Under the pieces are notes generated by a model. It was not told where the DNA came from. It saw only the letters and a list, made by a program, of their open reading frames with translations, and ran no database searches. Below, piece after piece: positions 1 to 64,000 of a DNA stretch of 64,000 bases. The stretch is from Hemileia vastatrix (Eukaryota; Basidiomycota; Pucciniomycetes; Pucciniales; Zaghouaniaceae). Location of the stretch: NCBI GenBank assembly GCA_030280995.1, contig JASXTE010000002.1:23566183-23630182 (forward strand). Direction: 5' to 3'. A program made the translations under genes and the position numbers. Each line of letters starts with the position of its first letter. The first letter of the stretch is position 1.

Positions 1-597
1 CCAATGGATTTGTTAATCTGTCCAACAACCAGTCAACAGAGACACTTAATCTTTCATCACCATCAAACCAACCCTCAATCCCTGAATTTAATTCCCTGAA
101 TTTAATTCCCTGGAATTGAACAATTTTTTCAAGTCACTTGATGACCAAAAGTTCTCTGCTCCTTCTAGTCACTCTCTTGGTGACTCTAATTTACTTGAAA
201 AGTAAGCCCTTGCTTTTTTTCACTCATTACATTTAAGTAAAAACACATCTATTGTCACTTTCACACTTAACTCTCCCAAACTCATGCTCTTTTTTTAACA
301 TAAAATGTGTTTTCAAGCCTAATGATTTCAACACCCAAATTTATAAATTCTTCTCTACTGCCTTACTCATCCTCTCCCCACACCTCAACCGCCCCCACCC
401 TTACCGTACTTCCTGCTGTCCCCCTCAACTCAGCAAACAAAACTGAGCAGTTCTTATTAGTAACTGCGAACCAAGGTGATGGTTCACAAATCAATCAGCT
501 AAATCAAGTTATACAAGCTAAATTTGAAGCTGGACTACTGAAGCTGTATAAATACATTGATGGCTATAACTGTCTAACACAATGGATGGATTATTAG
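1..597 (+). CDS. Hypothetical protein, C-terminal part (two exons, 5' end outside window)
   Basis: I do not recognise the family. Reading is open from the window edge to a donor at 202 (AA|GTAAGC); an acceptor at 316-317 rejoins the frame into a second exon that runs to the TAG at 595-597. The product is Ser/Pro/Thr/Asn-rich and probably disordered, with a more ordered tail (QVIQAKFEAGLLKLYKYIDG) at the C-terminus. A 14-bp tandem duplication at 81-108 (CCTGAATTTAATTC twice) shifts the frame inside exon 1, so this copy is probably damaged. The composition resembles transposon-borne rust proteins rather than a housekeeping gene. Exon phase agreement supports the splice model; function is unknown. 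Confidence 0.4.
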
Positions 598-639
598 TGT
601 GTCCCATTGTATCAACCCTCGTTCAATTATTTTTTTGAC

Positions 640-920
640 TTCTATTTTTTTTTCCCCGCTTTCTTTGGACCTAAAAGGGGGGCCTTTGAGGCGGCTAAAG
701 AGGGGGAGAAAGGGGGGGTTTGGGACATCTAAAGAGGGGTGAAGGGGAGGGGTTTGGTTGGTTTTGAGGCAATTGAGGGTGTTTCAGGGGGATTTTGAGG
801 CAGGCAAGGAGGGGATTTGAGGGGGGTTTTGAGGCAAGGAGGGAGGGATTTTATAGGGGATTTCAGAGAAATAAAGGGGGGGAATGGGGACTTTTATGGG
901 AGTTAAAGAGGGGCTACTTA
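640..920. repeat. G-rich low-complexity tract
   Basis: About 280 bases on the + strand with repeated runs of three to seven G in contexts such as AAAGAGGGGG and TTTTGAGGCA, surrounded by very AT-rich DNA. It contains many closely spaced G-runs and could form G-quadruplexes. No open reading frame is supported here. The following stretch to about 1730 is A/T homopolymer-rich with a TCATCTTCATC-type microsatellite at 1420-1540; I see no gene in it. Confidence 0.6.
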
Positions 921-1734
921 CTTTCTAAAAACATACTAAAAAAATTTTTTTATTTTTATTTTTTATTTTAGCAGAATTTTAGAAAAAAAAAAATCTTTTA
1001 CATTCTGTAAAGGTCTTTCCCTGTAAATTACAAAATAAAAAAGGTTTATATTTCAATTTGTAATTTTTCTTCCAAACAATTTTACTGAATTTAATTTTTT
1101 TTAATTTATTTGTTTTGATTTTTCTTTTACTGATTTTTTTTTTAATTTTTAATTTTTTTTTTAAATTTTATTGTCAGTATTTTCTGTGAAGGTTTTTTAT
1201 AACCAAACTTCAGGTTTTCTTTTGTATTTTTTTTTGAAATAATTTTTACTGAAAATTATTATATTTTTTTTTATTTTAAAATTTTTTTTTAATTTTTTTT
1301 AAAACGATTTTGCTTTATATTTTATTTTAAAAGATATTATTACATGAGTTTTTTTTTTAAAAAAAAATGTGTTGAATTTTTTTTTAACATTTAAATTTTT
1401 TTAAGATCAAAAAAATATCTTCTTCTTCAGATTCACCCCTTACTTCTCTATCATCTTCATCTTTATCCTCTTTATCATCTTCATCTTTATCATCTCTATC
1501 ATCTTCTGCAAAATCAACTTCAATACAATCATCTTCAAAATCATCAAAAAAAAAATTAATGATAATCAGTCTCATCAGAATATAAGATATCTGAAAACAA
1601 AATTCTTCTTCTTAATCATCAAATAAAATGAAATATAATCAGTCTCATCAGAAGAAAAGATATCTGAAAAAAAAATTCTCTGTGAAAGTTTTTTTTGTCA
1701 TATCCCAAACATTTTTTTTCATAAAACTAAAGTA

Positions 1735-2713
1735 GATAAAAAAAATCAATATCTGAAAAAATTACCAGAAGATATCACATATCTAACTGAATTCGGAGAT
1801 GATTGAGTTGTTGCAGCTATCAGTAATACTTTTAAGGCTAAATTCATTTTGGAGGTTCATTCATTTGATGGTGTAAAAGATGAATCTTTAAATTAACTAT
1901 CCGATCTTATCATAACTCTTTATCAAATTGCTTTGGTTTGGTTACCTATAAGGAATACAAATTTTTTGGGTGGTATCATGATTGGATTTGGTTGAAGACT
2001 TGGTTTTGTTAAAGGATATTCTCTTGGTATGTCTAATAATTTTTTTTCATTCTTAATATCATTTCAATTCTATCATTTATATAGGCATATATTCATTTCT
2101 CAAGAATATCACTAAAGCTCAAAAAGATGAAGATTTTCGCTTATGGGACACTCTACCTTCCTATAACTCTTTTCTTGCTCTTGAACTCAAAAAGCTTTGT
2201 AATAAAGCAATTGAAAATAATCATGAACTTGAAACCAAAGTTGGAGTACCGAATTGGTGTGACTCCAAATGGGAAGATATCACCCACGAATATCTTTTAT
2301 TTTCTAATGTTATTATCACTCATTCTGGATTCCACAATAGGATTCATATCGATAGGAATGACACCAATTTTCTTACTTTTGGTATATTCTCATATATCAA
2401 TATGATAACTGGCCAACCAATACCATCTCCAGCTAAAATCAAAGGACATGGTTTATATTTTTCAGACCACTGGTGCATCATTGATTCTGGTTTGGGAAAT
2501 GGTATCATTGAAACTATTTGGAATTCTTCTCAGGATAATCATCAAACTACCAAAGCTCCTCCTGGTTTGGAATCCTGTCAAGATTTCACACATTTTGGTT
2601 GCTCATTTCCAATCAGTCATAAGTTGATTCAAAGAATCAACAAGGTAAAGAAAGAAGGTAAATTTAATTTATTTAAAAAAACTTTATCTAGATCAAAAAA
2701 GTATGGGGATTAG
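1735..2713 (+). pseudogene. TET/JBP-like 2OG-Fe(II) dioxygenase, interrupted N-terminus
   Basis: This belongs to the Tet-like 2OG-Fe(II) oxygenase family that is expanded in basidiomycetes; the superfamily oxidises methylated pyrimidines in DNA. Exon 1 (about 1735-2026) and exon 2 (2085-2713) join in phase across a 58-bp intron (GTATGT...ATAG). Exon 2 is fully open for about 209 codons and holds the double-stranded beta-helix: an HxD iron site in the stretch RIHIDRND (about 2330-2350) and a distal metal histidine in DFTHFGCSF (about 2585-2615), followed by the ISHKLIQRI tail typical of the fungal family. Exon 1 carries three in-frame stops (1804, 1894, 1993); the last is a likely CGA-to-TGA change. 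The catalytic half therefore survives while the N-terminal half is broken. It is a separate copy from the oxygenase gene near 51 kb. Confidence 0.65.
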
Positions 2714-3009
2714 AGTTGTCATTGAAAATTTTATATTTTTACATATATTTTTAATAAATAATTTTTATATATCAATTTGCTCAACTAAAGTGATGAGCCA
2801 ACGACCTTTGGTTGTATAACAGGTAATCATGATAACATTTATTTGTTTCATGGGGTTCCTTTAGCCTATACCTGTGAAAAGTCCCAAACTTTTGTTTCTA
2901 GATTTGATCTGCATTTTGGCTTGAGGAATTGTCATTACTTTAAACTAAGGAAATTGATATATATTAGATATTTATTTAATAATTTATGTAATTATATTAA
3001 ATTTAGATG
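2714..3009. other. Intergenic, no gene seen
   Basis: AT-rich sequence between the oxygenase pseudogene and the next mobile element. I see no coding signal, RNA gene or terminal repeat. Confidence 0.4.
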
Positions 3010-3027
3010 ACTTCCACCCCTTAATTC

Positions 3028-3430
3028 AATAAAATGCAGGGGGGGGTATTGCCGAATTTTCAAATCTGACATTTAAAATTGAAGACTGGTAAAAATTTTG
3101 GTGATACCCACCCCTTGCTTCAATAAAATGTAGGGGGGGGTATTGACAAATTTTCGAAAGTAACATGTAAAATTTTTGACTTGTAAAAATTTTGGTGAAA
3201 AATTTTTGGTGATACCTGTCCCTTACTTCAATAAAATACAGGGGGGGTATTGCCAAAATTTCTTATAAGACTTGTGAAATTCTTGACTTGTAAGAATTTT
3301 GGGGATACCAGTAAAATGCAAGGGGTAGTAAAGCCAAAGTTTCATATAAGACTTTCAAGATTCATGACATGAAAGAATTTTGGTGATACCCACCCCTTAC
3401 TTCAAAAAAATCTAGGGGTGGGGGATTGTC
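3028..3430. repeat. Tandem repeat at the 3' end of element copy A
   Basis: About five imperfect units of roughly 90-108 bp, each containing a G-run followed by TATTGCC and an arm like GGTGATACCCACCCCTTACT. The same array, in opposite orientation, sits at 62880-63280 in element copy C. Confidence 0.75.
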
Positions 3431-5056
3431 AAATTTTCAAAGGAGACATGAAAATTTTTTTTAAAAAAAGAATATTTAACATTAAAATAGGAAAATTCAA
3501 GTAATGATTGATAGAGTAATGAAATACTTGAAATTATTGTAAATTTTATGTACAAATAAATATGAACAGTTGAAGTGTGAGAGAAATAAAACAAATTAGT
3601 CATCCAACAATATCTTTTTAAACATTCAATTTCCTCAACAGATTTATAATCTTTAACACATTCTATCAAGAAATCTTTCTTTTTTGAATTTTCTTCATGA
3701 TCAAACTTATATTTCATCTGCTCTAATAGGTTTTGATTTTCGAGTGTTTTCTCCTCTTTTTTTAATTTTTCAATACTTAGAGTTAACTCAAACTTCTTCT
3801 CCTCCAAATCTTAGGCCCAATCATCCTTCTGTAAAGAGAGCTCGTACTTCCTCTCCTCCAAATCTTGGGCCCGATTATCCTTCCATAAAGAGAGCTTGTA
3901 CTTCCTCTCCTCCAAATCTTGGGCCCAATCATCCTTCCGTAAAGAGAGCTCGTACTTCTTCTCTTCAAAATCTTGTAGCCTATCATCCCTCCTTAAAGAG
4001 AGCTCATATTTCTTCTTTTCAAAGCTTAGAGTCTCTTTAGCAATTTCCACTTGTTCTAGAGTGATAATAAAAATTAATATAAAGTATAAGAAATGCAGAG
4101 TAAAGTAATAAGAGGTATGGTATCACTTACCAGCATCAAGTTTCTCTAAAAATTGTTCCATAGACAAAAAAGGGGTTTGTGATAAAGTATCACTTTTTTG
4201 ACTTCTTTGGGAGTGGAAATTTAGACTACTTGAAGCCCTACGCTTCTTGTTCAAGGTCATATTTTCCTCCGCATCATTGTCACTACCTTCAGACTCAGTT
4301 GATTGAGGATCCTGGGTTTGTTTGTCAGCCTCTTAATAAATAAGAAAAAGATAAGTAAATAAAAAAATTGAATTGATAAGATAAAAGAAAAAAGAAACAG
4401 ACCTGAGTTAAATTTGGTTGGGTTAAATCACCAATAGGATCTACAGAAAAGCTATCTAGATTTGTCTTATTCAAATGAGGGGAGGCTTGAGTGGAGGAAG
4501 AGGATTGGAAAAGATTTGCTTCAACATCATGTTCGGAGATAGGATCTTCTCCATTCAACATGTTTACAGGATTAACATCGGCTCACTCTCCAAAAATTGC
4601 ATCCATCTCTTTAAAGTAAGGACATAAAGATTCAAGTTTATTTTCTATGGATTTGATACCCTTAGCTATATCAATGTCAGTAACCCCAAAACCAGTGGAA
4701 GATTAAAGAGCCTTTGCCTTAATGTATTTGTCTTGGTAATGCTTGTAGCATTCAGACATCTGTTTAGGAAAAAGATCAATCCTTCCCTTGTTCTTATTCT
4801 GTAATTCATTTACCATTAGAAGATAGTCATTAAATTTTGATGCTGGGGGCTGTCCTACTTTAGTTTCATACTCAGTACCAAAACAAGAATCATAGTTAGA
4901 TTTGGTTTTCAGACAGTTGATAAGAATGAGATGGTCACCTTTTTTTAATTGAACAGTCTTAGATTTCTCAGCTGAGCAGGGGAAAGAGGGAGTAGTGGGA
5001 TTTAAAGAGAAACTGGGTGATGGCTGCCTTTGAGAAGATCTAGGACGACGAGGCAT
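3412..5056 (-). pseudogene. Myb/SANT-like plus coiled-coil element protein, degenerate
   Basis: Three exons on the minus strand. Exon 1 (5056-4403) opens with a Ser/Pro-rich tail, then a helical domain with LILINCLKTKSNYDSCFG and NKGRIDLFPKQMSECYKHY, which resembles the Myb/SANT-like DNA-binding proteins abundant in rust genomes (family recalled, not searched). The introns at 4402-4330 and 4130-4056 have consensus ends and occur at the same places in the copy near 61.3 kb. Exon 3 encodes five near-identical 18-residue units (pattern DxxAQDLEEKKYELSLxK) predicted to form a long charged coiled coil. In-frame stops occur after KAKAL (about 4703), after FGE (near 4588) and after KDDWA (near 3811). 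The other copy has different stops, so each decayed independently. Confidence 0.6.
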
Positions 5057-5079
5057 CTTAAAATATAAATGAAGATGAA

Positions 5080-5250
5080 AAGGAGCAGAAACAAGCAGAT
5101 GAGATAGAGAGATGAAAAGGAGCAGAAAAAATCATATGAGATAGCAAGATGAAAAGGAGCAGAAACAAGCAGATGAGATAAAGAGATGAAAAGGAGCACA
5201 AACAAGCATATGGGATAGTGAGATGAAAAGGAGCAGAAACAAGAAGATGA
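5080..5250. repeat. 38-bp minisatellite upstream of the Myb/SANT-like gene
   Basis: Four imperfect tandem units containing AGATGAAAAGGAGCAGAAAC, immediately upstream of the start codon of the minus-strand gene. A shorter version of the same array is present at 61155-61275 in copy C, so it belongs to the element. Confidence 0.7.
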
Positions 5251-5351
5251 GATGGTGAGGGGTTCTGAGTGGATAGAATGAAAAGGATGGGATGAGAATG
5301 GGAGTGCACATCAAGGTAGAAGGCATATCCAGAGAGTAGTCCAAAATGTGG

Positions 5352-5860
5352 TTATGGCAGAATGTAGGTCAAGATGTGGTTATGACAGAAAGTTGTCCAA
5401 GATGTGGTTATAAAAAATTGAGTAAAAAAATGTCGGATAAGAGGTGAAAATTGACACGTAAAGTGTCTAATAACCCAATTATTAGCAAAAATAATTGCGG
5501 AAGACAATTGGGGTATGCAGATTATTTTCTGCAATAAATTTAATTGCAGCTTGGTCAACATTGATAACCCCTAATTTAAACATATAACCAATACAATTAC
5601 AATACATATCAATAGTACTTATAAAGTCTTTGAATAGTATCTGAATTTATTAAATCCATTTTTTTACCAACTATAAAGATTGTAAGCCATATATAATTAG
5701 TGAGATTAGAATTACTGATACCCTTATATTGAGTTATATTTTAATACTTATTGGATTTGTACTACATTATTCATATAGGACAACTAAGATCTTATAGACA
5801 ACTGACCATTCAAGTTATTTCACGTCTTTGTACTTGACCTCAGCCTGAAAATGAGAGGAA
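5352..5860. repeat. Segment duplicated at 8780-9240
   Basis: The subterminal block of element A (with AAGTGTCTAATAACCCAATT) and about 290 bases beyond its end closely match 8780-9240, including the non-element flank (CATATATAAT, TTGAGTTATATTTTAATA, ATATAGGACAA). Homology passing through the element end means either that both elements sit in copies of the same older repeat, or that a larger unit was duplicated. Confidence 0.65.
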
Positions 5861-7108
5861 AGTTTTGAAAGTGATTTAAGTAGAGAATATATATAATATT
5901 AGATCAATATTTACAATTGAATTTTTCATGTATGTTAATAATAAATGTTGACTCACATTTTAATAATAACTAAATACATATAGATAACTGAAGGAAGTGC
6001 ATTATTTTAGAGCCTAAATTTTGTGCTAATATATTAAAATTAGTTTCTTTAATAGTGTAAATGTAAAAAAATACATTACTTTTTTTTCCCCTTATAAAAT
6101 ATATATATTTTTTTTTCTCCTACATTAAATTTTTTGAACATTTTATTTTATTTTTCTATTCCAAGGTACAATGAGAAATTTTTATTGATAAGGGCTCAAT
6201 GTCAAATTTTATCTGGAAAATCTAAATTTATCTGCAAATATTTTTACAGATTTATATTTTTATTAATAAAATTTTTAAAAAGGACTTAAATAGTATGCTT
6301 TTTAATATATTTGTGGAAATAAAAATGATAATTAAAATAATATTCCAGACACAGTATACTATGTGTCATTTAAGATATTTCTACTAATATCAAACCTGAC
6401 TTCCCAAAATTCAATGGTTCTAGATATAAAATTGAGTATCATGGTATCTTAAGTGTTTTGGCTCAACCATTGCCTAAATTCGGTCCAACTGATTCTCAAC
6501 TTGAATCAAAAGCTCTGCTCAAGAAATGATAAATTGAGGCTCAATTTAGGGCCAACTTTTTTTTCAAACTTTTTTCATATAATATAAAAACAGTTTTCTA
6601 ACACTTTCACAACATTTCCCCAATGTTTTCCCAACCTCTTTCTGAAAGTTTCAAAGTGAGGGAACTTTTAGCAGTTTACCCCCTGATTTCCTGTGGTGAA
6701 TATTGGTTTTTTTTGAATGGGGATTTCATGTAGTTTATTGTCATAATTAGTCCCATCATTTCTACTGTTAATCCCCTTTAATTTTTTGTAATAGTTTGTC
6801 TTATTACTTCCCTTTTTAGTCTTTTATATAAAGGTATTACATGCATAAACTCTCTTTTTTACTTCTTCTTTATTTTTGTTGGATTATCCCTATTACTACA
6901 GGATTTTGGCGGTTGATATCATTCTAATTATGTTACTGGTCACTCTTTATGTTGTTGTAAAAGTGTATTTGCTGTAATGAGGCATAATTATCTGTGTATA
7001 GAGCTGGTAAATCAAGGGTTTTATTGGTGGAACTATTGGGTATAAAAGGAGGGGAATTTTGGTCTTGTTTTCTACATTCTTTATCATTACAATCAAATAT
7101 ATAAACAA
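5861..7108. other. Intergenic AT-rich DNA, no gene supported
   Basis: No convincing coding region, RNA gene or terminal repeats. A short open stretch on the minus strand at 6933-7121 has no recognisable motif and I do not call it. Confidence 0.4.
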
Positions 7109-7439
7109 TAGGGGATATCAATGTTCAGGGATCCGCAATTAGGGATCAGGAATTTTTTTTGCCCGGATCCGAAATTATTAATTTCGGAAGATTCTTATCC
7201 ACTAGCCTTAGGGCTAGTGGACAAGGAATGCACAATAATACATTATCCCACTTCTTATACACCAATTTCCATTCCTAATTACTGATCCCAAACTCATCAC
7301 ATCCATGAGCAATTCACATGGTTTCAAATCACGTATCCTGACCTTATGTCATTCTGGAGCATAACACACCTACATTTCTGTTCTTAAGCCCTAAAATATA
7401 ATTTTTATCTGCACACCTGACTCAAAGATTGGTCCAAGT

Positions 7440-7775
7440 CACCCTCACCACTTGTAAATTAGTCGAAGTCACTCACAACACTCAAACATTTGTCTGAGTC
7501 ACCCTCACCACTCATAAATGTGTCTAAGTCACTTGCAACACTCAAAAATTTTTCTGATTCACTCTCACCACTTGGAAATGTGTCTAAGTCACTTGCAAAA
7601 CTCAAAAATTTGTCTGATTCACTCTCACCACTCGGAAATGTGTCTAAGTCACTGGCAACATTCAAACATTTGTCTGATTCACTCTCACCACTCGTAAATT
7701 TGTCTAAGTTGATTGAAACACTTAAAAATTTGCATAAGTCACTTTTACCACTTGAAAAATTGAATAAGCCCACTG
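7440..7775. repeat. 60-bp tandem repeat in element B
   Basis: About five units of roughly 60 bp containing CTCACCACTCATAAATGTGT or close variants. It is open in several frames because the unit length is a multiple of three; the resulting peptides are not credible proteins. Confidence 0.75.
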
Positions 7776-8289
7776 ATTTTGTAATTAATCTACTACTAAT
7801 ACATTATTATGTATGTAAATTTAAGTAAAAGTTACAAAAAATTGATTATATAAAACATAATCGTATGGTTCTTATGAGCTTGGTGAAGATATTGTTCCAT
7901 GTACATTTTAAATCAAGCTTGATTTCCATGATTTTATGTAAATAATATACCTTAATGTTATTTACACATGAAATTATACAATCATAGGCTACCTCAATCA
8001 TTCATGTCATAACTGTTTTTGTTCATGGTTTTTCTTCTTTGTTCTTGAAAAACACATTGATTAACTGAGACAAGAAAGGAACCCAAATTACAATGATGAT
8101 GATTATAACCTAAACAAATAGATGCTGTCAACAATTTTTAAATGCTTTGAAGATACAGTCAAGAATGATTTTTGACACTTACATTCTATAAAGCCATTTT
8201 ATTTTTTTGGTGGGTTATTTCATGAAATGAATCTGGATATGTAGCAGTATCTCCAGTAACAAACAGATGAGAAGTGGGATCACAACAAG

Positions 8290-8705
8290 ATATTGAAATG
8301 TGGGCCTCATGAGCCCAGGGAGATGACCAAACTATTTTTGGTTTTGACTTTGATTGAGGGACTTTAAAGTAAAAAATTGAAATGGTGAGGGACCGATAGG
8401 CCACAAGGACAGTGGTGGATGAAGTATGAGCCAAACTGCTGGCAGCTATTGAGGTAATTGAAGAAGAATCCTGGAAGTAATAAAAAAAGTTAGAATAATA
8501 ACACATAAAAGACAAATAAAGGGACCTGTGATATATTGGAAGCAAATAGAAACACACTCCAGGAAAGACTTGTAGGAGTTTGCCAGAGGAAAGATCGCTG
8601 AAGACGAGAAGATGATCCAATATGGTATAGAGCACCGATCCATCGCTCGAGAGAACAGCATCTCCGCCAGAATGAATTGGTTGCCAAGTGTGAATAGGTT
8701 GGAGA
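8290..8705 (-). pseudogene. Captured fragment of UTP13/TBL3-like WD40 protein gene
   Basis: UTP13 (TBL3 in animals) is a WD-repeat subunit of the U3 snoRNP/UTP-B complex in pre-18S rRNA processing. The translated fragment matches the N-terminal region as I remember it: a first blade with IHSGGDAVLSSDGSVLYTIL and LLVFSDLSSGKLLQVFPG, then after an intron a second region with YRSLTISIF and PWAHEAHISISCCDPTSHL. The intron (8557-8471, GTGTGT...TTCCAG) joins the exons in phase, so the source was genomic DNA and not an mRNA copy. Similarity fades after about 8290 and no full WD array follows. The piece lies between the inverted repeats of element B, as expected for transposon gene capture. Gene identity is by eye and moderately certain. 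Confidence 0.55.
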
Positions 8706-8779
8706 AATTAAAGCAAAAAAAAATGCTGTTGAGAGTTGGGGTGAGCGCAGATGAGCAAAAAGACTGGACAAGATAAGGA

Positions 8780-9240
8780 AGAATAGATGGCCAAGTTGTG
8801 GTTATGAAAAATTAAGTAGAAAAATGTCGTATAAGATGTGAACATTGACACGTAAAGTGTCTAATAACCCAATTATTAGCAAAAATAATTGTGGAAGATA
8901 ATTGGGGTATAAGGATTTTTATCTGCAATTAATTTAATTGCGGATCCCTGAACATTGATACCCCCTAATACAATTACAATAAATATCAATAGTACTTATT
9001 ATTTTTTTGAATATTATCTGAATTATTACATCTATTTTTCTACCAACTATAATATTGTAAGCCATATATAATCATTGAGATTTAAATTAATGAGACCCTA
9101 ATATTGAGTTATATTTTAATAGTTATTGGATATGTACTACAGTATTCATATAGGACAATTAAAATTTTCTAGAAAACTGACTATTCAATTCATTTCACAT
9201 CTCTGTACTTTATCTCAGCCTGAAAGTATCTACCTCTGGC
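8780..9240. repeat. Duplicate of 5352-5860
   Basis: Element B right subterminal region plus about 270 bases of flank, aligning with 5352-5860 with small indels. Confidence 0.65.
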
Positions 9241-9354
9241 TTTAAAGGTAATTCTTCATTGATTTCTGCCTCCTAAAAAAAGAAACAGTTAACTATTAAA
9301 TCAAAAAAAATTTAAATTTTAAATCACTTACATTAAACTTGGGATCTATTTAAA

Positions 9355-9860
9355 TAAACAAATTGGGCTTAGTGGCTTCAAATAACTCCACTTCCTCATC
9401 TTCTTCATCTTTAACAATCAGTTGATGATGCTTTGCGGTAGGTGCTACCTGTACTAATGGATCTGACCTATATTTGACTAATTTTTCAACCTCATCTTCT
9501 GTCTGCTTCCCATTATTAAGGCCAGCTTTCCAACTCAATATCTCCTTTATCTCCTCCTTATTCAGTGTCTTCTCCATCCCATCCACCACCAAATTGTTTT
9601 TGACAGGCACCTCCCAGATTTTCTTGATAATTGCCTTGTCCTTAACAATTGACTAAAATTTGGTCACAGTTAATTGTCCTTTGGTAATTGAATTCTTCTC
9701 TAATGCATTACAGGATACTAAAAGCCATTTAAAAATGTTTCACTTCTTGCAAGGACCCCAAGAACCTGTGCTTCTGACACAAAATAGATCCTTAGCTACA
9801 AAAGATGTGCAAGCTACCTTGAATTTGCAAGTGGGTATCCTACCGTCAGTGCAGGGATGA
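9355..9860 (-). pseudogene. Degenerate hypothetical ORF
   Basis: On the minus strand one frame is nearly open for about 168 codons from 9860 to 9353, broken by stops near 9765 and at about 9655. The first part has two CxxC-like pairs (PTCKFKVACTSF and WGPCKK) and could be a zinc-binding start; the last part is acidic with KDEEDEEVELFE and ends at a TAA near 9353. I do not recognise the family. A long nearly open frame in AT-rich DNA suggests real ancestry, possibly a transposon-encoded protein. Confidence 0.3.
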
Positions 9861-9869
9861 GGGGAGTAG

Positions 9870-11400
9870 GAGTTGGATATTGATGTTCAGTCATTATAAG
9901 GATATCAAAGTATTACTATCCATCTACAAGAATCTACTTAAATTTATTCAAGATGAAGTAAAAAAGAAGATAATGTTAATGAAGAGCTCTCACACTCAAT
10001 CGAGATTGCACTTTATACCTGTGAATCTTTCATGTTCCAAATGACACTCAAAGTAAAAGTTACTCTTTTAATCCATAAATCAGTACACAAATCTATACTC
10101 AAAGTGCAGAAATAAACATCTATATAGCACCTTGTTTTCTCCTTTGTGTGTCTTGATTCAACTGCGCTAGAAATAACACTATATATACCTTAAATCTAAT
10201 TTAGTTAATTATCTGCTTATAGTTTTCAAACTTAAGAAAATGTGTGGTGTATTAGTGCTAGAAGCAATGATATATTTTAAGTGTTGAGTTATTGTTTGTA
10301 TGAGAGTAACTAAAGGTCTGTAAGTAGGAATAGGAGTAAGGATAAAGGATCTGTGGGTTATATTGGAGGGCGAGTGGTAAATTAAGGGCAATTTATTATT
10401 AGGTTCAATGCAAGGTGGGGTAGTCTATATAATTGGGTGGATTTGGTTTGACATTCCTTAGAGTTAAATTATAATATTATTGTGATAGTAGTTAAGTTTA
10501 TATAAAGCTATCATTGTTTCCTACCTTTCTTAATTATCAATTTCCTTTCAAATCTAAAAACTCCCTAAATCCTTTTGATTGTTAAGTTCCAACACTTTGT
10601 GAGATTAGCCAGAATATTTAGTGTCATCATAAATTACATTATTATTCACTTCAAATGTATCTCAAAGCAGTATTAATTTATCTTTGAATTATCTTCAAAC
10701 CACTCCCTCAAAGTATTCTTCTGTTTTTCAAAGGAGTCTCAATCCTCTTTTTAATCTCACTTACTCAGGAACACCCTCAAACTTGTGTGTAGGCCATCCA
10801 GTGACACTGGATAGCAAGTCCACCCCCTATATTGTATAGTGAATCAGATCCAAAATTCTAATTTGACATAATAGAGAAAATTTACTGATAGAGCTTTGTA
10901 TATAATTCTTGCTATATAGTTTTTATTTTTATTCTTTCTATAATTTATATTAATAAATCACTCTTGAAATTCAAATATAATAGGCAGAATAAATTAAAAT
11001 GGAGTACCTTTTAGGTTACTTTGTATAGGAAATTTTATTGTTAGGGAATTTTTCTAACCATAGGATTAGCCATTCAAATATTTATTTAGCTAAATTTATG
11101 AAAGTTCAGTAAGAGAATTATTTGAAATTACCTCAGAGGTTTAGTAAAACTTAAAATTTTGGATAATGCAAAGCTTTTTTCATTCAAACATATTTTTTGA
11201 TGAAATTTTTTTCTACTCTGATTACTCAGATTATATAAAATACTAGTGTGAATTATACCTGTACATGGCTCAAGGATGTACTATAGGGTTTCCTAAAGAT
11301 TAATTCATGGTTTAATCTATAATTTCTCAAAAACAAATTGCCTACCAGTCATTTTTTTCACCCTGTGTTTATTTGAGGTCCAGTATTCTCACTTGTTCTA
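9870..11400. other. Intergenic AT-rich DNA with one relic terminus
   Basis: No gene supported. The only recognisable structure is the element end at 10776-10846. Confidence 0.4.
10776..10846. mobile_element. Single relic terminus of a CACTA-like TIR element
   Basis: The sequence ends in AGCAAGTCCACCCCCTATAT followed by TGTATAGTG, nearly the same as the right terminus of the MITE at 31250-31541. I could not find the matching left end upstream, so this is a truncated or recombined copy. Confidence 0.5.
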
Positions 11401-11693
11401 GACTTATACAGTTTGAGTGGTGTCTCCTCCCCCCTCATAGTAGTAGGACAGATTTTATGCACGGAAGCTGTAGCCATGTTCACAGCGCCTTTTTTCAGTT
11501 CTGGGGCAAAGTTCACTAATCATTACATTGTTCCCTAACCCCTCAACTCTCATATTTCTCAGGCCATCACAGCACCAAACTGTGTAAGGCACCTAAGTTG
11601 ACTTCCGCAGTTTTTTTTCTGTTGTGTTGATTCCCTTCACCATGACTATCTTCTAAAAAATTCTCTCATTACTCTCCTCAAATTACTCAAAAA

Positions 11694-14142
11694 TTGTCAA
11701 AAGCCTCCCCAAATTTCTCACCTCATACATGCACCTACCTGCCCTCATTACAAATTATGAATAGTGAAACAACAGAAAAATCCCCTACTAGTTCCCCATT
11801 TTTCTCCTTTTTTCAGCTTAATTTTCACAAATTCTTCTATGTCTTTTACACACTATTTAATGATCCCTCTACTAACATTTATGAAATCCTTATTTTTCAG
11901 GAGCCATTCTTCTCCCCTAACCACTTCTCTCCTGCCCTGGTCAGGCGATGGAACCTGATTTCTCCCCTTCATAACCCTTCCTATCCTCCCCCCTTCCCCA
12001 TTTGTTATTATTTTTATGTTAACAAAAAACTCACCATCCATCTATTCACCTCTTTACCTAGTCCCACACTCAAACTCACACTCATTCAAAATAATTTCAC
12101 TACATCTCCCCTAATCTGCGCTAATATTTATAATCCCCCTACCTCATTCTCAATCTCACATTTCATCACCCACACACTAAATCCTCTCAGCCACCTCCCA
12201 ATCCTTTTATTTGAAGAGTTGAACCTGAACCATGATCTATGGGCAGATTCAAATAAGCATCACTATAACCACTCAGTAGCCTCACTGTTTCTTGAATCTC
12301 TCACTGATCTAAACATAACCCTTATTTCCCAAGCAGGAATACCCACTTTCTGAAACTCCCAGAACTTATCCTTGTTAATTGACTTGGTGTTTCAAAATGA
12401 GAATGCTGTAGACAAGATTATTATTTGTGTTACAAACAGTGATGGATCTTATTCTCATCTTTCAGATCACAGAGCTATCTTCACAAGTATCCTCCCCTTT
12501 CCACTCCCCCCACCTCCTAAAAACCCCTTCAGGGACTGGAAAAATTTTGATGAGTCCTCTCTTCATAATGATTTAGCTTCCCTTTCCCCAATCCCCCTTC
12601 TCTCCTCTGCTTCCTCCATATACTTGGCTTCCAAGCAAGCCACTTCCTCTTTTATCAAACTAATTTAATCTTTTTTCCACTGAAGAAGCCCAGCTTTTTG
12701 TGTCACACATGGTGAAATTGTGTTATCTTGTATCCCCTCAAGAAGAACTGTTACCAAGCTCAATGTCACATGAGACTCTCCCCTGCCCTGTACCTTGTAG
12801 CTGAGTTCCTGTCAGCAAGAAAGGTTTTATGCACAAAGATTAAATACCTAAGCAAACAACACTGGTGCAATAAACTTGCATCTCTTAAACCTCACAACCT
12901 ATTCAAATCAGCTAAGTCCTCCTCTCACATCTCTGAAATGCGCTCTAACTCACCCCTCCTAAATGCTAATGACTCACTTTTAACTGACAATCTACTAAAT
13001 GCCTGTCTACTATTTGATGGGACCTCAGTAGTTTCTATTTCATGTGATCTCTTGGATGTCACCTCTCCCTCTCCTACCAAAATTCCTCCATCATCTCCCA
13101 TCACTATTCAGGAACTCACTACTGCTCTAATGAAAAAAAGAAAGGCAGGGAACCAGCACCTGATGGAATTTCCAATGCCCTACTACAATTTAATCCACAA
13201 GTGATTGCCTCCATACTCCCCCCCATCTTCCAAAAGTGCATAGATATAGGGCATTATCCAACCCCATGGAAAATTGCAAGAACTGTAATTATTCTTAAAC
13301 CAGGTTGCCCTGATTATTCTGTCCCAAGTGCATACTTCCCCATCATGCTCCTCAATACAATGGGCAAGCTGCTTGAGGCTATATTAACCAAGCAGCTTTC
13401 ATTCTACATTGAATCTACCCACTAACTTCCTGAAAATCATGATGGAGGCTGCCCATTTAGATGCACCTCTGATGCCCTCCTTCATTTGACCACCTGGACC
13501 AAGGATCAATGGAGGAAAGGTAATGTTGAAGGTGCCTTATCTCTAGATGTGAAATGGGCCTTTCCATCAGTGAATACGACTAGACTTTTGTATATACTAT
13601 GCTCACTCCCTATCCCCCTCAACCTAGTCTCACTGATAGATGACTTGTTGTTGGGGAGGAATACTAGTATTGCTTTCTCCTCATTTGAATCACCAGTTGT
13701 CTTCTTCCCTAAAGGACTCCTGCAAGGGTCTCCATTGTCACCATTACTTTACATAGTTTACAACACTGATTTACTATCTCTCCCATCACTCTCTCAGTAT
13801 TCACTTGCTCTAGGCTACCAAGATAATGTGGTATACCTATCTGCAAGTAGAGTTCTAGAGACGGTGGTCAAATCACTCTCACAACTAGGATCAGAAGCAG
13901 TTGTGTGGGACTCCAAGAATTCAACAGTCTTTGATTTCACTAAGAAAAAATGGATGTTACTCACCAAATTCAGACAGATCCTTTCTTCCCCTCCCTCCCT
14001 CTCATTCAATGGATGCCTTCTAGACTTCTCTCCCTCTCTGAAATGGCTTGGAACACTTATTGATCCCTCATTGTCATTCAATTTTAATGGAAACAGACTT
14101 ATTGCAGTTGGACTCCAAGTGTCAGTGTGTGCTAGTATCTAA
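11694..14142 (+). pseudogene. LINE ORF2, 5' part: endonuclease and reverse transcriptase (degenerate)
   Basis: The endonuclease region (11694-12668, one frame) shows FQLNFHK and a YEILIFQEP motif near the start, a weakened GDFN-type motif (FEELNLNHDLW) and SDHRAIF at 12466-12486; a TGA at 12351 replaces what is probably a Trp codon. A frame change follows near 12668, another region is at 12728-13204, and the RT fingers and palm at 13201-14119. RT motif A is LDVKWAFPSVN (about 13540), motif B is LLQGSPLSPLLY (about 13720), and motif C is degenerate YQDN instead of YxDD (about 13822). The last codons before 14119 run into the inserted LTR. Several frameshifts, stops and a damaged active site make this copy inactive. 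Confidence 0.8.
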
Positions 14143-16149
14143 GTATGATTTAATAGTAAATACTAATGGTCCTAATACTTATTGATAAATGATTTAGTGA
14201 TTACACCTCAGTGGAAGACTAATAAAATAGTTATTCTCAATATATGCTCACAATACTTAGATTTTTATGCATGCTAGTGGTGGAAAATAGATAAATAAAA
14301 TATAGTTATAGCTAATATAAAGAAAATATCAATTTATAAATGCTTTATAATATATTCATATATAATAATAATTGTATTATAATGTTTATTGGTGTTGTAG
14401 TAAGTGATTTATTGATTGAATGATGTCCAATAACCCGTCAAATCCTCCCTTACTTATACCAAAATCCACTGGAGTGCACAGACCTTCAATCCAGATGATG
14501 TCACTACTATCCCCAGAAATTAAAGCACTGTGAGGGCCCATAACCTCCCCATGGAGTCCACTTCAAGCTGTTTCAACACCCAGACCTCCAGTAAAGAGCC
14601 TCCATCACAATTAATGATACCACAGACCCATACCATAAGTAGAATAATCAGATAAAAGTGGATACCATAAAGAAATAGATAAAATAACTCATCCAAAGAG
14701 TATATAATGAAACCCAAAGCATATAAAGGAACCAAATTAACTGTCAAAGCCCCCAATAACATCCACAAGCATCCATATTAACCCAGTAATCATATCCTAA
14801 CCCATAAATCTGTGAAAATCTATCAAAGGAAGCAGATTAAGCTGTCTAAACTGGATATATGCACCTGAAAAGGGCTATATGCTTGTGTAGGTGTTGTGAG
14901 TCCACTTAATATGTCCATATGACCTAAAATAAGCAGAAAAATAAAGGTTATAGGCTATTAAGAGGTTAAAACCCACTTATAGACCTAAATATACATAATA
15001 TATGTCAGCCTAGGTATCCCCAGGACTGAGTAATTCTTATGTTTAAAATAAGATAACTTTAATTACATTAAGCTTATAACTTGAAAAAAAGTTAAAATAC
15101 TTATATATATGGTTATAATACATATATATATAATTATTACACTATTATACAACTTATAGTAGTTTAAATAGCTTATCCATAGCATAATAATACTTATTAA
15201 GGTGTTAATGGAGTTATAATATACTTATCTTAAGTGATATTAAGTAATTATAGACATACATAAGCTTATATGTATACATAAACCTCATATTCAGTGAAAT
15301 ATGTAGTTATATTATGTATATTTAGGTCCATAAGTGAGTTTTAACCTCTTAATAGCCTATAAACTTTATTTTTCTGCTTATTTTAGGTCATATGAACGTA
15401 TTCAGTGGATTCTCAATGCCTACACAAGCATATACACCTTTTTCAGGTGCATATATCCAGTTTGGACAACTTAATCTGCTTCCTTTGATGGATTTTCACA
15501 TATTTATGGGTTGGGATATCATTACTGGGTTAATATGGATTCTTGAAAAGTTAATTTGGTTCCTTTATATGCTTTGGGTTTCATTTTATACTCTCTGGAT
15601 GAGTTATTTTTACCTGTTTCTTTATGATATCCACTTTTATCTGTTTATTCTATTTATGGTATGGGTCTGTGGTATCATTAATTGTGATGGAGGGTCCTTA
15701 ATGGAGGTCTGGGTTTTGGAACTGCTTGAAGTGGACACCATGGGGAGGTGATGGGCCCTCACAGTGCTGTAATTGCCTGGGATAGAAGTGACATCATCTG
15801 GATTGAAGGTCTGTGCACTCCAGTGGATTTTGGAATAAGTAAGAGAGGATTTGATGGAATATTGGACATCACTTACTTACTACAAATCAAATAAACCTTT
15901 TAAAACAATTACTATCATATAAAAATATATTATAAAGCAGTTATAAATTGATATTATTTTTATATAAGCTATAACTATATTTTATTGATCTATTTTCCAC
16001 CACTAGCATGCATAAAAATCCAAGTATTATGAGTTTATATTGAGAATAACTAGTTTATTAGTCTTCCCCTGAGGTTTAATCACTAAATCATTTATCAATA
16101 AGTAGTAGGACCATTAATATTTACTATTAAATCATACTTAGATACTAAC

Positions 16150-17286
16150 TGTCGGTCAGTCGTCTAGAAGAGATAAGAAAAGAGGGAAGAAATGAGAGGA
16201 GGAGAAGGAGGAAAGGAGTATGGGTAATAAAAGAAATAAAATTTAATAAAATTATTTAATTTATTGAGAAAAGGCAACGATGAGTGAGCTGAGAAGAGAT
16301 AACAAATTGGTTTTTATAAATATTATTATTATTTAAGTAAGAGTTCTGCTCGGCAAACAATATAGTTACTATCAGACTTAAGGCAACCTTTAATTTGTTA
16401 TATAGACTTTTAATTAGAATTGTGTTACTAATAAAAAAAATATAAACGTAGTAAAATAGTTTTTAATTTGTTGAGTGTATAATAAGTGATAAGGCTACAG
16501 GGGATTATCCAAGGCCCTTTTATAGGCAATGGGTCCTCTGAAGCGCTACTATATCAGTAAATACAATGATTAGAAAGGAATAAAACAAACATATCAAAAG
16601 AGTAAATGAAACATAACAATATAGAGAAAAACATGAAACAAATAATTAAAAGCCCAATTAAGAATCCAATTTCCCCGCCATTAATCCCCAAATCAGTAAG
16701 TGACAATAGTGAATAACTAAACAAGATTGGAAACATAGGAACTATGAGAAATATAATTCCCAACAGATGGTACATTCTGATTAGAGGACATTTTAAGTGA
16801 AACAAAAAATAATTTGACACAACAAAACAAGCAATTAATCTCAATTTAGTCCAAATTAATTTATTTGTTTTTTCTAACACAATTAAGGGTCAAAAGAAGC
16901 GTCCTTAATAATTGTTTAGTATCATATGAGAGGTATTAGTTAATATATAAATTTAAGTAATTAATTTAAATATATTATAAATCAAATTTACACTTGTAAT
17001 TATAATATATGTTTTTTAATTAATTAAATATAAATTTATAATTATTAAATACATAAAAATGCGCCATTATTTGTAGAATATATTATATTATGCTCAATTT
17101 AATTGTATATAAAAATATATATAACCAATAAATTTAATGTAACATTTGTATATAATAAAATTCTTATATAATTTCATTATGCAATAAAATATTAAGTTAT
17201 ATTCATTAAATACAAGTCTTACCCACTCTTTAAGGTTTTATAATTTATATATCATTTACTGGACTCCTGGAATAGCCTGGCTGACA
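16150..17286 (-). repeat. 3' LTR of the chromovirus
   Basis: On the minus strand it begins TGTCAGCCAGGC and ends CTGACCGACA. It contains a hydrophobic open frame (16554-16880) identical to that in the 5' LTR. Confidence 0.95.
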
Positions 17287-17298
17287 CTCCCTCACTCC
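17287..17298 (-). promoter_or_regulatory. Polypurine tract
   Basis: GGAGTGAGGGAG on the minus strand directly abuts the 3' LTR, the usual site for plus-strand priming. Confidence 0.7.
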
Positions 17299-17324
17299 AA
17301 AAAAAAAACAATAAAAAAAAAATG

Positions 17325-20300
17325 CTAAGATTTTTTCTTTTTGTATTTTTTCAACAGAGCAGGCAGATTTGAAATTTCTTTGCCAGGTATCCATGCATCA
17401 TGTTCAGATGATTTGTTCTTATATCTCAATAAATATTCAGTACCTCTTTCAGAAGTGATAATTCTATCATTGAGAATTTTATCAATTTCTGCTGTTTCTG
17501 TGACTTCCTGAGGTTTCTTCTTAGGTCTTCCTCTTCTTTTTGGAAATAAGTCACTGTTGGAAGTATAAGGTTTAAGCAAAGAAATGGGAAAGACAGGATG
17601 TTTCCTATCATATGGAGAATACAATACAACTTCTACTGCATTATCACCAACCATTCTTTTAACAACAAATGGTCCTACAAAAGGATCTTTTAATTTGTGG
17701 TTACCTTGTAAATTGAAATGGACAGTAGAGATCAACACTTCATCACCCTTGTTAAATGTGTATTCTTTATGGGATTTATCCCATCTTTTCTTTTCATATT
17801 CAAATGCTTTATCAATACAACTCTGAGCATGTTTTCTGCATAGCTGTTGCATTTGCATAAAAGATTTTACACCAGGGTGTAGTTCCAACTTAGGTAATTT
17901 ATTATTGAGAATCTGAGCAGGAGTGTTTGGGACATAACCTAACCAAAGCTCAAAAGGCTTTTTCTCAGTGACAGAATGAACAGTGCTATTATATGCAAAT
18001 TCAAGACCAGGCAAAAGAGTGACCCAATCATGAGTAAATCTGTCATTGTCTTTATATTCTAAACCAAAGGCACAATACCTTCTAATCATATCTTCCAGAG
18101 TTTGAATCATTCTTTCAGCTAGACCATCAGTCTGAGGATGGTGAGCTGTAGACAATTTTAACTCACAGCCACAAATATCCATCAAAGAGGTCCAAAACTC
18201 AGAAGTGAATTTTGGATCCCTATCAGAGATAATGGCTTTTGGAAAACCAATCATATTAAACATGTAAGACCACCATAAGAAAGCTAATTCTTTGGTGGAT
18301 ACATCTTTGTGGGTTGGAATAAATTTGCACATTTTTGTGAATCTATCAACTATTACCCAACAAGAGTTAAAGCTGTCTTTACCTGCAACAGGAAGACCAG
18401 TGACAAAATCCATATTAATGATTTGCCAGGGAGCACTAGGTGCTTCAATATGTTGTAATAACCCTGCTCTCTTACCTGTTAACCTTTTAGATTTTTGGCA
18501 GGAATCACAAGATTCAACATATAATTTTGTGTCTTCAGACATATTAGCCCACCATGCAGTGTTTTTGATTCTAATCAATGTTTTTTCAAGATCAAAATGA
18601 CCAGCTAATATGTCATCATGACAAAGTTTGAGGATAGTTTCTTTCATTGAAGGAGGAATAACAATTACATTGGTAAGCTTCCTTCTATAATAAATATAAC
18701 CATCTTCAATAGAAAACTTTCCTTTATTTAAAGCATTTTGGTATTTTGCAGGAAGAGTTTTTATTAATGCTTGAATTGAAGCATTCTTAGGATCATTCAA
18801 AATAGTAACTAATTTATTTAAGTCAGAATCTTTATCATATGAATCCAGTATTAACTGTAATAACTCTTCTTCCATATCAACTATAAATATACCATGTATA
18901 TGAACAGTGTCATCCTCAGGTACATAAGCAGGATTGGAGTCATTATTTGGCAGAGGCAATCTGGAGAGCATATCGACATTAGAGTGAACATTTCCAGCTC
19001 TGTGGATAATAGTCATCCTTCCTCTGTATTCCTGAACAGCAAGTTGCCACCTGAACATATGTCTGTTAGGTGTTTTGAGGTTTAAGAGAGATTTCACAGC
19101 ACTACAGTCAGTTACCAACTCAAATTTTTGGTCATCCAAGTAGTAATGAAGTTTCTCAAGAGCCCAAACAACTGCTAAGCACTCCAATTGAGTGGCACCA
19201 TATTTCAATTCACTATTTCTTAAGGTTCTTGAAATATAACAAATTACAACCTCTGAGGATTTATCATTAATAATTTGCTTTTGGTGAAGGGCAGCACCCA
19301 GACCAATAAAGCTAGCATCTGTATAAAGTACAAATGGCTTGTTAAAATCTGGGAGAGCCAATATAGGGGCTGTCATTAAGCAATTTTTCAATGTATTAAA
19401 AGCTCTCTGACAGTCATCATTCCAGAGAAAAGCAACATCTTTTCTGGTTAGTTTTGTAAGAGGCAAGGCTATGACCTGATAATTTTTAATATATTGTCTA
19501 TAATAGCCACACATACCCAAAAAACTTTGGATTTCTCTTACAGAAGTTGGTGCTTTAACATTTTGAATGGCAGCAACTTTATTATGGTCTACACAAATTT
19601 GTAAGCCTGACACAACATGGCCAAGGACTTTCAAAGATTGAAAACCAAATTTACACTTTTTTAAAGATAAGGTCATATTGATTTCATCCATTTTTTGGAA
19701 AACTCTATTCAAGTGAATCATATGTTCATCAAAAGTTTTAGAAAAAACAATAATATCATCAATATAAACCATGAGCCAACCTTCAATAATTTCTTGATGG
19801 AAAGTGTTATCCATGACTTTCTGGAAAACTGAAGGAGCATTTTTAGGGCCAAATGGCATCCTAACATACTTATATATTCCCATATGAGTAGCAATAAGCA
19901 AAAAATTTTGAGAATTTTTCTCAACTGGAACTTGATGATAGCCTTTATTACCATCCAGACAACTAATAAATTTTGCACCTTGCAAGGTAGCATGTATTGA
20001 ATTAATTCTGGGTAAAGGATAAATATCATCAACAGTATAAGTATTTAAAGCTCTGTAATCTCCACATAATCTAGCTTTATCTTTTTCATATGAAATCAAG
20101 ACTGGGGAGATGACACAATATTTAGGGGTGACATTCACTTTCTCAATGATATTCATTTTCAATAATGTTTCAATATTATTTTCAATATCTTTTCTTTTTG
20201 ATGGAGAAGCAGGATATGGTTTTTTCTTAAGGGAAGGAGGAATATCACTCAAATTACAGGATAAGGTAATTATCATCTCTTCCTGAACAATTTCCAAGAC

Positions 20301-23300
20301 ATGAGAACCATGAGCAAAAGCCATAGGGAAAGAGGTAATAGAGGCAACAATAGAATCCTTTTGTTCATTAGTCAAATGATCACCAAAAGAAGCGGTATTT
20401 ATTTCATGTAATAAATCATCCATTTCAGTTGTTGTTCTACCTTTACATTGGGTCAGTGAGTTACAAGATTTCAAAAAATTCCCAGAAGGTTTAGGAGAAG
20501 AAATTTTGAATTTTCTTTTCCCATTCATTCCTAAGGTAAAGCAATTATTTGCTGGGTCCAGTTTCACACCAAACATGGTTAAAATATCATTTCCCATAAT
20601 AAACCAATTGCTCAAATTATCATTTTTCATGACAACAAACTCACAAATAGCTCTGACAAAACCACCATTATATTTGAAGAATACAGAGGTTTTGTATTTG
20701 CCAATAGGAAATAAGGTAGAACCATACCCTCTCCATTTTTCAGAAGTTATAGGCAATAATTTACTCAAATATTCCTTATCCACTGAAGCCAAAGCTTTTT
20801 CAGATACTACACTTCCTCCAGCACCAGAATCAAGAACTACATCAACATTTTTACCATTAATGATAACAGGTGCTTTTAAAGGGGATATAGGAATAGAATT
20901 GTTAGTAATATCTTTAATTATCTCAGCATTTTCTACTGAAGATAAATTCAATACACAATCTTCTGATACATTATTTAAATAATGGACATCATGTTCCAAC
21001 ATTAAAACATCTTTAACAGATTCATTGTCATAGGAGATATTACTTTCACAGTCACTGGAAGAATTATTGACATCAAGTTCAATTTCATCAGTGTCTTCAT
21101 TTTGTTCAACAAGATGAATTTTCTTGTCACAAACATGACCCTTCTGCCACGGTTTGTTACATTTATAACAAGTATTTGTTGCATATTTTTTAGGTGCAAC
21201 TGGGGCAGAGGGTTTACCAGATTTTTCTGGGAGCTTTATGGAAGGTTTATTCTGATCATTATAAGATTTACTAAGGTAATTCTTTGGTTCATATCTATGG
21301 TTGAGTAGTACTTCATTACAGATATTAATGAAAGAAGAATTTTCCCTTACATGCTCAGTTCTAGCAACAATCAAATCCCTAAGAGAATTTGGTAATTTAT
21401 ACAAGATTTTATCTCTCCAAATATCATAATCCATCTTTGGATCAATTGCTCTAAGGATTTTAGTTAATTTCATCAGAAAAACAATGGGCTTTTCAACAGA
21501 GGAGGATACATATCTAGTATTCTCATACAGTCTTTGCTGAGCTAACCTGAATTTTGAACCACCAAACTGATTCTCAATCAAGGATTTCCAATCATTCCAT
21601 GTATAATGATTGTTATCTAAGAGGACAGATTCATACCACATCAAGGCTACATTGGAAAATAAAGAAATTAGCTTAGAAACAATCTCCTCATCAAGTAGTT
21701 TATAAGATCTTTTTAAATTATCAATTCTCTGGATAAAGTGTTGCCAATCAGAGGAAGAATCACCATCAAAGGTAGGATATTGGTCTAACTTAGGCCAATT
21801 TTTCTGACTACTGGGATGGTCCACTTTTTGGTTTGAATTATTCATTATTAATAATTCCTGAAGTTTAGCCAGGTGTTCATAAATTTCATTATTTACAGAA
21901 ACAGCTGGTGCATGACCATCACAAGATTTTTTGCTAGTAGCAAAAGATTTTACAGACTCATTGTCAGTTTGTTTAATGGTTGAAATATGAGGAAGAAAGG
22001 ATGAACTTTGTTCAGGTTTTTTCCCTTTATTTTTATGCAGCTTATTTGCAGAAATCTCATTTAATTCATTATTGATGGTTAAGGTTGAGAAATTTTCCTG
22101 TAGGTCAGACACATAGTTTCTTATTCTTGGAATTTCAGACATCTGGTCATTTACTTTTGCAAGAGATAGAACATTTCTGTCCTCAGAAACTGAGTGCTTG
22201 GTACTTAGTGCATGGAAATCATTTTTTAGCTTCTTAAACTCATTTTGCAGAGATTTTATTTCATTTTTGAATGAATAATTTTCTTCAATAAGGGGTTTCA
22301 GTTCACTCAAGGTCTTATGTAGACTGATATTTCTATCTGAGATAGCTCTATGGTCACTTCTTATTTGTTTTTGTTGACTAAGAACAATATTCAAGGTTTC
22401 TTTGATTTTTAAATAAGCTGTATCTTGTACAGAAGAACTCACTTTACATTGCAAGTGTAAATTATTTAATCTATCATTTTCATGGATTAACACATCTCTC
22501 ACATGTTTGTCTTTCACAATATTAAAATCAAGGGTATCTTTCAATATTTCCTCAGAAGTTTTTTCAATTAAGGTATAGATTTCAGGGGGAACAGAATCAT
22601 TTTTAATTGCAAGAGAAGGATTAATTAAAGATGTAGAAGTTAAATGTAAAGGTTCATCAAATGACAATTTGCTAATTACATCAATAGGGCTACTAGTTAC
22701 AGGAAGCTGTCTTTTAACAGGTTTAACTGTTCTTTCACCATGTTCAATAATATTACCTACAGAAGAAGATTTATTAGAAAACATACCCAAGTGACTATCA
22801 ACCAAATTACTTACCATGGCAGAGGAGGAAACTTCCCCTGGGACTGGGTTTGGGATTGTGCTTGGGCCTTCTTTCTCCTGCTTTGTTGGTAGGGATGAGG
22901 AGGTGGATGGAAATTGGGTGTTCTGGATGGGCCAGGCTGATGATGAGGAGGGTGTTGCACATTCTGTTGGTAGTGACTCATTAGATAATCCCATTTCCAT
23001 TGCTCTACTTCCATAGTATTTGGATTTTGGATGGTTGAGCTGGGTGGCTGTGAAGGTTGAGCCTGAAATTGAAGCTGATTGGGAGGCAATTGAGGAGGGG
23101 CCTGGGCCTGAATCTGGTTCCTGAGTTCTTGGACCTGATCCCACAATGTGTCTACCTTTGCTTTGTACGTCATATTTTCTGTCTTCAACTCTTTTATATG
23201 ACTGGATAGGTTGCTGATTTGTTGTGGCAGAGGAAGCTTTTTTATTTTGAAGCCTTTTGGAAGACCTTCTTGAGGCACTAGAGGCTTTACTTCCTTCTGT

Positions 23301-23492
23301 GGTACTGGGGGAAGGGGGTTTGGTTTGTTTGCATTTCCTGTCATTTCCACATCCTGCAGTATGTGAATTCTTTGTGTTAGCATTAAATTTTTTATGACCA
23401 ACTTTAGAAGAACTTACAGTGTCAGCATCATAGTCAATTTCTATCTCATCCACTTGCATGTTATCCATTTTTTCTGCCAAATTGTTGGACAT
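17325..23492 (-). CDS. Gag-Pol polyprotein of Ty3/gypsy chromovirus
   Basis: A single frame of 2055 residues without stop or frameshift. Residues 1-300 are Ser/Pro-rich and disordered; 310-500 are coiled-coil-like; the Gag core is about 570-720 (TWNDWKSLIENQFGG). A zinc knuckle follows near 774-788 (CYKCNKPWQKGHVC, unusual spacing). The aspartic protease has VVLDSGAGGS near 885-895. RT spans about 1060-1290 with LCGDYRALN and YIDD near 1243; RNase H has VLYTDASF near 1391 and TQLECLAVVWAL. Integrase has an HHCC finger (GHF...CDSCQKSK, about 1620-1665) and the catalytic triad Asp near 1697, Asp near 1758 and Glu near 1793, a spacing of about 35. Residues 2003-2055 form a chromodomain-like tail (YLLRYKNKSSEHDAWIPG), which in this clade targets integration to marked chromatin. 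All key residues are present. Gag and Pol are fused in one frame. Confidence 0.95.
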   Translation of the reverse strand: MSNNLAEKMDNMQVDEIEIDYDADTVSSSKVGHKKFNANTKNSHTAGCGNDRKCKQTKPPSPSTTEGSKASSASRRSSKRLQNKKASSATTNQQPIQSYKRVEDRKYDVQSKGRHIVGSGPRTQEPDSGPGPSSIASQSASISGSTFTATQLNHPKSKYYGSRAMEMGLSNESLPTECATPSSSSAWPIQNTQFPSTSSSLPTKQEKEGPSTIPNPVPGEVSSSAMVSNLVDSHLGMFSNKSSSVGNIIEHGERTVKPVKRQLPVTSSPIDVISKLSFDEPLHLTSTSLINPSLAIKNDSVPPEIYTLIEKTSEEILKDTLDFNIVKDKHVRDVLIHENDRLNNLHLQCKVSSSVQDTAYLKIKETLNIVLSQQKQIRSDHRAISDRNISLHKTLSELKPLIEENYSFKNEIKSLQNEFKKLKNDFHALSTKHSVSEDRNVLSLAKVNDQMSEIPRIRNYVSDLQENFSTLTINNELNEISANKLHKNKGKKPEQSSSFLPHISTIKQTDNESVKSFATSKKSCDGHAPAVSVNNEIYEHLAKLQELLIMNNSNQKVDHPSSQKNWPKLDQYPTFDGDSSSDWQHFIQRIDNLKRSYKLLDEEIVSKLISLFSNVALMWYESVLLDNNHYTWNDWKSLIENQFGGSKFRLAQQRLYENTRYVSSSVEKPIVFLMKLTKILRAIDPKMDYDIWRDKILYKLPNSLRDLIVARTEHVRENSSFINICNEVLLNHRYEPKNYLSKSYNDQNKPSIKLPEKSGKPSAPVAPKKYATNTCYKCNKPWQKGHVCDKKIHLVEQNEDTDEIELDVNNSSSDCESNISYDNESVKDVLMLEHDVHYLNNVSEDCVLNLSSVENAEIIKDITNNSIPISPLKAPVIINGKNVDVVLDSGAGGSVVSEKALASVDKEYLSKLLPITSEKWRGYGSTLFPIGKYKTSVFFKYNGGFVRAICEFVVMKNDNLSNWFIMGNDILTMFGVKLDPANNCFTLGMNGKRKFKISSPKPSGNFLKSCNSLTQCKGRTTTEMDDLLHEINTASFGDHLTNEQKDSIVASITSFPMAFAHGSHVLEIVQEEMIITLSCNLSDIPPSLKKKPYPASPSKRKDIENNIETLLKMNIIEKVNVTPKYCVISPVLISYEKDKARLCGDYRALNTYTVDDIYPLPRINSIHATLQGAKFISCLDGNKGYHQVPVEKNSQNFLLIATHMGIYKYVRMPFGPKNAPSVFQKVMDNTFHQEIIEGWLMVYIDDIIVFSKTFDEHMIHLNRVFQKMDEINMTLSLKKCKFGFQSLKVLGHVVSGLQICVDHNKVAAIQNVKAPTSVREIQSFLGMCGYYRQYIKNYQVIALPLTKLTRKDVAFLWNDDCQRAFNTLKNCLMTAPILALPDFNKPFVLYTDASFIGLGAALHQKQIINDKSSEVVICYISRTLRNSELKYGATQLECLAVVWALEKLHYYLDDQKFELVTDCSAVKSLLNLKTPNRHMFRWQLAVQEYRGRMTIIHRAGNVHSNVDMLSRLPLPNNDSNPAYVPEDDTVHIHGIFIVDMEEELLQLILDSYDKDSDLNKLVTILNDPKNASIQALIKTLPAKYQNALNKGKFSIEDGYIYYRRKLTNVIVIPPSMKETILKLCHDDILAGHFDLEKTLIRIKNTAWWANMSEDTKLYVESCDSCQKSKRLTGKRAGLLQHIEAPSAPWQIINMDFVTGLPVAGKDSFNSCWVIVDRFTKMCKFIPTHKDVSTKELAFLWWSYMFNMIGFPKAIISDRDPKFTSEFWTSLMDICGCELKLSTAHHPQTDGLAERMIQTLEDMIRRYCAFGLEYKDNDRFTHDWVTLLPGLEFAYNSTVHSVTEKKPFELWLGYVPNTPAQILNNKLPKLELHPGVKSFMQMQQLCRKHAQSCIDKAFEYEKKRWDKSHKEYTFNKGDEVLISTVHFNLQGNHKLKDPFVGPFVVKRMVGDNAVEVVLYSPYDRKHPVFPISLLKPYTSNSDLFPKRRGRPKKKPQEVTETAEIDKILNDRIITSERGTEYLLRYKNKSSEHDAWIPGKEISNLPALLKKYKKKKS
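22811..23401 (-). other. 196-codon ORF overlapping gag in another frame
   Basis: Within the disordered 5' part of gag, a second minus-strand frame is open for 196 codons. Unlike most overlapping frames its product looks protein-like: a five-heptad coiled coil (LSSHIKELKTENM then VDTLWDQVQELRNQI) followed by a Pro/Gln-rich tail. Local GC content is higher than in the rest of gag. Either this is dual coding, or a coiled-coil gene segment was inserted here and happens to be open in the gag frame. Confidence 0.4.
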
Positions 23493-23638
23493 ACTAGTGG
23501 GAAGATTTATATTTTACTTTGTACTTTATAAAAAAATAATCAAAGTTAGTCAATAATTGCTCCAAATAATATAAAAAAATTTTTTAATTAATTAAATTAT
23601 AGAAAAAATAATTTTCAATATAAAGTAATAATTAAAAA

Positions 23639-23676
<38 letters not shown>

Positions 23677-24186
23677 TGGATTGCAAGGTTAAATTGGGAA
23701 TAACAAGTAAGTTAATTCAACCAATTAATTACCAATATTAAATATGGCAATATATTGGGACTAAGCACAATGTACTTTTAAGTCAATTAAAATTAACAAT
23801 AATTAATAATAAAAAAAAATTAAATTAATAATTCAATTTGTATTAATAATAATGTCAATTCTTCTAGGACTAAGAGGATTTAACACTCTATAATGGTCAA
23901 CTAGGAAAAAAAAATTTTAAAAATTGAACACTTACACTCAGTGAATCAGCAATTAAGCCACAATCACTGTTATTGCAATAAAAATATAGTAATATGAGTG
24001 AGAGGCGCAAAGGTGAACTTACTATAGTGATCGAAAAATCACTTCAAAATAATATAAAAATTAATATTATATAAACCTAAGATGTCGAACCCAAGTTCGA
24101 AACACAGTCGCGGCAAAAGTTTCGTTTTGCTAGGTGGTCCGTGCGTTTTGTCGTTCGTCGCCAGGCTCGATCGTCGTCGTCATTTG
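23493..24186 (-). other. Chromovirus 5' leader
   Basis: About 700 bases between the primer binding site and the gag start. It contains a 23-base T-run (23648-23670) and a short GC-rich stretch at 24080-24180 with CGTCGTCGT. No gene seen. Confidence 0.5.
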
Positions 24187-24199
24187 GAAAGGTCCCCAG
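24187..24199 (-). promoter_or_regulatory. Primer binding site (tRNA 3'-end complement)
   Basis: Reading on the minus strand just inside the 5' LTR, the sequence is CTGGGGACCTTTCC, beginning with TGG complementary to a tRNA CCA end. The position is as expected for minus-strand priming; I cannot name the tRNA. Confidence 0.6.
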
Positions 24200-24200
24200 T

Positions 24201-25337
24201 TGTCGGTCAGTCGTCTAGAAGAGATAAGAAAAGAGGGAAGAAATGAGAGGAGGAGAAGGAGGAAAGGAGTATGGGTAATAAAAGAAATAAAATTTAATAA
24301 AATTATTTAATTTATTGAGAAAAGGCAACGATGAGTGAGCTGAGAAGAGACAACAAATTGGTTTTTATAAATATTATTATTATTTAAGTAAGAGTTCTGC
24401 GCGGCAAACAATATAGTTACTATCAGACTTAAGGCAACCTTTAATTTGTTATATAGACTTTTAATTAGAATTGTGTTACTAATAAAAAAAATATAAACGT
24501 AGTAAAATAGTTTTTAATTTGTTGAGTGTATAATAAGTGATAAGGATACAGGGGATTATCCAAGGCCCTTTTATAGGCAATGGGTCCTCTGAAGCGCTAC
24601 TATATCAGTAAATACAATGATTAGAAAGGAATAAAACAAACATATCAAAAGAGTAAATGAAACATAACAATATAGAGAAAAACATGAAACAAATAATTAA
24701 AAGCCCAATTAAGAATCCAATTTCCCCGCCATTAATCCCCAAATCAGTAAGTGACAATAGTGAATAACTAAACAAGATTGGAAACATAGGAACTATGAGA
24801 AATATAATTCCCAACAGATGGTACATTCTGATTAGAGGACATTTTAAGTGAAACAAAAAATAATTTGACACAACAAAACAAGCAATTAATCTCAATTTAG
24901 TCCAAATTAATTTATTTGTTTTTTCTAACACAATTAAGGGTCAAAAGAAGCGTCCTTAATAATTGTTTAGTATCATATGAGAGGTATTAGTTAATATATA
25001 AATTTAAGTAATTAATTTAAATATATTATAAATCAAATTTACACTTGTAATTATAATATATGTTTTTTAATTAATTAAATATAAATTTATAATTATTAAA
25101 TACATAAAAATGCGCCATTATTTGTAGAATATATTATATTATGCTCAATTTAATTGTATATAAAAATATATATAACCAATAAATTTAATGTAACATTTGT
25201 ATATAATAAAATTCTTATATAATTTCATTATGCAATAAAATATTAAGTTATATTCATTAAATACAAGTCTTACCCACTCTTTAAGGTTTTATAATTTATA
25301 TATCATTTACTGGACTCCTGGAATAGCCTGGCTGACA
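24201..25337 (-). repeat. 5' LTR of the chromovirus
   Basis: Same length and ends as the 3' LTR, with three single-base differences noted by eye. It should hold the promoter for the minus-strand gag-pol; I could not fix a TATA box with confidence in such AT-rich sequence. Confidence 0.95.
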
Positions 25338-25664
25338 CTAACATACACTGACATTATAACTACATATTTAACTGAATATGAGATTTATGTATACATATAA
25401 GCTTATGTATGTCTATAATTACTTAATATCACTAAAGATAAGTATATTATGACTCCATCAACACCTTAATAAGTATTATTAGGCAATGGATAATCTTGTT
25501 AAACTATTATATGTCATATAATAGTGTAATAATTATATATATATGTATTATAACCATATATATAAGTATTTTAACCTTATTTTTTAGTTATAATCTTAAT
25601 GTAATTAAGGTTATCTTATTTAAAACATAAGAATTACTCAGTCCTGGGGATACCTAGGCTGACA

Positions 25665-27156
25665 CCAAGCCACTGCATTCAATCACCAACTGGCTTCTTC
25701 TGGTTGGGATATTCCTCTAAGACAATACTGTACACTTATCAGTTCATTAGTTCATTCTAGAACAGATTATGTGGCCATTGTGTGGAACAATCTGAAGAGG
25801 AACTCTTGCACCACTCTGTTACTACAGGCTGTAGACAACAAAGCACTAAGAAGAGCCTTAGGTTGCTTCTGTACCGCCCCGATTAGTCTTCTCCTTCATG
25901 ATACTAACTCCCTCTATTGCAAGCAAAGGTTGGATATGGTGGTCAACAGAGTGTGGGAAAGGCTTCTCACAATTTCATCATCCAACCCTATGGTCTGCAA
26001 AGCAAAATCCATCCTCACTACTATTCCTCCCAAAGTGCACTGTCATCAGTTACACTCACTTGCCACCTCCAACATCTTCCCTTACTCCCTCTCCCTTACC
26101 AATCTTGATTCCTGTCACCCATTTCCATTTCCCCCATGGCTCCCTCCACTGTTTTCATCAAACATTGAAATCACAAAGGAAGAAGCATGTGTCAGAATTA
26201 GAAACTTAACTTTGTCCAGACCCCTTTCATCTTACTTAATCTACACTGATGGCTCTAAGTCCCAGACAGGATGTTTTTTGGCTGCCTTTGACCCAGGCCA
26301 GAAACTCCCATTTGTGGCTCAATTAGGAGACCAGCATCTTTTCTCAGTCTTTGAGACTGAGTTTTACAGCATTCTTCTTGGCTTAAGCCTTTTCCTTGCT
26401 AACCCATTTCATTCTCTCTACAAGGCACTAACACTTCTATCAGAAAGCCAATCTGCAATCAAAGCACTGTCAACTTCCTCACCCTCCACCCACTATAATT
26501 CATTACTCCTCTTAATCACAACTTCAGTATTTATGATACGCAAAGCAAACCTGGACATCTCTATCACTCTACAGTGGTGCCCCGGACATATGGGAATGAA
26601 GGGTAATGAAGTTGCTGACAAACTGGCCAATAGCTCACACGCTATGGCCTCCCTAGCTGAGTCCCTCTTATCCTTTACTCCCCTGCCTCCATCAATCTCA
26701 TTGTTAAAATCCACCATTAAGAAACACTCGAAACCTTTACTTCTCTCCTCTCCCAAAAGCGCCTCACTCAGGAAACTTTGAGGGAAGTATAACCCCCTCC
26801 ATTGTTTTCAAGTGCTGACAGGCCTCCCTAGAGCACATGCAACGGCCTGTGTCCAGTGCCGCTCAGGTCATTCCCCTTTAAAACACTACCTCTTCCACTT
26901 CAAGGCTGCCCCCTCTCCCCTTTGCACCCTTTGTACCCATCATGTACTGGATACCCCAGAACATGTCTTACTTTTTTGTCCTTCCCATGCGTCTGAACAC
27001 AAATCTCTCTTTTTATTAGCTAAAAAACACAAACTTAAATTTGACACTTCTACTCTATTATCACCCTCTCCTATCACATACCAAGTTGCTTCATTTCTTA
27101 TTAACACTAGCAGATTTCCCAATAATGTCCCGTTTACCAATTTGTCTCATAATTAG
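25665..27156 (+). pseudogene. LINE ORF2, 3' part: RT thumb, RNase H and zinc finger
   Basis: This continues the frame interrupted at 14119. RNase H (about 26236-26640) shows LIYTDGSKSQTGCF with the first catalytic Asp, FETEFYSILLGL with the Glu, ESQSAIKAL where an Asp is usual, and CPGHMGMKGNEVADKLA with the conserved His and final Asp. A stop near 26779 and a small frame change precede the C-terminal finger: CVQCRSGHSPLKHYLFHF, then CTLCTHH and TPEHVLLFCPSH (Cys/His spacing typical of this LINE group). The coding part ends at 27156, followed by a 3' UTR with CCCCAAGTTGGGTGAAATTG that recurs (degenerate) at 32860 and 33190. Confidence 0.8.
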
Positions 27157-27298
27157 TAGTTTCCTTTATGTGCCCTTCCTACTACTACCCACGTTGCTTC
27201 TCCCTACTCATCTTGTACTTAGCCATTTTGAACTGTTCTTTCATGCCCCAAGTTGGGTGAAATTGTAGGAAATAAAAATAAAAATAAAATAAAAAATA

Positions 27299-27765
27299 GT
27301 TCCCGTTCAATTTTTATTTAACATCAAAAACTCAAATTCTAATATAGCACAGATCAAGAAATTTTAGTGGGCCAATGTCACCCGTAATAAAATATGAAAA
27401 TGATGAACTCCAATGATAGCATATTGATAAAGCAATTTTTCCCCAATGTTAGCAAATAATTTTGCAACTGCCCAATATTCGGAGAAGGTTGGGAATCTTG
27501 ACACAAGGCACAATAAATAGGAATAGTTGAAAATTGAGAAAATCAGAAATGACGTCAATGATGATGGGGAGGTACATGAGAAGTATTGATCTAGATTAAA
27601 TTGAATTTTCCATCAATTTATTCCTCTTTAATGTCCTATTACAAGCATCAGGATAAATTGAGATGAAAAAATATGTAATGAAAAGAATGTTATACTGTCC
27701 GCGAAATGAAATTCTAACAACATCATATCCACTATTTTTGAGACCACTATGTGTATCTCCATTAT
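27299..27765. other. Intergenic and 3' flank of the secreted-protein gene
   Basis: AT-rich; no additional gene seen. It should contain the 3' UTR of the minus-strand gene that ends at 27766. Confidence 0.4.
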
Positions 27766-28676
27766 CTATTGACGAAACCAACCAAGTCCAGCACCTGCTC
27801 CAAATCCAGCACCAGCTTCAATACCAGCTCCAGCACCAAATCCAGCACCGGCACCAAATCCAGCACCAGCTTCAATACCAGCACCAGCTTCAATACCAGC
27901 ACCAGCACCAAATCCAGCTCCGGCACCAAACCCTGCACCGGCACCAAATCCAGCACCAGCTTCAATACCAGCACCAGCACCAAATCCAGCTCCGGCACCA
28001 AACCCTGCACCGGCACCAAATCCAGCACCAGCTTCAATACCAGCTCCGGCACCAAACCCTGCACCGGCACCAAGACCTGCACCAACACCAATACCAGAAT
28101 ATATAGGATTGTAGGGAGAGCCTACGTAGGGCTTAGGAGCTACGTAAGGCTTAGGTGAAACATAAGGCTTAGGTGATACGTAAGGCTTAGGTGATACGTA
28201 AGGCTTAGGTGATGCGTAGGGCTTAGGTGATACGTAGGGCTTAGGTGATACGTAGGGCTTAGGTGATACGTAAGGATTAGATGATACGTAGGGCTTAGGT
28301 GATACGTAGGGAGAAGGGGAAACGTAAGGTGTAGGGGAAACGTAAGGTGTAGGAGAAACGTAAGGAGAAGGGGCGACGTAAGGAGCTGAAGCCACATAGT
28401 TGCGCTTTGAAAGGATCACATAAGCATTATTATTACCCGCTTGAATAGATCTGAGAATCAATGCCACATTAGTCACAGAAGATCTCACACAACACGTCAA
28501 AATTATATTTGTACTCACTGGATACCCTCAGTAAACTCTGCAATTGGAATGGCAGAGACATTCACAAGGTAAGCTAGAAAAATGATCAAATTTCGACTAT
28601 CAGCTCATGGTAATTTGCGGAGAAGAATATAGGCATCCATACCAGTGAAAAGGAGAGTGAAAAGAGAGAATTGCAT
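27766..28676 (-). CDS. Secreted two-repeat protein (Tyr/Pro octapeptide and Gly/Ala repeats)
   Basis: Three exons: 28676-28643, 28573-28519 and 28450-27766, with introns of 69 bp (GTATGG...TTCTAG) and 68 bp (GTGAGTAC...TTCTCAG). The total is 774 nt, 257 residues, in phase throughout. The start gives a clear signal peptide (MQFSLFTLLFTAYLVNVSA, cleavage expected about residue 19). The mature protein has about 14 units of an eight-residue Y-V-[SA]-P-[KST]-P-type repeat (for example YVSPKPYV), then Gly/Ala-rich repeats such as GAGAGFGAGAGIEAGAGFG, ending GLGWFRQ. No cysteine pattern or enzyme domain is seen. Such proteins are candidates for cell-wall, extracellular-matrix or effector roles in plant-associated fungi; this is inference. 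It is the only gene here that looks both intact and not transposon-encoded. Confidence 0.75.
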
Positions 28677-28844
28677 TTTGAATCTTCAATGAATCGAAAG
28701 AAGAAGAATGAAAATCAAAAGTATGATAATAATTTAAAAATAGTCTTAAGTACAGGCTCTGTTAAATGAAAGATAAAAGTGAGTGAAGATGTTTGCGAAT
28801 ATTTTTGTGAGGGATGGATAAAAATATAGGTGACTGTTCACTTT

Positions 28845-28857
28845 TTTATAAGCCCAC
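28845..28857 (-). promoter_or_regulatory. Possible TATA box of the secreted-protein gene
   Basis: On the minus strand CTTATAAAAAAG lies about 170 bases upstream of the start codon at 28676. The position is plausible but such motifs are common in AT-rich DNA. Confidence 0.3.
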
Positions 28858-28876
28858 AAGTCAGCTCATGATTTTT

Positions 28877-29446
28877 TTTTTTTTTGAGAAACTCTCTTTA
28901 CTACTCGGCCGACACTTTTACTTCCTGGATGGAGAAGGGAAACTAGTCTAGTTGAAAAACATGAAGGAGGGAAATATTGAGATTGGGTTGGACTGCTTCA
29001 GTCAGAAGTAGTCAGCCCTTTACCGGCAACATTTTAATTTTCATGATTGCCTGAACTATTGGTCGGGCCCAACTTTTGCGGCAATAATTATGATTTTTAT
29101 CTAAGACCAACAAACTACTCTCTACAGAAAAGTTGTCGGTGAATTGAAGGTAATCCATTTCATGTAACTCATTCAATTTTTCTGTGGCGAACAATGGAAA
29201 GCGTTTCAATGAACTTTAATTTATTTCAGTATACCCTTAATTCTGAAAAATATATGGTTTATTCTAATTAAAATAATAATTCAAGGTGGTGCGAAACTTC
29301 AGTGCATGACACATCTATCATAAGAGCTCCAACGGCTGGGACATTTAGGTGTTTGATGAGTGGTTTAAGTCTCACGCACCCCCTACATTAAGTTGAAGTA
29401 AAATTGAGGAATGCACGTAACGGTAGAAGGAGCTGTAATGAGCTAA
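28877..29446. other. Intergenic, no gene supported
   Basis: Mixed composition with no coding region I can support. A short open stretch at 29012-29209 (minus) shows no motif. Confidence 0.35.
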
Positions 29447-29912
29447 GAGCATCTACCTCCGTTGCAGTAAAATTTCAGTAGATAATTGCATAATTGCTGT
29501 GTCAATTGTTACTGAAATGGGGTTTGACACCCTCGTATGCAGATTCAGTTAGCAAACACAAGTTGGGCAAATTTCCATACCCTTCCTTCTCGCATTTTCG
29601 CTACTCATTTCACTCTCCTCAACTTTTCAGATGGAACAAATCATAATTGACAAATTTCTCACAATGGAAGAAGATTTAATTGTATAGAGCTTCTTGGTGT
29701 AGAGACTGATGCCTTGCAGGACCAGTACAAGGACCAGGAAAAGATCTCTGGTGCACTCGGAAGCTACACTATATACTGATGGGTGACTAGCTAAGTACAT
29801 AGTATGGTAACACCCTAACACTAGGTGGTTCCAATTAGGGGATCGCTTTTTTGTTGGATCAGACAAGTTGATCACTTTATATGGATTTGGAGGTTGTAGG
29901 GCGAGGTGCGAA

Positions 29913-30404
29913 CACTATGCACCAAGTAAGATATCCCTGATGGGGATATCCGGCGCGAGTTGGGGATATTGTAGGGAGGGAAATAAGGGTAGAAAAATAT
30001 CTGTAAGAAAAATAAGTGCGAGAAAAATATGTGCAAGGAAAATAGGTGCAAAAAAAAAATATGTGTGAAAAAAAAGTGTAAGAAAAATATGTTGCAACCA
30101 TGGGAATTTTTTTTTTTTTCTCAAAAAACTGATTTTTTATTTTCATTTTTTTATTTTTTATTTTATTCTCTGTTTTTTTACCTTTTTTTATTTTTTTTGT
30201 AAAACAAAAAATTCTCATGGTTGCAAATGATTTTTCTTACACTTACTTTTCTTGCACTTATTTTTCTTACACTTACTTTTCTTGCACTTATTTTCTTGCA
30301 GTTACTTTTCTTCCATTTATTTTTCTGACCTTATGTCCCTTACTAAAATATCCCCAACTCGGACTGGATATCCCCATCAGGGATATCTTACTTGGTGCGT
30401 AGTG
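29913..30404. mobile_element. Foldback element 1 (CACTATGCACC termini)
   Basis: Both ends carry the inverted sequence CACTATGCACCAAGTAAG then ATATCCCTGATGGGG; each arm of about 215 bp also holds an irregular repeat of GTAAGAAAAATAAGTGCAAG type. The whole can fold into one long hairpin. Confidence 0.7.
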
Positions 30405-30772
30405 ATAAGGTCAGAAAAATAAATGTAAGAAAAGTAAGTGCAAGAAAAGTAAGTGTAAGAAAAATCATTTGCAACCATGAGAATTTTTTTTTTCAAAATA
30501 AAATTTAAAAAAAATGAAAAAAACAAAAAATGAAATAAAAAATCATTTTCTAGAGAAAATATAAAAATAAAAAACAAAATTTTCCATGGTTGCAAGATAT
30601 TTTTCTTACGCTTATTTTTCTCACATGTTTTTTTTGCTCATATTTTTATTACACGTATTTTTCTTGCACGTATTTCTCTTACACATATTTTTCTACCCTT
30701 ATGTCCTTCCTAACAATATCCCTAACTCGCGCATGATATCCCCATCAGGGATATCTTACTTGGTGCATAGTG
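30405..30772. mobile_element. Foldback element 2, left terminus missing
   Basis: A second foldback of the same family in tandem with the first. It starts inside the arm (ATAAGGTCAGAAAAATAAAT) and ends with the same terminus, ...TTGGTGCATAGTG. GAA precedes 29913 and follows 30772, so the pair may have inserted as one unit and rearranged. Confidence 0.6.
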
Positions 30773-31249
30773 GAAATGGGAGATTGTGTTAATAGGAAGT
30801 GTTGTGTAGTAACAGTTGTGAATTAAAATAAAAAATGTTTTGTTTCAATAAGTAGTGAAATGTGAAAGTGTTCAGCAGCTACAAGGTGGAGTGAAAAGAA
30901 TTGGCTGGCAGAATATTGAATTACCAAATGAGGTCAAAAGGAACTCAGTAACTTTAGTTGACAGGCTACAGTACATGCTGAATTCACTAGCTAATAGAGG
31001 CCTTTAATGAAATGAGGGTTAAGGTTCACGTCAAAATGCAGTAAAATATGCATACCGAACCAATTTACCGACACGGAGGTAGATGCTCTAATAGCGTATA
31101 TTCAAACCAGCCTAAATTCTCTTGGAGACTTACTTACTGTGTTGCTGGACCAATACTATATTTATATTGGAGTGTAATGACTACTCATAATAGATGTGTA
31201 TAGTTGTGTTACTCCATTGTTTCTTAGATGTTTCCTTTTTCACTTTCAC

Positions 31250-31541
31250 CACACAATATGGGGGGGTGGACTTGCTAGCAAGTCCACAACCTTGGACCCA
31301 AACTCACCACAGATTGAACACACATTGAGCTATTGACAAAGGAACCATACAATCAGGGATGAACACCACTCAGCAGAACAGTTTTAGGTGGGTGTTCAAG
31401 TAGAGTCCAGTATGGGTTTAATATGAGTTCAGTCTGAGTTCCATCTGAGTTCCATCTGAGTTCCATCTGAGTTCCATCTGAGTTCCATCTGAGTTCAGAT
31501 TGGGGACTTGCTAGCGAGTCCACCCCCTATATTGCATAGTG
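31250..31541. mobile_element. CACTA-type MITE with hairpin termini
   Basis: The left end is CACACAATATGGGGGGGTGG and the right end (complement) CACTATGCAATATAGGGGGT; both run into a palindrome with core TTGCTAGC. TTTCAC flanks both ends (31244-31249 and 31542-31547; the shared flank extends to 10 bp if the ends are shifted). Inside are five tandem copies of GAGTTCCATCT (about 31437-31492). No coding capacity. Confidence 0.75.
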
Positions 31542-31847
31542 TTTCACTTTCTTTTCTAACTGTCTATGTTTGATCCTACTCACACTGCAACAAATGTTTG
31601 TTTCATCTTGGGGTGCAACAGTGATGCAACGATTATGCAACAGTTATGTAACAATTGTTCTTAACACTTAAAGGCCTTAAGTGGGTTTTAAGTGCAAATA
31701 ACACACTACCAAATATGTTTTTTTATGCCACATGGCGAAAAAAAGTAGTTTGCCCACAGACATACTGGTTCCATCACTGGACATACCGGTTCTGACATAC
31801 CAGTTACATTTTTCCCTATGAATAAAATTGTATTCAAGTATGAGTTT

Positions 31848-32637
31848 TGTCAAGGGGTACTTTTGGTCTAGAAGCTTGGTTCAAGGTTTTCACGGGATAT
31901 TTAAGGGTTTAAAGGTCTCTCAACAAAAGGTACGTATTTCTAAAATCAATTTGATTATTTTACTCAAATATAAGAGGTAGATTTAAGATATCAATATAAT
32001 TTATAGATTAGAATTACGCTGTTGTAAATACAAAAGTTATAAAATATAGAAATAATTGTAGTGTTGTAATTGTAATAATAATGTAAGTGATAAAAAGAAT
32101 GATCTGAAAAGCACAAAGTAAGAGGCCTTTTATAGGCAAAACATGAGGGAATAAAATATACAGAATTTGCACCATGTATTGTAAGAATGTGAGTAAAAGA
32201 ATGACTGAAAGGAGTACATATATGACATAAGAATTAAATAAATGGTACGTCAACAAGGACATTAAATTTATTAGCAATAAAGTTTGAGTTCCTTGGACTG
32301 TCACAATTAATTACACAATAATTAATTAATTATATTACTTTCACATGATTCCAGATCTCTCACTGAGGTAATATAATTAATTTAAAGTTTTTTTATTATA
32401 ATTTTATTTTTAAATTCTATTCCCATTGACTTATACCATTGAGCACGGTGTTAGGGAGTAAAATTGTAAGGGACATTTTATTTACATTAATTAATTATAA
32501 TACTTATTGTACTTAACTAGTTAATTGTAAGTAATACTTAAGTAGATAATTAATTATTAGTAAGAAGAAGGGGCGTGGCTTCAACTTAGTAAAATAATTA
32601 ATTATTTTACCTGTTAAGTCTAGTAGCCTGGCTGACA
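31848..32637 (-). mobile_element. Solo LTR, third Ty3-type family
   Basis: On the minus strand it runs from TGTCAGCCAGGC (32637) to ...CCCCTTGACA (31848), 790 bp, with the 5-bp duplication AGTTT on both sides (31843-31847 and 32638-32642). It shares the terminal block and the CCTTTTATAGGC motif with the chromovirus LTR. It contains a 96-codon hydrophobic frame in the sense orientation (32304-32014). Confidence 0.85.
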
Positions 32638-32705
32638 AGTTTCATCACAATTTAACACTGTAAATAAGGTGATTTTGCTACCTAATAGATTGCAATAAGT
32701 CCATT

Positions 32706-33173
32706 TTCTGACACAAGTGATTTAATTAATCAAGGGGCTTAATACATGTAAATGAGTCAGCATTGGGAGGAGAGAGGATGGGTGACTTAGTGAATAATTT
32801 TAAAAGGGATCTTAGGAAAGAGATCGATAAGAGAGGTTTTTTTTATTTTTTATTTATTTCATACAATCTCACCCAACTGGGGGCATGAAGGAGGAAAACA
32901 TGGCTTGGATATCTAAATACATGGGGGGAAGACACTGAAAGTAAAGAGGAAAAGGGCAATGATAGGGGGAGGGGGTTTAAAATCAATATACATTGTGCAT
33001 GTATCAAGCCCCTTGATTAATTACAGCTAATCCTGGAAAGCTTGCGGTTGTCTTGTCTCTCATCTCTGCCAAAAGCATAGGTCAGCTGACCTAAATTCAT
33101 GATTTTGGCTGGGAATGGGATGCAAAACAACCACAAGCTTTTCAGGATTAGCTGTAAATCACTTGTGTCAGAA
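32706..33173. mobile_element. MITE with TTCTGACACAAGTGATTTA termini, interrupted
   Basis: The inverted terminal repeats TTCTGACACAAGTGATTTAC continue into AGCTAATCCTG-AAAGCTTG on both sides once the inner insertion (32725-33021) is removed. The two arms pair over about 55 bp. Confidence 0.75.
32725..33021. mobile_element. MITE inserted in the previous MITE
   Basis: Perfect inverted ends ATTAATCAAGGGGCTT, length 297 bp, with TA duplicated at 32723-32724 and 33022-33023. Its interior includes a sequence like the LINE 3' end (CATACAATCTCACCCAACTG), so it may have formed around a LINE fragment. Confidence 0.75.
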
Positions 33174-33326
33174 TATTTTTTTTAATTTCATACAATCTCA
33201 CCCAACAAGGGGCATGAGGGAAGGAAGCACAAGTATAGTAGAATACAAATGAGGAGGGATTAAGACAGAGTGGAGAAGTGCAATATGTGTTGGACAAAGA
33301 GAGTAGATTCAGGGGAAACTATTTCC
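33173..33326 (-). mobile_element. 3' end of a minus-strand LINE, cut by the giant element
   Basis: TTTCATACAATCTCACCCAA followed by GGGGCATGA matches, in reverse, the 3' UTR of the LINE that ends at 27298. The rest of this LINE copy is at 60151-60845, on the other side of the giant element. Confidence 0.7.
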
Positions 33327-33329
33327 ATA

Positions 33330-33370
33330 CACCACAGAAAAAATGGGGGGGTATTGCTAGCAATACCCCT
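33330..33370 (+). repeat. Left terminal inverted repeat of the giant element
   Basis: CACCACAG, six A, T, seven G, then the 14-bp palindrome TATTGCTAGCAATA and CCCCT. It can form a hairpin by itself (GGGG...CCCC stem). Confidence 0.9.
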
Positions 33371-33380
33371 CATTTAAAAA

Positions 33381-33422
33381 TGTTGGGAAGTGGTTGGAAA
33401 GCTGTTGGAAGGCTGTTGGGAG
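33381..33422 (+). repeat. Left subterminal repeats
   Basis: Four copies of a GTTGGRA/GTTGGGA motif within 42 bases just inside the left terminal repeat. CACTA-type elements usually carry short subterminal repeats as transposase binding sites. Confidence 0.45.
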
Positions 33423-34223
33423 TTCATTGTGAAACCAGATTTAAATTAATTGGACAAAGATTTGGTAATAAGTTAGACCTAGGTTCAACAGAAATCAATC
33501 ACAGGTTTCTTGGAGCTTGGTGATTACTTTGATTTTGAGCTGAGCACAGATTGAGAAAAGCTTGAACATATCACTTAACATATCATAATATTCACTTTCC
33601 CATCTTGTGGAAAGCAAAATTTGATATTCGTTCTAAGAATATCTACATATATTTTCTTGCCAAGTTGGTAACAGAAGGTTAAACTGTAGTATCTCAATTA
33701 TTACACTAGACTACATAGATATTTGATAAAACATACAATTCAAATCAATTTTAATATTATTGAGATCACCATAAGTGTCTGTCCAAAGACTTACAAAAAG
33801 TATGTTAGTATCAAGACATCGTTCTAGGTAGTAGTTTCAATTTGGATTTTGAGCTGACATCTAAAGCATTTTACAATTTGATAGAAACATAAATAAGTGT
33901 AATAAGAGTGAAATTATTCTATTTTGTGATTATAATGTAACAATAAAGCACATTTTTATTGAGAAAATTTTTCTTCCTCCCCAAACCAAAATTTACTCTA
34001 TAGGCTCAAGATTTATTTTTAAGCCATATTATTCATTTCAGTTATCATTGATTTGCTTCCAATATTTATTAAAAAGATAATAATAATACATGTGAAAGAA
34101 TATGAGCTTAGCATAGCATATGCTAAAAAGTTATTTTGTCGTTTTATTCAAAACTGATTATTCATTTTTTGCTTCAATTCATCTTTTAACAACCACTATC
34201 TTCAGATACTATTCTTACTTAAT
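33423..34223. other. Left non-coding region of the giant element
   Basis: About 800 bases, AT-rich, between the left end and the SNF2 gene; no gene seen. Promoter functions are likely but not resolvable by eye. Confidence 0.4.
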
Positions 34224-36652
34224 ATGTCAAGTCTCAGATGTGTTGGACAGTTCTCAATAACGATTGATCAAATTTATATGAATGTAATTTCAAGATTTCA
34301 AAACTCACCAACCCCCACGATTTTACAGTGAGGCCATTTGAATGTTCATATTTTTGGACTATTCGAAGAAAGAAAACCAACCCTTGTCGGTAATCTTTCT
34401 CAAGTGCAGAGTCAGCACATTGGACCACTATTGGGTGACATTGGGTCTGGATCTCACCATTTAAACCAAAGAAGTGCCTTGAATCCTATGAAGCCTTTCT
34501 ATTTTCATGCTTACTTGGTTCCAGCTTTTGGTAATCAGTATCAACTTTGGGGATGCCTCTTTTCTTCAAGTACACTAATCAGTCTTGCTAAAGAAGCATT
34601 TTCTTCTGCTCAAATCAATTTATGTCCGATCCTGAACTACGACTCCACTATCTTTTTTAATATCCCGCATGTAATTTTTGAAGGCTCTTTCCAAATATCT
34701 CAGAGTACTCAAGATTGGAAAGCTGATCAACTTATCCGAGGAATCAAAACAGTTCTCAAAAAAAATCAACTTCAAGCAATAAATTTTATGATTGAAAATG
34801 AAAGAATGTTAAAGGAAAAGTTGGATATCATGTGGAGGCACCAGGACAACCATTGGCTTAGAACTGGATTCAATGACTATAAAGATCAGTTTCCTAACAA
34901 TCAATTAACCCCTGAAGGAAATGGGTCAATACTTGCTGATGATATGGGTTTGGGAAAGACGCTTTCAACTCTTTCTCTTATAAGTGCAACTCAAAGTGAA
35001 GCAAGACAATTCCAGGTATCGGAAAATCAAGAAGGTATTAATCAGAGTTCAGCCACACTGATTATATGTCCCCTGGCAACACTATCAAATTGGATCAATG
35101 AAATAAGTGTGCACTTTGAAGATAATGCGCTTCCTTTCAAGGTTCTTTATGGGAAGGATTGTCAAAATACTAACGTCAATTAGCTACAGGACACTGCTAT
35201 TGTTTTAATGACCTATGAAACAGCTAGCCCAACAATGTCAAAAAATCAAAGCCAAAAAAAGATACCGGTGACTCAAAAGCTCTTTTGGTATAGAGTTGTT
35301 TTAGATGAAGCTCAGTTAGTGCCCATTTCTATATCTAAAACTTAAAACTTAATTTTTATAATCAATTTTTATAAATATTCTTTTAGTTACATTAAAAATC
35401 CTTACTCGCAGAGGGCTCAAACAATATTTGACTTGGAATCCCAACACCTACTATGCTTGACTGGAACTCCACTTCAGAACAGGCCCACTGACCTTCAAAG
35501 TCTCATATTTTTTCTTAGAATCGAAAAGTGGCAAGAAGACTGGTTATGGAAGAATTTCCTTTTTCCAGGTTTGCAAAAAGGAAAGGCTAATTCTATTAAA
35601 TCAATCAATCACTTAATGAAAGTCATAAGCCTACGTAGAACAAAGGATGCAATTTTGTCTCTTCCAAAAAAGATTCAAAGGGGGATATCGGTTCAATTAG
35701 CAGATCCATGGAGGTCTAAACTTGATGTACTTCAAGAAGGATTCACTGAGCGATATGGGCCCTCCAGAAGCACTGACATCCCTTGGGACTCATCTGAGTT
35801 TCTAAGAGAGCTGATGATTTTAAGAAAATTCTGCAACCATCCAATCTACAAAAATCTGGATGAAACTCCAACTTTTGATTTCACCTGGCAGCATTCCGCA
35901 AAGATTTGTCATCTTATAGGCCACTTAAAAAACTTTTTGTCTGGTGAAAGGGGTATAAATTTTCCAAAAGCTGTTATATTCTCCAACTTTGCAGACTTTT
36001 TGCAGATGTAAGTGATTCTATAATGAATTGTTTTACAAAATTTTGTTGGCTTATTAAAAACAATTTTCTAATATTTCAAAATAGAATAAAAATGGCTTTA
36101 GATGACCACAATATTAGGTATACCCAGCTTACGGGTGAACTCAGCAAGACAAAGCGAGACAAAAATATGCATGAATTCCATTTTAATAAAAATTGACAAG
36201 TTTTGGTTGGAACAATTCAGGCTGCAGGAGTGGGTATAGATCTCAGGTGTGCTCAAGATGTATATATAATGGTGAGCTCAATGTCTTTTATTTCATATTA
36301 AGAACAAAAATATTAAATTTTTTATATGTTCAATGTTGAAATAGGAGCCAAATTGGAATCCAGCAGTTGAGCAGCAGGCTGTTGATCTGCTGTATAGAAT
36401 GGGGCAGCAAAATGAAGTAAATGTTTTGAATTATTTTGTACAAGGAAGTATAGAATTCAGCATGTATAAGATTCAAAGGAAAAAAATGGAGCTAACAATG
36501 TAAGCCAAATTTCATTTCTATAAATTTTAATGATAATAGTAATCATTAAAATTATGTTTTTGTTTTCAAGGCTAAGTGTCCCAAACAGTGGAAATGAGGA
36601 GTATGAGTGTGCAAACCTATTATTAAGGGAGTTTGTCAATCACTCACATTAG
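34224..36652 (+). pseudogene. SNF2-family (Rad5/HLTF-like) DNA-dependent ATPase, three in-frame stops
   Basis: SNF2 ATPases translocate on DNA to remodel nucleosomes or nucleoprotein. Five exons are separated by introns 35315-35386, 36008-36084, 36272-36344 and 36500-36570, all 71-77 bp GT-AG and phase-consistent. Motifs in order: Walker A in ILADDMGLGKTLSTLSLI (about 34930); DEAH formed exactly across intron 1; LTGTPLQNRPTDLQSL (35458); ISLRRTKDAILSLPKK; LMILRKFCNHP; then the second lobe with QAAGVGIDL and EPNWNPAVEQQAVDLLYRMG, where the usual Arg finger context DRxxRxGQ has become DLLYRMGQ. No RING finger was found. Stops at 34329 (TGA), 35181 (TAG) and 36194 (TGA) interrupt an otherwise full-length frame of about 710 codons. 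Its end overlaps the end of the convergent gene by 17 bp. Confidence 0.8.
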
Positions 36653-37757
36653 AGGAAGAAAGAATTTCAAGGAGAGCAGGTAAATTTATGTGATTTTGAG
36701 GATTTAAAAGTCTGAGTTGTTGAGGATTTAGAGATGCAAGATATAAGGGAGAATAACAGTCATTCTGCAAACCCCGGGGGACATGAGAAGGATTAAGGTT
36801 AGGGGATAATGTTGAAACCAAACTGATTATTTTGTACAAGGCTAAGTCCTTTAGCACACTTCCAGAGTAGGTTGAAGTATCTCGAATATCAAAGTGTTGT
36901 TGGTCAAGATATTGTGCAACTTTAGAAAAATCTTCAGACCTCCATTGCATTAAGATACGTCTTAACAATCCATCATTATCAATTTCGGTGTCTGAACAAC
37001 ACTTGATGTTTGTGAAAAGGTTGTGATAAGTTTCGCAATGTGGAAGTTGTTTAAGAAGTTTAGTTTGGTTAACTGAATTCTAAGAATCTTTGTTATTTGA
37101 AATAAAGGTCATAAATAAAAGCGGTTGAAAAAAAGGGGATTTTCATACTTTTTTTATTATTCTATATTTATGCTTTCTCACTTTGATTATTTCTTGAGAG
37201 CTATGAGAATCCTTCCCAAGTCTTAATTTATCAGCATGACCTAAAAAACAACGGTGAAGAACTCCTATTTGATTTGAGAAGCTTATTTGAGTTGAGTCAA
37301 TTGGATATGCAATTAAATTATTGGTTTTTAAGGCATTGTCCCAGTGTTTAATGAGAATATTTGCCAAGACCTGGTTCCATTTGTCAAACCAATCTAGGAT
37401 CCAAGCGAAAGTTGATCCTGGGAAACCACACATGCAAAGGTGCTCAATAAAAGATTCACGGAAAATTGGTGGAAACTTTTCCGAAACCGCTGAATTTGAT
37501 TCTGGATGAGGTAGTTCAAAGGCGATGTTGCAAGAATTCATGTCGAATGATGAAAATCTGTCTAATTGCTCTTCAGTAGGGTTTTGTTTCCATCCATTTG
37601 ATTCTGGTGACATATCCAAAAGTGAACGACAAAAATTGTGTATAGATCTACAAAAGTGAGAATTGAATGGAGGCAAAGTCTCATTAAAAATTCTATTAAG
37701 TGTTCGTGTGTTTGTGGGCAGGTTTCCATGAGGAAAGTAAGAGCTACTAGGGTTCAT
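36636..37757 (-). CDS. Unknown 350-residue protein, intact, two exons
   Basis: Exon 1 is 37757-37149 (203 codons) and exon 2 is 37079-36636 (147 codons plus stop), joined in phase 0 across a 69-bp intron (GTATGA...TTCTTAG). No stop interrupts it. Features: Asn/Ser-rich start, FESFIEHLCMCGFPGSTFAW-like aromatic and Cys-rich helix region near residues 105-125 (WILDWFDKWNQVL follows), basic stretch KVRKHKYRIIKK at the exon junction, QWRSEDFSKVAQYLDQQHF around 245, and a Leu/Asn-rich C-terminus. I do not recognise a domain; the size and lack of enzyme motifs fit a DNA-binding or accessory protein. It is convergent with the SNF2 gene and is the one gene in the giant element that I find undamaged. 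Confidence 0.7.
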
Positions 37758-38832
37758 AAAGAATTAGATTAAGAAAGTGTTCAATTAAATTAAACAAAGA
37801 GGAAGGATAAATTGTTGAGCTCCAAAACTTTATGATCAAAGTTGATTTAAGGAGAAATATCACAAAAATTAAGAATAAGAAATATTTCAACTTTATGGCA
37901 TTATAATATGCATAAATTATATTTTTATATGCAATTTGAACTCAAAAGGAATGGTATAAAATGAAGAGAATGATTATGTGATAAAAGAAGACTCATTTGA
38001 GAAATGGATTTTTTTTCTTTTCAAAAAATTCTTCCACAAAAATAATTTGATAAATGTGAGGCTATGTTCATTTTTTGATTACCAAAAAATTATTTTTGGT
38101 CCAATATGATAGTAATACATATTTGATTGAATAATTTTTGTTCAACCTGAATAAATAGACTAGAGTGTCACTTCATCACATTTATGTATGAAAATTTATA
38201 CAAGGTTTCAGCTTTTTTGTAATGCTTTAAGGTTTACACTTTTGACGCATCTATTATTTGAGTATTATTGATTTTTTCTTTATGGAAAATTCTACCTAGT
38301 ACAGACCAATTTTCAAAGTGAAAGAAATATGTTTGTGATTGTTTTTTACAAAATATTAACCTTATTTTTGGGTTTAACTTTGATTTTTGGGGTAATTTTT
38401 TAAATAATTATGTTAAAAATATGGATTACTTTTCTTATAGTCCATAACTAAGAATTTTTATCAAAATCAAATAATTATAGGGTAGTTAGATATAACTCAG
38501 AAGGCATTTGATAGAAAAATAATAAAGATGCTTGTGCGTACAATAGAATTTTTTCTATGATAGAAAATATTCTGATAAACATGCATGCATTGTTTTACAA
38601 ATGCAGAGAGTATACAGAATACAAATAAAGTAGACTGCATAACTTTCAATTAATATATAAATTATCTGATTAAAAATTAAACATTTAAACTTAAATAATT
38701 TCAACACATATTCCATCATATTCTTTTGATAAAAAAATGTAGCTTATATTAGCTAGTGCCTTTCAAAAAAAGGAGTACCTTCAATCGGTAACTTCCAATA
38801 GCTAACTTATTCCTACAATTATCACAATTACA
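37758..38832. other. Divergent intergenic region in the giant element
   Basis: About 1.1 kb of AT-rich DNA between the start of the minus-strand 350-residue gene and the start of the transposase gene; probably a two-way promoter region. No gene or repeat seen. Confidence 0.4.
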
Positions 38833-41800
38833 ATGCCTCCATTTTTTCATATATGTCAATGTCAAGATCTTGGATGTGTCAATAGAAAGTATCAAACTTC
38901 TTCTGGGTCCTTTGAAGTTGGTATGGCTTTCAAAAGCTCTAATTCTTACGCAAAACATCAAGAGGAAAGAAATAGGAAGGCCCAGATGGTAATTTCTTCC
39001 AACAATCCACTTAACATTGGAAGTTCCCGCTCCACAGAAACAGTAAGCTGTATATCTATAGTTCAATGTGAGAATTAAAGTCTTTATGATGTTTCAATGA
39101 TTTATTACATAGGGGCAGTTGCTATTGGGGGCAGAATTATCTTCAACAGTCTCTAGAAACTCAAATCTTGGGGAACGGTATAGTTAAATAATTATGTGGC
39201 AGGCAGCAAAGCTTTCTCTGATTCATCATTTGAGCAAAGAAGGTTGTACTCAATTTTTGGATGAAGAAATTAAGAAGCTCAAACTTCTAGGTGATAGTGG
39301 AATACTGGATTCTGATAGCATTGTCTGCCTGATCCCATGCTCGATAGATACAGTTTTTAGTCTATTAAAGCTCAATCAATCATTTTTCACTAAAACATGC
39401 TTTCCTAAATGCTTTGCTCTTTATGAGTATAACTCTGAATCTCAACCATCTATACTATGTTGCAATCAACCGTTTCTTTCATCATCAAAGCGCTATTTAA
39501 AAACTTTTGGAGCAGGACAAATTGAAGTTAAATGTGATGAAAGGCTGTATTTGATGGAGGAACATCAAGAACATGTAAAATACTTATCTCTTAAAAAATT
39601 TCATCACCATTATTTTATCGACTGGCTTAAGGAAAAGATCAAACTGTTCAAATTTGAGCTTCTGATTGAGAAGAAAACCCCTGTGGCAGAACATGTAGAG
39701 TGTGATTTGATGAAGGATGTTTGTGATGGTTCAATTTGGGAAAACTTTCCCATTACCACTTCTGCTCTGGATAGCAATGATGATGAATATACGATAAATT
39801 CAGGCAAATTAATGTTTACTTTATATGTCGACTGGTTTAGGCCTGGTGGCAATAGGATTGGAGGTCATCAGAAGTCTGTAGGAAATATTATGATGGTGTG
39901 TATGAACCTACCTCAAGAAGATAGATACAAAATGGAAAATCTTTTTTTGTATGCTATTATACCTGGACCAACAGAACCCACAAGTGAACAGCTTAATCAC
40001 CTTCTAAAACCACTTGTTAATGATCTACAAACTCTATGGGATGGTATATTGATTGAAAAGACACATCTTTATTCACGAGGCCGGAAAGTAAGAGTTGCAT
40101 TGTTCTCTTTGATAGGTGACATTCCTGCAATATGAAAATTGGCTGGCTTTTCGAGTCACTCTGCAAAAATGTTCTTCTCTTTCTGTAATATCTCTAAAGA
40201 TGAAATTAGTGAAAAGAATGTAGGAAATTTTTCCTTACGGAATCATGAGGATCATATGTGCTGGGAAACAAAGTGGAAAAATTCTAAGTCACATTGGGAG
40301 CGTGTATCAATTGTTCAGAATCATGGGGTACGATGGAGTGAGCTGAATAACCTTGAATATTGGCGTCCAACTGAATATTGCTCAATTGATGTTATGCATT
40401 CACATATGCTTGGCAACCTAAAAGATCACAGTCTAAGCTATTTTCAAATCCAAAATGCAGCAAAAGATCTAGAAAGAAATCTGGAAAAGGATAAAAATTG
40501 GCATTTAAGAGAAGAAGATGACGATTTCTTTTCTGATACTTCACTGCAAAAACATTCGAAAAAACGTAGAAGTAGCTTAAGCACCACAAATAATGATGAT
40601 GATGATGATACAGGGCACACGAGACAGCACAAGCGGCAAAGATGTATGAGTTCAAGACAGTCATCAAGTCATCATGGACTAGATAATGAAGGATTGGGAA
40701 CAAATCGATCAAGAAGCCAGAGTAGGTCATCCAGCTCCAAATTTATTCCTCCATATAGCGATTTGGCCTCAATACAGTCTCACAGCAGTGACAGTAGGAA
40801 TTCATAGTATAACTTAAGGCAAAGGAGCATTAGCATATCACAGAGTGAAGGATCTCACTCATCAAATGAGACAGCTAGAGATGAAGAAAATAAAAGGAAA
40901 GGTAAGGAGAAAGAAAATGAAGGTGGTAGTAATCCACAAATCACGGTAGAAGAGCTAAAGGTTGTATGGAAGATGATTGATCAAGTAAGAAGACCTTCCT
41001 GGCTAACACAAGTTCCAAAATCAGTAGGATCTAAAAAGGCAGGATCCCTCAAGGCAGCAGAATGGCACATGCTATATACTCTCTACTTCCCTTTGTCACT
41101 TATACCCCTTTGGTTTGAAAAATTTAAAGAATCTGAATCTTCAGCTTCCTCAGCTGAAAAACCAAGAGAATAGTATCTTCTCAAGTCACTTGTAACATTA
41201 TGCTCAATCACCAATTTTTTGACATTAAAAAATATACAGACTAATGAGCTTAAAGATCTAGATCAATTTCTGTTAGAGTATCGTGAGTGCCTGGAAGAGG
41301 GTTGGAAGAATATTAATGCAAAGCCAAATCTGCATATCACTCAACATTATCCTGAAATGATAAAGCGTCTTGGTCCACCATCAGGTACAGCTACTTGGTC
41401 TGGAGAGCAGGTGAATCATATATTATCTGAAAATCCAAACAATCACCATCCACGTATTTAATGTTTGTAAGCAATGATTTAAAAACTCAGCTGTGCTAAT
41501 TTATTAATATTTACCACAGGAGAGATACCGCTAACAATGCTCAAACATTAATATCAGAAGTATAGGGTATTAGATCTTGGTGAAGCTGAAGATAATGATC
41601 AATGTGAGACTAAAAAAATCAATATTGATCTCGATAAACAAAACAAATGGATCCATCTAAGTATGGCATTATTTACTAAATGGGTAAGGGCACAAATGAG
41701 AAAAGAAACTTCAAGACAGGATTTGACACCATCGGAGAAAAGTGAGGATTGGGTAGTTAAAAATGTAGCAAGCATATTGATACATGGAAAGAGGTTTACT

Positions 41801-42223
41801 AGTTACCATCGACACATTACTAATTCAACAATTGAATTCTACTATGGAAAAGATAGCCAGTTTGGGCAAATTGATGATCTTTTCAGGTCAAAGGAAGAGA
41901 ATGATCAAATATATTTAATAGTAAGTCCTTTCAAAGAGCTCCGTCCAGAAGAAACATCAAAGGATCCCTATGAGCTTTTCCCACAAGTGCATTGTCGGTT
42001 AGTAAGAGTAGCCAAAGTAACTCAAATTGTGATTAAGAAAGATGCAATAATTGGACATGCAGCTACTGTCGAGCACAAAAAAGGAATATTTGGAATCAAA
42101 GACGAGGTTTTCACTGCCATTGGACTGCAGACTGTAGTGAGTGAAAAAATTAATCAAATTTATTTTCTGTTGACTAACATCTTTGTGTTAATTTGGGATT
42201 CGGGAAATTTGTTGGATTGGTGA
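38833..42223 (+). pseudogene. Plavaka-type (CACTA superfamily) transposase, multiple in-frame stops
   Basis: Exon 1 (38833-39042) encodes an N-terminal zinc-finger-like unit (ICQCQDLGCVNRKY with a later His). Intron 39043-39112 (70 bp) joins in phase 0 to a long exon to 41461; a further intron of about 60 bp ends at CACAG (41519) and the last exon reaches 42223. The core matches basidiomycete Plavaka transposases: LYVDWFRPGGNRIGGHQKS with the first catalytic Asp, MVCMNLPQEDRYKMENLF, IIPGPTEPTSEQLNHLLKPL, VRVALFSLIGDIPAI, KLAGFSSHS and SFCNISKDE, then a Ser-rich hydrophilic insert and a C-terminal region with HITQHYPEMIKRLGPPSG. One frame is kept throughout, with stops at about 39185 (TAA), 40133 (TGA), 40805 (TAG), 41171 (TAG) and 41549 (TAA). 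This would be the enzyme that moved the whole element; this copy is inactive. Confidence 0.85.
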
Positions 42224-42640
42224 TTTTTGTAAATGGTGAAAGAAATAATTCAATGCTCGATTAAAAAATGCAATGCATCCAACTTATCTTATCATAAATC
42301 AGTGAACAATTACTTTGGTTGCTTTTATTGCGAGAAAACCCATGCTTTCAATGAGTCATTTTTATCTTAAATTTAAGAATGAAAGAAAGAAAATCTTGAT
42401 AATGAGAAATATGATAAAATTTTTACTTAATGAATGATCTTCTTGCTCATTCATCTACTATAAATAGTTTGACCTTCCAACTTTAGCTGATAGCTATATA
42501 TTATTCACTTTATTTTTTGACAAGAGAAAATACACGTTAACAAGACTATATACATAGTATCTTTTTTTACTTTAGCTTTGATAGGTATAAATTTTAACAA
42601 CTGATTATTTTTATTTTATTTTATTTTATTACAGTTCATT
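42224..42640. other. Spacer between transposase and Pro/Asn-rich gene
   Basis: About 400 AT-rich bases with a TTTTATTTTATTTTATTACAG run just before the next start codon. No gene seen. Confidence 0.4.
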
Positions 42641-44317
42641 ATGGATGATAATTTTGAAGGGATGTCTGTTGACCCAACTGATTCTGATTTTTTTCCACCT
42701 CAACATACTAATACTGGAAATACTCCACCACCACCCGCTGCTGATCCACCTCCAGATGAATCTCAATCTGTACCGCCTAATCCTAACCCAACAACTAATC
42801 CCAATCCAGGCCAAGAGTCTCATTCAGAACCGAGAAATTTTAATCCAAATCATCCTTCTGCTCCTGAAAGTGATGATCAGCAAGCTGATCAGCTAGGAAG
42901 AGATTGGGCTAGTGAAGTATTGAGGGAATTTTTCGGAGACCAATCATCATCTGCTCAGCCTAACCAAGGAGCAAGCACAAGTGGAGCTGGTAAGTCAAAT
43001 TTGTAGTGTATTCTTTTATTGAAAAATAACCAATTTAATTAACTTATTTGAATTTTTAGTGAATCCCTCAATCATTATGGGTATCAGTGATTACCACAGA
43101 CTCAATTCAGCAGAGTCTCATGAACGAGAACGGGGGTTAAGGGCTGTAAGAGGCTTAGTTAGAAGGAATGATGTTCCCAGGAGCTTGGACAGTCTAAATA
43201 GAAATATTTACCACTTTCTGAAGTATTGTCTTGGGGGACCAACACAAATATCAAAATATCCTGCAAGCCCAACACCTTTGGAGATTTAAAATTGGAAAGC
43301 TTGGAGCCAATTCAAACTAAAAACCATTCAAACTGTCCTAACCCAAGTCCAATCTTCTAACTGTGCCAATTCTGCAGCTGATCGACAATTTCTGATAACC
43401 AATTCTATAGTCTTCTTGCGATCCAAAATTCGACTACCCAAATTTTTTCCAGCACCTGAGCCTCGAGGACTAAAAGGAGGAGCACTGATCCAACTTTCTG
43501 TCAAACAAAACTTAGAGCGTGAATTGCAAGAAAAAGGTTTTCGGAAATTCGCTTTGATTGGACTTGCCGTGATTTTTTGGAATCAACTTGGAATCAAGTC
43601 ACGGGAAGCATAGTATGCAACCACTGTACCAGGTGGCTCACCACCTTGAATACAATCGATCAGTCAAAGCTTCAGTTCACTCAATGTGTTATGGAGAAAT
43701 GGGTAGTTAATAAGGGGAAGGAGATGATAAGGTTGTTTGGGCAAGAAGAGGAAAGGGTAGCAAGAGAAAAGATTGAAAAGAGGGCAAGGGCACAAGTAAA
43801 ACGTTATCGGACCAAGGTAAGTTTTTTATTTTACTTTGCTTTTTGTTATTATGAAGCTGATTTAGTTGGAATTCAGATTGCTAGTGCACGCTACAAGTTA
43901 GCAAGAGATCTCTGCAGTGATGTGCCAGGTTTTGTTGTGCTTTTTCATGATACTAGGTGCATCTCTGATATCGAGGAAGGCCCAGCACCAGCCCCAACTG
44001 CACCTATCCGAGCTATTCCTGGATTGCGAAATCCTGAACTCAATGATTTGTTTAAAAAAATGGATAAGATGACAAAGGACTTAGCCCATACACCAGCTCA
44101 AAGAAAATCAGCATTAAAAAAATATTCACGGTCATCAGAAAGGACAGTTGCACAAAATGGTATATTCAATGTTCCCAAATACCTCCCCAAAAATTGCTAT
44201 TCAGCAAAATTTTTGCAAGGATTATCTGTGAATGAACGTGAGTCACTTGGGGTTGGAGCTGATATTGATCTGCTAAAGATTCGGGAATCAATTAATAGAG
44301 CATCAACATCATCATAA
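42641..44317 (+). pseudogene. Unknown element protein, Pro/Asn-rich N-terminus
   Basis: Exon 1 (42641-42989) encodes an acidic then Pro/Asn-rich disordered region (TTNPNPGQESHSEP). Intron 42990-43059 joins in phase to a helical region with ERGLRAVRGLVRRNDVPRSL. A TAA at about 43287 and a +1 frame change near 43550 interrupt the frame, after which it continues through VTGSIVCNHCTRW and a basic coiled region (EERVAREKIEKRARAQVKRY). A 60-bp intron (43817-43876) keeps phase into the C-terminal part with YKLARDLCSDVPGFVVLFHD and ends at 44317. I recognise no enzyme. The CxxC and basic helix suggest nucleic-acid binding, weakly. Same strand and close spacing as the transposase suggest linked expression. 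Confidence 0.5.
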
Positions 44318-44529
44318 CTTAGGTATAACAGTGATCTTCTGTGTAATATAGCTATCTTATATTGAATTTTATGTATTCTGTTTTTTTTTCAAAGCAGCTT
44401 GGTAAATGTTATGAAGTAATATTGAGAGAGAGTAACATTTTATTTAAGAAAAACAAATAATGTATGAGATATAAAAATGTATTTTCAACAAATTGATGGT
44501 CCATACCTCTTTATGTCACATTTATGTAT
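44318..44529. other. Spacer before palindrome array
   Basis: 3' flank of the preceding gene; AT-rich, nothing else seen. Confidence 0.35.
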
Positions 44530-46475
44530 CCATATTAATTTCAATCGAATTTAATGTTGACCAATACATAGTGAATACACGTTATGCCACTTATACTTGC
44601 CAGGCATAGCTACCATTAAATATGCCAGTATCAAAAATTAATTTCAATCGAAATTAATGAGCATGATAATCATGAATTTTTGGAGTCAACTGCTTATTTT
44701 TATGCATGGTGCCTTGCCAACATTAATTTCGATCGAAATTACTTTTGATACTGGCATATTGCATTGTGTCTATTCCTGGAAAGTGTAAGTGGCATAGTGT
44801 GTATTCATTACGTATTGGTCAACATTAATTTCAATAGAATTTAATATTGACATTTGCATATTGAACCCAAACCAGCAAACAACCCAAAAAATTCTTCATA
44901 AAACCGCTCATTAATTTCGATCAAAATTAGTGTTGACCATATACATATTGAATGGTAGTTATATCTGGTGTGTGTAAGTTGTAAAGCTTGTGTTCAATGT
45001 TTATTGGTCAACATTAATTTTGATTGAAATTAATATTAATGTGTAAATGATATATACATGCTCAATATGCATTGTAATGTGTTTACTTAAGAGTAGAGGG
45101 CCCTACTTTTCATCTTACAGAAAAATGCTTGGTGGCATGTCAAATTCAATTTTTATTAAAATTAATGTTGACATGTTACCATGCATAACAGTAAGCAACT
45201 GACTGCATAAATTGATGATAATCATGAACCTTAATTTCGATCGAAATTAATGTTGCCAAGTGCAGATTGAAAAAAAGCTATGCCACTTACACTAGCCAGG
45301 CATATTTACTATTTATTATGTATTGGTCAACATTAATTTTTATAGAAATTAATATGGATATGTAAATTTTATATTTAACCTCAACATGTATAGTAAATTT
45401 CAATACTTAAAAATACTTGCTGTCCTTTACATGTCATGCCAAAAAGCATTATATCACTTCAACATTAATTTTGATCAAAATTAATGTTGGCATGCCATTA
45501 TGCATTGAAACAACTAACTGACTGAAAAAGTTCATCATCAAAATGCTCATTAATTTTGATCAAAATTAATGTTGACCAATACATATTGAATATAAGTAAT
45601 CTCCGCTTGCTCAGACCAGATATAACTACCATTCAATATGTATATGGTCAACCTTAATTTCAATCAAAATTAATGGGCAATTTTATGAAGAATCTTTTGG
45701 GTTGTTTGCTGGCTTGGGTTCAATATGCAAATGTCAATATTAAATTTGATCGAAATTAATGTTGACCAATACATAATGAATACACACTATGCCACTTACA
45801 CTTTCCAGGAATAGCTACATGCAATATGCCAGTATCAAAAGTAATTTCGATCGAAATTAATGTTGGCAAGGCACCATGCATAAAAATAAGCAGTTGACTC
45901 CAGAAATTCATGATTATCATGCTCATTAATTTCGATTGAAATTAATTTTTGATACTGGCATATTTAATGGTAGCTATGCCTGGCAAGTGTAAGTGGCATA
46001 GCATGTATTCATTATGTATTAGTCAACATTAATTTTGATCGAACTTAATATGGACATGGACTATGCATAAAATTCCTATAAGTATAGGTAAGCTAAGCAG
46101 TTAGCTTAACTGGTTTGATCAAGTACACCATATAAAAATTGATGTTTTAATGCCTTGGTTAATTTCGATTGAAATTAATTTTAAGCCATGCATGTTGAAT
46201 TTTATCTATGTCTGTGTAGTCCATGTGAAATGGCTTGTATACAATATGCAGGGGTCTACATTAATTTCGATCGAAATTATGAGGTCCATTGCCTCATAAA
46301 TTTGGTGGCTTCTGTCAGGGTTTCATGCATGGTGCCATATGATACTTGTTGATTCCTATCAAAATTAATTTCAACACAAATATATTGAATACAAACCATG
46401 GCACTTACAGTACTTGGTCATAGCTAAAATTCAATATTCCAGTCTCAAAATTAATTTCGATAGAAATTAGTCAGG
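44530..46475. repeat. Array of about 20 palindromes, core TTAATTTCGATCGAAATTAA
   Basis: Copies or close variants start near 44533, 44636, 44723, 44823, 44909, 45011, 45149, 45230, 45330, 45462, 45549, 45653, 45738, 45841, 45924, 46026, 46160, 46260, 46360 (weak) and 46450, mostly 80-130 bp apart. Exact cores are at about 44723, 45230, 45841 and 46260; others substitute within the palindrome, several symmetrically (TTTTGATCAAAA). The spacers are related to each other, and the part 44530-46040 is itself one imperfect palindrome centred near 45290 (for example TGCCAGTATCAAAA near 44620 and its complement near 45950). TGTTGACCAATACATA-type blocks recur beside the cores. No coding region. It looks like an array of binding sites for a dimeric protein, or a replication or centromere-like platform. 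Confidence 0.85.
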
Positions 46476-47503
46476 CTCCATGAAGTTTATCAATAGTGTA
46501 TGAGTTAAGTTTCAAGTCATATGTTTCATCATTTTCTTGCACCCATTTCTAGGTTATCTCAACAATTTTTTTCAAGTTTTATTATATTAATCAAAACTGT
46601 GGTAAGTTGTGAAAAATTAACTAATCCAAATCTCAAATTGAATATTATTATTTTAATAATTTTGAATGTTGCTTAAGGTATTTCATTGGGTGATTCATAA
46701 TAATATTTTATCAACTTAGTAGTCCTATAACTTTTGAAAAGTAACAATATTGGTATAGTTAGGGACAACAATGCAATATCTTGTGCAGACTAAGATATAT
46801 TGTAAAATAAAACTATTCAATTTTTTTTTCCCTTAGTTGTATCCAAGTTTATCAATGGTTTGGTCACGGTGCCCACACCCTAGCCTGACACTCCTCCTGT
46901 CACTTAAAAAACAAATTCTTATCTTAAATTTTAATGTTACCAATTTTATATTTATAATTCATTTCTTGTTTGATGAGGCATATCAGTATATATGTGAATC
47001 TCGCATTGTCATCTGAAAGTAAATTTAACAAATATTCATAAAGGATTATCCTTTTTTTCATATAATATACTAATTAAGTGTATCTCCACTGTTTAGGAGT
47101 AAACTCTAATTTAAAAAATTTTGTATTTACCCGTGGCAATTTGCATATGGGATATACATTTGTTATTATTTGTTTTTCACACTAAAAGTCACCAAAGAAT
47201 TACTAGTATTTTCTGTTAGCTACATCAAATTTTGCTTCAATATAAACAGATTGTGATTTAGCATGTTACTCAGTTTACCCCACTATGAATAATACATTTT
47301 AAAAAAAGCTCAAATAATATAAAATCCCCCTCTTTATGTTTTCTTTTTCTTTCATCCTCACTTTAATTTTAATCTTATTCAATTTTTTATCCTATTAAAT
47401 TATCAACTTCAATTTTCTAGAATAGAGTTTCTTATAATTATTCATCATATTATATCATAATTTTTTGATATCGAATACTTTTTTTTAATATTCATTAATC
47501 AAT
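46476..47503. other. Upstream region of the SIM-containing gene
   Basis: About 1 kb, AT-rich. A CCTAGCCTGACA at 46882-46893 resembles an LTR end but no partner or duplication is found. No gene seen. Confidence 0.4.
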
Positions 47504-49931
47504 ATGTCTAGTATACAAAATCCTACACCTCCACTTTGTATGTATATCATGTTCCTCTCTCTTAATTTATATATTTCACTTATGTTCTATATCTTTTTTT
47601 TTCAAAAAATTGATTTTCCAGCACCCGAATGTGTTTCATCCCACTCTCTGATTGATACTTGCTTTGAAGCTTTTGAGCTTGCACCATGTCTGCCACATGG
47701 CATGGCACCTAACCCTCCTGTACTTAGCAATGAGAGGCAGGAAATAACGAGAGTTCAGTATCGCAATTTACTTGAATTGGCTAGAGATAAAACAGAAGAA
47801 CTTGTCAAGATCCTTAACAATAATCCTTCTCCTTCATATTTATCTAACCCTTGTAATGACTTACTCCAATATGTGAAAAGCCTTGAAAAATGTATGTTCT
47901 TCACCTTTTTTGTCTCCTTTTAAATTAGTAGATAAGATTATTAATATTTTTTTTTCTTCATATATATTTGTAGCTTACGAGGAGGGTATGATTCCTCCTG
48001 ATGAAATCATTGTCATTAGTAATGATGATGAGACAGATGAACCATCAGATTTAACTCATGCTTCAACTTCTAAGGAAAATCTTGAAACACCTGTTATCCG
48101 CTCCAAGAAAAAGAGATTATCCCAAGGCTCCTCTTTTGTTCGACATATTAAACCGGCTTCTGCTAATGAATTTTCCGATGTATCAAATAATAAATCTCAA
48201 AAAAAAAGCAAAGGCTTTAATAATGAGTATATTCTTGTTTCCTTTTTTTTATTGTTATTCTTTTATCTTTAAAATTCAATCATATATCTCTTTTATTGCT
48301 TACATATTGTACTTTTTATCTTTCTTTTGATATTTTGTACCAGAAACTCACCTGCTGTAGATTGTTCCATCCATAAACGCCCTCTCCCTGATGAAGATGA
48401 TGAAAAGAGCAATGAAAATAGCCATGATGAACTGTCAGAATATGAAGCTATGCTTGTTCATCAAAAAAAGCAAAATTTAAAATCTTCTTCAAGACATGAC
48501 AATATGTTTGATAAAGATGATGATTCAAACAGCTCATCACCAAATACCTTCATTTCTAAGAAGCAATACCCATCACCTCCTCAACTACCTACTTTGACCA
48601 CTTTGAAAGCTTCTCTACCAATGAAATCAACTCCAATCAAGATATCAAAAAAACCTCTAACTTATTCACCCTCAGTTCTAAAAGACTCTGATTTGCAGGA
48701 GGAATTCTGTAAAATTCATAATTTTTATTAAGGTAGAATCAGCACGGCAAAGGTCCTCAGGTCGTGGTTGGAAATTGTTACTCTCCTCACATTACGCTCT
48801 TCTACTTCTTCCCAAGAACCCATTTTAAATATTCCAATGTTTACATTTCATTGGGAAAAATCTTATGGAGAAGATTGGCTTTCAAAACTTACTGAGTTAT
48901 GTAAGTTACCATAATTTTTAGTCTTGACTTTTGCTCTTTTACTTATTTTTTTTTCCTTTTGTAGCAAATATTTTTTTAGAGATTGATAGCTCACAGCTAT
49001 GGGTACTAGATAATATTGATTTAAAAAAAATGGAATATTTATGTGTTCCTGATGGTTTAAATACTGAAATTCTTTCCTCAACAAAGAAAACAGATCACCC
49101 TGAATCCAATCTTATCCAAATGCTCATGAGATTAATGATGCCAAGTGACCACTGCCGTTCTTCATGGGTATCTCTTATATCATCTTCACTTTATCTGACC
49201 GCACATGAATTCAGCCAGCTTCCATCACATCAAAACATCAACTCATATTGTCAAATTGAACGTCGTCTTCAGCTTCTAGCTCATCTTTCAAATCTGTAGA
49301 GTCCGATTCCTGATGGCTTAGAAGTTGGTCCCACTGCACTTCAAACCCGTGATATATCAATTTCAACTCTTCTTCAAATCAGAAATATTATCATTGATAT
49401 GATTATGTCAATTAACATTCTTAAATTAAAATATTGTGCTTCAACAATATCAAGTGGAAAGACTAGCAAAGCTCAACAATTAAGTCAGAAAAATGAAAAT
49501 ACTGAACTGAATATAATGAGACAGAATTAAAAGGCTGCACTAAACAAGATAAATTCTGAATACTCCCACCACCAATATCAATCTTTCACATTCTATATAA
49601 TTGATGGTGTCCGTGGTTTATTTCTGAGCTCTCAAGATCATAGATTGGCTTCAGCAGCTGATTGCTTGGAGGTAATATCAGAAATTAAGTTTCTTAATTT
49701 ACATGAAAAAAAAATCATTTTATGGAAGTAATAATTTGGAAAAATTTAAATAACTATATTTTAACATTAATAAAACCTTTTATAGGCAAGTGTGATCCAT
49801 TTCCTTTGAAATTTGATACCCCAAGTCCTCGGAGAATCGCTAGGGCTATTTCTGCAGATTTTCTTAATCACTGGAGCTCCATTCAGCCAGTATCACCTTT
49901 TTTTGCTAAACATAGCCTTTCAATAAATTAA
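47504..49931 (+). pseudogene. Unknown large element protein with a SUMO-interaction-like motif
   Basis: About seven exons with short introns (for example 47542-47622, one ending before SYEEGMIPP at about 47972, one ending at about 48341, 48901-48964 and one after 49671) join into a frame of about 650-700 codons. The N-terminal half is acidic and Ser-rich and contains DEIIVISNDDETDEP, a hydrophobic run followed by acids as in SUMO-interacting motifs, and basic patches (RSKKKRLSQ) that could be nuclear signals. The C-terminal half is helical with YGEDWLSKL, QLWVLDNIDLKKMEYL, SDHCRSSWVSLISSSL, YIIDGVRGLFLSSQDHRLAS and a last exon with PSPRRIARAISADFLNHW. Stops occur at 48729 (TAA), 49297 (TAG) and about 49528 (TAA) in an otherwise kept frame. 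I do not recognise the family. Confidence 0.5.
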
Positions 49932-50728
49932 TATTCCAACATGTAAATAGATAAAGTTCTGTCTATATGATTTATCTTGTATAATTCAAGTTATTTTCCT
50001 TCAAATACATCAAAAATGTGACCATCTTTGAAATTTATTAAGTAACCTTTGACATGATTATCTAAATTAATTATTAAAAAAAATTATTGTAAGTCCAGCA
50101 ATAACAAAGATTTTAAAATCTACTTATATGATTTCAAATACTTGTATTAAATTCTTAAATATTTTATTGTTTATATAAAAATATGATAACTGCTCTAGTT
50201 TTATTACTTTACCTTTAATATTATATAATCTATTAATTATTACAAATATTTTCGTTGAGTGTAACATTTTTAATCAGACGTAGAACAATTTAAATAATTA
50301 AATGAGTACATTCTTAAAAAAATACAATTTAATCTATTATTGATTCAAAATTCTTTCATCAACTCTTTATTATTAACTTTTTTATTAATAAGCCTGTTTG
50401 ACCTAAAATACTATACAGTTAATTTGGTAGCATTAAAAGCACATTTTTATGGCTAATATATTTCAAATTCTTTATTATAGTTTTTTATTTTAGAACCTTT
50501 CCTACCAATTTAATAAAAATGACATTTAAAGAATTCAAAACTTATATATTTACTCAAAAGGAAAGCAAATTTTCTTATAATATTATGAAAAAAAATTATT
50601 TTATTTCACAAATAAAAAAAATAGATAATACTATAATTATCAAAACTGAAAATGTTACAGCTACTCACAGTATTTATCATGTTTAATTTTGCATTAAGTT
50701 GTGTATATATAATATAAATTTTTAATAT
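49932..50728. other. Convergent spacer between the SIM-protein and TET-like genes
   Basis: About 800 bases, very AT-rich, tail-to-tail between two genes. No gene seen. Confidence 0.4.
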
Positions 50729-51935
50729 TTAAATATCTTGATTTTTTAGATTTGTCTTAACATTAGATAAATAATACTTTGCTGAATTTATTTCTTCCTC
50801 TATTAAGTCATCTCTTTTCAAAAAAACTCTCAAAGCACTAATCAAATATTTATACCTATCTTTTTCTTCTTTCATTTCCAAGTACTCTGAAATATCAATA
50901 TCAAAAACATTAAGCTTTTCTATAGCATGAAAAAGTCTAGTGCTTATTTGAATAGAAGAACCTATCCTAGTGAAGCCAGGAATTTCGTGACATCTTGAGG
51001 TAAAATGCCTTAGTTGATTGGCAGGCCATAATGTCACTTTTATTCCATTAGTTGCTTCAAAGTTTATTTTACTTCAAATTTCGGGAAACATAAGTTCTCC
51101 ACCTTTTTGTCGTGGTTGGGTCTTATCATACTTCATATGAATGGTATTTTTTTCTGTATCTTTAAGAAAAAATATTCCTAAAGTATACTCACTTGCATCC
51201 TTATCGAGATGAACCTCATTGGAGAACCCATTACCATTCGCTCCAGATGTCCAAGTTAAATTACTAGCAAATGGTACACCCTCTTCTTCACTAGAAACTT
51301 TTGAAAATCCAGGAATACCAAGTTTTGCACAAAGATTAGTTGCCTCATTGTACTTTACATATGATATTTTTTTAAAAAAATATTCAAAGTACATTGCAAT
51401 CCTCTTCATTTGTTTTTTATATTCATCCGTTTGTACAATATCATCAGTGTATTCATCTGCAAGGAAAAGCATTCAAAAATTCAGTATTTAAATTAAAAAA
51501 AGTGATACTTACTAATATATAAAGATTTCTTCCTATCTAAAATAAAGCCACCACCAAACATTTTTCCGAAACCACCAGCTCTTTGATGATAACCATTATT
51601 TTTAATTTCATGTTTGCAGTAAGAAAGATCCTTAATGCATTGCACCGTAGCTTCTAACATATCTAGTTCTTTGAGCTCACGAATTTCAAAAGTCTGCACA
51701 AGAACATTAGGTATTAAGACACCTTTTAGTTTATAAATACTAAATCCAGGAAAAAAATTGTAATAATTATTGCAATCTGTCATATTATTTGCATAAGATC
51801 GTGCATAGAAATGTGGCTTCTTCCCATTTGTATCCATTCCAAGAGCGTTTACAAGTTTCATTCCAGTAGCAATGTCTTTGGCCCACCTATTGTTAGAGTT
51901 CTTCCCTGGCCGTTTTTTTTTTCAAATTGTTACTC
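50729..51935 (-). pseudogene. TET/JBP-like 2OG-Fe(II) dioxygenase, one internal stop
   Basis: The family oxidises 5-methylpyrimidines in DNA, using Fe(II) and 2-oxoglutarate. Exon 1 runs from about 51920 to 51513 with SNNRWAKDIATGMKLVNALG, GFSIYKLKGVLIPN and HQRAGGFGKMFGG; the intron 51512-51457 (56 bp, GTAAGT...TTGCAG) joins in phase to exon 2. The HxD iron site is in SNEVHLDKDASEYTLGIFF (about 51205), and the distal His in NQLRHFTSRCHEIPGF (about 51005). A TGA at 51074-51076 separates the two within one frame. At the 5' end a run of ten A (51914-51923) puts the upstream ATG (about 51937) out of frame with the domain, so the N-terminus is uncertain. Apart from these the domain is full-length, about 370 residues. 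Its sequence differs clearly from the copy at 1.7-2.7 kb. Confidence 0.7.
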
Positions 51936-52185
51936 ATTGATGGTTCAATCCTAAGAGAATTCAATTTTGATTTAAAATAGAAAAAAATCAAAAATTAGAA
52001 AATAGTAACATAATTACAATTATCAGTCAATGATACATTTAACTTTATCATATCTTCAATATTAGAAATACAAAAGTTAGCATATCTACATATTAGTAAA
52101 TTTATATACTTTTTCTTTATTTTAAATATTAAGAAAGTGTTTCAAAGGTATACTTTATTAAATTATACATATAAAGAGTATAGCT

Positions 52186-52532
52186 TTATCCTGTATGCAT
52201 TCAGCAAGTACGAGATTTGGCTCTACACTTAATATTAATAATATAATTAAAGTATAACTCCAATACACTAGTAATATTAAAAAATTTACAGAATTATCAT
52301 ATCCACATATATAAAATGAAAAATCTTTCTCTGACCAATATATTCACTTAGAAAGTTATACTTCAATAAGTTATTAATTTTTAAATTGTAGCATTTTCCT
52401 GTATGCTTTCAGCAAGTACGAGACTTTGAAACAACTTAAAAATCAATAAATTAAAGGTAAAGTACAAACAATCTAATTATTATTATTATGAAAAGCAAAA
52501 CATTATCCTCTATGCTTTCAGCAAGTATGAGA
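52186..52532. repeat. Three 30-bp direct repeats upstream of the TET-like gene
   Basis: CCTGTATGCTTTCAGCAAGT followed by ACGAGA, at 52186-52215, 52395-52423 and 52503-52532, nearly identical in otherwise diverged AT-rich DNA. They lie 0.3-0.6 kb upstream of the minus-strand gene and could be regulatory or transposase-binding sites. Confidence 0.7.
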
Positions 52533-53687
52533 TGATGTTTTACTTTTCATATTAATAATATAATGGTTGAGAAAGTATTAAAGAAATATAGTAAAATGAT
52601 AAGCAAAACATGAACTTACATGTCTATAAAATCTTCTTCCATTTGTAGCTTATTGATCAAAATTAATTATAAAGTTTATTTTATAATCACTGTTTTAAAA
52701 AATAAATGGTTAGATAAATAAATTGAACATTTTTGATAAGGAATAAAGAAAAGTAAATTGACAAACAAATAAAAAAACTTTAAGTTAACTGAAAAAGAAT
52801 TTTTTTTATAATGAATCAAAAGGGTACAGTAAAAGATACCATAAAAATAAATTCAGAATTAGAATCATTAGATTAACTTGTCAAAAGTGTAGAAAAGAGT
52901 AACAAACCAAAATGATATGAAATGCAATAGCAAGAAAAATTTGCTTATCTGTAATCAGATAAGGTCAAGAAAATAGTACCAATAACTCAAAATGATAAAG
53001 CAAAAATATGATGGATAATTTTTGAAAAAGGTAAGTGAGAAAGAGAAAGGAAAAATAAATTGGGTGGAAAAAAGATGTAGATATCATGAATTTTCACTGA
53101 TCTCATTTTCAAAAAAATGCAGCTCTCCAAGTCATATGATAAACTTCATCTAAATTCCAAGAATGATGTTGCCAAGGCACTGTACACAGCATGATCATTT
53201 TTTCCTATGCATATACTAATTTCAGCTAGAATTTACTTGGCTGCATGTTGTACAGATGAACATTTGTGGAACGCTGAATTTCACATCTAAAAAAAATTGA
53301 CGCCACATAATTCTAGCTACCATGTTTCACGTAGCTAAAAAACATACACTCATCACATTTAAATTTACATTGCGTCAAAATTAATTCATTTTTGAATTTT
53401 TTTAAAGGGAAGTATAATGTGCACCACCTATTTCTAAAATATGAACCTCCCCACCATATTAAATTGGGAGACTTATAATTATGCAATTATTTTGCCGTGA
53501 CCTTTTTCCTGATCTTACTTGGTTCAAAATATTGAAACATGACCAATGTTGCTGAAAGAAACATTTGATTTTGTTTCTATGTGTAACAATGGAAGGCTGT
53601 TTCTTACCGGCTGAAGAGTGTTGTATATTTTATTTGAACACATTTTTATTTTTTTATGTATTTTATTTAAAAAATTTACTTTTTATT
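52533..53687. other. AT-rich spacer
   Basis: No gene seen; poly-A/T runs and unstructured sequence. Confidence 0.4.
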
Positions 53688-54285
53688 GCAGCCAGATTTA
53701 TACTGGCTGCCTTTTAGAAACCTTAATTTATGACCCAAGCCTTTGAAATTGGCTTGGGTCCCTTACATTTCAATTTAGTACTTCCAGCCAGGTTTCCCCT
53801 GGCTGGAAGTGTCTCTTTCTAGCAATCAAAGTCACTAAAAGCGACTTTGATTGCTTGCTGTAACGTTTGCCACCCTCCCAGCTAATTTACTAGGCTGGGA
53901 GGTGGCCAAAATTGTGTGCAACGCGCGTTGCTGCTGCAAGTAACGTGCATTACTTGCAGCAGCAATGCGCGTTGCATGTGCTGCATGCAGTGCATTGCAC
54001 AGCCAGTTTTTTTCTGGCTGTGCAATGCACACAGAGAAACCAAAGTCCCTGCAAGGGACTTTGGTCTCTAAAATGGAAGCGACTTTCCCTACCAGGTGCA
54101 ATATGGTGGGAAAGTGAGAGATAAGTTAGACTGAAGTTGTTTGAAAGCAACTTCAGTCTTAAAAACCTTAAAAATCATAAAAAAAATGAGAAATCTAGAA
54201 AAAAAAATTAAAATTAAAATGTGAGTATAAGAAAAAAATAAGTGCTAGTGATACCAAAAATCCAAGCCGCTTTCATTTGGCTTGG
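53688..54285. repeat. String of 11 adjacent perfect or near-perfect hairpins
   Basis: Consecutive inverted repeats: 53688-53710 (GCAGCCAG), 53732-53760 (GACCCAAGCC), 53780-53810 (ACTTCCAGCCAGG), 53821-53855 (AGCAATCAAAGTC), 53867-53909 (CCTCCCAGC), 53917-53976 (27-bp stem with CGCGCGTTGCTGCTGCAAGT, loop CGTGCA, one G/T mismatch), 53990-54030 (17-bp stem GTGCATTGCACAGCCAG, T7 loop), 54034-54068 (ACCAAAGTCCCT, loop GCA), 54082-54115 (ACTTTCCC), 54128-54159 (AGACTGAAGTTG) and 54262-54285 (CCAAGCC). Stems are mostly different from one another, loops are 3-10 nt, and GC content is far above the surroundings. Some stems share cores (CAGCCAG in 1, 3 and 7; CCAAGCC in 2 and 11; AAAGTC in 4 and 8). 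Chance cannot produce this; a structured RNA, small-RNA precursors or a series of short foldback insertions are possible. Confidence 0.85.
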
Positions 54286-57200
54286 TTATTTAATAATTAT
54301 TTTTTAATACATTAAATTTAAAATTCAAACACCATAAAATATATGAAATTTTTTTATATGAATATTATAAATTTAATCTACCTCTTTCTCATAATTATAT
54401 TTATAATTTTGTTTTTTTAATTTTTGACATTTAAGTTTATTTTTTGGAAATACAAAATTAAATTTTCAACTAAATTTTTTAGTAAGGTAAAATAAATTAT
54501 AAATTTGACATTTTGTAATTGAATAATGAAAAAAAATTTTAATTTATTTAAAAAATATTTTTGTTAGAAGAATACCAATATTTTAAGGGTAGAAATTTGG
54601 TGCAAATTGTAAGTAAAAAAAATTATATTTTTTTTTGTGAGGGGTTATTTCTATTTTTAAAAATATTTTTCAAAAACATTCATTAAATACTGAATTAAAT
54701 TACTTTGTAACTCATATTTTTTGTAAAATAATTAAAAATGAAATAATAATATTGTTATATTTGATATAAAATTTGAATTGGTAATATTAATGTCTCTTTA
54801 AGTAAATTTGAAAATCATTTAAAAAGATTATGTTGATAAGTACTTTATTTTTGATATAAAATGGTTATATATATATCTTATATATATTTCTTGAGTGTTA
54901 TTTTTATATACATTCAATAAAATTTGTAATATACAATGCCATTTAATCATTAATTATTGTTCAACTTAGTTATAACAACTTCATATTTAATACCAGCCAC
55001 TAGTATTTACTTTTTAATTTAAAACTCCAATATAATATGAGAGTATCCTTATTTTGTCTGTATGTAATTAACAACAATAACAGACCATAAATGAGTGGGT
55101 AATTAATTACAATAAATAGTTGAAGAATAAACTATAAGAAATGATAAGTTTATCAAAAAGATTACATTAAAAAAATATACTTTTGAAATTTTTTTGATAT
55201 AATTTGGGTAGTTAAATGAAAATTTATATTATCAGACATCAAAATGGAAAAAATCTAAAAGTGGTGTTTATATAATAAGCCTCATATAAAAAAAGGATAA
55301 AAAATCTACTATGTAACTAAATTATTAAATATTAAGGTATTATTAAAATTATTGAAAAACTTATTTTACAGTTATAAAGAAATCTAAATGTGAAAATTAT
55401 GGTGGGATAATAGTAAGACTATGTGGAAACACTTTAATTTATACATACTTTCAACTATGTTCAGATAAAAAAATTGGTAAAATTGTATAATAACATCTAG
55501 TTAATAGCGATGCAATTTTATTTAGATCAAGAATAATTTTTTCTGAGGAAAAACTAATTAAATTGAGATATGGCCATCTCCTTTCAAGAGATAGAATAAT
55601 AATAAAAATTTAAAAAATTATAATAATAATTCTTAATCACCATTTTTGAAAAGTCTCTAGTAACATTCATTATAATATATCATTCATTTATTACATTATA
55701 TGGAGTTTCATCTTGAAGTAGTGATGTGCAGCTTTGAACTCATGTTATGAAAAACAAAAAAGTTAAAAAATATATAGTTATACTAATGAAGAAGCCAAAA
55801 ATAAAAATACTATTATAAATTAATAAAATAAAACTACATAAATTTTATTCTGCTCTACTGATGGAAGGGTACTATGTATGAATTTCCACATGTTAAATCT
55901 AAACCTGTTTTAAGGCTAGTTTACAGGTAGAGCTATTAAGTTTCCTTAAATTCTAGAAATAACTTATGCATTTTAAAAATTATTTTTTTCTTGTTTTCTT
56001 TCCAAAGTTGTTAGAGTTGGTTAATTAATACTGTTATCTTAATTGTAAGATATATAATTTTTTTTGAATACATGATTTATTGTTTCAAAAATTATATTAT
56101 AAAGTTAAATCATTTATTTCATTTTCTAAAGCTTCATTGTCAAAGACACAACTCCATTTTCTATTACTTAACAAATATATAAAATGTGATAGTAAAATTT
56201 TAGGAATTTTCTTTTTGAGAGGGTCAAACTATATTGTGAAGATTTTTATCTAGAAATTCTTGTACTCTAAAACCAAATAATTTTCTCCCTTAAGTAAGCC
56301 ATTTCAAAAATATGAGAATATAAACAAGAATATTGACTTATCTTATTTTTATTTTCTTTACTGAAATTTTTAGTTCAATCCCTTTTTTTATATGACATTA
56401 GTATAAAACCATGGTTAAATGCTACTATATTATTAATTTTTATTATATATATATATATATATGAAATATTTAGAAGGTCATCCTTTTTTATTTACTTGAA
56501 TAAATGGCTCAATTATAATACCCAACACTTATTAATGTTTCCCAAACTCAATAACAAATTTCTCATATGAAATATTAGCTTCTAATATAAGAAGTTTATC
56601 TTTAGATGATATTCAACATGTGATTTTACTTTTTAGATTCAGCTAAAATTAAACAAAAGGAGAAATCATGCATATGTGTATAAATGGTAACCATATGTTA
56701 CTTAGAGGATTGTGAAATTCACTCATCAGAATGGTTTAAATATTAAAATAAATTGAGGTCATTATTTTCTAGTATTTGAAACTAATTAGGAAATTATTTT
56801 AAAAATATATTTTAATGTGTATCATGTTTAAAAAGTTGGAAATATGATTTTTGAAAATTGTGAGTTTCTTATGAGATACCAAGCTTTAGTTTACATTGTT
56901 TCAAGTAGAATAGAATTTTAGTATTAGAAATTGAAAGCAATGTACCATTATCAGATTTTAACTGTGTTCTACTTATAGAATGATTACATAACATTAAACA
57001 TTATTTAAATCAAAAAGGTTTAAAAGATATTTAGAATTTTACAAAATTTCACCATTTATTAATCTTTGATTTGAAAACCAACTATGATGTACACTCACTA
57101 GAAATAAGCAATCCCAATTTTAACATAATTTATCAATCCAAAAATAATGAGTCAATTAACATAAAGATATATATTATTTCAAAACCAAATCTCTATATTT

Positions 57201-58173
57201 AAAATATGATGCTTTAATGAAAAATTAATACAAAACTTTAATGCAATGAACTCTCTTAAAAAATTCAAAAATAGAATATCAAAACAAGTAATTTCTGTAA
57301 AAAAACTACTAACTATTGTAGATAAAGCATAAAAATAAGTCATATTTTTAAAAAAAATGATCTAACAATATTTATTTTTGTTAAAAAAATCAAAACATTG
57401 TTAAGTTTGCTTGTTATAATAATGTTAAAATCCACTAAACATTATCTAAAGGTGGTAAAATATGTTAAAAATATGTTGAATTTTGTGAGCCAAAAATCAA
57501 CAATTTTTTATCATTTCATGTTGTGCTATGACTTTATTCCACCCTTTTTATCTGATTCTTCCAGTATTACTTTGCTATGATCACTAGTTTTCAAGTTAAA
57601 ATTTACAAATGTTCATTATACTTGATAATATGAAAAATAACTCAAACTTTTATACCTACAAAATAAGATTTTGTAACTCCTTCTTTCAATCAATATTTGA
57701 AGAAATTTTTAGTTTATTTGGGTAATGATTTTAAGAATAACAAAAAATTTGAAATTCACAAGGAATTATTTCCAGAGACTATAATTATTTACTTATGTAA
57801 TGCATGAGCTACTTATCAATGATGTTAAACATCAGAAAAGTAAGTTATAGTTATAAATCTACAGATTATACTGCTTCTGGTATATATATCTTCAATAAAT
57901 CTTTTAAACTTATCTTAACCTACATACCACACAATAGAAAATCATTATATTAAAAAAGAAAAAAGTTCTATGATAATATCATAAAGAATGATAACCATGG
58001 ATTGATATTCCATAAAAATGGTTAATAAAATTTTAAGATAATCTAAATCAGTATTCTTTCATCAAAATATATCCTTTTTGTCTTTGTAATTTATTCCAAA
58101 CAAATTTTTTGAGAGTTGAATCTATATATCTAATGCCAAAACCACTTTAAGTTCCCTCTTAGACTTTTTAAGA

Positions 58174-58211
<38 letters not shown>

Positions 58212-59300
58212 TATCAAAAATTGAAATAAAGAATAAAAACATAATTTTATTTACCTTTAATTATTTAAATATAGAGTATTTTCAGAATGCATTGTGGTTA
58301 CTTGTGAAGGTTAGAAGATTTGAAGTTGGATTTATGAGTTTTTAGAAGGGCAAATATTGTAAAATTCTTTCATAAATATTTATTTCATAGTTTCAAATGT
58401 TGAAATCTACAAACTAATGGGATTTAAAATTATATTGAGATTTAAAATCTTTTTTCTACTCAAGTAAAATAATATAAAATGATGATATCAAAATTGAAAT
58501 TAAGTTTAAACTTTTGATATGCTCTATCTTCAATTTTATTGATAGTGCATCAAAAATTTAATAATATTTTTTTCCTTCATCACTTTTTACATAAAAGATA
58601 GTTTTTTTCATTTTATGCATTAAAGATTGCTTATATAAAGTTAACATCTATGTCAACTGTTTATGACTATTAATCTATATAATAAATTTTTTAGAAGAAA
58701 CATCAGTATATACTGACTTTGTAATTATTTAATTTAAAATAGTTTACAGGTAGATAATGAAGGGTGATTTCATTTTTGAATATGAATTATAGAAGTCTTA
58801 TTTTTTCAATTTTAATTCTTTTTGAGCTCAAATGTATCCACCACAACTTATGTAAGAATAAAAATTATTTTTATTGAAATTTACATGAGAAAGTATGCCT
58901 ATTATTCAAAATCAAACTTTCTCTAATGGTGTTTTTCAATCATTATTTCCATTCATAACAATAAAAAACATTTCAATTTGCTGATATTTTAGTTTTTGAT
59001 ATCCCCAAGTTTATATCTCAGGTGTACTATTCACAAAATTATTAAAAATATAATTTTTGAAATACATGATAAACTTGAAAGTGAGGGGGCATTAAATTTT
59101 CAAAAATGAATTCTAAATTCAGGATGGATAGTATTTTTCCTATTTTCACAAATGAACAATTTTTTGTTTCAATTAATCCAGAAAGAAAATTTTGTTGTAA
59201 GCATATTATATTATATTTATTTTGATTTTAAATACTATATTTTCAAGATTTGTGTTTAATATTTCCTGTGAAAGTTAATGTTAATGTGAATTTTAAGTAA
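54286..59300. other. Gene-less, extremely AT-rich 5-kb arm of the giant element
   Basis: No coding region above background, no recognisable RNA gene, no terminal repeats. AT microsatellites occur at 56444-56462 and 58180-58207. It may hold decayed genes of the element. Confidence 0.5.
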
Positions 59301-59879
59301 GCTTGAAGAAATTTAATCAATAGGCATATTGGATATTTAAAATAATATTTTGCTCCAATCTTGAATCATCCTGGGCTAAATAATATCCGGAATAAGGTTT
59401 TTGTGGGTCAATTTGGATTTAAGTAGGACTAAGTGAGGTTTAATAAAGGACAGATAAAAGGCTAAATTCATTACTAGTGACTTTTTTCTCAAAATAGTTA
59501 TAAAATATGTATCATTCTGGAATCAAGCTTCAATAAAGTTGAATTGAAACAGAGATAATTTCTAGCAGCACATCACCATATTTACAAAGGTGTAAAATAC
59601 CTCAAATATTACTCATAATATAGGAATGCAAGGAATCTACAAAATTCACATTTGAAACGAGGATTTATATTTTGAATTTGAAATTGAGAAATGGAATATT
59701 ATTTTCCAATTTAAATATCTATTAGTAATTTTACCAAAAGTTTTCAGTAATCAGATTGAATTTTGATGGTATTTTGTTGTAGATTAATCATTTTGATGAG
59801 CCATTTACTCAAAATTACTGGTTTTGGTTCTAATATTCCATGTGAAATTCATTACGAATCTTTTTGAAAGTGAATAGTT

Positions 59880-60020
59880 GACATATTGGATATGCAAAAG
59901 CTTATGTTAGATCAAAGTGAGATCAAAGGGAGTTCAACTCATGATCAAATTAGGATTTTTCAAGATCAAACGGTGATCAATGTAGGTTCATCTTGAGCTC
60001 AATTTGTGACAAATCTCTGA
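59880..60020. repeat. Right subterminal repeats (GATCAAA motif)
   Basis: Five GATCAA(A/T) motifs within about 70 bases (AGATCAAAGTGAGATCAAAG, then CATGATCAAATT, CAAGATCAAACG, GTGATCAATG), 130-230 bp from the right end. They differ from the left subterminal GTTGGRA repeats, as is common in CACTA-like elements. Confidence 0.5.
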
Positions 60021-60106
60021 CCAAATGTAAGGCCAAAAAATTTCCTACATGGTGATGATGTGTGCATAATTCAGGCATAGATTTGTGGCTCAACGGAGTT
60101 CAAGCA

Positions 60107-60147
60107 AGGGGTATTGCTAGCAATACCCCCCCATTTTTTCTGTGGTG
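60107..60147 (-). repeat. Right terminal inverted repeat of the giant element
   Basis: Reverse complement identical to the left repeat over all 41 bases, including the lengths of the A and G homopolymers, which suggests recent insertion or strong constraint. Confidence 0.9.
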
Positions 60148-60150
60148 ATA

Positions 60151-60845
60151 GAGGGAGGTTATTAGCAAATCTCCCTGTGTGTATTAAGTAAGTAGAAACC
60201 TCAGACATAATAAATAACACAGAAAGAAGAGCAGAAGTACCAAATGGGATCTTATGTGATTTGGCTATCTTAATGAGTTCTAGCCGTAAATCAGTGTGGG
60301 CAGGGCAAAAAAGTAAAAGGTGCTCTGGGGTGTCCTTGTTGTTTCCACTGCATTTGGTGCACCTTGGTGATTCTGTAGCATTGAACCAAAACAGATAGTT
60401 ATTGAGGGGGAAGTGACTCAAGCGTACTTGTGAGAAAGCAGTTACCTGGGCCCTCGGGAGATTGGCTAGGTGATTGAACATTTTAAGAGGTTCAATCTGT
60501 CCTTGTAGTTTCCTTAGGAAGTTGCGATTGGGGGGGAAGGATAGAACAAGAGGGTACTTTCAAGAATGTTTTAAATGAGGAGGAGGGGGAAGGGGCGGAG
60601 AAGTTGAGAAGGAATTTGGATCTGGATGAGAATTGATGGTTTCTTTTTGGTAAGCTGTCTACAATCTTGCTACCTGCAATACCTGCATTTCCAGGACCCC
60701 ATTTAAGAAGAAATTCCAGTTTAGGGTTGTGGTGGAGGAGGTGTTCAATGGATTTGATGATGGAAAGGAAAGAAGTGTGTTTGATGGGTGCAGGACAGCA
60801 GATGAAAGGGTGTTGATAATGGCCTGGTTTTCCACTAAGATAATA
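60151..60845 (-). pseudogene. LINE fragment: RNase H and C-terminal zinc finger
   Basis: The minus strand shows a degenerate RNase H (LVENQAIINTLSSAV in one frame, then WGPGNAGIAGSKIVDSL in another, where a WCPGHAG-type motif is usual) followed by the LINE C-terminal finger: FSQVRLSHFPLNNYLFWF, CTKCSGN and TPEHLLLFCPAHT. It is a relative of the LINE at 26-27 kb. The 3' end is cut at 60150 by the giant element and continues at 33326-33173; the 5' side is cut at 60845 by element C. At least one frameshift (near 60700) inactivates it. Confidence 0.75.
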
Positions 60846-61284
60846 GGGGGTATCAATGTTGACCAATCTTCAATTAAATTAATTGCAGATAAAAATCCTT
60901 ATACCCCAATTATCTTCTGCAAATATTTTTGCTAATAATTGGGTTATTAAACACTTTACGTGTCAATGTTCACCTCTTATCCAACATTTTTCTACTCAAT
61001 TTTTCATAACCACATCTTGGACAACTTTCTGTCATAACCACAGGTTGCACAACTTTCTGCCATAACCACATCTTGGACTACTCTCTGGATATGCCTTCCA
61101 CCTTTCTGCGCACCCCCATTCTCCTCCCATCCTGTTCATTCTATCCGCTCAGAACTTCTCCCCATTTCATCTATTTGATTGTGCTCCTTTTCATCTCACT
61201 CTCTCATCTGCTTGTTTCTGCTCCTTTTCAGCTCACTATCTCATCTGCCTGTTTCTGCTCCTTTTCATCTTTAATTATATTAAC

Positions 61285-62670
61285 ATGCCTTGTCATCATA
61301 GATCTTCTCAAATGCAGCCATCACCCAGTTGTTCTTCAAATCCCACTACTCCCTCTTTCCCCCGCTCTGCTGAGAAATCCAAAATTGTTCAACTAAAGAA
61401 AGATGATCATCTCATTCTTATAAACTGGCTAAAAACTAAATCTAACTATGATTCTTGTTTTGGTATTGATTATGCAACTAAAGTAGGATGCCCCCCGCAT
61501 CAAAAGTCAAAGGCTATCTTCTAATGGCCAACGAATTACGGAATAAGACTAAGGGAAGAATAGATCTTTTACCAAAACAGATGTCTGAACGCTTCAAGCA
61601 TGATCAAGCCAAGTACAAGAAGGCAAAGACTCTTTCATCTTCTACTGGTTTTGGTATTACTGACCTCAATATCAGTAAGGGCATCAAATCCATAGATGAT
61701 AAACTTGATTCTTTATGTCCTTACTTTAAAGAGATGGATTCTATTTTTGGAGAGCAAGCTGATGTTAATCCTACAAACATGTTGGATGGTGAATATCCTA
61801 TCTCCAAAAATGATTTTGAAACAAATCTTTTTTCTTCTTCTTCTACTCAAGCCTCCCCTCATTTAACTTCCACAAATCAAGATATCTTTTCAATAGATCC
61901 TTATGGTGATATAAACCAACCTGATCTAACTCAAGTACGTTTTTTTTATCTTATCAATTCTTTTTTACTTACATTTTCTTATTTATAAATAGGCTGAAGA
62001 GCTAACACAGGAGCCACAATCAACTGAGTCAGAAGCCTGCGAAAATTAAGAGGAGGAAAATGTGACCTTGAACAGAAAGCGAAGGGCTTCAAGTAGTCTG
62101 AATTTCCACTCTCAAAGAAGAAAAAAAAGTGATACTTCATCTCAAACCCCTTTTTATTCTATCAAAAATTTTTTACAGAAACGTGATGCTGGTAAGTGAT
62201 ACCAAACCTCTTAATACTTTACTCTGATTTTCTTCTACTTTTTGTTAATATTTATTATCACTCTAGAACAAGTGTAAGTTGCTAAAGAGACTCTAAAGTT
62301 TGAAAAGAAAAAATACGAGCTCTCTTTAAGGAGGGATGACAGGGTACATGATTTGGAAGAGAAGAAGTTTGAACTATCTTCACAGAAGGATGATAGGGCA
62401 CAAGACTTGGAGGAGAAGAAGTATGAACTTTCTTTACAGAAGGATGATGGGGCAAAAAACTTGGAGGAGAAGAAATTTGAGTTATCTATAAGTATTGAAA
62501 AATCAAAGAAAACGGAGAAATCACTAGAGCATAAAAACATCATGGAGCAGATGAAATAGAAGCTTGATTGTGAAGAAAATTCCAAAAAGAAAGATTTCTT
62601 GATAGAATGTGTTAAAGCTAATAAATCTGTTGTGGAAATTCAATGTTTAATGAAATTTTTTGATGACTAG
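61285..62670 (+). pseudogene. Myb/SANT-like plus coiled-coil element protein (copy C)
   Basis: Exon 1 (61285-61934) encodes the Ser/Pro-rich start, LILINWLKTKSNYDSCFG, a one-base frame change near 61495, then LLMANELRNKTKGRIDLLPK and SLCPYFKEMDSIFGEQADV. Introns 61935-61992 and 62192-62266 (58 and 75 bp) match those of copy A. Exon 2 is Ser/Lys-rich with NRKRRASSSLNFHSQRRKKS; exon 3 encodes the 18-residue coiled-coil units (DDRAQDLEEKKYELSLQK), fewer than in copy A. Stops at 62047 (TAA), in EQV*VAKE at about 62275 and near 62558 are absent from copy A, and copy A stops are absent here, so a consensus of the two would be nearly open. Confidence 0.6.
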
Positions 62671-62879
62671 TTTGTTTTATTTCTCTCACACTTCAACTGT
62701 TCATAATTAATTGTACATAAATTTTTATCTTAATTTCCTGTATTTTTTTACTCTATCCATCATTAGTTGGATCTTCATATTTTAATGTTATAAATTTACT
62801 TTTAAATAAAATTTTCAAGATTTTTTAATGTTCAAAATTCTTTTTTTGTTTAAATTTTCAAGTCACATTTAAAAATTTC

Positions 62880-63285
62880 CCAATCCCACCCCTGTATTTG
62901 ATTGAACTAAGGGTTGGGTATCACCAAAATTCTTTCAAGTAAAGAATTTCGCAAGTCTTATATAAAATTTTGGAAATACTCCCCCCTACATTTTATTGAA
63001 GTAACAGATGGGTATCACCAAAATTTCAAGTCAATTTTTTTTTAAGTCTGATATGAAAATTTGGCAATACCCCCCCCCAGTATTTTATTGAATTAAGGAA
63101 AGGGTATCATCAAATTTTCAAGTCAATTTTTTTTTAAGTCTGATATGAAAATTTGGCAATACCCCCCCCCAGTATTTTATTGAATTAAGGAAAGGGTATC
63201 ATCAAAATTTCAAGTCAATTTTTTTTTTAAAGTCTGATATGAAAATTTGGCAATACCCCCCTCCTGCAGTTTATTGAATCAAAGA
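62880..63285. repeat. Tandem repeat at the 3' end of element copy C
   Basis: About four or five units of about 90 bp, each with ATTTGGCAATACCCCCCCC and AAGGGTATCATCAAA-like parts; counterpart of 3028-3430. Confidence 0.75.
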
Positions 63286-63296
63286 AATCAAATGGA

Positions 63297-63660
63297 AAAA
63301 AAATTAAAATTGAAAATTTCTACAACCAATTATTTTCACCAGTCCCAATCAAAATTTCCTATTTTATATAATAGCCATTAGAACAACCTAAGGCCAGATG
63401 TACCATTATATAAAAAAGTAATCTATCTTGATGTAACTTTAAAAAATAATTGGAAGAGACAAATCAAAAATTAAAATAAAAAAAATTAAAATTGAAAATT
63501 TCTACAACCAATTATTTTCACCAGTCCCAATCAAGTTTTCCTATTTTATATAATAGCCATTAGAATGACCTAAGGCCAGATGCGCCATTATATAAAAAAG
63601 TAATCTATCTTGATTTAACTTTAAAAAATAATTGGAAGAGACAAATCCAAAATTAAATCA
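63297..63660. repeat. Two-copy direct tandem repeat, unit about 180 bp
   Basis: 63297-63475 and 63478-63657 are nearly identical (both contain TTTCTACAACCAATTATTTT and CATTAGAACAACC/CATTAGAATGACC). The remainder to 64000 is AT-rich without a visible gene. Confidence 0.8.
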
Positions 63661-64000
63661 AAAAATTAAAAAGTATAAATAAAATTTAAAAAGAGAAAAA
63701 TAAAAAGGGAAGTTTAAAAAAATTAAAAAAATTAAATTAAATCAAAATAAATAAAAAATTTAATAAAAGAGAAAAAAAAAGGAAAAAATTTTTGGAAGAA
63801 AATATTTAATGAGAGAAAAAATATAATATTTTATTTGCAATACTTGACAGATCTACCAAGAACAATTTTTTTATCTTAATTTTGTTTTTTTTATTATTAA
63901 TACAATTAATAAGACCTTCATTTAATTGGAATGAACAGCCAAAATGGGTAAATTCTTTACAAGAAACTAAAGTTGGAGGTGCTTTAGTTTTTTGATTCTG

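Follow-up and report, generated by a model that had tools for sequence, protein, structure and literature searches.

A 27-kb DNA transposon with six genes, probably of the rust EnSpm/CACTA type, in Hemileia vastatrix

The window analyzed in this study, a stretch of 64,000 nucleotides from Hemileia vastatrix, contains a DNA transposon that occupies positions 33330-60147 (26,818 bp) as one unit. It very probably belongs to a 27-kb cut-and-paste family with six genes, which is of the rust EnSpm/CACTA type and whose DDE transposase is Plavaka-like. Comparisons among genomic copies demonstrate, at the level of sequence, that the whole 27-kb unit, with fixed ends and 3-bp duplications, has moved many times, in some cases recently, and several hundred whole copies appear to be present in the genome. 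Both recognizable cargo genes, which encode a TET-like dioxygenase and an SNF2 ATPase, point to chromatin silencing.

Element boundaries and genomic copies

The element is delimited exactly at 33330 and 60147 by perfect 41-bp inverted termini that include A6 and G7 runs, as an earlier note on this DNA had described, and the ATA duplication recorded there is found on both sides (Table 1). Its ends read CACCACAG..CTGTGGTG, which is of the CAC..GTG type, and a 22-bp palindrome, GGGGTATTGCTAGCAATACCCC, is present in both termini of the window copy. The proposal that the insertion had split a LINE was borne out: when the two flanks of the element are joined, a second LINE in the window aligns collinearly over the junction, and of the 17 matches that the joined sequence has in the genome, 12 span this junction and reach 30 bases or more to either side. 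These 12 other genomic places, which run through the joined site, are related empty sites of the window copy.

The terminus pattern was matched 988 + 980 times in the window's own assembly, compared with 0 + 0 matches for a reversed-pattern control, which excludes chance as the source of the matches. Extrapolation from the listed ends suggests about 750 complete elements, amounting to about 20 Mb in total. Pair spacing was assessed in the 100 ends listed first out of the total of 1,968, all on one contig (C2); 76 of these ends formed 38 convergent pairs closer than 60 kb, with a spacing of 26.5-30 kb in 31 pairs and below 10 kb in none. In this sample, the occurrence of the termini only as short MITEs is thus ruled out, and the inverted pairs 15-35 kb apart anticipated by the earlier note are found. 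The terminus was not found in viral contigs, a result that says little for a fungus. In a sample of 30 ends that match the pattern, AAAATTT was read on the SNF2 side in 14 of 14 and A6T at the opposite end in 14 of 16, whereas the window copy carries A6T at both ends; fully identical ends, as in this copy, are therefore not the usual state. A related MITE of 295 bp was also observed.

Six more copies were followed from one end to the other and proved collinear with that of the window, with an identity of 95.7-97.3% in the main blocks and a common gene order, and their flanks are mutually unrelated. One of the six lacks about 1.2 kb and about 2 kb found in the window copy, the second loss removing most of the hairpin cluster, and holds about 3.6 kb of extra sequence. 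Matching 3-bp duplications were present in all 18 end pairs tested (7/7 in one set and 11/11 in another), while 3-bp agreement between non-partner ends, used as a control in the 11-pair set, was 10/110. Furthermore, three copies in unrelated flanks are 99.84-99.89% identical across 27 kb (gaps left out). Movement as a single unit, which had initially been inferred from one copy, is thus supported by the paired ends about 27 kb apart, the gene order shared by several copies and the 18/18 matching duplications.

The arms of the element differ strongly in composition, and the hairpin cluster and the palindrome array resemble separate modules, as would be expected of a nested pile in which several transposons came to lie by chance between two matching ends; nevertheless, the six other full copies hold the modules in identical order and follow the same rule of 3-bp duplication, and the changes seen are local, as in the internally deleted copy. 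We consider this reading, largely refuted by the collinear copies, highly improbable. Spread of the 27-kb block by segmental duplication instead of transposition would agree with copies that are near-identical across 27 kb, but every tested copy is bordered by a 3-bp duplication of its own, the six full copies lie in unrelated flanks and the window copy has related empty sites, so that segmental duplication is refuted for the copies tested and is, in general, barely credible.

Genes and non-coding modules

The element carries six genes, namely those for the SNF2 ATPase, the tnp2/Plavaka-like transposase and the TET-like dioxygenase, and three without recognized function, which upholds the earlier count of at least five genes besides the transposase (SNF2, ORFm, B, C and TET-like).

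Table 1. Features of the element and its borders, in window positions.
Feature	Position	Strand	Remarks
Target site duplication ATA, left	33327..33329		sequence
Left terminal inverted repeat, 41 bp	33330..33370	+	sequence; pattern recurs genome-wide
22-bp palindrome inside left terminal inverted repeat	33348-33369
SNF2-family ATPase gene	34224..36652	+	3 in-frame stops in modelled part
ORFm gene, 2 exons, about 340 aa	36639..37757	-	open in window copy; no Pfam match
DDE transposase gene (tnp2, Plavaka-like)	38836..42223	+	5 in-frame stops in window copy
Gene B, 3 exons	42641..44317	+	no Pfam match; one stop and two losses of 1 nt in window copy
Palindrome array, 20 copies of TTAATTTCGATCGAAATTAA	44535..46470		fixed spacings of about 85, 102 and 131 bp
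Gene C, several exons	47703..49930	+	no Pfam match; 3 in-frame stops in window copy
TET/JBP-like 2OG-Fe(II) dioxygenase gene	50732..51860	-	1 stop and one 1-nt loss in window copy
19-bp motif TTGCTGAAAGCATACAGGA, three copies (0-1 mismatch)	52189..52524	-	upstream of TET gene
Hairpin cluster, 8 perfect hairpins	53732..54159		stems of at least 9 bp
AT-rich right arm	54300..60000		about 21% GC; no gene recognized
Right terminal inverted repeat, 41 bp	60107..60147	-	sequence
Target site duplication ATA, right	60148..60150		sequence
Split LINE, 3' part of ORF	60151..60869	-	3' tail left of 33330

The SNF2 gene has introns near 35315-35386, 36008-36084, 36272-36344 and 36500-36570, and its spliced protein (X at stops) matched Pfam SNF2-rel_dom (4.5e-55) and Helicase_C (2e-14), with RAD5 as the top PDB match (3.7e-45). 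The spliced TET-like protein (X at the stop) matched the Tet-like domain 2OG-FeII_Oxy_6 with 6.9e-22, compared with 1.9e-13 for a single exon, and the HxD motif of TET/JBP enzymes is present as NEVHLDKD in exon 50732-51472; a TET protein search gave no match with E up to 0.001. The TET-like and SNF2 genes thus appear suited to the removal of silencing marks from DNA and to the opening of chromatin. For ORFm, one protein match was obtained, 98% identical over 57% of it and located on a 1,098-bp contig with the source 'lgn'. The main exons of the transposase gene are 39113-41453 and from 41520 onward, the placement of its N-terminal exon being a guess, and a single ORF matched Pfam Transposase_21 (8.2e-10). 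Six related proteins were identified, five bearing Transposase_21, and all three that carry an organism name come from mushrooms. In an alignment of seven transposases, the D in GDIPA, the D in IDVMH and the MH are invariant, and a C-x2-C motif is present in the transposase of a young copy, one C being missing in the window copy.

Among the non-coding modules, the palindrome array keeps 20 units in all 7 full copies, and their spacing varies by no more than 1 bp between copies. The region 53601-54300 contains 8 hairpins, against a mean of 0.05 and a maximum of 1 in 200 Markov shuffles, and the cluster is retained in other copies. A crude 8-mer count gave no sign of subterminal repeats of the plant CACTA type (4 and 10 at the ends, interior mean 25).

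The size and cargo of the element would also suit another kind of giant element, such as a Starship, a Maverick/Polinton or an integrated virus. The tyrosine recombinase of Starships is of the DUF3435 type, and Maverick/Polinton genes include DNA polymerase B, integrase and capsid. The Pfam scan of 20 ORFs and 5 spliced proteins matched neither a DUF3435-type nor any other tyrosine recombinase, and no DNA polymerase B, integrase or capsid domain, so that, as far as the scanned ORFs go, no domain speaks for a viral reading; together with the DDE tnp2 transposase, the CAC..GTG ends and the 3-bp duplications, this makes such an origin exceedingly improbable.

Decay, CpG content and a tentative anti-silencing role

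The window copy has 13 in-frame stops spread over five of its six genes. Of the 7 full copies, 2 have all six gene models open (the models were built on one of these two), and at least one gene is broken in the other 5. Relative to three young copies, the window copy shows transitions at 83 of 478 CpG sites (17.4%) and at 52/3374 and 60/4193 other C sites (1.4-1.5%); outside CpG, transversions exceed transitions, and the fast alignment may therefore have added some of these differences as noise. RIP received no support as the origin of the stops, the RIP composite index being negative in 14 of 14 stretches tested, and passages of PMC12210899 report RIP-like signatures as absent in rusts. CpG decay is likewise insufficient as their sole origin, because 9 of the 13 stops are TAA or TAG, which one CpG transition does not yield.

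The CpG observed/expected ratio was 0.41-0.42 in the three young copies versus 0.186 in 30 flanking stretches, each 1.5 kb long, and 0.02 in a nearby open Ty3 ORF; 4 of the 30 flanks also reach 0.42, and window stretches in 28001-30000 show 0.57-0.66. Instead of TET action, a recent arrival of the young copies or the demands of their codons could account for their higher CpG content.

As a mechanism, the transposase would cut at the CACCACAG ends, aided by the palindrome in each terminus, and ordinary host repair after excision would raise the copy number. The TET-like enzyme may oxidize methylcytosine on the element while the SNF2 ATPase may open its chromatin, and through both activities the genes of the element would escape silencing. 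The excess of transitions at CpG sites and the higher CpG ratio of the young copies speak for the methylation part of this model. Older copies, such as the window copy, would lose genes through point mutation, fastest at CpG. The anti-silencing part is our inference, and we put it forward tentatively, as an idea that could well prove wrong: TET, SNF2 and the 20-unit CGATCG palindrome array would form a self-encoded anti-silencing system that keeps the CpGs of the element unmethylated, allowing a rise to some 750 complete copies and a contribution to the inflation of a rust genome, and gene death would be followed by methylation and CpG decay. To our knowledge, large cargo-bearing transposons are mostly of low copy number, and a 27-kb cargo element at the estimated abundance seems contrary to this. 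If true, self-encoded anti-silencing let a 27-kb transposon help to inflate a rust genome; the hundreds of copies of many ages, together with public long reads, allow one to ask directly whether members of the family are less methylated and mutate less owing to the TET enzyme that the transposon itself bears. The public HiFi reads belong to the assembly named in PMC10652848; with a published read N50 of 16,166 bp, a single read will not usually cover a whole element.

The extra genes might instead be chance passengers, with only the transposase and the ends mattering and TET and SNF2 being useless to the element. Comparing two old copies with one young copy, dN/dS over the six genes was 0.56 (p 8.5e-12) and rose to 0.77 (p 0.008) when CpG-touching codons were excluded, in which case no single gene was significant; selection on the cargo genes is thus weakly supported, and this weakness without CpG codons, as well as the copies with broken genes, perhaps moved in trans, speaks for a passenger role. 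Against it, none of the five extra genes is broken in the two fully open copies (one of which supplied the models), most paired copies retain the whole set with a uniform length, and TET genes recur across many rust transposon families, according to the consulted sections of PMC12730594. Overall, we regard a mere passenger role as unlikely.

Comparison with known transposons

Among the papers listed by searches on giant cargo transposons of basidiomycetes or rusts, on SNF2 in transposons and on CACTA, EnSpm or Plavaka elements of Hemileia, none gives an account of this element. By its sequence features, the element agrees with the rust EnSpm/CACTA group, of which Kojima described TET-carrying members in 2025 (PMC12730594). 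The transposase of that group is a DDE enzyme of the tnp2 type that bears C(2)C and H(3-4)H motifs, and its CAC..GTG termini and 3-bp duplication are both present here (18/18 pairs); its TET-carrying families likewise combine these features with a Plavaka-similar transposase, a TET/JBP-like gene and a host in the Pucciniales. Hemileia has 0 occurrences in that paper, SNF2, present in our element, has 0 in its main text, and the function of transposon-borne TET genes is stated there to be without experimental validation.

Plavaka A and B of mushrooms also have a Plavaka-type transposase, some with TET, but the same source gives their termini as TGT..ACA or CATCA..TGATG, and the termini of our element do not show the CATCA..TGATG signature of Plavaka B. 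The Plavaka transposase named by the earlier note thus calls for qualification: its domain match is Transposase_21/tnp2, which five of six relatives share, but the termini and duplications fit rust EnSpm and not PlavakaA or PlavakaB. Its claim of a size far above that of usual CACTA elements needs tempering: the element is larger, but since CACTA elements of 16-20.5 kb are already published, 26.8 kb extends the known range by a step without reaching another order of magnitude. In soybean, Tgmt* (20.5 kb; PMC2613891) is also an enlarged CACTA type with an ATA duplication, and has subterminal repeats, which the crude 8-mer count did not find in the rust element; the CACTA of the red alga Chondrus (16-20 kb, 4-5 ORFs; PMC6431247) is also enlarged and smaller than 27 kb. 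The parts of these two reports considered here name no TET or SNF2 cargo, unlike our element.

In Amoebidium, giant repeats flanked by Plavaka, which reach 50 kb (PMC11244446), are also gene-bearing and linked to a Plavaka transposase in a methylating genome, but the excerpts of that report describe tandem gene clusters with many tyrosine recombinases and no inverted termini. Starships, as outlined in parts of PMC12134995, are also giant, fungal and cargo-carrying, but they belong to the Pezizomycotina and use a tyrosine recombinase, in contrast to the DDE transposase and very high copy number found here in a basidiomycete rust. Within the rust EnSpm group, as far as the published description extends in the sections used, the element is set apart by its length of 27 kb, the SNF2 gene that accompanies TET, the palindrome array and the number of its copies.

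Boundaries and insertion site of the element

Both the perfect 41-bp inverted ends and the ATA duplication claimed in the earlier note for the 26,818-bp element are present in the sequence, and a 22-bp palindrome lies inside each terminus. The claim of a split LINE was likewise borne out: the flanks, joined minus one ATA, form a continuous LINE, which tblastx aligns collinearly, through the junction, with a second LINE present in the window. A genome search with the joined flanks returned 17 matching places, including two that are the window's own flanks; 12 others, at 68-83% identity, extend 30 bases or more to either side of the junction, and a thirteenth passes it by 21 bases. The matches spanning the junction are related empty sites of the window insertion. 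In most copies of the element the two ends are slightly unlike (AAAATTT on the side of the SNF2 gene, A6T on the other), and the perfectly matching ends of the window copy are an exception; by-eye reading assigned one end of each type to about 36 of the 38 convergent pairs described below, among the matches listed.

Copy number and movement as a unit

The genome, comprising 747,610,610 bases in 791 contigs, with the window on contig C338, was searched with a terminus pattern tolerant of run-length change, which gave 988 + 980 matches, compared with 0 + 0 for the reversed pattern used as control. Pair spacing was computed on the first 100 of the 1,968 ends, all located on a single contig, C2. 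Among these listed matches there were 40 adjacent convergent pairs, 38 of them less than 60 kb apart; the inverted pairs at 15-35 kb that the earlier note proposed to look for were abundant, with 31 of the 38 at 26.5-30 kb and 22 at 26.5-27.5 kb, while divergent neighbours, taken as control, fell 26.5-30 kb apart in 1 of 40 cases. The remaining 24 of the 100 ends were without a partner or far from one. That the terminus occurs only as short MITEs is ruled out among the matches listed, where no convergent pair was closer than 10 kb. Taking C2 as typical and 76% of the 1,968 ends as paired, we infer approximately 750 complete elements, which would together occupy about 20 Mb, a 2.7% share of the assembly. 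With an exon of the TET gene as query, 1,720 first-look candidates were obtained, and all 40 that were scored showed full-length coverage at 97-100% identity.

From the listed C2 ends, six pairs near 27 kb were selected for their size and read over their whole length. These copies measure 26,892-27,230 bp, each bounded by its own matching 3-bp duplication, and with gaps left out they are 95.9-99.9% identical to one another and 95.7-97.3% identical to the window copy in the main blocks. Three young copies reach 99.84-99.89% identity across 27 kb, gaps left out, whereas the 100-bp flanks of the six copies agree at no more than 39 of 100 positions, ungapped, in 15 comparisons. One of the six is altered internally, lacking two stretches that the window copy has (about 1.2 kb and 2 kb) and carrying about 3.6 kb of added sequence. 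Matching duplications were also found in 11 of 11 further end pairs (26.9-49 kb) with both ends among the loci returned, compared with 10 of 110 non-partner combinations. The copy comparison and the 3-bp duplications thus support the earlier inference that the element moves as one unit.

Gene content, non-coding features and CpG decay

Gene models were built from stop-to-stop frames and splice signals on one fetched copy, where they are open; they do not include the final exons of SNF2 or, for some genes, the outermost ones. The six models agree with the earlier claim of a transposase and at least five other genes.

Features of the element and of the surrounding window
Feature	Window coordinates	Strand	Description	In-frame stops, window copy
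Giant element	33330-60147		Fits the rust EnSpm/CACTA type	
SNF2 ATPase			Pfam 4.5e-55, plus Helicase_C; best solved relative RAD5	3
ORFm		minus	Without Pfam match	0
Transposase			tnp2 domain	5
Gene B			Without Pfam match	1, plus single-base losses
Gene C			Without Pfam match	3
TET-like dioxygenase		minus		1, plus a single-base loss
Palindrome array	44535-46470		20 units of TTAATTTCGATCGAAATTAA between genes B and C; spacings near 85, 102, 131 bp	
Perfect-hairpin cluster	53732-54159		8 hairpins vs 0.05 in shuffles	
MITE-like element	31247-31541		295 bp, TTT duplication; CAC, G run and palindrome around TTGCTAGCAA	
Ty3-type LTR retrotransposon	16150-25339		LTRs 99.7% identical; open 2,062-aa frame	
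Ty3 leader + LTR block (1 kb)	24001-25000		CpG 1.04 of expectation vs 0.02 in the ORF	
Inverted segments	3449-5573; 60844-62817		83-89% identical; near both window ends	
Overlapping tandem repeats	27657-28527		Low-complexity frames; within a CpG-richer stretch	

The transposase has six relatives at 26-37% identity, of which the three that bear an organism name are all from mushrooms; the Pfam scan of the ORFm, gene B and gene C proteins found no match. Given its in-frame stops and single-base losses, the window copy is probably not autonomous, and all six models are free of stops and frameshifts in two of the seven full copies, one being the copy used for modelling. Protein P0007, from a 1,098-bp contig of the source 'lgn', matches 57% of ORFm at 98% identity; this implies that the element, or a close twin of it, has been sequenced elsewhere too, either in this species or in a different one.

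The unit number and spacing (within 1 bp) of the palindrome array are constant in all seven full copies, and two neighbouring spacings often sum to about 188 bp. The region of the hairpin cluster holds 8-11 hairpins in six of seven copies, the seventh lacking most of it; the hairpins are mutually unrelated, one stem extends up to 34 and 62 bp in two fetched copies, and the run may give rise to small RNAs or represent a fold-back insertion. A 19-bp motif occurs three times upstream of the TET gene, and no genes were recognised in the AT-rich right arm. Elsewhere in the window, the MITE-like element shares the end design of the giant element with a different sequence, and a family related to the latter may have short derivatives; the inverted segments are apparently another dispersed repeat.

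With the reference restricted to sites identical in the three young copies, transitions in the window copy affected 83 of 478 CpG positions, 52 of 3374 of the CpA type and 60 of 4193 of the remaining C positions, with a similar CpG excess in the other three copies; since transversions exceed transitions outside CpG in this count, part may be alignment noise. Within the palindrome array, 27 CpG and 12 other substitutions from the motif were counted, and CpG transitions account for 21 of these 39. CpG stands at 0.41-0.42 of expectation in the young copies vs 0.186 in flanks (n=30, four of them reaching 0.42; one-sided rank test of one young copy's windows against flanks, p 0.003), and at 0.02 in the open Ty3 ORF. 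This pattern would be expected if the genome methylates CpG and the family is partly spared or young; the alternatives are not distinguished.

Transposition is presumably DDE cut and paste, as we assume from the family. In the mechanism that we propose, the TET-like enzyme and the SNF2 ATPase would oppose silencing, and the palindrome array may be bound by an element-encoded protein. When two old copies were set against a young one, the six genes together gave a dN/dS of 0.56, and 0.77 without CpG-touching codons, where no single gene was significant (six genes, three copies); the selection analysis speaks only weakly for a mechanism based on cargo function.

Comparison with known systems

CACTA elements enlarged to 16-20.5 kb have been described from an alga (PMC6431247) and soybean (PMC2613891). 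The accessible part of Kojima 2025 (PMC12730594) describes, from Puccinia striiformis, TET-carrying EnSpm families that end in CAC..GTG, are flanked by 3-bp duplications and encode Plavaka-like transposases, together with related families in other rusts, and reports no TET-carrying Plavaka in rusts; Hemileia has 0 mentions there. In contrast to the main text of that paper, from which SNF2 is absent (a similar structure in its supplement is possible), the present family carries this gene. In the features of its sequence, the family fits the rust TET-carrying EnSpm group of Kojima 2025.
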